In this document: positions 1 through 64,000 of the stretch, piece after piece
Layout of the letters: each line of letters begins with the position of its first letter
Numbering within the stretch: the stretch's first letter is position 1
Assembly (NCBI GenBank): GCA_017506865.1
Contig: JAFCMP010000008.1
Span: 248,001-312,000, forward strand
Reading direction: 5' to 3'
Source: Tribonema minus
Lineage: Eukaryota; Sar; Xanthophyceae; Tribonematales; Tribonemataceae
DNA: 64,000 nt
Position numbers and translations under genes: made by a program
The notes under the pieces: model-generated
What the model was told of the DNA's origin: nothing
What the model saw: only the letters and a program-made list of their open reading frames with translations
Databases searched by the model: none

Positions 1-3000
1 GCGCGAGCTCTCGCCGTTCGCGCGGCGCCTCGTGCGCGAGCAGAATAAACGTGCCGACGTACACGCCGCCGCCGAGCAGGCCCGCCGCGAGGCACGGCAG
101 CAGCAGCGTGTAGTCGTACCACCAGTGGTGCGTGGCGTTCGCGTAGAAGAAGACGAGGAGCGTCACCTGCGCCGCCGGCATGGCGAGCTGCAGGACCCAG
201 CGCGGCGGCGACACGAGGATGCCGCTGGAGCGCGAGATGAACACGCCCACTTGGTACATCCAGTTGGCTGCGCGCGCGCGTAAGGCGTTAGGGGCGCGGT
301 TGAGCATTGAAACAGGACTCTCGGGTGTGATGGAAACGAATCAAAAGATCGTAGAGCTCTAGGTGACAAGGAGTGGTTAGCCGCAAGTGCCTTCCACCAA
401 TAACCGTGGTCACCGCTGCTGCAGTCATTGGCCACGAGTCAAACAGTGCCATCATATCCACAGTAGTCAAAAGACCTCTCTGTGTCAGCTTTTTAGCGTT
501 CGAGGGCATGGGTGTTCGGTATGGAAAGGTCTCGCGTACAATGTATTGAAGCGCTTGTAGGTGAAACATGAAATAGACGAACACGCCCATTTGGTACATA
601 CAGCGGGCTGCGCGCGCGCGCGGCGGTGCGAAGGCACGATTGAGCATTGGCCAAGGGCTCCCATGTATAATATGTCAGAAGCACTTCGGTCATGAAAGAT
701 GAAATGCTTCAACGCGCTGTTGTTCAACAAGTCCACAGTGCAACGTTGCTGTGCAGGGCGGACCATGTGACAGTGGCAACGCTGAATGTACTTTTATCGA
801 TTTCGCTTCGCAAGGGGCGCGAAAAGCCCTCTCTCTGGGTGTGCACCAACGGGGGACTGTGCCATGCGGCAAGGTTTTGGATCGCAAATAAGTGATTATC
901 ATGTACTTCCAAGTAGATGCTTGTGCAAGTGGAGAAATAGCCCCGAGGCAGGGGCGGGACAGTACCAGACTGGTGCTGGACCATGCAGTGGTGGCCTTAC
1001 AGGAGAAAGTCCCAGCATGAAGAAACCTGTGTAGGTATATGCATGCACCCAAGTAGGGTATGTAGGTATCGTACTCCGTCAGTCCAGATATACCACGCCC
1101 GGTCCTCGGCAAGTCACGCAATTTACCCAGAATACCTGCGTGCATTGAGCTTGACAAATATCTGCAGGCGGGGGTACGACAAGCCCTGCCGTCAGTGTGT
1201 CATGTTCACCACATGTGTACTTGAAGCGGGGCCTGATAGTGTGAAACGCACTTTCACTTCATATTTAACCCTCATCGTTTACTGCCTGCAGTGTTAATCC
1301 CACAGGCCTACCCCCAAGGGGCCCGTTTCTTGAATGAAACACCATCTGGGCCGTACAGCATTTATGTCCTGCCGTCAGTGGCTCAGTGTCAACACATGTG
1401 TACTTCAAATGGGAGCTGACACTGAAACACGCACCGTAGAGGTAGAACTGCCGCCTGGCCTCTTCCGACGTGATGGGGAACCCAATGGCGCTCCATGTCC
1501 CAGACTGCATCGCCAACACGTAACAACACACAACACGTAGCAGCTGAAGATGGCATTTGCGCATCCGCACACAGCAGTAAAGCCATCGTGACTTCTGCCA
1601 CATGTCTCAGCAACGTGGCTGCAAAACATTACGTGTATGAATGTCAAGTTCAACCCAATGGCGCTCCATGTCCCAGACTGCATCGCCAGCACGCGACAAC
1701 GCAGGGAGGGAAGCAACTAAGGTGGCGTTTGCGCATGCACACACAGCAGTGAAGCCATCATGACTTCTGCCACTTGTCTTAGCAATGTGGCGGTGCACGG
1801 TTTTTGTGTATAAACTTCAAATTTCACACAATGTGGGCACGCATGCACACACAGCAGTGAAGCCATCATGACTTCTGCCACTTGTCTTAGCAATGTGGCG
1901 GTGCACGGTTTTTGTGTATAAACTTCAAATCTCACACAATGTGGGCACGTCCCGGACGCCAAGTGGCTTCAAGAAGTGCACTAACAATCGGCGGTGTTCC
2001 ACGTAGCAGAACGCACATGTATGCCATGTGCTTGCTTACATGTACACCAATGCGTGCTTGATTCTGTCCCAGGAAAATCTATCAGGTGATATGCATGCAG
2101 CAGTCTGCACACAAGGTAGACAATGCATGGCAGCACCATGGCGTCGATACTGTGAAGTGCATAAGGAGTACATACAGAGTACGTTATGGCGTCGAACTTT
2201 TTTAGAGCTACAAAGTTACTTGAAGTGAACGCCAGTACCTGCATGCAGTACTCCGCAAGGTCAACAACGCACAGCGGTGAATATTATACAGTACTTGAAA
2301 CATGCTTACACCAGTACCCACATACAACAACTCGCAGATCAGCTCATGCGCTGCTTCATCATGTATACACGCATACAGTGCGCTTGCGTGCGCGTGCTTC
2401 CATGCGCGGTTGCTTTTGTGGCGTAACAAAACCGAACAACAATCTAATACCTGCATGCAGTACTCCATAAAGTAGACAAGGCACACTGTGCATATTGGAC
2501 TTTGAAGTACGTCCTGAAGTACATGCATTTGAACGTGCTTCAATAGCACCTGCCGTAGAGTAGCCGATGGCATCGGCAATTTCTTTTGATTTTTACAACG
2601 AATGTGCTTCACTACGCCAGTACCTGCATGCAGTATTGCGCGGACTAGACAACACACAAATGCACAGCACCTAGCCCTCAGTACAGACGTACACCATGTA
2701 CTTGCATTTGTGTACTGCATATGTGTACTGCCATGCCCTAGGCGTAGTTGCTGCTCTTGCAGAAAAAGGTTCAATGTTGCCCGCAAGCATTGCTGTGCAG
2801 ACTAGGTAACGCACAGCGATAAAATGATGCAGCACGTGAATCATGCTTACACCAGCACCTGCGTTCAACCCTCCACAAATCAGCCAACGACCTGCTGCAC
2901 CGTGTATGCACGTATACAGTAGTGCACTTGCATACGCATGCTTTCATGCGCGGTTTGCGGCAAAAAAACACGTACTTCCAATGCATTAGACCACGTGGCG

Positions 3001-6000
3001 CCATGTAGGCGACACTGCACATGACATTCGGGGTACATGCTCTATACTTGCTTGAAGTGTAACTGCCGCATATTTTTTTTTTTTAGTTACAAAGTACTCG
3101 AGCGTGCTTCACTACGCCAGTACCTGCATGCAGTAGCACGCAGAGTAGACAATGCACAGCAGTAGAAATCATACTGTACTTGTTATATGCATACACCAGT
3201 ACCTGCATTCAATCCTCCGCTGATCAGACAACGCGCCGCCGCATTGTGTTTACACGTATACAGTGCACTAGCATACGCATGCTTGCATGCGCAGTTGTTT
3301 CCTATAAATAAATAAATGTTCAATAACCATTCAAGCCCAATACTTCCAAGTACAGTACCTGCATGCAGTACTCGGCAAAGTAGACGACGCACAGCGGCGC
3401 CATGTAGGGCCACAGCGACCCCACAAAGCGCACGCGCTGCAGGAATGTCATGTCCGCTGCGCACGCCGCGCCGCCGTTGAGCACTGCGATGTCGGCCTCC
3501 ACGTCCAGGCCCCCTGCGCACGCGTCACGACGGCACACAAACTAGCTCGTATTAGTACAGCGCCAATTTGGTATACTCACGGTCGCGCGCGCCTGCACTC
3601 AAGCGCCATGTGGACTTCAAGTGATACTTCCGGTGCGTCTGTTCTCGCTGAAATGAGGAGGTATACTTCAAAGGCGTTTGTCTGCGGCCTACTCTGCCCT
3701 GGCCCTAACTCTGACTGTGACCTCATGCAGCGCGTCCTCCAAATGGCCGCAATTACCCGCTTCTGAGCTGCGGCAGCGCTCAGTCCTTTGGAACTGCTGT
3801 CATGCATACGTACCCATCATGTGCCCAAGCCCTAACCCTGAATGTGACCCCAAGCCGTCCAACGCCATCTGCGGCAATGCGTGCATCGAGGTCAAGCCCC
3901 ACATAATTACCCTTAACTTGCCCGTCGCTCCCTACACACTCAAGCCATCCTCAGTCCGTCGTCTGCCGAAACCGCAACGCTCAGCAGCAAGAGCGTCAAC
4001 TTCACCACTTACAGCGCGTGCGATGCGCGACGCAGGCCCCAGCACACGAATCATGATGATACCACAACCGAGTGATGCACTGGTAGAGTACACGCGTGTA
4101 CCCATCGCCCACAAAACTGCATCGCGACACTGCATCAACAAGATGCGTACAAAGTTCAATACTTCAAGTAGGGGGACGCACCGCGTAGCACCTCCGACAG
4201 CCGTCCGCCGCCGTTCAGCTCCAACGGCGGCGGCGGCGGCGGCGCATCCGTTCCCGGCAGCGGCGTGAAATCGTAGCCCCCCGCCTCCGCCACCGCGGCG
4301 GCGTGGGGCTTGAGGTGAAAGTTTGAAGAGCTGAAGTTGGAGGAGTTGAAGTGGCCATTTGAAGTTGACGCCGGGGGGGTCTTGCCGCCGCGCTGTGGCG
4401 GCGGCTCCGCGGGCACGGGCCCCAGCAGCAGGAAGAAGAAGGCGACGAGCGCTGCTGCGAGCGTGTTGGCCAACAGCAGCGTCGCGCGGAAGCTGAAGCC
4501 CGCCAGCACGTGGAACATGTACACGTACGCGTACCTGCGAAGGGGGGGGTCACGCGGGAATCACGCGGCGCTGCGGCGTGAGGAAGTGGCGCTATGTGCA
4601 GAGGTGCACGGATGCAGAGGCGTAAGCGGAAGCCGGCTGGCACGCGGCACATGTAGGCGTACGCGTACCGGCGATAGCGTTAGCGAACCCTAACCCTAGC
4701 CCTCACCCTAACCCTGGCCTACTCTCACCAAGGTGAGAGAAAGCAGCATTTTGTGTCTCCCTACAAGTGCAAGAACTTGATGTTACGTATCCGAACGCGC
4801 CGGCGCCAGCCCTTGCCACCTCTTGCTGACAGTGACAAAATGCTTCAAAGTATGTACTTCATTTAAAGTATCTATGTCACGTGCCCAACTACGTCGGCGC
4901 AGCCCGCGCCGAAAGTGACAAAAATGCTTGCTTCAAGTATGTACTTCAAGTACTTGAAGTATTTGACGTACCCAAACACGCCGGCGAACCCCATGCCGCT
5001 GCTCCACATGGTGAGCGCCCAGCGGCTGATATTAGCAAATTCTAACCCTAACCGTAACCCTAACCTAACCCTTCCCTACTTTCACCAAAGCGAAAGAGCA
5101 ACACTCTGCGTCTCCCCAAAGGTGACAAAATACATATGTTACGTACCCGAACACGCCGGCGAAGCCCGTGCCGCTGCTCCACATGGTGAGCGCCCAGCGG
5201 CTGATATTAGCAAATTCTAACCCTAACCGTAACCCTAACCTAACCCTTCCCTACTTTCACCACAGCGAAAGAGCAACACTCTGCGTCTCCCCAAAAAGGT
5301 GACAAAATACATACGTTACGTACCCGAACACGCCGGCGAAGCCCGTGCCGCTGCTCCACATGGTGAGCGCCCAGCGGCTGTCGTAGCGCGCCGCCAGCGA
5401 CAGGAACGTCGTCTCGCCCAGCGCGCTCTGCGTGCTCGAGAGCGACACGCCCGCCAGCTGCGCGCCCAGTGTCGTGCCGCAGCCCACGAGGCTGCGCGCG
5501 GCAGTTACGGATCAGGGTTCAGGACTTAGGGTGAGGGTTACGACCATAGGGCTAGGGTTGCGGCCACATCTCACGTCGATTGTTAGAACGATACGCCCGC
5601 CACCTGCTCGCCGAGCGTCGTGCCGCAGCCGACCAGGCTGCATGCACGGCAGTTACGGATTGGGGCTGGGACTTGCGATGAAAACGTGTGAGGGTCAGGC
5701 TTATACGAGCATCGTCGCGCCCGGACGGTTAGCGCACTATGCGCGCCAGCTGCACGCGAAGCGTCGTGTGGCAGTTACAGACGAGGGTGGAGTTTATAGA
5801 GGGTAGGTTGAGATTACGCATTAGACTTCAGCTTACAGAAACGTCTCGCCCTTGCAGTTAGGGTACAAGGTTGCTGGCGGAAAGTGTTGCAGAAACGGCG
5901 TCGCGCCAAGCGTCACGCCGCAGCCCATCAGGCTATGCGCGTAGGGGCAGCTGAGAAAGGGTTACGGTCTCCGGTTATGGTGATGAACTAGGGTTGGGGC

Positions 6001-9000
6001 TACAGGCACATGAGCCCGCCCTGATGATTAGAGCGGCAGGCCCGGCAGCTGCGTGCAGAGCGTCGTGCGGCAGGTAACCAATTGCGCAGCGGGCGGCAGC
6101 ATGAAGTGATCAGATGCGGTAATGGGTATGTATACAGTAATGGTTATAACTGTATGTCCTGCACGGTTGGCGATGCCCTACATCTGGCCCCTGCCCTAGC
6201 CCTGCAATGACTGAGGGCTAGACACAGGTGACTGACGCTGCCCTTAACTGGTGGTTGCGTGCCTGGTGCTTGCAGGCGGGGTACGCCGCGCTGCCATGCA
6301 TTGTGCGGGGATGCAAGCAGAGCTGACGGGCGGTGTTGCGGTTCAAAACATGAAGTTTGCGCGGTCGACGAGTGATGCTCCCATCGGCCGCGAGCCGGGC
6401 GTCATGCTGCCATGTGTCAGCATCTCAGGGGTAAAATTAGCCGTAACAGTAGTTGTATTAGCGTTATGAGGCATCACAAACCAGTACTGCAGCAATCTTA
6501 GGGTTAGGGTTAGGGTTAGGGCCGATAAGCGCGGGGAGAATGAAACTGCACACAACGTCAGGGGTTGAGCACGATCATGAGCCAACTGCGCGAGCGCCCA
6601 CAGGATACAGTGGTTTACAGCATGGCACGGAGTGCTGTACTTTTAGGGTTTGGCAAATAACCGCAACTAGGGCTTGCCTCAGCTGAAGCGCACACGATGA
6701 GTGCGCTGCACTTGTGATGCGCATGCTGCGCAGCAGAGGCGCGTGGAACCAGTGCATGAACATCTAAGCTCGATGCGCCCCACACGAGAGCATGGGCCAG
6801 GAGTCATGGATTCACAGACTTCAGCCCTTCGTAGGGTTTGGCAGAAGGCCAACTAGGGCTGCAATTAGGGCTCGTCTCACCTGAATGCGCACACCATAAG
6901 CACGCCGCACGCGATGACACGCGTACTGTGCAGTACCAGGTGGCGCCAGAACACAAGAACTTGAGCTCAGTGTCCTGCACCTGAGCGTGAGCCGTAAGCC
7001 AGAATTCAGCCGTCCATAGGGTTTGGCGAAAGGCTGCAACCAGGGCTGCAGTTGGGGCTCGTCTCACCTGAATGCGCACACCATAAGCACGCCGCACGCG
7101 ATGACGCGCGTGCTGTGCGGCACCAGGTGGAACCAGTACGGCGCCGACAGCTTGACAAAGAAGCCGGGGGCGACGTCGCACAGAAAGACGAGCCCCACCC
7201 CCCCCGAGTTGATCTCCTTGGCCCCCGCCACCTGCGTACACATGAACATGTGCGACAATTAAGAATGCTCTGTCATCAGGAACGCTGACGGTTTCACAAA
7301 CAAAGTCGGGGGCCACATCGCACAGGAAGACGAGCCCCATCCCCCCAGAGTTGATCTCCTTGGCTCCCGCCACCTGTAGCAGGAGATGACCCATGCATGT
7401 TGACCATCGATAATTTAGCATCACAACATGCTGACGGCTTCACTAAACATTCGAAATTCCATGTTGCACAGGAGCCCCTCCACCCCGGAGTTGATCTCCT
7501 TGGCTCACGCCACCTGTCCAGAAGAGATCCTAATCATATGGCGAGTGACACTTATAGTGAGGGCCGCCTTCATTGACTGCGCGGTATGCGAGCTGCTTTC
7601 CTCCAAAAAAGCTCTCAGTTCTGTAAGTTCTGCATCACAGGGAAAACGGGCCACTGAGAGAGCGCGTGTGACGGTGGAGCACTGTATGACAGCGCTCATG
7701 CAGTGGGGAACTCGGTATGATGGAAAGGGGGCCACATGGATGGATGCATGAACGCATGCATCAATGAATGGTGTTAAAACAATGATGTACAATGCAAGGC
7801 GGCCACATGGATGAATGAATAAATGAGCGCAGGCATGAATGAATTAACAAATGTGGATCGTGTCCACAGCCAGCTGCAGGCGCCTGGCCTGGTTACTACT
7901 CGGGAGAACACAAATCGAGAACTGTGAGCAGCACTGTCCACGACTTCTGCTGTCCACGAATGCCCTGGCATTTATGAAATCATGAACGCACCGTCGGTTA
8001 CAAAGCGAGAGAGAGGAACAGATGATTTCATGAACACAGCTCGCGTGCATGGCATGGCTCAGTTGTGGTGTGCTGAGCTGAGACGAGCTACATGCAGAAT
8101 GTGAAATAGTAACCTCATAAGGTGCTGCACGCAGAAACTAGTCTAACAAATGCCACACACCCATCAAACCATCCATATCCAGCACTGTCAAATCTAAACT
8201 TGCCTTAACTTGACGAGCGCCTGTAGGTGTCAGCTCCGACTTGCTGGTAAAAAAATGGGTTACGTATTTTGCAGGAGTAGCGAGTGCTTGCTCATATAGA
8301 CATGCAAGACTGCAAGTGTCAGCCAGCACTGCAACTGCCCAAGAATACCTACATGCCGGCGCAGCAGAAGCTGGCTTGTTGACCGCGGGAGTGTGGCATA
8401 CACGTCTTATGATGTGGTCCATGTTACTGCATAAAGCAATCAGGCAGCCTTTGTGGGCATAAAAGTTAGACAGATGCGCAAATGCAGCGGTGCTGTACCT
8501 TGCAGTCTTGGATTGGAGCATCGTGTTGTGTGGATTTGCGAATGCTAGCAATTAGCTGGTGAGATCTGATCCGGAGACACAATATTGCTCAGTCCCTTTG
8601 TCGCAAACGCCAGGGAGGTTAAAGCTTTACACAGGGCACGGTTCTAGCCGTTGCCTCTCTGAGAAGTGCTTCAGAGAAGCTGAGTTTCTGACTGCAACTG
8701 TGCCACATGCCTGCTGCAAAAACCATCAGATGTGCAAGCTGCACCAGATCTAATGGTGTCACAAACAGCGAAGTAGGTAAACATGTGTTAATGTCATCGT
8801 CATTGACATCGCGCGGGCCAAGAAAGTGCCTCTACTCACCATGATCACATATCCTGTGCTAGAGCACAGCCCCAGAAACCAGAATGCGGTGCGCACGCGC
8901 AGCGCACTGATCCGCCCTGCATCTCCCGCTGCCACTCCATTGCCGGCTGCCTCCTCCTGCTGCTCGTTCGACAGGAGCCCGACATGCATTCCAGCTGCAC

Positions 9001-9139
9001 GGCGCCCCTCGAAGCTCGGCGGCTGCAGTCGCTTGAAGGACTTGTCGCTGCTAGGACTGCGGCTGACGTCCTTGTGCGAGCTGCGCCGGTGAAGGCTCAC
9101 CCCTGAATCGGAGCCTTCGGTCTCCAGATAGGCTTGCAT
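1..9139 (-). CDS. CLN3: CLN3/battenin-family lysosomal/vacuolar membrane protein (7 exons, 3' end beyond window)
   Basis: Battenin is a multi-pass endolysosomal/vacuolar membrane protein linked to pH and lysosomal homeostasis. Exons on the minus strand: 9139-8840, 7231-7068, 5491-5324, 4534-4182, 3513-3359, 1504-1435, 267-1. All junctions are GT-AG and the phases agree throughout, giving 492 residues before the window edge. Diagnostic stretches in family order are FWFLGLCSSTGYVIM (exon 1), AKEINSGGVGLVFLCDVAPG (exon 2), LGETTFLSL and WSSGTGFAGVFG (exon 3), VVYFAEYCMQ (exon 5), SGTWSAIGFP (exon 6) and YQVGVFISRSSG plus LLGGGVYVGTF (exon 7). Exon 4 carries an unusually long Pro/Ser/Asn loop after a membrane segment. 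The ATG at 9139 is the first in frame. An acceptor-like TTCTGTAAACAG just upstream means a further 5' exon cannot be excluded. Roughly the last 50-60 residues should lie left of position 1. Confidence 0.93.
331..488 (-). repeat. Dispersed coding-like ~155-bp element, copy 1
   Basis: This lies in CLN3 intron 6. Read on the minus strand it gives an open frame containing LLTTVDMMALFDSWPMTAA and GGRHLRLTTPCHLELYDLL. Closely similar sequence occurs at 31022-31183 (+) and, partially, at 39002-39080 (-). The protein is not one I recognise. It could be an exon of a multicopy gene or part of a transposable element. Confidence 0.7.
787..845 (-). repeat. Dispersed hairpin-plus-tail element, copy 1
   Basis: The reverse complement reads GGGCTTTTCGCGCCCC followed by a GCGA-containing spacer and a T/A-rich tail ending AAAAGTAC. 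It matches the better copies at 16936-17014 and 59739-59823. It lies inside CLN3 intron 6 in the same orientation as that gene. Confidence 0.55.
1180..1960. repeat. Tandem copies around the CLN3 exon 6 splice junctions
   Basis: The exon 6 acceptor edge (1479-1511) is repeated almost exactly at 1651-1689. The sequence flanking its donor (1371-1436) is repeated in diverged form at 1188-1254. Upstream in the intron, a block of about 100 bp is present as two near-identical copies (about 1737-1839 and 1846-1948), with older relatives between 1545 and 1640. Confidence 0.8.
2060..3385. repeat. Array of CLN3 exon 5 donor-edge copies
   Basis: The functional exon 5 end (VVYFAEYCMQ, then the GTACTG donor) is at about 3359-3390. 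Truncated copies of the same exon edge and donor (core CTGCATGCAGTA with flanking GTAGAC) recur near 2233, 2448, 2618, 2855, 3116 and 3193. Spacing is irregular at 80-260 bp, and the copies differ in age. Confidence 0.85.
4790..5363. repeat. Array of CLN3 exon 3 donor-edge copies with telomere-type tracts
   Basis: The exon 3 end encoding WSSGTGFAGVFG, with its donor at 5324, is followed in intron 3 by two very similar copies (about 5145-5205 and 4965-5030) and older fragments near 4885 and 4790. The unit at 5011-5186 is repeated at 5187-5363 with only a few differences. Each unit contains CCCTAA-type repeats. Confidence 0.9.
5449..6075. repeat. Array of CLN3 exon 3 acceptor-edge copies
   Basis: The exon 3 5' edge (about 5449-5510) is repeated in decayed form near 5590-5655, 5733-5770, 5895-5950 and 6025-6075. 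Each copy keeps the GTCGTGCCGCAGCC-like core. All lie in intron 2, with a period of about 130-150 bp. Confidence 0.8.
6498..6521 (+). repeat. Interstitial telomere-type tract (TTAGGG)4
   Basis: Four perfect TTAGGG units lie inside CLN3 intron 2. Confidence 0.9.
6660..7515. repeat. CLN3 exon 2 flanked on both sides by its own partial copies
   Basis: The intact exon 2 is 7068-7231. On its donor side lie copies of its 3' half with a donor (about 6875-6960) and an older one (about 6670-6760). On its acceptor side lie copies of its 5' half (about 7280-7380 and 7455-7515). The copy at 7280-7380 still encodes AKEINSGGMGLVFLCDVAP. Confidence 0.88.
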
Positions 9140-9479
9140 GCACCCCAGCGCAATGAGATCGAAGTCAAGCAGGTCTCTCTCTTTGCTTTCCTTGCACTGT
9201 TTACAGAACAACACTCCCTCTCTCTCTCAAGAAAACTTCAAGGTTGAAGTATTGTCCGAAGTTGAAGTAATTTCTGGAAAATTTTAAAAGTTCTGGCAAG
9301 CCGGCTTGGAGCAGGAGCTGCCATAAAACTGTAGGACACAGCCTGATGAAGGATCTGCTTCGTTGAAGCGGCTGCTGCTTCCGGCAACTCGTCGCTTTAA
9401 TGTCCACATATCAGGTGCTATCTTTGAACACCCCGCGCACACGCAGTTGAAGGGCAACGCAGGGTCTCAGACACCGCCC

Positions 9480-10290
9480 AGGTTGGAGTTCACCGACCCG
9501 CGTACCGCGCTGAAGGCGAGGGAGCAGCAGATGTAGCAGGCTCAGGCAGGCTCGCACGGAGGCAATCGCGCGCGTGAGCAGGTGGAGGATATCAGCGTTC
9601 AGCTGCGCGTGGCTTAGCGCTCACCATGTCGCACGGAGCGCTGCAGACGATGGCGCAGGGGGCGTCGAGGTGGCGGATCTGCACACCATTGCTGCTCACC
9701 TGCGCGTCAGCAATGTCGCGGCCATCGCCAGCCTGCGGCACGACTTCGCTGCTGCGCCTGCAGCACTTACTGACGCAGACGCCTATCTGCAGGGCGCGGT
9801 GGCTTAGGCGCACCTCACTGCCATCGCACGCCTCAAGGAAGCCTCTGCTGCTGCAGAGCAGGCACATGGCACCGCGGTCGAGAAGCTCACCACTGAGTCA
9901 CCAACGACCTGAAGACGGCTCACCGCGGCAACGGTGGGACTTCTGCTGAGCAGGTGGCGGCGCTGCAGGCTTGGTTGAATCAGCGGGAGGCTGCCCGTAG
10001 CACTGCCATTGTGCGCCGTGCGATGTATGCCGCTGCTGTACAAAGGCGCACAGCGCAGCTTTCACGAAGCTCCGCAACGAACTCAAGGCAGCTCATCGCG
10101 CCTTTGGTGTGTGTGCAGCGGAGGAGACGCGGCTGCAGGCATTGCGCGGAGCCGCCGCCGTCAAAGCGATGCGCACCCAGATGGAAGTCGCCCGTGTCAG
10201 CAGCGCTCAGCTGCGATTCGCACCGACACTGCATGCCAGCGCGTGGGCGGCGCTCAGAACGCTCCATCTGCCTGTGGGCGCACGTTGAAT
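9480..10290 (+). pseudogene. Decayed alanine-rich coiled-coil coding region
   Basis: Successive plus-strand frames read as heptad-like, Ala/Glu/Leu/Arg-rich protein, but the reading is broken by in-frame stops and frame changes. Recognisable pieces are DPRTALKAREQQM, then a stop; VEVADLHTIAAHLRVSN through AYLQGAVA, then a stop; AHLTAIARLKEASAAAEQAH; and, after a shift, FTKLRNELKAAHRAFG and RTQMEVARVSSAQLR. The recurring LKxAHR motif supports a once-continuous coiled coil. I see no convincing splice sites that would rescue it. The family is not recognised. A real gene with unusual introns is the alternative. Confidence 0.4.
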
Positions 10291-10824
10291 TGACAGGGCT
10301 GAGCGGCTGTGTCATGCGCTGGTCAAAAACGCCACATGCAATTGCCACACAGCGCCTCGGCCTCCACATCATCCTCGTCGAGGCTCACTACAGTTATAAC
10401 GTCTCATCCGGAGTCCGTGCCTTGTGGATTGTTCAGCAATGGCCTCTATTGCTGGCGCGTGCCTTAAGGCTGTTGTGACATTAGGCACAAATATCGGCAC
10501 ACAGCTCCTATCCCATGCTTGAGAGTTTCTCGGGCGAATGTTTATTCCCCCGCGGCACGGCTCCGGTGTAGTTAGGTTCAACTTGATGCCACCTTGGATC
10601 GTGCAGGCAGGCATGCCAGGCGAGAGCTGTGTATTCAAATACCGCATGTTGTCTCGTCTGGTCGCCGGGAACGGCGTCAGGCGCAAATGGGAGCGCAAAT
10701 GGACCTGAGCCACACATATGACGCCAGCCAAAGAGTCACCGTGACGCCAACGGCGCCGAGCAATTGATTGCCCTCTTCTTGCTGGTGTTGCTGTGCGTTG
10801 CTGCAGCGACAAGCAGCTGTCAGC

Positions 10825-13800
10825 ATGAGGGTTTGCATTATCGGCGGAGGCTTCTCTGGAGTCACCGCGGCGTCGGTGCTGCAGCAGCGAGGCATTGAAG
10901 CCGTAGTGTACGAGCGGGAGAGCTGCGTTGGAGGCGTTTGGGTGCATGCTTACCCGACGGCACAGTGCCAGAACATAGCCTCGGGCTACCACTTGCCGAC
11001 ACTCAGCTGGGAACAAGCAGGAATTCGGCCATCTCTGAATCCCACCAAGCCAGAGCTACTGGGATATCTCACTGCAGCAGTACAGCGCCTGAAGCTGGAT
11101 GTTCGCTTGAGCACCAGTATTGACAGCTGCACGAGGGGTGCAGAAGAAGTGGTGAAGTGGACTGTGCGTGGCAGGTACGCTGCAGGCTGGGGCAAGAAGG
11201 CTCAAACAATAGCTTGCACTGCCCTCTCTCATGCTGCTTCCACTGAAGAGCCATCCTGGTCATTTGGGCCCATGGAAGATTCTTAAGCCTATGAGATGCA
11301 TCTTGCTCGGGCATGCATATTCAAATTGTTCGACAAAGACGCGCATAAACAAGTTACCGCGCTTATGAGTTACGCCTCTCTGCCGCTGCATGCATGATGC
11401 ACTCGCACTGCAATGGCCTTTAACACGCACTTCAGAAAGCATCAGTAATGCTGGCAAAGGTACTATTAGTAGCGCAGACAAATTTTAGTGCAATCGAAGT
11501 AAATTGAGGTTCAGACCATGGGCCTGGCGCTGATGAAGGTTGTAAAAATTCCAGATTTTGGCCTGGAGATGGCGGGGTGATTGTGAGCTCCAGGTGCACG
11601 GAGACATCGGCGGGATCAACAACTGTGACATCCACGCATGAATGCTGATGGCCCATGCTCGCGAATGCGCATACGTGGCTGCCAGTGCGGACTATGGAGC
11701 AGGTCTAGGTTTTTGATGGCATCATCTGCATCTGCTAGGGCAATGGGCAAACTAGGGCAAGGGTGTAGGGTTAGGGTCAGGGTCTGGGAACGGCGCTGGT
11801 CGACCCACAACAGCTTCAACCGTGACGGTCTTGAGGCACACCAAGAAGACGGCATGGCATGGCGTGCTTCTGGCTTGCACAGGCGCGGTGCACTTTTGCT
11901 GGCTGCACATGTCAGAGCTGCGCTCGTGCGACCTCCGCAAAGGCAGCTCTTTACGTATCACTGTTATGGGCCATGTGTCCTGGAGCAGATGCATTGCATC
12001 CACTGCGCTTCACAATTTCAAGTTTTGCCTGCTCTCGGGAGTTGGTCATTGCTCTGGTCTGCCAGCTGCTCTACCGCCGGCACTTGCTCCTGTCTTTTGT
12101 CGCAGTAAATGATGATGTGCCATGGTGCCCCCTGCATGAACGTATTCATGTGTGTACGCAGGGGGCCTGCTGGCGAGTTTACCGAGGAATTTGACTTCCT
12201 GCTAGTGGCGACGGGCATGTTTGGGACGCCCGTCCCCATGGAGTTTCCCGGGCAGGAGACGTTCCGTGGGCGCATCATTGGGCCCAACGACATGACGCGC
12301 GAGGTGATTGCGGAACTCCAGGTGAGAGGCACGCGGCAGCAATGGTGCACATACCTACGTACCCATCTGACACTCTCACACGCTGGCATGCCATCTCTGT
12401 TCGTGATGTTGTACCTGGTGAGATGAAGGCGATACAATCGTGAACATTGAGCCTGACGACTGTACAATAAACACACTGCAGCACATGACAAGACCAGGAT
12501 GTTGTACATACATATCATGGTGCACTCCTGCAGAATATGGCATACCAGTGAATGTACCTCATTTACTTTTGCTTGGGGGGCGGAAAAGCTATGAAATACG
12601 CAAGGTTTGCATCTCTTGCGCTCGTGAATGCCCGAGCTCACAGCGCAACCATAAGCTCGGCTCAAAGCGAGTGTTGCCTGGGCTCTTCCAGTCCAGCAAA
12701 TGTACTCATCTACCCGTCACCGTACCACTGTGATGGGGGGCTCAATGGCGCATGAGCTCAAATGGCTGAGCGCTGATGGCATGTCGTCCAATGGCGACAC
12801 CCATGCCCTCTGCACGCTGTCAATGGGGTGGCCAAGAGCTCGGTGTGGCGGTGCCATGGCCAAGAGCTCAGTGCGGCCGTGCCATGGACACTACGCTGCC
12901 CGCACTGTCATGTTTACCCCTACAAATGTCTCCTAAACTTATGACACGCCACCTTGAAGCAGTCAATGCTGCCTTAAATATCGACGGTGTGTTGTCTCTG
13001 CGCACACCCATGTTGAATGCCGCAAGCATCAAAGCACACTGTCCAAATCAGCCACACTTACAACAGCACCCGCACGCCGGTGTGGCTGACAGAGCACTGC
13101 CTCCCATTCACACAGTCGCACGCATGCATGCAAGGCAACACGCTCGCAAACTGTCAGCGTCGGCATGTGCACCTTAAGCCAGGCACTGATGCGGCAAACG
13201 CAGGCAGATGCGCACTGTGCGCGCATCTCCAGCCCACACCAAGCAGACAGGCCGCACCCTCCTGTAAAATGACTTCAGAGTGTTGAGCCACAATCAGGAG
13301 CTGGTAGCTAACAGACCACTGCCCTACCCCCCCCCCCCCCCCCCTCCGCACAGGGCAAGACCCTCGCAGTGGTGGGCTTCGGAAAATGCGCGCTAGACCA
13401 GGCGACCGACGCCGCGAACGCCGGCGTGCGCACCATTCACGTCTTCCGCAGGCCCGGCTGGGGCGTCCCGCAGCGCCTCCTCGGCATCCACTACTCCTGG
13501 GCCCTGTGGACGCGGCTCAACACCGTCATGGTGCCCTGTTGGGACCACCCGACGGCGGCGGCGCGCCTGCTGCACGCGCGTGCGCGCGCGCTCGTGCGCG
13601 CCTTCTGGGCGCTGATCGAGACTGTTATATGGGGCACAATCACGGCGCACGCATGGGGGCGCGGCGCCGCGGCGCGCGCGCGCGTCGCGCTGCTGCGCCC
13701 CCCCACCCCCTTCATCCGCTGCTTCCGCCCCTCGCTGCCCATCCTGCCGCCGCGGTACCCCGCGCACGTCGCGAGCGGCGCGATAGAGCCCGTGCGGAGC

Positions 13801-15125
13801 GCTGTCGCGGGGCTGTGCGCGCAGGGACTCCGACTCATCGACGGACGAGTCGTTGAAGCTGACGTCATCGGGCTGTGCATTGGCCACGGCTCTCCCGTGT
13901 TTCCGTTTCTGCCAAAGGGGGATAGGGTGCATTTGGAGGGGATGACGGGGGGGGTGCAGCTGTACCGGCACCTCGTGCACCCGTTGGTGCCGGGGGTCGG
14001 CTTTGTGGGAATGAACCACGGCTTTCTCCACATGACACAGGTGAACTGCGATGATTGTCCACAATAATTCGCTGCAAATACAGTGACTGGCATGCCAGCA
14101 TCGATGTCTGCCGTACGTCAAGCAAAGGAAGCATCTGCTGGTTGCAGTGCAGGCTGCAATGCTATACGAAAACCGCTTGCCGGATGGGCAAAGTGCCATT
14201 TTGGGGCTTCGTGCAACTTCGCGTACACTGCAGGGCAGGGACACTGACTGCTGCCCGACGGCATGCTTCATGGTACTTCAAAGTGCTTCTCGCAATGCCC
14301 CCCCCCCCCCCCCCCCATGCCCTTCTGCTCCCTCCCCAGTTCTGCCGCCGCCGCTGCCGCCACCGCCGCCAGGCCGAGTTCAGACGTGCATGTTTCGGAA
14401 CTTTAGAGCACTTGAGAACAATTTTCAAAATGCCCTCCTCCCCCCATGCCTTCTTGCTCACCTCCCAACTCCGTGCCGCCACCGCTGCCGCCGCCGCCGG
14501 GTCGAGTTCAGATGTTGCATGCTTCAGAACTTCAGAACTTCAGAGCAGCTCTCAAAATGCCCCCACCCCCCTCATGCCTTCCGCTCGTTCCCCAGCTCCC
14601 CCTGCTGCCGCCACCACCGCCGCCAGGTCGAGATCAGACGTGCATGCTTCAGAAGCTCAGAGTACTTGGTAGCAATTCTCAAAATGCCCCCCTCCTCCCT
14701 CCCCTGCCCTTCTGCTCACTTCCCAACCCCCCCTGCCCCGCCGCCGCTGCCGCCGCCAGGTCGAGATCGGGACGCTGTGGCTGAGCGCCATGATGCGCGG
14801 CGAGCTGCTGCTGCCGCCCGTCAGCGCTCAGCTCGCGGCCGCGGACGCCATGCGCGCGTGGAAGGCGGCCAACGAGCAGCTCTGCCCCGCCTCCAACTGC
14901 TGCGTCACGGCGCACTACCCGCAGTACAACGACGTGCTGCTGGGGGACCTCGGCATGCGCACCGGCAGGCACACGGGGGCGCGCGCGCTGCTGAGCTACG
15001 TCACGCGCATGGGCGCGAGCGACTACGCAGGCGTAGTGGCAGAGTACGAGGCGCGCCTGAGGAGCGATGCTTCGGGCGGCGGCGGCGCCGCGCCGCCGCG
15101 CCGCGTGCTCGACCGCGTCATGTGA
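10825..15125 (+). CDS. Flavin-containing monooxygenase-like protein (4 exons, 520 aa)
   Basis: This is a predicted FAD/NADPH-dependent monooxygenase of soft nucleophiles or small molecules. Exons: 10825-11174, 12162-12321, 13354-14040, 14760-15125. Phases match and the frame ends at TGA. Residues 5-12 contain the FAD Rossmann motif (GGGFSG), followed by an acidic strand end (VVYERE). The ATG motif is VATGMFGTP (132-140). A second dinucleotide motif, VVGFGKCALD (176-185), should bind NADPH. The FMO-identifying site normally reads F-x-G-x3-H-x3-Y/F; here FRGRIIGPNDM (151-161) has Gly in place of His and Met at the end, so activity may differ. The start is placed just before the nucleotide-binding strand; an in-frame ATG-type start 19 codons upstream is possible. 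Exon 3 is preceded by a pure C run acting as its pyrimidine tract. Confidence 0.9.
13327..13344 (+). repeat. Poly-C tract at an intron 3' end
   Basis: A long uninterrupted C run ends nine bases before the acceptor of the monooxygenase exon 3 (CAG at 13351-13353). Similar C or G runs occur near 14297, 20255, 21259, 43680, 62170 and 63530. Confidence 0.8.
14290..14775. repeat. Array of monooxygenase exon 4 acceptor-edge copies
   Basis: The true acceptor (CCGCCGCCAG, then GTCGAGATC) is at 14750-14768. Three upstream copies near 14354, 14490 and 14612 each contain the C-rich tract, a CAG or CGG junction, GTCGAG-like exon sequence and a TGCATGCTTCAGAA tail. The period is about 125-135 bp. Confidence 0.88.
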
Positions 15126-15195
15126 GCGCCCCCGCTGCTGCTGCGTCATCATGAAAGTATGATGCAGCGCCTGCGGCCCGCTGCATGGCAAGTTC

Positions 15196-15290
15196 AACTG
15201 GGAGTCCGTGTGGGGCGCGCCTGCGAAGCGATGCTGCGGGGAGCGCCGCGCCGCGTGCGCGGCCGCGTTATGTGAGCGGCGGCGCGCGGC
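15196..15290 (+). repeat. Duplicate of the monooxygenase 3' end including its stop codon
   Basis: This sequence resembles about 15045-15130: the GCGCGCC edge, GAGCGATGCT, the CGCCGCGCCG stretch and a terminal TTATGTGAGCG. It is therefore a second, non-functional copy of the last coding segment with its stop, just downstream of the gene. Confidence 0.7.
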
Positions 15291-15299
15291 GCCGCCGCT

Positions 15300-16935
15300 G
15301 CTGCTGCTGCTGCCGCGTGTGCGCCATGCAGCTGGCCAGGGGCCGACGGTGCGTCTGCGTGTCAGTGCTCAACCATGCGGCGCTGCTCAGTTTGACATGG
15401 ACCAACCGTGCAGCAGTGTTCAGGAATTTTGCATCCAGTGGTGGAGCACTGCAGCGATACCTCCTCAGGGGCTGCTGCATGCCGCAATGTTGCTGAGCAC
15501 TGATGATCCCACGGGTCATCAGGCACTACTCGTGTGCACGTACTGTCGCAGATGGCCTGCCTACTTCAATTATGAAGTGTACAGCCACTCACTCTTGCAG
15601 TTTCAAGTCAAGTCGTCTGCCAAGGCCACTAGTGATGGTGGACGTGATCGTTCGCTAGCGTTATTTATCGACAATTAATCCAAATTTCGGTAGCTGCGAT
15701 CAGCGCAAGACAACACAGCATTGTGTTAGCACAAGACAGCACAGCTTTGCCAAAGTTTAGAGACCGTGCGACGCCCAAGCGGCGTTGCACCATGCCCCGT
15801 TTTTACGCACACCGGTGCACACATTTTATGGGTTGAGCATGCTTTCAGCATATCTGTTCAGATTTTTGAAGGCAACTGCTTGACTCCGCCGCAGTTGAAA
15901 CGCTTTTGACTCCCCGATGGCTGGCATTTTCAAGACTACCCCCCATCCTCCCCGTTTCCCCGTACTGGCCAGACGCAACTTTTTCGAGACACGTCACTCC
16001 CCTAAACCCTCAAAACACACTGTCTCAGCAGTTGCCTCCAGCACGTACTTGTTGGCCACTAGTGAACCAACGTTAGTGCGTGCGCCGTTCCAGCTTTTCT
16101 ACTCATTTCGTCCGACGCGCGTTTCTATACACCGTTCTCTCCTCTTTATTGAAAACTAGTTTACTGCCACAGTGCCAGTGCATTCAGCCGCTTCAGACCT
16201 CTTGCTTGCCATTCATTGTGTGATGTCTTCACAACTGCCAAATTGCATTTCACCATTTGGTCACCAGAATCAGCGACGACCACCTACTGGTAAACAATGA
16301 TCACATTGGTGTTGGAAAAGGCGTGCGAGTTTTGTAAGAGCGTTAGCGTGACCTTCAGCATGACAGTGGTAACGTGTTTCAGCGTCAGCTCACAGTATAG
16401 ACGCTGCAGATATACAGAACAGAACGCTTGTGAAGGCGAGCACTGCATTGCTGCAAATATACAGAACAGAAAGCAGTTGTGAAGTCAAGCGTTGCTTTGT
16501 TGTTGCATTGACATCATCACGGTCCATTCCGTGTAGGCGCGGACGGTGCAGTGCACAGTTGTCAGAGAAAACCCCTTGGGCTGCTGCTGCTGCTGACAAG
16601 CTCATCATGGTGATGTTGCGCATATGTCCAGTCAAACCGACAGATCAATTGTGCATGCATGAACATGACATACGCAATGTGCAGCAAGAAAAAGGTCGCC
16701 CTCTGAGCTCTCAGAGCTGATTTCCCATACGCAGCCGCCACAACTGCTGTTGTTGCATGAAGGCCATACATATGAGTGGCCGACACCAGAACCTCTTGCA
16801 CAGGCACACCACGCACACACACAAACAGGTCAACTGCTGTGCGTGTACACACACAAGAAACAAACCGCAGTGCTCAGCACATACCAGCCAGAGTTGAACA
16901 CATCCAGCATATCCGGGCAACCTCCAACGTAGTCA
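15300..16935. other. Intergenic region, no supported gene
   Basis: This lies between the convergent monooxygenase and PPR genes. Short open frames are present, but none has recognisable content or splice partners. Confidence 0.5.
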
Positions 16936-17014
16936 TACGACATGTAGATCCCTTACAGCTAGATGCCAACCATCTGGGCTTTTTCGCGCCCTGAGCGAGA
17001 ATTAATAAAAAGTA
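16936..17014 (+). repeat. Dispersed hairpin-plus-tail element, copy 2
   Basis: It starts near GACATGTAGAT and contains CCATCTGGGCTTTTTCGCGC, then CCTGAGCGAGAATTAATAAA and AAGTAC. It aligns over about 80 bp with 59739-59823. GGGC and GCCC can pair across the T/C-rich loop. Confidence 0.75.
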
Positions 17015-17660
17015 CATGCATGCAGCAATGCACGGAAGCGAGACGACCGGCGGCGGCAGCAGAGGGACAAGACACAAAACTGTAGTGGCACCAGGGCGCG
17101 TGTGGCAGAACATCCATGTAAAACCTCCAATAAACGGGGTTGCCATGCGAACCGCAACTGCACAACACATACTTCAAGGTGGGGTGGTGTACCAACGCAA
17201 CTGTACAAAGGGGAGCAGGGCAGGTGGCCTGAGCTGCACACCCGTTGTGACCATGTTGTATCGTGCAGCCTAATTACGCAAACGACACTGATCAAATACC
17301 AGTAACGAGGACACGAGCAACAGCTACATTGCGCGAACCTCGCGCAGAAATATCCCCCGCGTTGCCGATGCGTTACCATACAACATCTGGATACAAGTCG
17401 CCACGCTAGTGCATGACGACGGCGACGCGAGCTGCCGGGTCTTCTGACCGCCTGCCGCGATTAGCGCCGCCTGGCAGCATCTCGAAGCAGACAAATGCAG
17501 CCCACCACCCGCTGCTGCACGATCCTTCAGCGTTGGTGTACCTCCCTCCCTTGCAGAGATGGATAAAACACCAGCCCCCCAACCACCTTCTTCACATCAG
17601 AACCTGCGCCGCACCGTGCGACACTGCCTCCCTTTCTACTTCAACTTGAAGTAGCAGGGT
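17015..17660. other. 3' flank of the PPR gene, nothing recognised
   Basis: No further coding sequence can be supported here. It should include the 3' untranslated region of the minus-strand PPR gene. Confidence 0.4.
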
Positions 17661-20600
17661 TCAAGTATTCGGGCTGGCGTACCCAGGCCAGGGTCCAGAG
17701 CCGCCGCCACTCATGCCATCGCCAGCGCTGCTGATGTTGCGCGGTGCAGCTCTTCTGGCGGATGGTGTCCCGTTGTTGTTGTTGTTGGCAGCGGCCAAGT
17801 GGCTCAGCAGGGTGTTGTAGTCCTGTGGGGTGTGGGGGGGCAGCAAGAGAGACACGCGTATCAGTTTGCTAGTTCATCGTGCGGAGTCACGGGGGGTTCA
17901 ACTCCCCCAGAGAGTGTACTGCACTATTCCAGCAAGTGTACTCCGCTTTACAACTTTGAGACCGCACCATGCTGAATACAGGAACCTCGAGGCATTAGGA
18001 TTGGGGTAAAGGTTGCTCGTGATACAGCCGTGCTGCTGCGCGCTGCTCTTGCACCACACATGCATTTATGCAAGTAGTGGCTGCAAGAGCATCGCCTTGA
18101 ATTCGGACGCCAGCCCTAAACGCATGTGGTCATGTCGAGAAGCCGCAGGGTATGCAGAGGTATGCATGCATAGTCACAGGGGGCATGTATCATCATCACC
18201 GCCACCAGCGCCATGGCAGCTTTGCGAGGCATGTGTAAGCTTTTCCTTTGTGTGCGTGTACGCTAGATATACTTTGAAGCACATACATACATACATGGAC
18301 ATTGTACGCAATGATATATATATACCTGTTGCTGGGGTGTGCGTAAATGACTGGTAAATATGCCACAAAAAACAAGTACTTCGAAGTAGGTATGCATGCA
18401 GTCATAGTATGCAGGGGGGGCATGTATACAATTATGGGGCATGTATGTATCGTCACCTTGAGGTCCGGCACCAGCCCTGCGGCGCGCATCTGGTGGAGCA
18501 GGCGCGAGGCGTGAGTGCCGTCTTGAAGTTTGCACGCCGCCGTCAGCGCGCAGCTGCAATGCGCGGAAGCATCACGATAAAGCACGGCGTTAGAGGAGGG
18601 GTAAGGCAGCTGAGTGAAAGCACTGTACTCATGGCACCTAGGATGGCACTGAGTGAATGGTTGACACTTTGCCAGTGGCATCAACAGTGTCATGACGCAA
18701 ACCCTAACCCTAACCCTGACCCTACACCTAACCCTAACCCTAGGTGCGTCACCGACGCGGATGCTAGGCACGAAATGGATGCGCACTAGCATTGCGCCAA
18801 AGGCATGAAGAGAGCATCAGTAAATGCAGTCGTGACCCGCACCCTGACCCTAACCCTAGATGCGGCACCGGCGCGGACGCTAGGCGCGCAATAGATGCGC
18901 ACTTGATGTGGCAGACAGCGCGCCGATTTTTTGGTGTCTCTGCAGCTGCGTTCGGCGCCCAATAGCACAGTGTACGCTTCGTGTGCGCGCAGAGCAGCGG
19001 TGAGCATGTGCAACATGAAGTGCACAACAAATGAAGCACGTCTACTCAGCAAGTGCTTCGTGATCATCCCCGGTTTTGTTTGGCGTCTCGTGTCTATTAC
19101 TGGCGTCAGCACAGTCGGTCATGACTCCTACAGAGCAAGCAAAAGAGTCAGTGCACACCAGCTGGCGCGGCTAGAAAAATCAGGTCCCCTTCAAGTTTCT
19201 GTTAGGGTCAGGGTTGCACAGATCATTTCACACTTCAACTACTCATTTCCCACTTCACCTACTTCGAAGTACAAGTTTGAAGGTCTTCACCTGTAGATGG
19301 TGGCGTCGGGGTCGATGCCCCTTACGCGCATAGAGGTGACCAGGTCTAGCGCCAGCTGCCACTCGCGCGCGCCGCAGAGCGACATCATCACCGGCGCATA
19401 CGCGATGCACCTGCACAGCGCCAAAACACACAGCAGCCGTTTGTGAGGAATCAGATAATTCTCGAATGACACCATTGTTTAACATCGAGCATGTTGTCGC
19501 CTAGCATCACGACTGGCGCATACACAATGCACCTACGCAATGCTGACACACACAGTCATTTGTTTGCGTGACATCAATTGTGAAAAACGAGCGCGTTGTC
19601 GCCGAAAAAAACACCGAGGCATCCGCCGAATGCATCTTCTTCTTTGTAGGCATTGCATCTGGCAGAGGGGGGCGTTTGTTCACTAGTAACCAGTAGTAAG
19701 TGATGCGCAGTGGGGCATCGCCTAACCTTACATGCTTACTCCAACCCTACCTGGAAGCGGAACATGCTCACTTGCTACGAATAGGCAGCTGTACACAATG
19801 ATAATAGGAATTGCACAGTGAGGTCTTAACCCCAACTCTGATTTTCGTCTCTAAGCCAGCCCCTTGCCCTACTTCATCAATTTGAGCATTGGCTGAAAAT
19901 GCCTGACACACGCCCCCAAGTTCTCTGCGCAACAGAACCAACAGTGTCTGTGATTCGCAATGACACCCACCAAAGTTCGAAGCCTCCCGGATGGGCACCA
20001 TCAGAAACAAATGCCCACAAGCCTTCTCATTCTTTGCGCACAGTACCAGCACCAGCGACAGGGACAAAACTCAAGCACCAGCGACAGAGACAAAACTCAA
20101 CGCGCCACTCACCCCAGTTTGATGCCTCTCTCGTGGGCAGCATCCAGCAGCCTCGCGGCGTCCCTGAATCGCCCCGCATTGGCGCACGCCGCCACCACCG
20201 TCTGAAACGTAATGGCATCGGGCGCGGGAACCCACTCCCCTCCCCCTTCCCCCCCCCCTCCCCCCCCCTCCATCATCTCCGTCAGCAGCTCCAGCGCAGT
20301 GTCGACACGCCCCGCGCCGCCCAGCGCCAGCAGCGCCGTGTTGAAGCTCACGATATCCGGCCGCAGCGCGCCGCCGCCGCCGCTGCCGCCGCCCTCCGCC
20401 GCCCCCCGCCGCAGCAGGTTCAGTATCGCCTCCGCCTCGCGCCACCTCCCCGCGCGCTGGCACGCGAGCATCGCCGCGTTGTACGTCGCGGCGTCGCGCG
20501 CGCCGCGCGGCAGCGTGCGCAGCAGGCGCAGCGCCGCGACCCAGAGCCCGCCGCCCGGCGCCGCCGCGAGCGCCGCCAGCGCCGCGTTCGCGCACGCCGC

Positions 20601-23600
20601 GTCCGGCACGATGCCGTCCGCGTCGATCATCTGCCGCAGCAGCGCGAGCGCGCCGCGCGCGTCACCGGCGCGCCCCAGCGCCGCGATCGCCGCGCTGTAG
20701 CAGTAGACGTCGGCGCCGCCGCCGCCGCGGCGCGCAGCGTTGAGCAGCGCGACGGCGTCCGCGGTCGCGCCGGCGCGCGCCGCGGCGGCGATGGCGGACG
20801 CGTAGCAGCGCACGTCGGGGCACAGCACCGCGCAGCGCGGGGTCGTCATCTGCATGTCCGCGAGGAGGGCCTTGGCGGTAGTGATGGCACCAACGGGCGC
20901 GCATGCGGCTAGGGCGGCGCCGTAGGTGACGGCTGTGGGCGCGACGCCCGCGGCGCGCATGTCGACAAGGAGCTGCAGCGCCTGGTCGAGGCGCCCCGCC
21001 TGCGTTTATTGTTGCGAGGGAGGGGGGAGGGGGGAAGAGGGGGGGGAGGCAGGACAGGGTGAGGTTGTGGTTCGTGTCACGTTAGAATTACGGTGCAGAT
21101 TGAGGGGGTGTTTGCGGCAAGAGGAGGGGAGGGGGGGGAGGGGGGAGGGCGGAGTCAGCTAGTGAATCACTTGAGACTTGCTGCGGCAGCACGTACGTCT
21201 TCAGTTAGAGCGGCACTTACCAGCAGCTGCAGCGCCTGGTCGAGGCGGCCCGCCTGTGTTGGGGGGGGGGGGGGGGGGCGGAGGAGAGAGAGGGGGTGTG
21301 CGCGCGCGGGGTGATGCAGGGTGGTGGCGAGGATCTTTGGTGTGCATTCTGTTAGGGTGAGGGTTGAGTCGACTGGGCATCGGCTGACTCGACTTGCCGC
21401 ACGCGCTGATGGCGGCACTGACACACTCACTGGGCACTGATTTGCTGAGCGCTGCCTCACCTTGCCGCACGCCGATGAAGCGCCGAGTCCATTGGGCGCT
21501 GACTCACTCACTGAGCACTGAGTTGCTGAGCCCTGCCTCACCGTGCCGCATGCCGGTACCATCGACTCACATATTGAGCACAGACTCACTGACTCGCTGA
21601 GCACTGTCCCACCTTTGCCGCACGCTGACTCCCCTACCGCTGCCGTTTGTGCTCCTTCATTTTCTGATGTACACGCACATCAGAAAGGTGCTGAAGCTTA
21701 TTTCCAATCAGGGTTGAGCTCACAATGAAGCCCTTTGACGTGCGGCACTGATTCGCTGGGAGCTGAGCACTGTCTCACCTTGCCACACGCGCTGATGGCC
21801 GCAGTCCATGGCACAGCGGTGGCTTCCCAGCCCTGCTGCGCGTTCATCTCCTGCAATAGAGCGACGGCCTCCTGGTGCCTGCCGGCGTTGCCGCACGCCG
21901 TTATGGCGCCTGTAATGAAGCAAATTAAGATTGGAGTCTGATTAGATAGAGATGGAGTTTGACGAGTTGTGGAAGTCGCATACAGTACCTGAAAGCCTAA
22001 ACACATTGGTCTGCCATACAGGGCTGCACTAACGGCTGGGCAAGGGTTAGGGTTAGGGTTAGGGCAGGCGTCCGGGATTGGCCGGTCGCTGGGGTGGCCT
22101 CACAGCTGACGCACATGTCAAACAGAGTCCACGACTAATTATCATCACTTTCTGTTGAAAAAAGAGACCTGTTGAGAGATTAGATGTGTCTATCTTTAAC
22201 TGGTTTCCGAATTAGTTTGCGATGATGTTTCATTATTGGAAGTGTTGATGTGAGTTTTTAAAACTGGTTGTAATTGGTACTATTCATTGCCGCACTCCTA
22301 ACCAGCAGATCTCTGAGCAACATCAACCATAGGATAAGACAACTTTAATGCATGCATTCAAGACACTCACTTGGGTACGACACCACGCCAGGAGGGCATC
22401 CCTCTCGCCATCTGGCAAACATGTTACAACGTTGTTTGATGCGTACATTCAAGTGACTCACTTGAGTACGATACGACGTCGGGGGGCAGCCCCGCTTGCC
22501 GCATCTGGCAAATATCTGTTAGAAATTGACTCTTGATAAAGATATGCGTTCACTCAAGCGACTCACTTGAATACCAAACGACGTCGGGAAGGCATCCCGC
22601 TTGTCGCATCGAGCAAAGGTCTGTCAGAAATTGCAAACTGCCTGATGATAACAACGATGTCTTTAACAATGCGTATATCAGGTGAATCACTTGAGTATGA
22701 GACGATGTCGGGGGGCACCCCCTCTTGTCGCATCCGCCATGCATCTGTTAAAGATTGCTTATTGATGAACACAATGTTTCAAGTGACTCACTTGAGTACA
22801 ATATGGGGGGCAGCCGCTCTTGTCGCATCTGGCAAACATCTGTTGGAAAGTGCCTATTGATAATGACGATGTTTCCAACAAAGCGTACATCAAGCGACTC
22901 ACTCGAGTAGGATACGACGTCGGGGGGCACCCCCTCTTGTCGCATCTGTAATACATCTGTTGATTGTTGCCTATTGATGAAGACGATGTTTCGACAAAGA
23001 CGATGTTTCAGAAAATTGCGTACTGATGAAGACTATGTTTAAAGTGACTCACTTGAGTAAGACACGACATCGGGGGGCACCCCCTCTTGTCGCATCTGGC
23101 TGAGCATCGCTATGGCGCCCTGCCAGTCGGCCACTGTCGCGTACGCGCTGATGACAATGTTGTACAGCTGCAGCGCGAGCGAGGGCGCAACGGCACGTCA
23201 CCAGAATCAGAATGCAGTGCTTCAAGTATTCGCACCTTCAAGTTCTTGCATCTTCGGCTTGCCATGTTGTTGTAGTTGTAGCACAACGGAACGGCACGTC
23301 ACCAGAATCAGTAATAAGGCACTTCAAGTTTACGCATCTTTGGCTCGTCATGTGTTTTGCATTGTCACGTCAGCGGTGCACATGAGTACAGAACGTTGCA
23401 TCGCCATCGGCATCAGAATCAGTCGTAAACCAACGTCAGCTTTGATTGCCAACGTGCGCGGAAAGGGCACAAAGTGCTCAGTGCCTTGTAAGGTGAGCCT
23501 TCAAGCTTGGGGCTCGGCTATGGTGGTTCAGTGTCAGGATCTCCTAACACTGAATCACCCTAGCCTAGCCCTAAGCGCAACTGCTGACCTTGATGGGAGG

Positions 23601-26600
23601 CGTGGTTTCCGCTGCCATCATGTCGCTGAGCAGCTGATGCACAGCTCCACGCTAACTCTAAGAACATGAACAAACCCCCGACCCTACTCCTAACACTGAA
23701 TCACCCTAGCCTAGCCCTGAGCGCAAGTGCTAACCATGGTCAGAGGCGTGGTTCCTGCTGCCATCATGTCGCTGAGCAACTGATGCGCAGCCCCACACTA
23801 ACCCTAAACCTACATGTACCCGAATCCCTACTCTTAACATTGAATCACCCTAGCCCAGCCCTAAGCGCAAGTGCTCACCTTAATGGGGGGCGTGGTGCCC
23901 GCCGCCATCATGTCGCTGAGCAGCTGATGCGCAGCTCCGCACAATTCCTTAGCCTAAAAATACCCGCAACCCTACCTCAGCACTAAGCCAGCCTAGCCTA
24001 GCCAAGCGCAACTAGCCCTAAGCACGAGCGCTCACCTTAATGGGGGGCGTGGTTGCCGCTGCCTTCATGTCGCTGAGCAGCTGATGCGCGGCTTCGGGTT
24101 GGCCCGCCTTCTGACACGCCAGCGCGGCGCTCATGTACACCTGTTTGAAGACATGTAGAGAGATAGCAGTGAATAAATCCATGCATGAATGACTGGATGA
24201 ATGAGTGAATGAATGAATGGAAATAAACCTGGTCAAAAATGCCAGTGCGGCGTTCATGTACACCTGTTCAGCGACGTGCAGAGAGATGGCAGTGGGTGAA
24301 TTAATGAATTATTTCAAGTAATGGACATTAACATGTTCGTGGAAGATGACGGGGGGGCGAGGTAGTGAATGTAATGCGTGAAAACGAACCAAACATTGAG
24401 AGGTTGAATGAATGTACAACGAAAGATGGTATCAATGATTGAGCAAAGTAAGGTGGTACGCCTCACAAGAAAGAATTCTAGTAAATGTGCAGGGCATTCT
24501 TCAATCCCGATCAAGCAACATGGAGCCTATGTTATACAACGGGAAGTGCACATGCATGCTCGTACCTGAAGTTCAGGCTCGTGTCCCAGGTCAACGCGCG
24601 CGTCCTCCACCAGGGACACCGCCGCCTGCCACATGTTGCTGTCCTTCTCGCAGCCGATGGCGGCATTCCTGCACGCACCAGCACAAGTTCGCCATTTCAA
24701 TTGTCAAGTTAGACACATGTTGCCATCGCATGGGACGCGACGGATGCACTATGATGGCGCTACTTGTGTCAAGTATGTAAAGTGGTGTCAGTGTGCATTG
24801 ACATGGGGGTATGGATGAGAGCGCCTCTGCCAGCATTATGTAATATGCAGCCCTGTGCCAGCATTTGCAAGAATGCGCCCAAAGCAGCTCTCTCATTCAC
24901 ACTTAGTACGGCGTCCTGTGCGGCCTGCATCTCATTCAACTCCCTTAAATGGCTGACCCAAAGCCGTGCCCAACACAGCCGTGCCCCCCCCAAGAGCCTC
25001 TGTCGACGACTTGCCTGATGACGTGCCAAAGGCCGACTCATGCCCAGCCCTATTAGCCCTAACCCTAACCCTAGACAAAAACGCGCAGCGCTCAACACCC
25101 CCCCGCCCCCTCCCCTCACCTGTACGTCACGTCGTCCCGCGGCACGCCTACCGCGCACATCTCGTCCAGCCCTAACCCTAACCCTAGACAACAACACGCA
25201 GCAGCGCTCAACTCCCCCCCCACCTGTACGTCACGTCGTCGCGCGACACGCCCGCTGCCCTCATCTCGTCCAGCAAATCCTAACCCTTACCCTAGACAAT
25301 GACGCCGCAGCAGCGCTCAACATCCCCCCCACCTATACGTCACGTCAACGCTGACTGACGGTGCACATTTCATCCAGCCCTATCCTAACCTAACCCTAGA
25401 CAACGACGTGCAGCAGCGCTCAACACCGCCCCCCTACCTGTACGTCACATCGTCCCGCGGCACGCCCACCGCGCGCATCTCGTCGAGCAGGCCCACCGCC
25501 GCGGCGTGCTGCCCCTGGCGCGACAGGCACCCAATCGCCGTGTTGTAACTGTAAGTGTCGGGGGCAAGGCCGCGCGACTTGGCCTCGCCGAGCAGGTGCA
25601 GCGTGCGCTGCCACTGCCCGCCGCGCGCGCACGCGGACATGGCCGTGTTGAATGCGATGATGGTGGGCGTGCTGCCCGCCGCCTCCATGTTGCGCAGCAG
25701 CCGCAGCGCCGCGCGCCACTGCGCGCCGCACGACGCCAGCGCCGTCAGCCTGTGTGCTCCAAAACAGGGGGGAAGAGAGGGGTGAGTGAGTGCGCCGCGT
25801 GCGCATGTGACTGTGTGTTGTGTGTGTGTGTGGTGTGTGTGTGTGATCGAGCACTGGTGTGCGCCGCACGACGCCAGCGCCATCAGCATGTGTGCTCAAG
25901 CAGGGGGGAAAGAGAGGGGTGAGTGTGGCGCGTGCGCCTGTGACTGTGTGTGTGCGAAGTGTGAGTTGAGCACAGTCGTGCGCGGCACGACGCCAGCGCC
26001 GTCAGCCTGCCACCGCGCAGAGATAGGAAAAGAGGGGGGAGCGCGCAATGAGTGCGCCGCGTGCGCGTGCGACTCTGTGTGTGTGTTGTGTGTGAGTTGA
26101 GCGCTGTTGTGCGCCGCACGGCGCCATCGCCGTCAGCCTGCCGCTCCAACAGGGGGAAAGAGGGGGGGGTGCGCAGTGAGTACGCCACATGCGTGTGGTG
26201 TGGAGTGCCGCTGACAACAGGGGGAAAAGGGAGAGGGGAAGGGGCATGGTAAGGGAACTGTCTGCGCGCCCGCGTCAGCGTGTAGGGATGCATCTGTCGT
26301 GAGCAGCGGAACAGAGGGCTGCGGGGGGCGCGTTGCGCGCGCGTGAGGTTAACCCTAACCCTAACCCTAACCCTAACCGTGTGTACGATGCTTCACGCGC
26401 ACGGACTGTTACTGCGTGACTTGTAACACAACTGCGTGGCGTCAGCGGCGTTGGCCTGTTGACCATGCAAGGGGAACTGCGGTGAGTGCGCGCCACATGT
26501 GTGCGCGTGTGTGGTGCGAGTGGTCGTGAGCATTTCGCTGCCCTTCAGGCCGCCCCCGAAACGGGGAGGCTTGTGGGGGCTGTAACTGAGCGCTGCTGCA

Positions 26601-27666
26601 CGATTTCGGCGCCATGCGCGTTGCTCGGCGCCGTCAGTCCGCTGCTCAGACGGACACGAGGTGGCCACCATGTATGTCAATATTGGCGAAGTGTCCCCAG
26701 CGCTCCAGCGCCAGAGGGTGAGTGAGGGCGTGACAGCAGGACGTTATGATCGTAGCCGCGCGCCGCGCTGCTGCAGCAGGGGAGGCAGCGCGCCGCTGTC
26801 ATGATGCTCGATAATGTCTGCGATGCCAATGATTCGGGTTCATACATGCCACATGTAAGACGACCAACACTTACTTCAGAACTAAACAGCTTCACTACAG
26901 GTTCACTACCTGCCGATCGCGGAGAGTGCAGGTCATGTGGCGGCTGTGAATTGGTTCTTGGATGAATTGGCGATGACACATTTTCGAAACGTCAGCATTG
27001 CCGGTTATGTCGTTGACGGGAACCTTGCACAAGCCAACAAACTGCAAAAGCAGGATGCGTCTTGTATGCACGTTTCCAGGTTTGCTTACAGATGCAGCTG
27101 TTGGTTACAAGTGCCTTCTGCGCACAATGCACAATACCAATATCAACGACCAATCCATGACTTGCTTGATGTAGGCATAACCTGATGATACATTGAAAAA
27201 TGCAGGCTCCTGAAGTACGTCAATGACCTGGTCTCACATAACGGCAAAAGCGCATAATGATGTGAACTGGTATGAGCAGCGCGGCAGGGCAGCCTGCACT
27301 TTGTCAACGCGCTATCATGACGCACATCGTCACTCACCAGTTGCCCATGCTGGGAGTAATACCAGCCTCCTTCATCTCCTTCAGCGCCCTCACTGCGCCA
27401 TCAGCATCCTTGTTCGCCTTGCACGCCTGCAGCTGCTGAAAGAAGTGCGATTTCTGCCCGCCCCCGCTGGAGCGGCTACGGCGCGGCTTCTGATGCTCCG
27501 CAGGCAGCTTGAAAGCGCTGGAATCTGCTGGGATGGTGAAGGCACGCTGTGAGCCCCCTCCTACACTGCTGCAAGTGTCAGCATTCATCTTGCATGGGCA
27601 GAAGTGAGGCCTCGCAACTCCAAGTGCTGGACGCCATGATGAAAGTTGCTGTTGCGCCAGCACCAT
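17661..27666 (-). CDS. Pentatricopeptide-repeat (PPR) protein (10 exons, 786 aa)
   Basis: PPR proteins bind organellar RNA in a sequence-specific way and act in its processing, editing or translation. Minus-strand exons: 27666-27338, 25749-25438, 24668-24566, 24140-24036, 23167-23053, 21909-21779, 20999-20113, 19410-19291, 18553-18457, 17822-17661. Every junction is GT-AG, the phases agree and the total is 787 codons. The repeats follow the usual 35-residue helix pair pattern, for example FNTAMSACARGGQWQRTLHL, YNIVISAYATVADWQGAIAM, PWTAAISACGK, YNAAMLACQRAGRWREAEAI and FNTALLALGGAGRVDTALEL. I judge there to be about a dozen motifs, not exactly counted. The N-terminus (MVLAQQQLSSWRPALG, then an S/R/K-rich part) could be an organelle-targeting peptide. 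There is no DYW or SMR domain; the tail is Asn/Gly-rich. The start codon is the least certain part. Confidence 0.9.
18699..18744 (-). repeat. Interstitial telomere-type tract
   Basis: CCCTAA units with two variants, in a PPR intron. A shorter tract at about 18840-18858 lies in a related sequence context (GATGCGCACT/TAGGCGCGCAATAG), which suggests duplication of the surrounding 130 bp. Confidence 0.8.
21231..21800. repeat. Copies of PPR exon 7 acceptor edge and exon 6 donor edge
   Basis: The 5' edge of exon 7 (AGRLDQALQLLVD, up to 20999) is repeated at about 21225-21262 behind a G-run, again encoding AGRLDQALQLLV. The exon 6 end (ACGK plus GTGAGACAG at 21779) recurs as TTGCCGCACGC-type fragments near 21400, 21460, 21545 and 21612. 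Confidence 0.8.
22042..22064 (+). repeat. Interstitial telomere-type tract
   Basis: About three and a half TTAGGG units in PPR intron 5. Confidence 0.85.
22345..23110. repeat. Array of PPR exon 5 donor-edge copies (about 7 units)
   Basis: The real exon 5 end encodes MRQEGVPPDVVSYS with the donor at 23053. Six further copies of this edge and its GTGAGTCAC donor occur near 22370, 22465, 22570, 22690, 22790 and 22900, at about 95-120 bp spacing. Most still encode MRQxGxPPDxVSYSS on the minus strand. Confidence 0.92.
23510..24060. repeat. Array of PPR exon 4 donor-edge copies (4 units)
   Basis: The exon 4 end at 24036 and its donor are repeated near 23590, 23735 and 23880 with a period of about 145 bp. 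Each unit also carries a CCCTAGCC/CTAACC-rich stretch. Confidence 0.9.
25030..25460. repeat. Array of PPR exon 2 donor-edge copies with telomere-type tracts
   Basis: The exon 2 end (DDVTYR, donor at 25438) is repeated near 25120, 25222 and 25333. Each copy is accompanied by CCCTAACCCTAGACAA-like sequence and a GCAGCGCTCAAC segment. The period is about 105 bp. Confidence 0.9.
25735..26165. repeat. Array of PPR exon 2 acceptor-edge copies
   Basis: The exon 2 start (LTALASCGAQ, from 25749) recurs near 25865, 25985 and 26110, each followed by a purine-rich GGGGGAAAGAGAGGGG tract and a GTGTGTG stretch. Fainter relatives lie near 26430 and 26625. Confidence 0.88.
26349..26378 (-). repeat. Interstitial telomere-type tract
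   Basis: Four to five CCCTAA units in PPR intron 1. Confidence 0.9.
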
Positions 27667-27840
27667 CGCCGCTGTCTCTTAGCGCCGAAGCTAGTACTGT
27701 CGCTACTGGTGTCTTTGGTATTATGGCCCCTCCATTGCAATTTGCACCACGCACCTTCTTTTCGAAGTACGGACGCAGAGGAGTCACATTTTGAAGTTGG
27801 CTCTTTGGGATCATTGAAGTTGCACTGAGTTTTCTCATCG
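27667..27840. promoter_or_regulatory. Likely bidirectional promoter between PPR and phosphatase genes
   Basis: Only 174 bp separate the predicted start codons of two divergent genes, so both promoters should lie here or overlap the first exons. I see no clear TATA box. Open frames cross the interval, so either start could lie further upstream. Confidence 0.4.
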
Positions 27841-30800
27841 ATGAACCGTGGTGCCAGCAGGATACGAAGCCCTAGTGTCTGCAGCGGTGCCTCGAGAGCT
27901 TTCTTAGTCGCCGCTCTGGTATTGGCAGCCATCGTGGTCAGCATGGCAGAGGCAAAATTGGAGGGAGTGTTCACAGATCTAGGTGCGTACGTCCAGCAGC
28001 GTGCGCAGCGGTCATGCCAACAGTGTATGCTTCGATGTCTCAATGCAAAAACTGATAGGCCCATTCTGCTGACACCAGCGCCATGGCAGCTGTATCCTGC
28101 CTGGTCACCAGCTAACCGACAAAGACATTTTTCATGATAATGTATATTCGTTCTCTCTCAGCAATGTGTTACACTGTTTCAAACCAGGCAATATATATAT
28201 GTAAGCTGCCAGTGCATCTCCTCAAGTCTGATATCGTAGCATGCACATCTGCCCCAGCTCATTGCTGCGGGAGAAGAAACAGGAGCAACTATTCCGTGCA
28301 TTTGAATTGAAGTACACGCTCAGCATTGCAGCTGCAGCAGTCAATTACAAGACTTTACAAGCAGCGGTGCAGCGCGTAATAGACAGCAAGTTGATGGATT
28401 GAGACCCTTGTCCGCTGCGCATGCCGCTGCAGCCTACCTGTCCAGCGATAAATCTGGATGTCACAGCTGCAGCGTTACGGGCACAGGCACATGTGATCAG
28501 CAGCAGGGATGATGTCGATTGCACCAGGGTGGGCACTCGTCAGTGCACTTGAACTTGAACCTACTGCTGGTGCCCACATAACATCTAGCACAACCTTTTG
28601 CACCATGGTGGGCACTCGTGAGTGCACGTAAAGTTGAACTTGCTGCTAATGTCGCCTGTCCGCAAACAACTAGCGCAACCTGCTGTACATCTCTATCGAC
28701 GGTATGAGACCAGTGTCTTCATCCAGGGCCACTGTGAATTTTCTGCAAGGACAGCAATTGCATGGCGCTGTTCAAAGCACTGCAGGGCCTCATACACATG
28801 GTCAGATGATACACACGGTCAGATGACAAAGTTATGGGTGAAAATTGGGCAACATGGGACCTTGGCGACGACGGTGGTTCATCAGGATAACATGCAAGAG
28901 CAGAAACCAGCCCCCTGCAGCTCACTATGTCCACACGGCAAGCTCACCTCAACATGTTGCAAGCAGCATGAACAAGCAGTGTAAAGTTGAGTGCATGGGT
29001 TATTTATGCGTGTTTCTGTAAGGCACATCTTGTACGTCAAGACAATGATGTTTCTCGCTTGGTGGCTTTGCAGCAATTTACCTTGAGCGGTGGCAGTGCC
29101 TCCAAGTACAAAGGTATGAATGCTGACACAAAACACGCATCTCATGGTACTATTCATACATTCGCATCTCATCGCCGCTATCACATAAAAGCCACCTGAA
29201 GTCCGCTGACAACACATGTTTCACGTCGTCCCTCACCCCCATAAACTAGCCCTAACCCTTACTAACCCCTAACTCCCGACTTTGAAGCGGGAGCCTGTTA
29301 CACTAACCCTAACCCTAACCCTTGCAGATGGGACCCTATTGCACAAGGGCGAGCTGGTGCCAGATGCCGACACTGTGCTGGCGCATCGCCCTTATCACGT
29401 AAAATGACTTGAAGTCCACTGACAACAATCAATATTCTGCATCATCCCTCGACTTCGCTCGCAGACGGGACCCTACTGCATTACTATGAGAAGGGCGAGC
29501 CGGTACCAGACGCCGACACTGTGCTAGCGCTGCCGCCATCAAAGACGGGCAGACGCGCGCTCATTTCAAAACGGACACTGGAGCTCACAACAGCGCTCAG
29601 GTGATGCATAATCCAAATGCGATTCATTCATTCACTTCGTTCATGCATCCATTCAATCAGTCAAAGGCGGGCAGACGGGCGCTCACTTCAAAAAGGACAC
29701 TTGAGCTCACGACAGCGCTCAGGTAAGGCTTTTGTGTATTCGAGATGCGTCATTCATTCACTTCATTGATTCATCCATCCAATGATTCACATATTGGGAG
29801 TCAGTTGAGCGAACTGCATGCCTGGAGCTCACCGCAGGCAGCACATGCACGCTGGAGCTTACAACAGCGCTGAGGTGATGCATTATCCAAAACGCGCATT
29901 ACTCATTCACTTCATTCATTCATCATTTTAATCAGTCAAAGACGGGCAGATGAGCGCTCATTTCTAAACGGGCGCTGGAGCTCACAACAGCGCTCAGGTA
30001 AGGCACTTGTGTGTTTGAGATGCGTCGTTCATTCACTTCGTGCAATCATCCATTCAATCATTCAAACCCAGGGAGTCAGTTGAACGAACTGCATGTCTGG
30101 AGCTCACCGCGGGTAGCGCATGGGCGCTGAAGCTCACAACAGCGCTCAGGTTGTGCATCATCCAAAATGCAAGTCATCCATTCACCTTTATTCATTGGTT
30201 TATTTGAAATTAATCTCATCATTCGTCTGGAGCTCACCTCAGGGAGTTTCATTCATTCACTTCATTACTGATTTGTCCCTTCCTCCAAAGAAAGGGGATC
30301 AATTCAGCCAGCTGCACGAGCAGTATGGGCAGTACCAATAAACGTGTCGCGAATACTACTGTGATGCCTCGCCGCAGTTTGGTTCCGCGGGCAATGGGGC
30401 AGGCGCACATGAAGCTGGCTGTTTTGTCAAAGGGAGCTCTGCACCGCCCGTATGACATCTTAATGAATTATCTGATTGAATTATCTGCTGTGCTCAGGCC
30501 TGTGGCTCACAAACTTCAAGGTGTGTGTTTCAAAGTACATTGTACTCAAAGTATGTACTTCAAGCACGTACTTCTACAAAATATCTTTAATGGTGTGTGG
30601 GGAGGTGCATTTTTTTGCATATTGTGATTACATCGTGTCCTCCAAGTATGTACTTCAAGTACATACAAAGTATTCTTTGACGGTGTCTGGGGACGTCCAC
30701 GTTAAGCACACGGTGTGCGGTGAGGTGCGTATTCTAATTGGCAGAGGAGTAAGCACTGAGTGCCTTTGCCTGGCAGGCGTCAGAATGGTCCCCTGTGTCA

Positions 30801-33740
30801 AGAAGTACGGACGCGACTGTTCGGCATGTTTTGGGATACAAAATTGCTCTTATTAAGGTGTGCAACTGCAACTTCGAGCACATTGAATGGAGGAGGTCAA
30901 ACACCAGTTGGCATCGAGTGTTGCACAGCTGAAGCAGTGGCTGTGGCAACAGCAGCAGCGCCCTCTGCAGCTTGAACACCAGCAGCACAGCGGAAGCGGC
31001 TTCCTCCACAGCACAAATCATGGGCTAGCACACAGAGGTCTTTTTGACTACTGTGGATACGGTGGCACTGTTTGACGCGTTGCCTCTTACTGCAGCACAG
31101 GTGACCACGGTCATTGGCGGAAGGCACTTGCGGCTAACCACTTCTTGTCACCTAGAACTCTACGGTCTTTTGATTCATTTCCATGAGCGGCGGTGAGGCC
31201 TGGCACTGCAGCAGGACCGAGAACGCCTGGAACCTTGTGGAGCCTGACGCTTCTGCAACTCGGAGGTTCTATACGCACCAGGTGTGCGGCCGCAGGGGCA
31301 TTCCAGGATGCCCCCAAGCCCAGCCATGGCCCTTGCAACGGCCATACGTGGCCCAGGGTATGAACCGCCTCTTCAGCAGTGAGCAATGTGCACCCAGACA
31401 GCAGTGAGCGCGCTGCCCAGAGCTGCCTGCGCTGAGCGCTGGCGCGACCTCCATACTCCAACCTTGAAGTTCTCCTTTGAGAGCAACGGCCAACCAGTGC
31501 AGGGAAGAGGTGGTTCACACCTTAGGCCATAATTGGCCCTTGCAATGGCCACCCCAGTGCAGTGAAGAGGTAGTTCATACCTGGGGCCATAGGTGGCCGT
31601 TGCAAAGGCCATGGCTGGGCTTGCGGGCGTCCTTGGGGTGCCTTGAAACCCCCGCGGCCGCACACCTGGCATGTGTAGTACCTCCGAATTGCAGGAGCGG
31701 CAGGATCCACAGCCCCCAGGCGTTTCCATTCCTGCAGTGCCAGGACTCACCGCCGCTCATGATGTGTGCTGTAGAGAAAGCCGCTTCTGCAGTGCTGTTG
31801 GTGTTTGAGCTGCAGAGGGCGCTGCTGCTGTTGCCACAGACACTGCTTACGCTGTGCGACACTCGATGCCGATTGCTGTTCGACCTCCTCCGCAGCCCCC
31901 AGGCATTCCCAGTCCCGCGTGCATCACGGCCAGACAGTCGGTGCCCAGCGCGCAACACGTTTTGTCACTATGAGCAGTATTAAAGTAACCATACTAGTCC
32001 TGCTTGCAAGGGTTATAACAAGGCACATGAAGCCTTGGTCTTGCGGTAGCTAGAGGCAGGCAGCAGGGTGCTAACTGCAACTTGTTGACCAGCAGCTCCG
32101 CTAGTCCCCCATCGTTTACTCCTTGCTGTCCGCAAGAAACCTCAACTTCAACTTCAACAAATGTGCAGTCGCGTGAATCCGCAGTTGGGTACTGCGCAGT
32201 GCTCAATACTTCTACACCAACCTTCAACAGCCACGGTATAGCGCAATGCATTTGTGTGGGGGAGGCATGTTCTTGGGTGAAGGTCAAGGCAAGGGTCAGG
32301 CGCATGCGAACGTTTACCTGTTGGCACACGAGCTTTTGATCTGCGTGCACGAGGGCTGCTCCTGTGTGGGCCAGCTCATGGCCCGCCCTTTGTGGCGGTT
32401 CCCCGCGTCTCACACGCCACTTGTCTCGAGTGCGCCGCATGTATTATGACAGCAGGGCTACATAGCTCCTGTGTCAAAGTGTCATGACTGTTACTTCAGT
32501 ATGCTGTGAATAGAAGTACTAAGTACTGTAATACCTCATCACACTTCAGTTGTGCGCGCAATGGAGGCAGGCGCATGTGAAGTTGACTATTGAAGTTGGA
32601 GCGTGCGCTGCAAACTCTGAATGAGTTAGCCTGCACTGCTAAGCACGCCTGCGGCTCACAAACTTCCCAGCGTGTACTTCAGGTACACGCAAAAGTATGT
32701 ATTGACGGTGTGTGGGGAGGTGCAAATTTGAATCACATCGTCGTACCCTCACCACATGTTTCTTGCGCCTGCCAGGCAAATCACCAGGTGCCTATTCCTC
32801 TGTCAACCGTGCACCGCAGCACCCCATGACCTGACATCAGCGACCATCATACGATCAACAGCCGTTTTCCAACACTCCAGCCTTGCCTCACCCATACATG
32901 CCTACCTGCCCCCTCGTGCAAACCCTCAGGCAGCGCGGCGTCAAGCTGACGCTCGTCTCCGGCGTGCGCTACAGCACCTTCGTCGACAGGCTGCCCTACC
33001 TACCGCACGCCGACGCGTACTGCATAGAGAACGGCGGACGCATCTTCTACCCCACCGCCGCCCCCTCCCCTCCCCCCGACGGCAGCACCTATCACACAGC
33101 CCCCCCTGAGCACTGCCTCCAGGAAGACTTGAAGTGGCGCGAGGGCCTCGAGAGCGTGTGCGGCAAGGCCTCCGAGAACGATCCCCTGGACGCGGAACGG
33201 CGCGCGGGACCGGTCTGGGACCTGTGCCGCGCGCTGCGCGCCGAGGGCTGGACGGTTGACACGGCCACCTACAACACGATGCTGAGGATCAACGCGGGAG
33301 AGGGCGATGGCGAGGCGCGGCTGCTGCGCAGGATGGCATCTCTGCCGCCGTCTTTTCTGATTGCCACCAACTTTGGCCTCGTGGACGTCATGCCGCGCGC
33401 GAGCGGCAAGCTGCACGTCGCGCGCTACCTCGCCGCCGCGCACTTCAAGTTTGAAGTTCCTGACCTCGGCGGCTGCGCGGCGATGGGCGACGACGACAAC
33501 GACATTGAGATGCTGAGCGCCGCCGGCCGCGGCGCGTTCGTAACGGGGTTTTCTTCGCGCTCAATAGAGGCGGCGGCGCGCGCGGCGCCGCGGCAGTTCC
33601 GCGTCGCCGCCGCCAGCGGTGTGGCGGCGGCGGAGGAGTGCCTGGAGGCGATTTTGAGTTTAGGCGGGGAAGGCGTGATGAGTGATGATGGCGCTGCGAG
33701 AAAGGGAGCATTGAAGGCGGAGCTGCTGCAGGTCGCGTAG
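27841..33740 (+). CDS. HAD-superfamily phosphatase, Cof/sucrose-phosphatase-like (3 exons, 362 aa)
   Basis: This is predicted to be a Mg-dependent phosphohydrolase; the substrate (perhaps a sugar phosphate or phosphoglycerate) is unknown. Exons: 27841-27982, 29465-29600, 32930-33740, with phases 1 and 2 matching. HAD motif I, FTDLDGTL, spans the first junction (D46 nucleophile, D48 acid/base), which strongly supports that splice. Motif II is LVSGVR (S103). Motif III Lys is in SGKLHVARYL (K253). Motif IV is GDDDNDIEML (279 on). The long insert between motifs II and III is a C2-type cap. Residues 21-34 (FLVAALVLAAIVVS) form a hydrophobic segment, either a signal peptide or an anchor. Intron 2 is 3.3 kb and contains exon-edge copies and a large inverted repeat. 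An ACTTCAAGT/TTTGAAGTT palindrome is translated as HFKFEV at about 33441. Confidence 0.88.
28520..28690. repeat. Tandem duplication in phosphatase intron 1
   Basis: Two units of about 105 bp begin CACCAGGGTGGGCACTCGT and CACCATGGTGGGCACTCGT, with shared GTGCAC, GTTGAACTT/TTGAACTTG and CTAGCxCAACCT blocks. Confidence 0.75.
29303..30150. repeat. Partial copies on both sides of phosphatase exon 2
   Basis: Exon 2 is 29465-29600. Upstream, 29322-29390 copies its acceptor and 5' half, directly preceded by CTAACCCTAACCCTAACC and TTGCAG. Downstream, copies of its 3' half with the GCGCTCAG/GTAAGG or GTGATG donor lie near 29643-29722, 29850-29876, 29935-30000 and 30115-30150. They alternate with CATTCATTCACTTCATT stretches. 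Confidence 0.9.
30405..30740 (+). repeat. Left direct repeat flanking the inverted repeat in phosphatase intron 2
   Basis: This contains GGCAGGCGCACATGAAG, GGCTCACAAACTTC, two internal copies of an AAGTATGTACTTCAAG block and GGTGTGTGGGGAGGTGCA. The same blocks recur in order at about 32565-32760. Confidence 0.6.
30889..31893. repeat. Large imperfect inverted repeat (possible fold-back element)
   Basis: The left arm 30889-31382 and the right arm about 31567-31893 are inverted copies, separated by roughly 185 bp. Shared segments include GGAGGAGGTC, CTCTGCAGCT, ATGAGCGGCGGTGAG, CCAGGTGTGCGGCCGC and CCCAGCCATGG. The left arm carries an extra 160 bp (31022-31183) that is absent from the right arm. 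Part of the inner right arm is duplicated once more at 31505-31565. I see no terminal target duplication or transposase. Confidence 0.75.
31022..31183 (+). repeat. Dispersed coding-like ~155-bp element, copy 2 (insertion)
   Basis: In another frame than the local ATG frame it reads FLTTVDTVALFDALPLTAA, then VIGGRHLRLTTSCHLELYG. It interrupts the left arm of the inverted repeat exactly where the right arm is continuous (ATCATG then AGCGG), and ATG is present at both edges. Confidence 0.75.
32565..32760 (+). repeat. Right direct repeat flanking the inverted repeat
   Basis: This is the diverged partner of 30405-30740, sharing GGCAGGCGCATGTGAAG, GGCTCACAAACTTCCC and GGTGTGTGGGGAGGTGCAAA. Confidence 0.6.
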
Positions 33741-34357
33741 AGGCTTGTGAGACAAACGTTGTGCGTTCAAGGTTGATTTGTGCGTCCTGTTTGCTGTACA
33801 TGAACGGCGCTTGTGTGCTGTACATACATGTAGGGAGCGCAGGCCCTGCAATTTCGGCACAATTTCAGGTTTCCTGAGAATTCTGAGCCTGCAGCTGCAC
33901 GGCAGCACTTTCTGGGCTGCCATATGCATGGCTTGGTGGTCATTTTTCATCATATTTACACTCCATAGTTGTTGCAAACATTGCCTTTTTTTCTTTGCTT
34001 CCTCGTGTCATGTTAGGCGGGTGGCGCTGGCACCAACATCAAATGTGTCATGTGTGAGCATGCCATGAGCTCTGCTTCTCTTTAGCCACTCACGCTGTCC
34101 ACCACAAACCATTTGCAGTGTGTGATATGTCCTTGTGGCGGCTTAGCTTTTGCAGCCATCCCGGAAGGGAAAACGGAACGGCTGCAGTGATTTTCCGATG
34201 TCGATGTATGTCATGTCCATGTCCTTCGGTGATTTTTGTGCGTTCTCGGCCCCGCGGAACTGTCTGTAACTGTACATGTACTCAGTGGGAATATAGGTCG
34301 GGATACCTGACGGATCAGGTGGGGGGCGCGATCGCTGGTCTGAGGCGCGGCGCCAGC
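33741..34357. other. Intergenic region between phosphatase and coiled-coil gene
   Basis: This should hold the phosphatase 3' untranslated region and the next gene's 5' region. The frame of the next gene is open from about 34118, so its true start may lie upstream. No element is recognised. Confidence 0.4.
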
Positions 34358-37198
34358 ATGTCCGGAGGCGCCCAGCTGCTGGAAGACGAGGCTTTCGAAA
34401 ACAATGAGCGCATCACTACTCTGCTGCGAGATCTGGAGCAGTCACAGGAGCTCGCTCAATCCAAAGCATCGCCCCGCCTGGATCTGAATGCGATCAACCA
34501 TGCGCAGCTGGAAGAGCAGTGGATGTCTGCCAGGTCCTGCAGAGTGCGGCTGCAAGGGCTGCTGCGCACCATCGTCAGCACCAAGCTGGCGGCGGGGGAG
34601 CAGACCCGTGCGCCAGCTGCAGCGCAGCTGCTGGAGGAGTATACGGGAGTGCTGGCGAGGTAATCTACATCTATGATGATGTACATCCCCCCACGGATAC
34701 GACAAAACGTCTCTCATGTTGTGAGGTGCAGCTTTGCCACGCCAACTCTCCGCACTGTGTGCAATTTGACTCTAGCGTCAGAGCTGCCATCAGCATATAG
34801 CAAAACCTCTGTGCAAGCATGTTTGGCACCCCGCAGACTGCCAATTGGAGTGTTTTTTGCTTAGACCGCAGTCTGACTCAGGGCCAGAGAGCATCATATG
34901 AAGTCTGCGGAGGCAGATTACGCTTCTGCCCATGTAACACAGTCTGCACCTTTCTTCTTGCAGTTCAAATCATACTTCCAGATGTGCTCTCCATGCATGC
35001 TTCTGATACAAGTCAAGCCACCTGATCAGAGCGCCCTCACGGACGCCACGTAGCAGACCAACCACTTGCGCGTTCTGATCATACGTGCGTGCACCTCTTC
35101 TATCAATAACGTCTGAACAACAGGCTCATGTCCGGCTACAAGGTGATCGGCAAGATCGGCGACGGCGACTTACATTGCTGGGAAACCGAACTATCCTACC
35201 TCCCCTGCGCCGCATCGGAGCTGGTGGCGTGGCTGGAGGAGGCGGAGACGCACGCGGGTGAGATGCGCACCGAGCTGAGCGCTGCGCGCGAGACGCTGGG
35301 CGACAGCGACAGGGCTCAGGTGCGGCAGTGCTCAACGCTAACGCAATTGGGTAGTTGACGCGTGCGCACGTGAAGGTAGTCGCAGTTCAAGAGGCGTCAG
35401 ATGCGCACCGAGCTGAGCGCTGCGCGCAAGACGCTGGGCGACAGCAACAGGACTCAGGTGCGCCAGCGCTCGGACTCGGACCCTGACGCAATTGAAACCG
35501 TTTTAAATGCGTGCGCCTATAAGGACCAATCGTTTTATAGGTTGCTAGAGCTAATTGTTTTTGTACTGTTCGCATTGTATCTCCTGTAGACATTGAACTT
35601 GTGTTCAAGGCGTTTTGTAACCCCACAAGGATCAGCTCCAACTACTAAGCTGTCAGACTTGCCTATAGCTTAAGAGGCACTGCATTGCCAAACAGGTGCG
35701 CCAGCGCTCTGCGACGCTGACGCAATTTAGACCGTTTTGAACGCGTGCGCACGTAAAGGGAGTAAAAGATCAAGTTCAACAGGCATCCTGCAGCACAGGT
35801 GCGCCAGCGCTCCGATGCTGACGCAAGTAAAACCGTTTTGAACGCGTGCGCACGTGAAGGCATCAGGACGTCAGGAGGCATCGCCAGGGCACAGGTGTGC
35901 CGATGCTGCAACCCTGACACGCTACATGAGCACTTAAAGGAAGTAGTAGTTTGAGAGGCATCGCCGCAGCAGCACAGGTCCGCCAACGCTCCGACTCCAA
36001 CGCGATGCACGCCGCGTGAAGGGAGTAGAAGCTCAGGAGGCATCCCGCAGCATACCATGTACATCCCAACGCTCCAGCCCCAACGCAATGCGTGCGCACG
36101 AAAGAATAAGAACTTCAGGGGGCGTCCCCGCAGCACTCGCAGTGGCCAACGCGCTGCATCTTGTTGCTTCGGCCAACGTCATACCGCCTCAACGCGGATT
36201 TCTAGGCACGCCGCTGCGCTCCTTGCATTGATTGAGTGGTGGGTATGTATAGTTCTTGGTGTTGAGCGCTGCACCAGTGGCGGGTGTGCTTTGGGGCAGT
36301 TGGCTTGTTAATCAAGAACTGTGGTACTGCAAGTAGGAGAGCGGATGCTGCACACAAGCTGTACCTGCAACTTCTCGGCAGCACTTGCCAGTGGCTCTAT
36401 TCATCAAGCTGCAACATCATGCTGTAACGTAGTGTCTGCTCAGCAGCTGCCGCCCGTGACGCCACCAGGATATCTCTAGCACTGTGGCAAAGGACGTACG
36501 TTGCCATATCAACTTCAACTTCACTCCTGGCGCACTGCCGCCGCCACCCGCTGCGCAGGTGCTGCACGCCCGCCCCAAATTGCTATCTTACTGCTGCGGG
36601 TGTGCCCGCCCTAACCTGTTGCTTTCGCAGGACGTGGCTCCTATGATGCCGCATTGTTTCCTCAACTGCAACATCAGCTTTACCTTCACCTCTGCGCGCC
36701 GCCCCCGCCGCCGCCATTGCCGCCCCCTGCGCAGGTAGGCAAAGCGCGCCATCAGCAACCTGGAGATCACCTCCAACTGAAACTTCAACTTGAACTTTAC
36801 ACTTGAGGCACCGTCGCCGCCGCCCCCTGCGCAGGTGCCACCATATTCCCTCAACTGTAACCTCAGCCTCAACTCTTCACGTCTGCGCGCCACCGCCACC
36901 GCCATTGCCACCCCCTGCGCAGCTTCAGGCGAAGCGTGCCATCGACGACCTCGAGAGCCGCCTGCGCCGCTCGCGCGACGCGGAGCACGCTTCACAGGCG
37001 CACATTTCGCGCCTCAGCGTCGCCTGCGAGGACGCGCAGGCGCACATCACCCACCTGAGCGCTGCTGCCAAGGGCGCGCACCAGGAGCTGCGCGCGGCTG
37101 CGGCGGCGGCGGCGGCAGCGGCAGCAGCGGCGCCGGGGGTGGCGGGGGGCGATGGTGGCGGCGGGCGCGCTGGCGTTGCAGGTGGGGGGCGAGATTGA
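34358..37198 (+). CDS. Predicted coiled-coil protein of unknown function (3 exons, 257 aa)
   Basis: Exons: 34358-34659, 35124-35319, 36923-37198; junction phases 2 and 0 match and the frame ends at TGA. The protein is largely helical and charged. Its first part reads LLEDEAFENNERITTLLRDL, and the middle contains WLEEAETHAGEMRTELSAAR. The third exon has QAKRAIDDLESRLRRSRD and SRLSVACEDAQAHITHLSAA, with heptad spacing typical of a coiled coil. It ends in a poly-Ala then Gly-rich tail. No catalytic or targeting motif is visible, and I do not recognise the family; centrosomal, flagellar or cytoskeletal roles are possible but unsupported. Both introns are packed with copies of the neighbouring exon edges. 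Confidence 0.65.
35260..36130. repeat. Array of coiled-coil gene exon 2 donor-edge copies
   Basis: The exon 2 end (EMRTELSAARETLGDSDRAQ, donor at 35319) is followed by a good copy (35399-35460, MRTELSAARKTLGDSNRTQ with a GTGCGCCAG donor). At least five shorter ones follow near 35690, 35800, 35890, 35975 and 36060. They share GCACAGGTGCGCCAGCGCTC, GACGCAATT and GAACGCGTGCGCACGTGAAG blocks. Confidence 0.9.
36510..36930. repeat. Array of coiled-coil gene exon 3 acceptor-edge copies
   Basis: The real acceptor, preceded by CCCCCTGCGCAG, is at 36911-36922. Copies of the C-rich tract, CTGCGCAGGT and CTTCAACTTCA blocks lie near 36535, 36715 and 36815. The middle one still carries AAAGCGCGCCATCAGCAACC, resembling the exon start (AKRAI). 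Confidence 0.82.
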
Positions 37199-38196
37199 TG
37201 TGACCGCTATTGTGCACATACATCGCATTGAGTAGCGCCCTGTAGTATCTGATGCGCAGTGCTGGTGACAACACGCGGCGAGAGATGTGGGGAATGGAGC
37301 GGCGGCGGCAGCGCCGGCGCGTGCTGCATGCGCTGCCAACACTGCTGGTGCTCAGATCATCGTAGAGTGCGGCGCGGACTGCGGCCGACGCGTGGGTAGC
37401 AAGTCAGCTTTTGATAGTTTAGCACTGCTGAACCATCCTGAGCGCTGCTGCATGAGAGTGCTTTGCGAGGCGAACGGCAGCGTTGCCATGCACTTGACAC
37501 ACGCACGAGCATCAATCGAAGGATAAATTTGTGACGCATGGATTTCACGCGCTCGACGTGACTGGACCAGTCACATGACCATGTGAGGAGCGGCTGAGTC
37601 CCTGGAAGTCAGGTGTCAACACAGCATCTGCTCAAACATGTTCTCAGATGTCAGCATGAGATGCAAAAATCCCTGCAGACAGGCGGCTCGGTGAGCAGCA
37701 GCTGGGAGACCAGACCCTAGCTATATATGACCGTTATAACTAAATAGCATCACGAGAAGTTCGGAGAACTGACAGTGCTGCAGAGCAGTGGCATGAGCGG
37801 CACTATCAGATGTGGTAACATGACGGAGGCATGATGTATGTTCACAGATAGTGCTTGCCAGGTTCTGGTGGTGCTAGCATCAGCCCTCTGCAGCGTAAAC
37901 TACATCGGTCTGAAGTTGAGGTGAGGGTGACTTAACAACACTGTCATGGCCTTTGTAGTGTGCCAGTGATAATTTGTTCATGCATCGTCGCCTTCCTGTT
38001 CAAACTGCTGCTTCAGAGCGCAAATACCGTCAACCATCAGCATCGAATCTTCGCGCTGATGACGTGATAGCTACATACAAGCATACACGCAGCTGCTACA
38101 GCTCAAGCACCATAACACACGAGCTGACCTTATCCGATATGTGCTCGGGCACCAATACACACGAACTGACGCGACATGTACTACATACATACGCGT
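37199..38196. other. Intergenic region, no supported gene
   Basis: Only short, unrelated open frames are seen. A tandem pair of about 48 bp (near 38106 and 38151, GCACCA...ACACACGAxCTGAC) precedes the next predicted start. Confidence 0.45.
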
Positions 38197-41100
38197 ATGG
38201 ACCCTGACGTGACAGGTGCTACAGAGCCACCGCAAGAGCTGGCAGAAGCTGTGGAGCCTGCTGTGCAACCGGAAGCCAGAACCACTCTAACAAGGCACAA
38301 ACGCGCCAGCAGAATGGCCAGCTTCTCTGCAGGCCGCGTGCGCCGCAAGAAGCAGCGGCCGAGCAGCGCTGCAGTGGCGCTGACGGAAGGTGACGCACCT
38401 GCATGTCGTACTTCAACTTCAAGTTCAGGAGGCTGTACTCCGTAGTACTGAGAGTATATGGCTTTCTTATCAGGCGCAAAAATGGTACCATGTATGTGCG
38501 TCATGTGATGCAGAACCGGCAGTCACACAAGTAGTGTTTTTGTGGAGATTCGAATCAAAATGTGGTGGTGATAGGGGCTAGCGGGACCGTGCACTGCAAT
38601 AATCAATGACCATGCAGCGCTGCAGTGTTTCAGAACAGTGTTTGCACTCTGGAATCAGCACCGAAGCTACTCACAGTGTGGATGAAAAAGAAGAAAGATA
38701 CTTTGCAGCATTGCTGTTTTTTTATGCAGGAGTCATGACCGCTGCCAAAGCGCGCAGTCAACTGCCGTCACTCAGGCCATCAGCACGGTGTTGGATGAAA
38801 CAGCGTAGAGTAAAAGTTCCACGTGCCACCAGCACCGATCAAGCTGACACCTGGGATGGTACAAACCTTAAGTCATGCAGTGCCGCTTACGAATGGTCAC
38901 ATTCGTATGCACATGAGGTGATTGCACTCGATGAATGCTGCGTCAGGTTTGAGTACTCATGATATTGTGGCAGTAACCAGGAAGTTGGTCATTGCAATGA
39001 ATGAAAGCGAATCAAAAGACCGTAGAGCTCTAGGTGACAAGGGATGGTCAGCCGCAAGTGCCTTCCACCATTAACCGTAATGAATACAAGGTCATGAGTA
39101 CAGGCGCACCTGGAGTTTGTGCGCCAAAAACAGTTTTGTGTCTTGGCCGGCCGGCCTTCCTTTCAAGTCTCCATCAATGCAAGTACGTGCGCATGAGCAT
39201 GAGCACTGCAAGATGAACTGCCTGCATCTGCGTTTAGGGGGCACCTGAAAGTATGCAAAGACAATGATGTGTTGAGAAGTGCTATCAGCTGAAGTCGCTG
39301 CCCTAATGTGACGCGACTGGGAGGAGCATGTTTAATCCTTGGCTGAGCGTCACTGGTAGTTGTGGTGCGTGCTGCAGGCAAATTGGTGAATGGTGCAGTC
39401 ATAGGCATGGCTCATTCTGTTCAGTATGACCAGTCAGCTCTGACTCAGCTGATATGCAGAGGGCAGCCTTGATGCAATTTACACATTCCTGACTAGAACA
39501 GGGTTAACATCCTGCGGGTTCAGGTTAGACTTAGGGTCAGGGTAAGGTAGGCTTAGGATGAGGGTTACATTGGCAATTGGCGACGCAGTCCTCTCTACAT
39601 CGTGCACCAGTGAGCTTTCAAGGCGTCAGTAACTTCGTGTGTCACTGCGCTTCATCTCAGCAGCCCTGGCATTGAGCTCCGCACCCTCCTCTTGCACGCC
39701 CTCCGCGTCATACGCTTAGGCTCGGCGGCAATCATTGAAGTTGAAGTTGAAGATGTGCGGCGCCCGTCATCAGCGCTCCACGAGGCGCGCAGGCCAAGCC
39801 ACGCCCTGAAGCGCAAGTCAGCGGCAGCGGCGCCAGTGCCGGCAGCGGCAGCGGCAGCACTGGACGCGATGAAGCAAGCTGCGGCACTGGTGGCGGAGAT
39901 GGAGGCATCGGCGGCAGCAGCAGCCGCCCCTGCCGCTGCGCACGAAGGCCTGCTGTATGCAAGCTCAACCCCGACGCTTGAGCACGTCACGCCGGCATCG
40001 CTCGCTGCAAGTGTTGACGTTGTGGCTGATCGCGGCGCTGGCAGTGAGGCGACTGCGCCGGCGCTGCGGCGGCGCTCGAGCGCGAATACCGTAGGTAGGG
40101 CGCCGCTGCCCTTGTCAGTTTCAAGGAGGTCAACAGGAGCGTCGCGCCACATGACAGACTCCGCTGCTGCCGCTGCGGCTGCCGCCGCCGCCGCTGAAAC
40201 GAGCAGCCTGAAGCCTGACGACGAGATACACGTCCCTTCCGTGCCGCCGCAAGAAAACGAGGAGGACGAAGCGCAGAACGAGCTGAGCATCAACAGTGTG
40301 TCTCAAGAGCAGGCATGCCGGAAGCACTCAGTCACAGAGGACGATGACGAAACCGCTGCTTCGAGTTGCAGTCATCTGCATGGGGCGGAGGGCGCGAGGG
40401 AGACTGCGAGTGCGCACGCACACGCGCATGACGCGATCCCCGAGAGGGAAGACGAGGACCGCAGCACCACAGGGGAGGCGGCAGCGGCAGCAGCAGACGG
40501 GAGCGCCGTGGCAGCAGCAGCGCCGCCAGCGGAGGCACGTTCCGCAGCTTCCAGCACTGCTCAACAACACGCAGGACACATGATGATTCCGCCGCTGCCG
40601 CCGCGGCCATCTCTTGAGGGCGCGCAACACACAGAATTGGCGGTGACAGGGTCACTGGGGTTTGGCATGCATGTCGCTGCGGCAGCGGCAGCAGTGGATG
40701 CGGCAGCCAGGCCCGCAGCAGCCGTGACAGTGGCTGGAGTCGGCATGCGAAGCAGTTTTGAACACAGGGAGGCAAAGCGCGCCATCAGGGCGGAGCAGCA
40801 AGCGGCGGCGGCGGTGGCGGCGCAGCTTCAGCAGCAGCAGCAGCAGCGGCGGCAGCAGCAGCAGCAGCAGCAACGCTCAGCTTTGAGTGATGCGTCCGGC
40901 GGTGCTGCGTTGGAGCGCGCATGGGGCCCTGATGCTGCAGGAAATGTCTGTGCGGTAGATGCGGTGGCAGCAGCATCAGCGGCATGGCCCACTTCAACCG
41001 CCGCTTTGCCCTCCGCCGGCATCCCAGAAACGCACAACATCCGTGCGCCGCTCGACGCGCCGCTGCCGCCGCCGCGCGTTGCACTCACCACCGCCGCCGA

Positions 41101-42789
41101 CAGTGCAGAGTGTGCGCCGCAGCAGCAGCAGCGCGCAGAGGCGGCGGCAGACGCCGCCTGCGCGAGCCTGGCCTTTGTGGCAGTGCTCCGCGAGCCGAAC
41201 GCCGTGGCCGGCCTGTCCGCGCTGGCGTGCGACCTGGCGGCGCTAAGGGGAACGGTTAGGGACGGGGGCCACCTGAGCCATGCCGCGCTGGCGGCGTGGG
41301 CGGCGCGCGTCGGGGCGACGCACCTGCCTGCGCTGCGGCGCATCATCGCGCGGTTCGCGCGCTTGCACCAGAGGTAAGGGGGTAGTGTTAGGGGTTGAGG
41401 TAGGAGTGGAGTGGAGGGGTGCTGCAAATCAGGAGAACGCATGCATGCTGATTAGAGTGCAATTCTGGCGGTTCTCGCGCTGGCACCGGAGGTAAGGGGG
41501 GGTAGTGTTGGGGGTTAAGGTAGGGTCGGAGTTGGGGCTTGAAATTCACGGGGCTTGAAATTCAAGAGAGCCACATGCACGCTGCGGTGCATCATCGCGC
41601 GGTTCGCGCGCTTGCACCGGAGGTAAGGGGGGGTAGTGTTTGGGGTTGATGTAGGGTCGAAGTTGGGGCTTTAGATTCATGGGGCATGAATTCAAGAGAG
41701 CGACCTGCCTGCGCTGCGGCGCATCATCGCGCGCTTCTCGCGCTTGCACCGGAGGTAAGGGCCCTGGTGGGAGAGTGAGGGGGTGAGGTAAGGTTGTGAG
41801 TTGAGGTATACGATTCAAGAGAGCCACATGACGCTGCTCAGAGTGTAATTTCTCAGCCTACTTGACTAATCTGCAGCGCACTGCGTGTAGTCGCATCTGT
41901 GATGCATCGGCCGATGAAAATATCCTTTGGTGGAATTCATGTGCTGTATGCGCGACCGCACGTAGTCTCGCTCTGCTTTCAGTGCTAATACTGCGAAGTA
42001 CGAGGCAGAAAGCCACCTGGCACATGATCAGTGGTGGCTCCGCTGCAACTATCTGGTTTCAAACGCACACAGTGCTCATGAGCCATTGCAACGTCAGTTC
42101 AGTAATTACTCCCAGCAATGGGTTGCCCTCTGAGGACTCAGATGTGCCCATGGCACCAACGGTTCTTGGCTTATTGTCGCTGTTGGTCACATTTGGTGCC
42201 AGCTGCTGCTGCTGCATGCTGCGAAAAACAAATTTACTGCACCACCATGGACGCTGGCATTTGCTACCTCTCTCGCCTTGTCAGGCTTTACCCAGGCCTG
42301 CACGGCACTGCAAGTTTAGTGGCACTGAGCTGCCTACAACGGCTGCCTCCAGCAACCACATGCTCTGCTGTGCAGCTCCCACGCAGCACTGTGCGCAAAG
42401 TCTGATAGGATGCAATAGTCAGCAAACATGTGACAAGCATCAAAGTGGTACGCTGCGTGCGCTGCTTGTGCTGAATCGGCAGGTGGCGCCATGCGGCGCG
42501 GGCCGCTGAGGCTGCGCAGGGCTACTGCGGCGGCACTGTTGAGACGTGCTGCCTCTGCTTCGCGCCGACGCGCCACAGCATCGGCTACAGCTCCTCCTGC
42601 AGTGACTTCCAGCTCGGGTTGCAGGCGAAGGTTGCGCGAGGGCCCGCTTCGACAGCCAAAAGATCAAGTGACGTGCCAAAGCGCATGGCGGGGCAGCAGC
42701 GGCCGCAGTCCGCACCTGCCAGATGTGCGCTGCAGCTGCCGCCACAGCAGTTGGCTGCGCAATCACGAGGCCTAAGTACAAGGAATTGA
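38197..42789 (+). CDS. Low-complexity Ala/Gln-rich protein of unknown function (4 exons, 756 aa)
   Basis: Exons: 38197-38389, 38730-38787, 39661-41373, 42483-42789. Phases 1, 2 and 2 match and the frame ends at TGA. The last junction is well supported because it joins ALRRIIARFARLHQR to WRHAARAAEAAQGY in frame, and decayed copies surround the donor. The two 5' exons are weaker; the 58-bp exon has a strong T-rich acceptor. The first exon has a basic cluster, RVRRKKQRP, that could be a nuclear signal. The large exon has many Ala runs, a QLQQQQQQRRQQQQQQQ tract near 40829 and acidic patches. The last exon contains CCLCFAPTRH. No known domain is recognised. The long open frame at 39692 begins with TTG, so it is not itself a start. 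Confidence 0.6.
39002..39080 (-). repeat. Dispersed coding-like element, copy 3 (partial)
   Basis: This matches one end of the copies at 331-488 and 31022-31183 (GCGAATCAAAAGACCGTAGA, then GGTGACAAGG and CCGCAAGTGCCTTCCACCA). It lies in intron 2 of the low-complexity gene. Confidence 0.7.
41340..41765. repeat. Array of low-complexity gene exon 3 donor-edge copies
   Basis: The real end is ARFARLHQR with a GTAAGG donor at 41374. Copies of CGCATCATCGCGCGGTTCGC through GGAGGTAAGG occur near 41466, 41585 and 41705 with a period of about 120 bp. Each keeps the GTAAGG donor. Confidence 0.92.
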
Positions 42790-44284
42790 GAACTGCTACA
42801 CACCGTGGTCGAACCCTTCCATGATCTTGCATCCGCCATACTTGAGTTGATTTGGGGTGTATTTTGACTAGAAGCGCCTAGGCTGTCCTCTTTCAACTGC
42901 CTGTCCTACTTCTTGGGATTGAGCAGATGTGCACAAAGTGCCGTGCACCCTCAAAACTCATTATTATATGATAATGATCTACTACGGCACCATGTAATGC
43001 ATCCACATACACCAGCTGCGGTCTCAGCAGGAGGCACTTGCAAAAGTTTAATTGCATATTCCAGGGTCATGCAGCCACACATGCTGGTATTGAATCACCC
43101 TGTGGTGTTGGCACCACTGTCCAATATATTCCTGGTAGTATCACCACCATTAGTATCACCACCATCGTAGTTGAAGTATGGTTTCCAGCAGCGCCATGTG
43201 TATGTTGAGAAGGAGGCTCTGAGGGGTACTGGGGCAAGCGAAGTCGCAAGCTGCCATGAGCTTACTAGTAGGGTCTGTGTCGCCTGTGCATGCACGCACA
43301 ATGTGACATGTGCTGCATGATGAGGTACATGCCTGCTTTCAAACAGAGGTTGCATCAATATTTGGGGCTGTAGTTTTTATGTGACAGCCGTCAGTGACAC
43401 TGCTGGCAAGCGCACCAGCAATTGGGTGGCAGTCGAAGCTGCTCATAGCCACCAGCCTGAGCTTCAGTGCTGGGGCACAAATGCAATCAGTGCCATGACA
43501 AACTTACAACCGTGTGCTTGCCATGCAGAGCTGCTCACGGTTGTATTATGATGCACTCTCAGACTGCTGAAAGCACTCAGGCTGGCAGCCGAAATTCATT
43601 CTTCAGTCACAATTTGAAATTGTGATCTTCAACGTTGTACAGTGCCTTCGACTCATTTTCAAAAAACAGCGTCCCCCCCCCGCCCCCCCCCCCCCCCCCC
43701 AACCCTCATTAGGGTCACTCCTCCTCTTACAACACCATAGCAGCAGTGCTGCACAAACTTCTTCAAGCTGCCAAGAAAAATCAACCAGTCTAATTACTAA
43801 CTTTAATTGAAATAGTCTGCCATCAGCCGTGGTTGTTGATGCTCCGTTGAGTGGAGGTGCCAACTTCACCAATACACTTTGTATGCTCAGCAAGACGGAG
43901 AGACAGCCAGTTCTGCGGCAAATATTTATTATCCGCGCACCTCAGCATCAATCACCATAAAGCACAGCGTGAGGGCCTCTTTGCTGCGCCGACCCTAGAT
44001 GTATTGACCATGAGTGTGTTATGCCTCGTCTGACGCTCTTCAAGGTTGAGCACACGTTGTTGCTACCACGGGCAGAAGGGCCACCACACGCCGCACCAGG
44101 CCGCAGGAGACCAGCAGCGCTGTCGCCCACAGCGTCTTCATCGTGTGCGGAATCCCTGCCCACTTTTGAAGGAGGCGTCTGCTCAGTGGCGCGCAACGAG
44201 CGTGCTCGTGTCACACGCACATCAGCAGCAGCAGTGGCGCCTGCAACAGCAGACCAAACACCAGACCTAGTACTTACTTCATGA
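42790..44284. other. Intergenic region with a long C tract
   Basis: Near 43673-43700 there is a C run interrupted by one G. Small open frames on both strands overlap one another with no recognisable content. I call no gene. Confidence 0.45.
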
Positions 44285-44320
44285 ACGGGCTTTTTCGCCC
44301 GTAAAAGCAAGAATAAACTA
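44285..44320 (+). repeat. Hairpin ACGGGC-TTTTTC-GCCCGT with AAGAATAAA tail
   Basis: A perfect 6-bp stem with a six-base loop, followed by GCAAGAATAAA. It resembles the GGGCTTTTTCGCGCCC...AATAAAAAG element at 16936 and 59739. Confidence 0.5.
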
Positions 44321-44636
44321 TAGAAGTACCTTTAAAACTCTCTGTGCAAGTGCTGGCTGTAGCGCGCCCGCGGCTCCAGCTTTCATGTTGTACAAGCCAA
44401 TTTCACCCGCTCAGGCCATCAGGAAACGCGAATTCGCACTGTGGTCTACGTACACACACATCGGTTTCCACTTTCGGGATCTTCAACAGTGCCTTGAAGT
44501 TTTGGATTTTTTTTTGGGGAGAGCCTTTGGCGAGAGCAGGCGCCATCCATGGTTGTGTGCTGACCACTGCTATACTCTCTGGACCCACGAGCTTTTTTGG
44601 CAAACCAGAAGGGCACAGGAGCGCTGTTTGCGCACA

Positions 44637-44775
44637 CTATCCGTGAGGCGACGCTACGGAAACCGGTGCTCCCATTCGTTTGACCCAGGCCTTCAGGATG
44701 CAGTCATCGTCTGTTGTGAAGTTTAGCTTTGCGGATGTTCCCCCTCCGAACTCCGGCTTAATCATGTCCCAGCGA
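44637..44775 (-). other. Possible Myb/SANT-like domain fragment
   Basis: The minus-strand frame reads RRWDMIKPEFGGGTSAKLNF, TTDDDCILKAWVKRM, then GAPVS. The F-T-x-D-D-x-x-L-x-K-A-W pattern resembles the first helix of trihelix or NAM-associated Myb-like domains found in transcription factors and PIF/Harbinger transposons. The frame ends soon after, with no partner exon seen. This is resemblance only. Confidence 0.25.
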
Positions 44776-45371
44776 CGCACGTCCGCGCGCCGGAAGGAAT
44801 GACTCAGTGGGGTAACTATCGGATGTGTGGGCCCTGGCTTCAGCGTGTGCGCCGGCAATTTGAACGCTGCGGCAGCAGTGTGCCACAAGTTTTTAAATTA
44901 GCCTACCAGTATACTCTAGTAGGTTCAACTCAAGTTGTTGAACTTGAAGTCTTGAACTTCGGACGTTCTTACACCTGAGCCATGCTTTCGCACTGCGGCA
45001 CGGCTTTGAAAATCAAAACTCAAACTTCAAGTCCAAATTGAAATTCAAGTTGAAAATCAAATCTCAAGCTTGTGGTTATTTAAAAAAAACAATCCACCAA
45101 CATATGTAATGGCTGACAATTTGTCACACGGTTGAACATAAATACGTGAATGAACGACACTGTGTGCACGGCATGCTCTGGACTATAATCTGCAAGCGAA
45201 GCTCGCAGCAGGGCCCCTGGCCTTGCCGAGCAGAGCGAGAATCTAGGCCGCGTGCGTGTGCGCGTATGAGCTGGGAAGGCGACCCTGAGTCTGTTTGTGT
45301 CTGGTTTTTGCTTTTTCCTCAGAAATTTCGCGAGCACAAAGCCAGACACACTGCTGTGCCGTAGCACCGAA

Positions 45372-45771
45372 ATGAACACGTATTTACGCAAACAGCTTGC
45401 TGATGGCGACGCTATTGCGCTTGGAGTCAACCTCGATCCACCTCAGCGAGGCGGGATGCGCAACTGGTGGCATACTGCGTGGCTAGTGCAGCATCGACGT
45501 GCGAGAAGCTGCACACCTGGTCAGCCCAAGCAGGAATGGCTTAGGGCGGGGCTGACAGCGGTATGAGTGTGTGGCGCACACAGCAGTGCGTACTGTAGTC
45601 GACGCGGTATCACGGTATCTTAGCAGCAAAAAGCAGGGGGGTGCAATCGCGCGGATCAGGGAGATGTCACGCAGTGAGCACCGCCAGGCATATATGTGGC
45701 TCCAGTCCATGCAGCACCTTGATACCATCTCAGGTATGGTGCTCGTGGGGCTGCTAGGCAAAGACTTCTAG
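45372..45771 (+). other. Two adjacent unidentified ORFs in different frames
   Basis: An ATG frame runs 45372-45566 (MNTYLRKQLADGDAIALGVN start). A second frame runs to 45771 and contains SRYLSSKKQGG and SEHRQAYMWLQSMQHLDTIS, ending in a stop. Composition looks protein-like and the two could be one frameshifted gene remnant. I do not recognise the family. Confidence 0.25.
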
Positions 45772-46446
45772 ATGCACCACTGCAGTGGTGCCTGCTTTTC
45801 ACAAGCGGTCACTGCTGCCACTGTGACAGTTCAGGGCTTCAGTTGAATCCGGAGTCCCCAACCTGACAGCACTTGTGCAGGCATGCAGTCAGGTTTGGCT
45901 TCGTTGCAGGGTAGCCGCCCAGTGCCGCCATTGCAGTGCACTAGTGCACTGCAGTGCTATGCCCTCTGGCTGCCTATGGCATCATGGCTGTATGACGGTC
46001 AACAGCCGCCAAACGACGCAGCTGACATGTCGAATTGGCGCCAGCCTGAGGCGCAGCTCAAGCATGCAACATAGAGCCGGCCGAATCACGGTGTTCGTGG
46101 CGTGACGTGACAGGATACTTGCGTACGTATCGACCTTGACCATATCCTGCGCTGCAGCTTAGAGTTTGGTGTACGGCAAACATGTCAGCTGCTTCAGCAC
46201 GTCGGTGCGATGCCACGGCGGGACCAGGCATTCTGAGAGTCTACGGGGGACACTAGACTCTCACATGTTCTTTAACTTAAGTTTATGTGATTCAACACTG
46301 TGGCACTCACTTCCGCGACATTACGTAGACGTAGTATTTCAAGTTACTGCACAGACCATACTATACCTAGTACTATGCTTTACAACTTGAAGACATAGTA
46401 TTCGCAACACACCAGGCTTTACATCAGAGCAGGATTAACCGGAGGT

Positions 46447-46490
46447 TATGGGCCTGCATTAATCACATCAGCTTCGCTCGCAGGCCCATA
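46447..46490. other. Perfect 11-bp inverted repeat (hairpin)
   Basis: TATGGGCCTGC at 46447-46457 pairs with GCAGGCCCATA at 46480-46490 across a 22-base loop. It lies about 530 bp upstream of the metalloprotease start. Function is unknown; it could be a mobile-element end. Confidence 0.6.
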
Positions 46491-47023
46491 GGCTTTGCCT
46501 ACAAGTATTATCACCAATAGTATCGTTGGCATAGCCAGGAACATTGGTTAATTCATTCATTCATTCACTCAACTTTGGAATGTGAAGTCAATTGTGAAAT
46601 CTTGGAGTCCGCAATAGAGATACGTACACCTAACCTTTGCCTCCGGCTAATCAATCGCTCAATCAATAAAAAAACTGAAGACTGCTTTCAAAGTTCTTTG
46701 GAAGAGGTTTTGTGCAGGACACCTTGATGACTTGAAAAACTTAAAACAGGCTCATTGTCGTGTTACTTTCAAGTTGCATCATGTGACGCTGCCGTGTGAA
46801 CACCCACACCTCGTGACTCACAGCACAGCACAGCTAGTGCTACAGGGCTACATTTTTTTCGGTATATTGGCTCACATCTTATTTTTCTTTCGGTATATAT
46901 CTTTCGGTGCGTTGATGTACCGAAACATCGCGTTGTCCCGACGCTCGTCGGATACCTGATCATACTATACATCTCACATAGCCTATCTCTATCGCGCGTG
47001 TCGCGCGTGTCGAACTGTGTCCG

Positions 47024-50000
47024 ATGGCATCACGGACTGGCGGTGCTGCTGCAGTGCTTTGGCTGCTGTTTGCCTTGGACGGCGCGGCAGCCGCTGGCAA
47101 TCCTCCGGTCCTCAAGAGCGCGGAGGTCGCTCTTGGCTGCACGGTAAGCTCTGGTTCTCGTGTTTTGACGCAAGAAGTCTTTGACTTCAGCACAACCAGA
47201 TCTGCTTGTTATGCAGGTCTATTTAACAATATTCACCTTCACCTTCAAGTTCTGACACTCGAAACCATCCATGGCATCACATGTGTATGCCATGACGACG
47301 AAATTCAGCGAGCATCATGCCGGCACGCTCTTGCTACTCGGTGCAGCAAGTGCCGTGCGTGGGCGATTTCAACTCACTGAGATGAACACATTGCCACGCC
47401 CTGCGAATGAGACTCACCACGCTTGAGGCATCCTCATCATCCTCGGCGAGCGTTGCGCTGAAAAAAATGTTTTGGATCGAGTGCAACCTCATGATTTGAC
47501 TTTCATTCAACAGCTGATGCAACCTCAGAGCCTGAACCATTGTTAAAGTCACTGGTGTGTTATACAATGACCATAGTTTCTCAATTTGGCGTACACTATT
47601 ACATTTGTTATCATGGTGCCACTGGGCATTCACGAATTTCAAATTCAATCTGATTCAGAAGTTAGACTTTTTCGAACTAATAGTATTAGGAAGTCTGAGC
47701 AAGTGACTTAAGTATTTGTTAAGGTAATCACTATTTATTGTAACGCTAATGGTGCACAGCTGTGCCTTACCTTACTAGTAGTAGTGCTGAGTCTGAAAGT
47801 GACAGTCACAGAGAGTGTCACTGTGCACAGTCACTGTGACTGTGGCACGCGCACAGTCATCATGATCACCATCAAGTTCTTGCCAAGCCACAGTGACTGA
47901 CTGGAGGTCGACGACGTGAGCTTCATCGCTTATTGTCACAGTAATAACTGAGTGTACTAGTAGCACTCTGAGACCGTCCCTTCAAGTTGTAGTGTTCAAC
48001 AGAGGCAAATTTAATCCAGGTTTGAATCATTCAATGTGTACAGTCTGTATACAAAAGTTGTAACATGATGATATCATCTTTCAAATAGTGTGAGACTTCC
48101 AATACAGTAATTCAATCTGGAGCATAAAAGACTCTGAGTCGGTCAGTCCAGCCTGAGGTCCAGCCTGAGGTGCAGGAGTAATTACAAACTTTGAAGTAAT
48201 CGTTTTGTATAATAGTCTAAGACTCCTGAAGGACTTGGTGTTACCAACACTCAGTAGGCTACAGTAGTAGTATCAACGACTTTTGATAAGACTCCCTGAA
48301 GGACCTTGTTTTACCACGATTAGTAGTATCAACGACTTTTGGTAAGTCTATTGATAACTTTCAAGGCATAATTCTTCCAGCAAATTGGATTTAATAAGCA
48401 CTGTAACATCCTGCTGGTAACTCTTTTCAGACCCTCAGGCTCGTCACACTCAGGCTGGCAGTACTACTAGCCTCAGGCTACTTAATTTTAGTCTAGTGTT
48501 ACAGTAGTACTACATGGGTACTCCACTACATGGGTACTCCGACACACTCTCACTGGCAGGCTCACCTTGAAGCTTCATATTGTTGGATCAACTTGAAATC
48601 GTTGATGACTCATTGGACTCCGGATGTTAATAGTGACTGTTGTTCAAAAAGGTGCATGCAACTTCACTGAATGTTGCTCACTCAGCGGCTGACAGCCTGT
48701 CATTGATAGGCTGTGTTCAACTTGCAGGAGTCTGACTACACAACTCAATTGAAGCTTGAAAGTGTCTGACTCACTGCCGCAGCCACCATCCCCAGAATTT
48801 GTGGGTTGCTGTTACAGTTACCATAACTGTACAGTCACTTACGGTTATTATCATAGTTACTGTTACAGTAGCGTTACTCAATCTCAGAGTCTGACTCAGC
48901 GAGTCAGTATCTGTTGGACCAGGTGTACTGAGTCTCACTAATAACAACAGTGACAGGCACAATCAATGACATGTCATTGATGTGGAGATCATGATGCATG
49001 TAGTACTAGTAGACCAAGTAGTTACTGTACTGCTAGTAGTAGTTGAGGCCAGACTGTCAGTGGGTCAGACTTAGTATCAGAGAGAGCTTGCCTGAAGCAG
49101 TGGACAAATGACGTGCTGACACTTGCAGCACATGGTGCACCGTTGGGCCAGCTGCAGCCGCTGCTGTTCAAGTCGATCATTTTTAATATTCAACATGTTG
49201 CAAATTTCACAATCATTGTGCCATGAACTTATTATTATAATAAGCTCACGGTTTATATAACTTGTCAAATTAAATCCTGACAGAGGATTCAGGGGCGACC
49301 CTCGATTTGACCGACCCAGGACTGAATCAGATTTTGAACGCAGATAACATGTCCGTAACTACTACAAACTTTAAAAGTGTTGCTGCGTTGCTCACTAACT
49401 TTAATCTGTTTTGTCTCATCTCAGACAATTGGATAGCTCAATTATATTCTTGGCAAATTCATGCCACGCAATGTAGTATATGGCATGCCTAAGGCTTCTA
49501 GATAAGTGCATACTACGCGCACAGATGCGACCTGTCACTGTGATGTTACAAAAGTGTCACTGGGGCCTCAGGCTGGAGTATTGTAGTACACCCAGATGAT
49601 CGCAAAATAGTGAGCTCAGCCAGCGTCGGCAGGTCGTAGAATCTCTGGTGAGCCGCAGCAGCTGCTATTGTTAACAACCAACTTTGACCGGGCTGAGACG
49701 AGAAGTAGCTACTGACAGTCTGAGTTCATCCCGCTTCGCAGCCTTGGACACTGTATCACAATGGCATGCGCAAGACGTAGAAAATTTAATGATTTGGCAA
49801 TGTGCACAATCTTGGTACTCACCTTGTTGTATGCCCACTGGCAGCCTCCTTAATTATCTCCTTTGCCCTTACAGTTTTAGTGGTCACTCTGTTTTCTTTC
49901 CCTCTGCAGCGCAATGGTGTGCCCACGAACGCAGCTGATGCGGCCAAGCCGCAAAGCGCAAGCGATGTGGCGCGCAACAAGCTCTGCCAGGCTGATGTTG

Positions 50001-53000
50001 TCGCCAAGTTTGATACCGTCAACAAGAATGCCCGAGGTATGATGAGTAATGTCTTCACAGCGCCGCTGGCATCATGTCGGTGTTGTGATTTTGAACTCTA
50101 CATTGGCTATCGTTCGTACACGGTGACCAGTGGCACCACCATGATGCTTGATCTGATCATTGAGTGTACTACTGGTAGCATCACTTCATTTTCTGCTGTT
50201 GAGGTGTTGAGGTCCTCAATGACATATCGAACACTCTTGGAAGTCCGCGACACCATTTGCTGTACTGGGCCAGTAACCCAAGAAGTTCAAGTAGAGCACT
50301 CAGTCAGCAGTCATTTGCACAGTCATTGAGAACTTAAAATTTGAAATGCCATGACTCATTTGGAGCATGGGTCATTGCAGTCATATAGCCCATCCAAATT
50401 TTGGGTGAGGCCCTGCAGCAACTGTTGTGCACGCATGCATGCATTGATTTTTTTGCCGCCATGTTTTCATTGCGCTCGGAGGATGACAACCTTCATGTCT
50501 GAGAGTCCGGCCCACGCGTTCACTCGGATCGCATTCAATTTGCCTGCCGTTGCCAAGTGCCACAGTGACGACGGTCACTCACTCTCTTGCTGAAAAACGC
50601 ATGTGCTGCAATGTTATGGCCGCTTGAACAGTGAAAAAGGCATCGCGGGGCACGTTGGACTGCAAAGCACTGGGCCTGTCGCTGAGCATGTCTGAGTGGA
50701 AATTCAGCCACGATGTGAGTTCAAGTTGGGATATATATCGGATCTTACACGAACGGACAAAGTTTGACCATGCTCTTGTACAGCTCAAATCGCCAAGATC
50801 TTTCAAGAATCAACGAGTTGTATTGCACAGTTCGTGCGGCGAGATGTTGTCAATACAAAGCATTACAATATCTTGCCAATACTCGTGTTGTACTCATACC
50901 GAGATCTGTTGTAGTCAGGGAACCCTTCAGGGCATGAGCTTTCTGAAATCTTTCTGCTTGCGCCATGCTCCACACTACAAATACATCTCAGCATGTGGTG
51001 ATGCTACACAGGCTGCTGGCGGTGGGCACGTACCGCACTGCAGCCTCCACCGCGCGACCATGCGCGGCGGCCTGCAAAAGGCATGTGGCACGAGGCTTCA
51101 GCCACCTTTGTTTGAAGTTTATACTTCTACACAACTTATTAGACTGTCAGGATAATTGCTGTTGATTGTGAACCCCTTGCGACTGCAATAGCCCGGATCG
51201 AATCGCCGCGCAACCATGCGTGGCGGCCTGCAAAAAGAATTGGGCGCGCTGCAAGCAGAACCCTCAATTGAAGTTTGCACGTGACCGATTAAACTGCCGA
51301 TTGTCATCCCAGTACAACTGCAATTGTTATAAGCCCGTTGCATGTGCGACAGCAGAGAGGCAAATGCTTTCACTCCACATGCAGCACTGCGCTGCTGTGC
51401 GCCCAGGTGTTGTCGGTGCTACGCAATTCCGTGCCTGTACGACGTTGCAACGTATCGACAACACCTAGGCGCACACTGCTAATAAGCCGACGAGAGCGTC
51501 GTCGGCAAGGTACCTTGAAGTTCGCTGGGTGTAATCCGTTTGGATATCATGTTTGCCTCACTCTACTTCATGTTGACAACAATACAGGGTGTGGACTACA
51601 TTGCCACCAAGACGCGATCGCAGGAATTTCCGCAGCTCGACGGGGTCAAGACGTGGCTGGGGGAGGTCAAGGGCCAGGTGAGTTGAGCGCTGTTGCCTTC
51701 AACTTCAAGTTTGTAGATCAACAGGGGCAGGGGTAGGGGGTGCTTCAGGCTGAGCACTGTTATGGCGGAAAGTTGAAGCTACGTGTGTGCATGCATTGGC
51801 GGTGGCGCTAGCCAGGTTCAGCATGTTTGCAAACTTGCAGTCACTTGCGCCTACTCTTGTACTCTCTAAATGCAGTCAAGTTATTAGAAAGGCTTCAACA
51901 TGAAAATGGTCGCAGGCTCATGATCAGTGGCTTTCTGATTGCATTCACAAGCATCTGCTTCTTCAAGCGGTGTGCACAGCAACAGTAACAACAGGCAGGA
52001 ACGCATGTCTCAGCGTACAACACAGTTCTCCCATGACAACGTCATACCGCTTGACGCACAACTGCCTTTTACTTCAAGCCATGCGCTCACAAGACCGCTG
52101 TCGGTGTCTGCGCTTGTGCCTCGGCTTGTGGATATACGGTAGCCTGGTGCCCTCGCAACAATCGCGTGGGACAAGACCTGCAATGCGTCCAAATTCTACA
52201 TGGACGTGAAGATGCCCTCGGTCGTTTCTGCTGCCGCCACCAGGTGAGGCTTTTAAATTTGCTGCAGCCTACAATTGCTTACTAATGAATGCATTAAAAA
52301 CTAAGGCCGCAACACTCAGGGGAGGGCAGCACACTTGACAGGTTCGACGCCGGGACTTTTCATTGCGCTTGCTGCTCGCAGCCTGAGCTTTATTAGTGCT
52401 GTGGCTCGCTGAACTGTACAAGAGCCTCTGAGTGCGTACGCTGATGCAAATTTCACCTGTGTACACACATGAGCATAAATCGTCGCAGGTGCCGACAGGG
52501 TTTTCTGACACGAACATGAGAGAGTGTATGAAGGCGGCACACCTCTTTGCTGATGTATCGTGTGTAACTGCAACGCGTAGCCTGTTCGAGCACTGGGAGC
52601 GGTCTTCGTGTTCAAGCGGTACATACAACAGTCAGTCTGCCCGCATCAATGCTGCATCCTGCAGCAGTGCTCTTCCGCCTGAGTTTATGCTGCCAGCCTA
52701 GACAAATCCTGATGTATTGAAGACACGTCCAAGGGCGGAGCACGTGCGAGCAGGCCAATTTTAACGCGTGCTTGACTGAGACAGTGTGGATGTGGCGTTT
52801 CAGAGACGTTATATATACATGTTCTTTTGTCTAAGAGGGCACTGGCAGGTGTAGCTGCGCCAACATCATGTATGCCGAACACTCCATGTGCTCACCGCCT
52901 CGCTCATGCTGCAACTGTTATACCTGATAGCTCTTGCTGAGGGTGCAGAAAAGCTCAATGCATGACATCAAGCTACCAGAGATATACCTCAGAGCATGTG

Positions 53001-56000
53001 TCACAAAACCTTCCACTTGAAAATCTAATCTAAATGGCATCGCCGAACAGCTTACCCTCTTCTGCTGCTCCCTGGTGTACACCTGTACTCATGCAGTGCA
53101 CATTGGATAAACTCTTCCCCTTGAAGTCTGCAACGTGCTGCTTTGCAGGACGTGTTTCGCCTTGTGTGTCAACTGCTACCATTTGCTGATTGCTGACGCG
53201 CAGCTTCGACAGCAACATCGACATGGTGGCGACGCAGCTCAAGGCAGTGCCCTGCAGCGGCAGCAACAATGTCGCCAACTGCGTCTGGCTCGCAGAGGTT
53301 GAAACGGCACTCCCCAAGGCTGTGGCCCGGCAAGTCCCTGCAAGCGCCAGGTACGGTTCGATTTGTTGAAGGTGGCACACATACACGCACCGAGCAATCA
53401 GCACTTGAGGTTGTATCGTTGTGGCGCGTTGAAGGTTCAGGTCGGCTTCAAGCGTGGCGTTGCTCAGGGGGCAGCGCTCAACTGTCACTCAGATGCCGCC
53501 TCTCCCATGTTCATATGTGCGCATCGCTTTTTTTATGTGCCCTCTTAGGGTTCGTTGTAGAGACACGTTATGCTAAGGTTAGTGGCTGAAATGAGCTTAG
53601 ATGAGCGTCAAAGGTGACCGATAAGGCCCGTTCATGGGGCACATTTCAAGGCATGTCCCTGGTGCAAGAAGTCGCAGGCACTCCGTGCGGTCATGCTGCA
53701 ACGGGCGGGACTACTACTGGTGCACGCAGTGCTGCGTAGCAGCCAGTGTCTCAGTTGCTGTGCCGTGGTGGGCCACCATATTCTATCGAAAATTGTGCAC
53801 GCACAGTCACAGCAGATCGTCTGTGATAGACGTTGGCATCCTCAAATTACTGGTGTGCCTATCTCATTCAGAGTGATCTTCAATGAGCAGTGAGACACTG
53901 TGCCACAAGGTGTTTGTAGACATTCTGTGATGTTTGCCAGTGGTAGCAAGGTTCGCCTCAATCATCTGCGCTTTTGGGCTGTTCGTGCCCTCAGCGAGAA
54001 ATAAGAAAAATATGCAGGTGTGGCATGTACGCATACTATGAAAGTAATCATTATGGTAACATTATTGTTGCGCGTTTCTCTCTGCAGGAGGCACCTGGAG
54101 GAGCGTGATGACCAGGAGCTTGAAGATGACCTTGAACTGCTGGCCGCCATGCAGCGCGGCGACGCCGACGCCCGCGACCACTTTGTCCGCTACGGCGGCA
54201 GGAGGTATGTAGGCATCTGCCTCTGCATACATACCTACCCTAATACAACTACCTCGAAATTACGCAGAATTGAAGGCTTTAGTACAATGTAGACTTTTTG
54301 TGCTCGGTGATACCGGAAGACCGTCGCGAGGGGCTGGCAACATCATAATCAGACATGAGTTTGGGCATCCACTGGTTATATATGGTGCGATGAAGTGGTT
54401 GATTCACGGTAGTTTTTGCGCGCTTCTGGCAGCAATGTTTGACTCATCTCAACTCGGTTTTGCGACCGTGAAGTGCTGTCAGAGACAGGTATCGCTAGTG
54501 GCTGCATTTCAATTTGGTGGTAGTGTGATCTAGAGCTCCGTGCATATAGCGCTTCAATACCGCAATTATATCGCCGCAGACTTTCAGCTGAAGCAGCTAC
54601 TTTTGTATGCTGCTCTGCTTATTCTCGCCTCAGGCTGGAGAGTGACGGCGCAAAGATCATGCCATCTGCCAGACGTCTCGATGACGGCAGCGCACCTTGC
54701 ACCCATGTTCGTGAGGGGGAGAGGTGTAACTGGCATGTTGTGGCTTCAGCCATGTGGCTGCATTTAGTAAAAGCGATATTGCGCTACGTGCATGCTGCAC
54801 TTTGATCCCTTGCTGCAAAATTGCAACTGAGGCGCCTGTGATACGCTGCTCTGCTAATTATTTTCCTTAGGCTGGAGAGTGACGGCGCAGTGATCATGCC
54901 CTCTGGCAGGCGTCTCGACGACGGCAGCGTGGTTACGCTCATGTACGTCTATGGCAACTACACCAAAGCAAGGTGAGTGTTCAACAGCCAGCATGACCGA
55001 AATGGCGCAGAGATGCACGAATGCCAGGCAATGGCAAAATCTATGGCACCAAAACCAATATCAGCTGCATATCGCCATTGAGCTGCATAGCTGCATCTTT
55101 CGCGCTGGGGTCTTGAACTGGCACACCATACCTGAACCTTCAAGTGTCAGGACTGGCAAACACCCAGCCCATGCCGCACTGCAGCTGTTGTTTAGGCAAG
55201 GTCCCATTGTCACTCGCACCTCTTCTTTAAGTGTTATCCGCGCAGCAACGCTCAGACGCTGCAAAAGTTGCAGCATGATCTCAATGTTTGCCAATCTGGT
55301 CCAGCCATGGCATGCCAGTCAGCCACTTGCCTGCGTGGCCATCGCTGACAAGTTCATGTAAACAGGCTCATGTAATATGATTTCGCAAGCCTGTTGAGCA
55401 CTGATGAAAGCTGCTGAGCTGTAGGGTCGCTGTCTGAGCTTCAACGGCTAATACTCTTTACTTTGATTGTATAAGCAGCGATGTATGGCGACCACCCCTC
55501 CCCCCCCTGAGCGGATATTATGCATGTCTTCCCTGCAGCACAGCACACTTTTATTTGACCTTGATCGGCTTTGAAGTGCATGGAAGCGGCGAGTGCTCGC
55601 ACACAACAGTAGCCAGTTGAGGAGCCAGGGCACCACCGCACCCTTGTTGGTGTTGTGTTGACACAGTCTGCGGTTATTTGCCTGCTTGAGTTAGTGGTGC
55701 TTTTGGCTATCAACGCTCGGTGTGTACAGATGCAGAAATCATACTCAGAACTACAACTGATTGGTATAAGGACTACTGAAAAGTAATTGTGAAATGTGCT
55801 GTGAAGGCGCATTGCAGACCAGGTCGCTGCATACGGAACCCTGAGAACACACGCGATACCCGGCCTCCTTGGAACCTTTATGAGTACAAAGCAGCACACA
55901 ACTGCGAAAGATCTTAAATCTTCTGTGTCAGCCAAATCCACCATTGAAGCAACCACTGAAGCAGTGGATGCATTGGGTATCGAACTCCAGGTTCACGGCT

Positions 56001-59000
56001 TGAAAGTCCATCACTACTTAATTGGGGCTGATTGTTTCTAACGAGTTGGGCTTATTGTTCCTGGTACCTAAGTCTCCCTCGTCAAACAATTTTAGAATGA
56101 TACAAGTTTTACCGCAAATTGCAAGGTGGGTACAAAGCATGAGTACGCTGACGAATGCTGTTTCGTGATGCTCAGGTGGGGAAGCCGCACAGCATACCTG
56201 GCCTCCCCTGCGGCTCTCATGAATACATTGTCAAGTCCATGAGTACACCGGCGACTGCTGTTTGATGATGCTCAGGTGGGGAAGCCAGGTGCCCTCCATG
56301 GTGGCCGCCGGCGTCAACAGCGCCAACCTGGTCCTCACCAACAGCGGCGTTAACTTCCAGTTCCAGCTGGTGAACCTCATGTACAGCGACTATGCTGACA
56401 ACAACATGAACACAGCACTGAATGTGAGTGCGCTTTTTTGGCAGGCATTTACAGCAAGTGCGTAGCGCTGATTTCACTTGAAGTTCACTGGTGCTGCTCC
56501 GAGTCGTCCAGGCAACCAAGCTCAGATGTACCTCATTCTGCTCAGAATCGCGCCTTTGCGTGCATGAAGTTTGAAGTTTGCCGGCGATGATAGCAACTTC
56601 AACTGTTTCTCATCTTACTTGAATTACGCCTGTGCGCGCATGACGTGACGCCAAGTACAGTACTATTCGAGGCAGGGACGTAAAAAATGCAGCATGATCA
56701 GACTCAGGTCGCTGCTGGCTGTTGCGGTGCGTAGCCACGGCCAGCCAGGTGCTGCCGCGTTCGGGGTCAGCAAAAGCGGGATGTAGAGCAAAGCATGGCC
56801 CCCTTTTGAGCTGGTGTGCTGCAAGCAGCCAGGGTGTAATCTCAATAACCCCTGCTATACGGTTTGCTGCTGCAATACCTTCAAACCCGTCGGCGAAACC
56901 TGACTATATACCTGACTATAACTCAAAGCATTACGACTATGAATCAGTGAACGCACCGCCAGCTATGCCGCTGTTGTCAGAGCCAACCAGTGAATGGTAC
57001 AGTGCCGACGGCGTCAGATCTGCTCAAATAGGGCGTGTGATGTCAGCATTTGCCTCACGACTGGCTGCATGCGGCATGCACCAGCCAGTAGATCTAACGC
57101 TAGCTAAGTCCTCCTCTGAGCCAGCATGTGAGGTGAGCATTTGTTGCCGCACCACAGCGTGTTTGTATATGGGAGAGAGTGAACCCTGCTATCCACAGTA
57201 GGACCACCTCTCGCCTCTACACTGCCATCGCCACATGTGCGCCATGCCTGAACTTGAAGTTTGCACGTGACGTGCCTCGTGCCGCGCAGGACATGGTCGC
57301 GGGTACGGTGCCAGGCGTGGCAGCAGCGCGCAACACGTACGGTGCGGACCTGATCCAGGTATGTATGTCAAGCCACCAGAAACTGATCGAAGCAGTACTT
57401 CAAGGCAAGCGCTTGAGGGCCACACCATGGTTTTATTTGTGGTTCTGTAGCAGTGCTACAAGAGGGCCTTATAATGTTCATGAACTATCGCCAGCGATGC
57501 GTGTTGCTGGCTGCTGCTGCAGTTGTGCAGACCGCCTGCCGCCTTCCTGCAGTAGAGACAAGTCAATTGTGGCAGACCGGCCGCAGCAGCGCTGCGCTCA
57601 GGTTGTCAGCCCTAATTTACTAAGACGGTTGAAACCAAAATGCACTACGTGTTTCTGGGCCGCTGACCTTCAAGGCAGCTGCACCGAGAAAGGCCCCCCA
57701 GCACTGTGGCATGGTGGCACAAGATTGACAGTATGACAGTGTGAGACAGCGCCTGGTTGTATTGAATGGTATTGCGGCATGCACACCGCCTCTTGTCTGC
57801 CTAATGCCCCGTGTCACTTGCAGGTGCCATTGTCTTCCCGCAAATTGCGTGAACTTCACAATTGCGGATGACTGGTACCACAGACTGGCAATGCGTCACT
57901 TGAGCACTTCCATTTTGTCGTCAGCGGGGCCACTCTTCCTTGTGCACTGACACACCAACAGTCCTGCACTTTCAAGTTTTTGTAGTTCTCATTACTTCTC
58001 GTGCAGGTCGCAAAAAAGCTAAGATGGCTGATGTCAAGCTTGCGTCAAAAGACTACATTTACCTCGTCACGAAGCATCTCAACGCTCATTGGCAATTGCA
58101 ACAAGTCAGACTGGCAATGCCAAACGACTTATTGTACCACCCTGCGCTGCTGATCTACTTATACCTTGTCACAGAACGCCTCAACGCTCATCAGCGGCCG
58201 CAATAAGCTAGACTGCACTGACATTGCCAAATGACTCGTTGTACCACACTGCACTGTTGGTCGTGTGCCACGGCTCAACAGATGATGACTGAGGACCCCG
58301 CCTACTGCGGGATGGGGTGGCTCCTGAACGGCAAATACACGTGGTTCGAGGTGCGCCTGCCGAAATGCAATGATAAGCGCGGGATACACACGAAGCATGC
58401 TGCATGCGCATACATACATATGCTTTCCTATGACTATAAAAAACTCACTGACAGGCAGATACTGCTGGGCTAGTGTTGTGCGTTTTTTTCATGAAATGTC
58501 GGTTAGCTGTCTTCGGGCCGGGATTTGAGGACGTCTGCCTTCTGCAACCGGTTCAATGCTTGCCAACACAGGAATGCTGGTCAGGCGTTAGGGTTAGGGT
58601 TAGAGTTAGGGTTAGGGTTAGGGTCAGGGCCGTTCGTGCACCTGAAGCGTCGATTGACTATCTGTCGGGCCAGGGATTTGGTATGCTGCACTCGGACCCG
58701 TCCATTGCTCACCGACACAGGATTATGCTGAGGCTTTAGGGTTAGCCCTAGGGTTCAGGTTAAGGTTAGGCTAACCCTACTCCCAAGTGTAAAACTCCAC
58801 CCTGCAGTAGCTCTCTGCCTGTCGATAACCACCTCCGTACATGCGCAGGCGCCCGCTCTGCGTCGAAGGCAGAGCTGCTGCTGAGCTGGTCAGTGTAACA
58901 GCAATCAGCACAGTGCCTGAGCACGCATTTAAATTGATTGTGGTGCTGTAGCGCACTGCACCTCAAGCACCGTGCTGCACGCTGGGACACCCCTGCGTCC

Positions 59001-62000
59001 CTGTCAACCAGCACACACAGTATACATGCAATGAGCATGCCATTTTCATGCCTATCTTGGGTCAACTCCGTTCTGCATCGCTGTGTATTTGCGAGCACCG
59101 TTACAGAACTGCTCAACGCGGCTCAGCTCAATACCATCTGCGGTGCAAGTTACAGCTACAGCAGCTGCAGGCAAGACTGGTGCTCGCGAGTTTTGTTCTT
59201 TGCGACCAAAATAATGAATGGTAATGGTCGGGAATCATGCACCATACTACATAGGGTGTTTGCCCCTCAAGCAGAAGTCAACAAGTACAAACCCATACTC
59301 CCAGCTTCGGCACCTGATGTGCTTGTCCGCATTTGATGTACAAGCGGTAACATCGTGCGCACGCGTACCGCCTCCTCTCGTGCGCGCCGCTGCTTCCAGC
59401 AATACGGTAACTCTGCCGTGCTGAACGACTGCTTCACGCCAACGGGCCTCACGCACGCGCACGAGATCGGCCACAACATGGGCTGCCACCACGACATGGG
59501 CACTGACGGCTCTGGTGCTGCCTCCGGAAGCCTCTGGCCCTACAGCTTCGGGTACCGGTGAGTGCCGTGCACATCGCTTGAGCGCTGCTGTGGATGAAGC
59601 AGCTCCTGCCTTCACAGGACGTCGATGTGCCAGTGCTGCTCACGACCGTCATGTGCTCTTCGCCTCTGTAGAGTACCAGCGCTGCTGCAGTGACGACAGA
59701 GAGATCAGAAGTATACAGACTTTCAAGGTGTTCACAAAGACACATGTAGATTCTGGTAGCAAGTCCATGGACGTCCACCATCTGGGCCTTTTTGCGCCCT
59801 GAGCGACAATCAATAAAAAGTACACTGATTTTGATGTTGTGGCATGCTGCGCCTTATGGCCCAGCAGCGATCTGGGTGTTCAAGACATGAAATCATGATT
59901 CCTGCCCATACCTACCTGGAAGCACACGCTCTGAAGCCCACATCCCACCACCGTAACATGTGACACGTTGAGGTGATGATGTACATAGCTTGTGGCGCCT
60001 TCAGATGTTTCCGCACAGCACCCGACGCTGCATTTCAACCACCAGCAAGCAGAGCGATCATCCCACTGCCCAACCATTGTTGCATCATCAAGCTTCTGTC
60101 AATGGCGATAAGGAGCATGCCACTCAGTGGGCAGCACCCCTTAGTCGTCGGTTGAATGTATGTGCAGTAACCTACGATGCCAACAGTTCAGGTTGTAGGA
60201 GACACCAAAGCGCTTGTGTCACAGCTATACACGAGATTGTGGGAGGCTATGCCTGGTGCATCTAGCAGCCGCCGACTGTGGTGCATCTGGCCATTGCCGC
60301 TGCTCTCTCAAACTGCTGCTAGCCGCAAGCACGCTTTTACATTCTACCATCTCAGTAGAGTTGTAACTTGCGCACCTTGCAACAAGGGCAACAGCAACAG
60401 CAGCGCAAGCGTCAGCACGTCAGTTGTAACCCTGATCTCAGCACTGATGCACGGCAGCAACTGGCATCAGAGGCTCTGCTGCTGGAATAGCTGCAGGGGC
60501 TGCCTCGACACTGCTGGCATCGCACCATAATCAAATCCCATGTAAATGAGGCGCCCTCTGGCCAGCGTTAGCACGCTCGCAAGTAAAGAGGCACACACAA
60601 CCAGACAACCATTCAAAGGGAGTCATGCTTGCAAGTGAGAGAGGGCACCCGTCCCCCCAGACAGATATCCAACTGGGGCATCCCCCCCCTCTCACTAATG
60701 GCCCGTGTCACGGTCGCCATTGCTGCCATGTTTGATGCCGAACAGGTACTGCAGCACGCCGAGCTACAGGACTGTCATGGCGTACGGGTGCACGACCGGC
60801 TACGCAGCGCGCGCGCCCTACTACTCAAGCCCCAACGTGTACTACCTGGGGTACCCGACTGGCACAAGTGCGTCACACACATTGAAACTGTTTTGATACA
60901 AACAAGGTGTGGCAACCCTATCGACATTATGTGTGTGCCTCATGGCACAGGTGCGCAGAATCCATTAAAAATCCTTTTGATACAAGCAAGGTGTGGTAGC
61001 CCTATCAACATTATGTGTGTGCCACATGGCTGGCGCAGCCGCAAGCCTTGCTGACGTCCAATTAACAGCAGCAGAAGCAGCAGCAGCAGCAGCAGGTTGC
61101 GCATCACCACCAGTGGAGCGCCAGCTTAATGAAGGCATGCACCGAATGTGCACAGGCGCCACGTGCTTACCATCCACAGCTGTTTGAGGGACAGCACCAA
61201 CGGGCAGCAATGGAGAGACAAGCGCCCCATATCAAGTGTCAGCTACTTTGTTTGCCATCGCCTTTGTACCACTGGTTTTGGCGTCAGGGGCGTGAGGTAC
61301 TGTCCTCAACCTAACCCTTGGGCCAGGGCTTCCACATCTTTCGTTCTGTGGTGGCACAACAGTTGTCATATGCGATGCTTTGTATTTGCGCACTCAAGCC
61401 TCTGCAACGCAGCTGGTGCCAGCAAAGTGCAACCAAACTGTTTGCCTTTTTGTGCAGCATACTAAAAAATGAAGTGGTATGCTGAGGTGCGCCTGAGGGT
61501 CTCGGCACACATCTAATAGGCAACACAGACGCATGGCACGATGCCCCCTTTTGCTCTCCCACCCTGCCCAGCGCGCAGGCTAGAGAGGCGCTGTGCAACG
61601 CGTCCTGCTGCCATCTAGCTTTTCGCGTGGCACCTGTTGTTTTCCTTGCTTGAGGATTAAAACTGCATCGCACAGTGTCTCACCCTCACTCAAAACCCCT
61701 GGACTACCCACCATGACTTACGCCTTTGGACGCTCCAAGACAGGCCAGAGGGTTCTGTGCATGCGCACCACTGCAGCATATGACACAGACACTGGCGCTG
61801 CGCCATACTCCGGCATGCCTATCAGACACCTGCTGCGTTGCACCCACAGCATCCTCGCCGCAGACATGAATTGTCCAGGATGTGCAATTGCACTGCAACT
61901 TCACCTTCACCGCCAGCGGTGCATACAACAGTGTGGTTCCCTCTACTGTGTCGCTGCGTGCAACAACACTGCGCTCAGCAGAATTGGCGAGTGCGCCAGT

Positions 62001-63297
62001 GGCTCCTGTGCACAGTGTGGTTCGTTCTGCTGTGCTGCGGCATGCTGACTGACAACGCTGCCTGCTGGTGCTATGATCACAATCGAAAACTCTGCAAGTG
62101 GCTTTCGTCCTTCAAGTTGGTGATGCGGCAGAGCGCATCCTCAGAACTATAGCTATTAACAGATATAACCGACCACCCCCCCCCACCCCCCCACCCACCC
62201 CTGCCTCCCTGCCCCTGCTGCCCTGCGTCAGCCGCCGAGGACAACGTGCGCACGCTGAACGACTCCAAGCTGACCGTGTCCAACTTCAGGCTGAATGGCA
62301 GCACGCCCACCGCTACACCAACTTCAACTCCCACTTCCAAGCCCACTACGACGCCCACGTCTGCACCCACCACTGCCAAGCCAACTGCCGTTCCCACGAA
62401 CACGCCCACTGCTACACCGACGTCTGCGCCTACTACACTTAAGCCAACGGCAACGCCGACTGCTACACCAACGTCGGCGCCTACTACACTCAAGCCGACG
62501 GCAACGCCAACCGCGACCCCCACTGCCACACCTACTGCCATGCCCACGGCAGTACCTACTGCCAAGCCAACGGCGGAACCTACTGCCACCCCCACCGCCA
62601 CGCCGACAACGGCTGCGCCCACCGCCAACCCGACAGCTGAGCCAACTACAGCTCAGGTATTTCAAATATGTTAGTGTTCCTCTGTTTGAGAGCAGTTCTG
62701 CAACAGTTCTGGTACAATTTCAATGCTCTTCGCTCTTGTTCTGCCGGTGCAATTCGAGCATGGCAAATCTGGTGTTCACTCTCATGAGTGACTTCTTGAA
62801 TACGGTGCGCTGACCAGCTGCGCATTTTCGCTTCTGCTGCAGCCAACGGCGGAGCCCACTGCCGACCCGACTACTGCTCAGCCCACCACTGAGCCTACTG
62901 CGCAGCCCACCGCCACGCCGACTGCTGAGCCCACTACAGCTGAGGTATGTCAAAAATGTTGGTGTTCCTTCGTTTGGAAACAATTGTGCCGCAGTTCTGG
63001 CACGATTCAGATGCTCTTTGCCCCTGTGCTGCTGGTGCATAATCAATCACGGCAAACCTGGTGATCACTCTCACGAGTGATTAATACGATGTGCTGACCG
63101 GCTGCTCATCCGCGCATCTGCTGCAGCCAACAACGGAGCCTACCGCCACTCCCACCACTGCTCAGCCCACCACTGACCCTACCGCGCAGCCCACCGCCAA
63201 GCCGACTGCGGAGCCCACACTTGCCCCTACGCCTCTGCCTACAGCAAAGCCCACTGCCACGCCGACTGGCACGCCAACTGCCACGCCGACCGCCAAG
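47024..63297 (+). CDS. Secreted M12B/reprolysin-like zinc metalloprotease with Pro/Thr-rich stalk (16 exons, 3' end open)
   Basis: Exons: 47024-47143, 49910-50036, 50632-50714, 51588-51677, 52143-52243, 53204-53350, 54088-54204, 54871-54972, 56276-56423, 57290-57358, 58282-58350, 59400-59557, 60746-60867, 62232-62656, 62843-62944, 63127-63297. All phases agree (717 codons). A signal peptide ([18 protein letters not shown]) opens the protein, followed by a propeptide-like region. The catalytic part shows [17 protein letters not shown], the zinc site [12 protein letters not shown] (H412, E413, H416, H422) and a Met-turn, RTVMAYGC (M455). From about residue 509 a TPTA/KPTA repeat forms an extended, probably O-glycosylated stalk. 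Likely extracellular or cell-wall associated. The gene probably continues past 64000. The first junction (2.8-kb intron) is the least certain. Confidence 0.88.
47760..49080. other. Metalloprotease intron 1: low-complexity repeats
   Basis: No exon is recognised. The region has short hairpin-forming CAGTCACTGTGACTG-like sequence near 47830 and a tandem pair of about 70 bp (near 48225 and 48285, ATCAACGACTTTTGxTAAG). ACTACATGGGTACTCC is repeated at about 48510. Confidence 0.55.
51050..51240. repeat. Duplicated block in metalloprotease intron 3
   Basis: CGCGCGACCATGCGCGGCGG, then CCTGCAAAA (51053 on), recurs as CGCGCAACCATGCGTGGCGG, then CCTGCAAAA (51208 on). Both are followed by TTGAAGTTT-type sequence. 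Confidence 0.7.
53963..54012 (+). repeat. Dispersed hairpin-plus-tail element, diverged copy
   Basis: This contains GGGCTGTTCGTGCCCTCAGC, then GAGAAATAAGAAAAATA, matching the GGGC...GCCCTgAGCGAgAAT...AAAAA pattern of the copies at 16936 and 59739. Confidence 0.5.
54625..54972. repeat. Copy of metalloprotease exon 8 upstream of the real exon
   Basis: Sequence at about 54625-54712 matches the start of exon 8 (54871 on), including GGCTGGAGAGTGACGGCGCA, ATCATGCC and CGTCTCGA. The copy is shifted at its 3' end, lacks the matching donor and is preceded by a similar CTGCTCTGCTxATTxT flank. Confidence 0.85.
56141..56290. repeat. Copy of metalloprotease exon 9 acceptor edge
   Basis: GATGCTCAGGTGGGGAAGCC at about 56170 is repeated at about 56267, each preceded by GAGTACxCxGxCGAxTGCTG. 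Only the second leads into the full exon. Confidence 0.88.
58060..58285. repeat. Tandem repeats before metalloprotease exon 11
   Basis: Units with CTCAACGCTCAT, AGACTGxxxTGxCA, CAAATGACT and TTGTACCACxCTGC recur from about 58078 to 58255, directly upstream of the acceptor at 58281. An older relative lies near 57870. Confidence 0.7.
58585..58785 (+). repeat. Interstitial telomere-type tracts
   Basis: A run of TTAGGG units with two variants at about 58588-58628, and a second degenerate cluster at about 58736-58785 where TTAGGG turns into CCCTAGGG and CTAACCC. The flanking sequence (GAATGCTGGTCAGGC, GACTATCTGTCGGGCCxGGGATTTG) also recurs, so the block is duplicated. It lies in metalloprotease intron 11. 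Confidence 0.8.
59739..59823 (+). repeat. Dispersed hairpin-plus-tail element, copy in metalloprotease intron 12
   Basis: This contains ACATGTAGAT, CCACCATCTGGGCCTTTTTG, CGCCCTGAGCGACAAT and CAATAAAAAGTAC. It aligns along its length with 16936-17014. Confidence 0.75.
62657..63126 (+). repeat. Duplicated intron-exon unit in the protease stalk
   Basis: Intron 62657-62842 plus exon 62843-62944 is matched by intron 62945-63126 plus the start of exon 63127. The introns share GTAT, the TGTTxGTGTTCCT start, CAGTTCTGG, CACTCTCxxGAGTGA and TGCGCTGACC, then CTGCTGCAG at the end. Both exons are phase 0 and encode PTxEPTA repeats. Confidence 0.93.
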
Positions 63298-64000
63298 GTA
63301 GGCGCCGCAGCAGTGCACAATTTGAAGTGGCAGCGCGGCTGTTATTCACAGGGGCGATGTACCGTCAATTTCGTTTGTTGCTGTCGACGCCCCTTCAGAT
63401 CTGCTTGGCGCTGACCAGCAGTATCCTTCTGTAGCGCATCATATAAGATTATCTGTGTTGCCGTTCCTTTGTCGCCTCACTGCAAAAGAGAGCGTCACTT
63501 GAAGAAGTCGAGTTTTTCAATTCACAGCCCCCCCCCCCCCCCCCCCCCGGCGCCCCCCTTCCGAGTCAGGGCTTGAGGGTTTGTACCATACATTGAAGCA
63601 CAGGTGCCCCCTCCGCATCAGGCTGCGCATGCTCACATAATCAGAGCACGCCTCTCTTGTCACAAGCTGCTGCTAGGCCCAGCAAGCTTTGCAAACCCTA
63701 ACCTTGACCCTAAATTGTAAATTCTAGCGCAAAACAAAGGTTTTGGATTTGAATTTTGCCACAAGATGCAGCCCGAGACTGGCAGAGTGGCACACTGAGA
63801 TCGGGCAGTCGCGTGCGGCGAGGCAGTGCTCCTTCAGCCACACATACTACAGGCTTGCCACGTGGTGCGGAATTGATGGCGCCAGTCCGCTGAGCAGCAG
63901 CTGCACAGCGCGCTGCTGCATGCCCAACCGTAACCCTCAACCTTCAACCCTTAACCTCATGTGACTCCAGCCCCGACTCAAACGTGCCCGCCCGTGCACA
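63298..64000. other. Right end of window: probable intron or 3' region of the protease gene
   Basis: After the donor at 63298 (GTAGGC) no further exon is evident. There is a C run near 63530-63548 and a short CCCTAACC tract near 63693. Confidence 0.5.

Follow-up and report, generated by a model that had tools for sequence, protein, structure and literature searches.

Local duplications recur in the Tribonema minus genome, at offsets of roughly 60-330 bp, and cluster at splice junctions to a degree exceeding what a null model of selective filtering plus decay produces. The sample was the 64-kb window (the whole stretch of DNA presented above) pooled with 22 spaced 10-kb stretches, 284 kb in all, which was also the training set for the gene finder. 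Setting aside those in exon interiors, it contains 106 arrays of local duplication, and 58 of these contain a splice junction of a strong (that is, well-supported) exon under a strict rule with an 8-bp margin. Circular shifting gives an expectation of 25.6 ± 4.1, and none of 1000 shifts reached 58, so that the blocks fall on exon edges more often than chance would place them there, as the initial annotation had supposed. Random placement combined with a selection filter gives 18.2 ± 3.8 (range 17-19). The excess holds across exon and E-value thresholds and with the window excluded (43 of 72 arrays, against 14-18 expected). It is also present when the comparison is confined to junction-proximal arrays (58 of 83 against 26.8 ± 4.2, junction hits being retained here regardless of where the array centre lay).

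The case rests mainly on donors, which alone account for 37 arrays against 15.9 ± 3.2 expected and a largest shift value of 24, because the acceptor count of 26 (16.6 ± 3.3 expected) lies below the highest of 400 shifts, which is 28. In the profile of duplication cover, the peak at donors is only 2.5-fold and that at acceptors slight. As control edges, start and stop codons lie within an array in 0 of 13 and 0 of 11 cases, too few edges for a useful control.

It could be argued that tandem duplication is uniform, that duplications breaking exons are purged, and that the conserved exon keeps junction arrays detectable for longer. This reading is parsimonious, and both the filter and survivorship are real in simulation: the junction fraction under uniform placement plus filter is 0.158 at birth and 0.20-0.21 once decay and the same detection are applied. 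However, this corresponds to 21-23 arrays against the 58 observed (a fraction of 0.55), and survivorship alone was rejected on this comparison. Moreover, the excess is undiminished in the most alike arrays (at least 87% identity), where survivorship counts least, with 19 of 31 on junctions against 4.9 expected. We therefore regard uniform duplication as improbable.

The window offers many direct cases in which a truncated exon edge, its splice site and some intron are duplicated locally, at donors and acceptors, on both strands, and with copies ranging from near-identical to faded (about 71-100% identical), all of which agrees with the initial annotation. Its wider statements need trimming. 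It had placed such arrays in every one of seven multi-exon genes; five multi-exon coding units do carry edge duplications, but seven separate genes were not distinguished by the gene finder, which fused neighbours here, and no array touches the edges of the HAD-type ORF at 32898-33731. Four of the units have Pfam matches (CLN3/battenin, an FMO-like oxidoreductase, a PPR protein and an M12B-like peptidase), and the fifth is an ORF group at 34.3-41.4 kb without a family name. Nor does the repeated block always contain the exon edge: under the strict rule an edge is present in 15 of the 35 window arrays, three more were added by eye (4486-4674, 54606-54929 and 56138-56286), and the remainder are intronic, intergenic or within an exon. 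Overall, about half of arrays are without an edge.

At acceptor 268 of the CLN3 gene (minus strand; array 235-649), the edge block at 235-309 recurs at 575-649, with a dispersed element of about 208 bp (330-537) between the two. Donor 3359 (2229-3397) has edge copies within the intron, at distances of about 870 and 1080 bp from it, together with further local repeats, and acceptor 4535 (4486-4674) has an edge block and a copy, falling outside the strict count owing to the 8-bp margin. Donor 5324 (4960-5380) consists of the real edge and two copies, about 96% identical, with a period of 175 and an exon part of 57 bp; a genome search that skips very common words found no further full match to this array. 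An edge block with one copy is seen at acceptor 5492 (5439-5674, period 146) and at donor 7068 (6815-7139, period 185, 87%), and an edge block with two copies at acceptor 7232 (7142-7517, period 141). The best full-length hit to CLN3 is at 45%. In the FMO-like gene (plus strand), acceptor 14760 (14304-14768) has a unit of about 127 bp in 3.6 copies, of which the exon part is just 9 bp.

The PPR gene (minus strand) has an edge block and a copy at acceptor 21000 (20965-21286), several decayed copies with exon parts of 44-48 bp at donor 23053 (22344-23100), 3.7 copies with a period of about 144 at donor 24036 (23541-24096), and an edge block and a copy with period 123 at acceptor 24141 (24118-24294). 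At donor 25438 (25055-25489) a unit of about 104 bp is present in 3.6 copies, with CCCTAA tracts adjoining the copy ends. The array at acceptor 25750 (25720-26197), with exon parts of 27-30 bp, is missing from the array count, apparently through the complexity filter. At 29539-30196 there are repeated donor-like motifs with no strong exon.

In the unnamed ORF group (plus strand), the near copy at donor 35320 (35258-35851) is 92% identical, covering 62 bp of exon and 14 bp of intron, and the others are more decayed. At acceptor 36923 (36509-36956) the segment 36846-36956 is copied upstream at 36657-36766, with a further repeat from 36509, and donor 41374 (41322-41850) shows offsets of 118, 249 and 381, that is, the real edge and three copies. 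Two acceptors of the M12B-like peptidase gene (plus strand) were misplaced by the gene finder. In the array at 54606-54929, the copy is at 54606-54692 and the real region at 54842-54929, with the exon start assigned by inspection; in that at 56138-56286, where the call is about 10 bp off, 56138-56186 is a copy of the edge at 56238-56286, and CAG followed by GTGGGGAAGCC at the junction is found in both. Donor 60868 of the same gene (60860-61030) has two copies with a period of 83 and an exon part of 8 bp. Further along the plus strand, Thr/Pro-rich exons at 62565-63218 are duplicated together with their intron, with a period of about 276-284, this being more than an edge block.

Beyond the window the pattern recurs, as had been anticipated: edge copies occur in 16 of the 23 stretches (window included), other contigs among them. 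Recognisable scars were found at 62 of the 340 gene-finder junctions queried. In four conserved genes, chosen after arrays had been seen there, scars were read by eye at 25 of 49 junctions, two of them weak. Chaperonin HMM matches on other contigs, which do not depend on the gene finder, have edge copies at three junctions, one with two copies, all on the expected side of the junction. No nested copies were found in 105 rows of HSP70/HSP90 matches, a search that is insensitive to copies of 8-25 residues. An alike HSP70 pair (95.6%), compared as a test for alleles, has the same single 51-bp repeat in each member and was uninformative.

The copies have a consistent anatomy. Exon-to-intron matches are direct in 122 of 123 cases and inverted in one; among copies from exons 120 bp or longer, 77 of 93 extend to within 5 bp of the junction; and in 62 of 70 the partner copy lies towards the intron. 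The copied exon edges are 24-119 bp long, often with several per junction, and junction arrays have a median offset of 154 bp. Homology covers the whole unit in 30 of 59 junction copies (1 of 56 in the control), as expected of plain tandem duplication, and part of it in 15. The other 14 have no intron homology past the edge (for example L029 7562), and two-copy arrays of at least 83% identity have an apparent gap of more than 10 bp in 28 of 33 cases; both are unexpected for plain young tandem duplications. The two-copy arrays of this identity that abut, just four in number, overlap by 1-4 bp, where break-end fill-in would leave little or no homology. Copies at a single junction frequently differ from each other in divergence and breakpoint, which makes an assembly artefact unlikely. 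Telomeric tracts, which might be scars of break repair, are found in 19 of 52 arrays against 6.8 expected, but their enrichment at copy ends is weak (4 of 62 junctions, as compared with 2.7% of control positions).

Differences between exon and copy number 59/1002, 73/999 and 144/1000 at codon positions 1, 2 and 3. Positions 1 and 2 differ about half as much as position 3, as they should if the copy is neutral and the constraint lies on the exon alone, and all ten indels in copies are of a length not divisible by three. By these measures the copies are shown to decay as neutral DNA would. Copies of 96-100% identity sit alongside decayed ones, in keeping with the suggestion that the process is ongoing. 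When the copies are omitted, the exons of ATP synthase beta and UBA1 align across their junctions to solved homologues, with no space for the copies, and P0122 (97% alike) likewise leaves no space for them. The copies are presumably always spliced out. The closest named matches to ATP synthase beta come from brown algae and Chrysoparadoxa (91-92%), which points to an ochrophyte.

These results bear on the proposal that the copies are functional, as alternative exons, as decoy splice sites, or because they are favoured for splicing robustness. Copied splice sites are intact slightly more often than the figure of about 0.87 predicted from neutral divergence (GT in 46 of 49, AG in 27 of 29), and some copies with good splice sites were called as mini-exons by the gene finder. 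However, the codon-position and indel pattern is neutral, on which ground functional exons were rejected, and the solved homologues have no room for the copies. We consider any such function very unlikely.

The main rival is that duplication is biased towards exons, that is, towards coding or GC-rich transcribed DNA, and that selection then acts, duplications inside exons being lost and edge-crossing ones surviving as the spare is spliced out. Consistent with this, five arrays are located inside strong exons, and duplication cover is only 0.049 at distances of more than 1 kb from strong exons, whereas introns have 0.09-0.22 as far as 1.4 kb from a junction. Exon bias alone predicts exon parts longer than under uniform placement, but the observed ones are shorter, with medians of 49.5 and 40 bp against 79 bp. 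The proposal therefore requires extra selection, in the form of an added clause by which long exon parts are lost because cryptic exons result; selection against long parts could indeed be a cause of their shortness. We take exon bias to be unlikely, although it deserves more weight than any of the other alternatives.

Introners are dispersed elements resembling one another and, like the arrays described here, they change intron content genome-wide. It might be proposed that introners or transposons, on inserting at junctions, generate long target duplications, and there is indeed a dispersed element between the two copies at CLN3 acceptor 268. However, of the 15 copies of this element examined, this one alone is flanked by a long duplication (weak flanking matches of 21-33 bp were seen at two more). 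Furthermore, three array stretches searched against the genome, with very common words skipped, matched their own blocks locally only, the remote matches being 30-58 bp long and on other parts of the query or on telomere-like motifs. Of the matches that 29 spacers gave within the 284-kb sample, most were short, fell in the spacer's own array, or hit simple or telomere-like tracts, apart from the CLN3 element. Introners were rejected on the local-only blocks and the single flanking duplication, and the contrast originally drawn with introner insertion stands as far as it was tested; we find mobile elements a highly improbable source of the arrays.

Introns might alternatively have been born from tandemly duplicated exonic AGGT segments, which would put both junctions in the repeat by construction. 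This mechanism is known and has in vivo support (PMC3443670). Under it, donor and acceptor regions should be homologous at an offset matching the intron length, but no such homology was detectable in 162 introns (100 bp on each side of the junction, introns shorter than 30 bp skipped): 21 homologies were listed, none within 5 bp of the intron length and the closest 10 bp away. Birth of this type was rejected for the detectable age range, and as an account of the arrays it has next to no credibility; the earlier phrase that introns are built by these duplications is not supported in the sense of birth.

The reading that we favour, if with modest confidence, is junction-centred duplication by error-prone repair near exon edges, which would lengthen introns from their ends. 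A block running from the exon edge into the first (or last) part of the intron is copied beside itself in direct orientation. The outer copy stays joined to the exon, and the inner copies lie within the intron, absent from the conserved product, and drift as neutral DNA, so that the intron would lengthen from its ends. The concentration would be mutational, with break or re-copying events commoner up to about 100 bp from a junction, and the immediate cause may be staggered breaks repaired in an error-prone manner by fill-in and end joining. One might speculate that breaks are sited at junctions by transcription-linked R-loops or by linker DNA at exon edges. Ordinary array expansion could follow the first duplication: at multi-copy junctions the exon breakpoint is common in 19 of 30 cases, which fits array growth as in minisatellite expansion, and differs in 11. 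Minisatellite expansion leaves the placement of the first duplication on a junction unexplained.

Several known systems can be compared. When introns are gained through tandem genomic duplication of AGGT segments (PMC3443670), of which there is also a potato case (PMC4974935), the duplication is harmless as splicing removes the spare copy, as it would in the arrays here; but there a new intron arises between the duplicated AGGT sites, whereas here the duplication takes in a junction already present, and it is an existing intron that grows. Small tandem duplications generated by CST and Pol alpha-primase fill-in at break ends (PMC8355091) are direct, as the arrays are, and form by fill-in and end joining at breaks with complementary overhangs. 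They are described as shorter than 100 bp and come from Cas9-made breaks, whereas the arrays have a median offset of 154 bp and follow junctions in their positions. The Daphnia introns attributed to double-strand-break repair have direct repeats beside their splice junctions, ascribed to staggered breaks (PMC3443670); those repeats are short and flank newly gained introns, whereas here edges of 24-119 bp lie within introns, often several together. Direct repeats of 4-30 bp near splice sites (PMC11782384) are likewise at exon-intron borders, but occur at or near the borders of one intron, whereas here longer copies of one border lie inside the intron. We found no description of genome-wide exon-edge copies in introns in the titles and abstract openings returned by searches of open-licence PMC articles, a set that leaves subscription journals mostly outside.

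Intron lengthening is usually attributed to transposons and random indels, and part of intron growth is traceable here to duplications on splice junctions. For annotation there is a warning, in that copies with good splice sites can pass for mini-exons. Young and old copies are found side by side, and the exon provides a fixed ruler for age and breakpoint, making directly testable the long-standing question of which mutations lengthen introns and whether junctions are fragile sites. More tentatively, splice junctions may be mutational hot spots in this lineage, through breaks or re-copying that recur at exon edges in connection with transcription or splicing, and its introns may have grown mainly from their own ends.

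Self-comparison shows direct local repeats to be abundant in the window; most have offsets between about 60 and 600 bp, and their identities range from 67 to 99%. Pfam family matches point to CLN3/battenin, an FMO-like oxidoreductase, a PPR protein and an M12B-like peptidase, together with a HAD-type ORF, and several of the repeats lie on the edges of recognisable exons of the first four. The initial annotation had held that splice junctions are repeated into the introns of every gene here. Comparison of the mapped arrays (groups of local duplications) with the gene models bears this out for the CLN3, FMO-like, PPR and M12B-like genes and not for the HAD-type ORF, whose edges carry no array. 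To replace judgement by eye, a custom two-strand gene finder with splice-site matrices was seeded from window exons and trained on the window, which lies on contig C8 of a 158 Mb, 554-contig assembly, plus 22 stretches of 10 kb taken at chosen steps from six other contigs (284 kb). It learned CAG|GTGAG-like donors and GCAG acceptors whose C-rich tract is weak, and returned 345 exons. Of these, 201 count as "strong" (60 bp or longer, log-odds 8 or above) and supply 378 strong splice junctions. The program has a tendency to fuse genes and to report as mini-exons the spare copies, that is, truncated exon edges duplicated with splice site and some intron; for this reason its gene ends and weak exons were distrusted.

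Local duplications were detected by self-BLAST with a complexity filter. The 284-kb sample contains 111 arrays, five of them within exons; in 58 of the remaining 106, a copy encloses a strong junction with a margin of 8 bp or more. Circular shifts of the junction map within each stretch predict 25.6 ± 4.1 such arrays, with 58 matched in none of 1000 shifts, and random placement keeping exons intact predicts 18.2 ± 3.8 (16.9 and 18.7 in a first run). The excess persists when exons are chosen more strictly, the E-value is tightened or the margin is widened (48/106 against 14.7 expected; 43/90 against 11.5), when the window is left out in the same series (43/72 against 13.8; 34/65 against 9.2), and when only near-junction arrays are compared (58/83 against 26.8 ± 4.2). 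The proposed concentration at exon edges thus exceeds chance, and junction-centred duplication is genuine in the pooled data. Donor arrays number 37 against 15.9 ± 3.2 in 400 shifts, and acceptor arrays 26 against 16.6 ± 3.3; the largest shift value for acceptors was 28, and the acceptor excess alone is therefore modest. The profile of duplication cover agrees with this split: cover falls from 0.25 at the donor edge to about 0.09 more than 600 bp away, and from 0.16 at the acceptor edge to 0.09-0.13 more than 200 bp away.

Conservation of exon edges keeps a junction pair recognisable for longer, and detection bias might produce such an excess. We therefore simulated uniform tandem duplications with a selection filter, neutral decay at two indel rates, constrained exons and identical detection. 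The junction fraction was 0.158 at birth and only 0.197 or 0.213 once detected, against 0.55 observed, and the most alike arrays keep the excess (19/31 on junctions against 4.9 expected), which argues against longer survivorship as the sole explanation.

A whole-genome chaperonin HMM search, independent of the gene finder and of the sampled loci, gave 56 rows, with six pairs overlapping by at least 15 residues within 1.5 kb. Of these pairs, five are nested and the sixth is a staggered overlap. Four of the nested pairs, at three junctions, consist of an exon and a shorter match that shares its intron-facing end and lies on that side; the fifth is two copies. Two kinesin cases agree with the edge-copy pattern, among the 10 of 132 rows inspected, all noticed beforehand. 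The 105 rows of HSP70 and HSP90 matches contain no nested pairs. It is worth adding that two HSP70 regions (C179 221001-225000 and C90 846001-850000) are 95.6% alike over about 3.9 kb, being either a recent duplication or uncollapsed alleles, and that a further HSP70 pair lies on opposite strands of C522.

The anatomy of the copies was analysed at the 340 of 378 junctions flanked by 80 bp or more of non-exon sequence, which was searched for exon matches. Of the 123 matches, 122 are direct, and for exons of at least 120 bp 77/93 reach to within 5 bp of the junction. The second copy is on the intron side in 62/70 junction hits, several of the eight exceptions being spare copies themselves called as exons. 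At donors the median exon part is 49.5 bp long and at acceptors 40 bp, with 95% below about 94 bp; simulated uniform placement would give a median of 79 bp. Copies reaching the edge occur at 62 junctions (38 donors, 24 acceptors) in 16 of the 23 stretches, the window included. Where two or more copies are present (30 junctions), the exon breakpoint is identical at 19, as array expansion would give, and differs by at least 8 bp at 11, which suggests separate duplication events. At 30 of 59 junctions the intron between junction and nearest copy is matched again, whole, beyond the copy, and contiguous duplication is therefore the largest class; the others match in the near half only (9), the far half only (6) or neither (14), and a control gave one whole and one partial match in 56. 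In a minority, such as position 7562 of locus L029, exon edge and splice site are apparently copied across an unrelated spacer, which could be either later rearrangement or filler made by repair. BLAST finds a gap of more than 10 bp in 28/33 two-copy arrays at 83% identity or above, more than plain duplication with mild decay suggests.

Two known routes to new introns fit poorly. The arrays had been described as unlike introners, and as far as tested this holds: the array-bearing stretches of CLN3 and of loci L012 and L029 have elsewhere only short matches outside the arrays or telomere-like motifs, in a search that skips very common words. Intron birth from AGGT duplication was likewise rejected for the detectable age range, none of 162 introns having donor-acceptor homology at an offset equal to intron length. 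The window does contain dispersed elements. One of about 208 bp (330-537, 31029-31184, 39001-39078), with one copy within a foldback structure at 30889-31891, has 2972 first-look candidates genome-wide; among the 43 matches listed, itself included, most full-length copies are 92-94% alike. Another of about 105 bp (16972-16997, 59717-59824), with a hairpin-like GGGC..GCCC motif followed by AATAAAA, has 1089 first-look candidates, the 41 matches listed, itself included, being 87-94% alike. Runs of at least 10 C or G (for example about 43673-43700, 63529-63548 and 14299-14317) form 49 clusters in 284 kb, three of them in predicted exons.

The copies do not behave as coding exons. Between exon and best-matching copy at the 62 junctions, differences fall at 59/1002 first, 73/999 second and 144/1000 third codon positions, and none of the 10 indels has a length that is a multiple of three. 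This pattern in the sequences fits an unconstrained copy beside an exon under constraint at its first and second codon positions. Copied splice sites are intact in 46/49 GT and 27/29 AG cases, near expectation from such divergence. With spare copies omitted, ATP synthase beta and UBA1 exons align straight across the junctions to solved homologues, apart from a 26-residue UBA1 stretch from a doubtful exon that lacks a counterpart. Family matches were also obtained for a tubulin-like gene, whose alignment has gaps, and for CLN3, compared at family level. Copies occur at 25/49 junctions (two weak) of these four genes, an illustration and no estimate, because the genes were picked after arrays were seen in their loci. 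The protein nearest by identity (P0122, 97%) lacks the copies as well, and its 1,629-bp source contig could presumably hardly contain introns. A public ATP synthase beta protein, P0121 from Meloidogyne incognita, has a bit score above those of closer homologues; it contains an internal repeat of about 95 residues that may reflect a mistaken gene model or assembly.

Short TTAGGG/CCCTAA tracts occur in introns throughout the sample (31 and 21 clusters by strand), for example at window 25057-25071, 26353-26373 and 58591-58623 and at 6261-6903 of locus L010, some being head to head (locus L028, 8370-8409). Nineteen clusters lie inside duplication arrays against 6.8 expected. Such tracts are possible scars of break repair, as telomere-type tracts reportedly are in mammals. 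Introns with copies have a median length of 848 bp against 538 bp without, although longer introns also give more room for copies. Edge copies at both ends of one intron (11/164) exceed chance (Fisher p = 0.006), which points to greater activity in certain introns or genes. As to the cause of the junction concentration, we infer that breaks clustering within roughly 100 bp of exon edges would produce junction-centred duplications; conjecturally, such clustering could stem from transcription-linked R-loops or from linker DNA at the edges. Staggered breaks that are filled in and joined can yield small tandem duplications (PMC8355091), and double-strand-break repair has been proposed to generate introns that carry short direct repeats (PMC3443670). 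The leading alternative combines a general exon bias of duplication with selection that removes long exon parts. Gene ends, its natural control, lie in no array (0/13 and 0/11), on numbers too small to weigh.

Among the titles and abstract openings listed by searches of an open-licence library, none describes the junction-centred form. The duplication seen in the sample is junction-centred and direct in orientation, can have differing breakpoints at one junction, and is followed by neutral decay; its general kind is already known, as harmless tandem duplication hidden by splicing.
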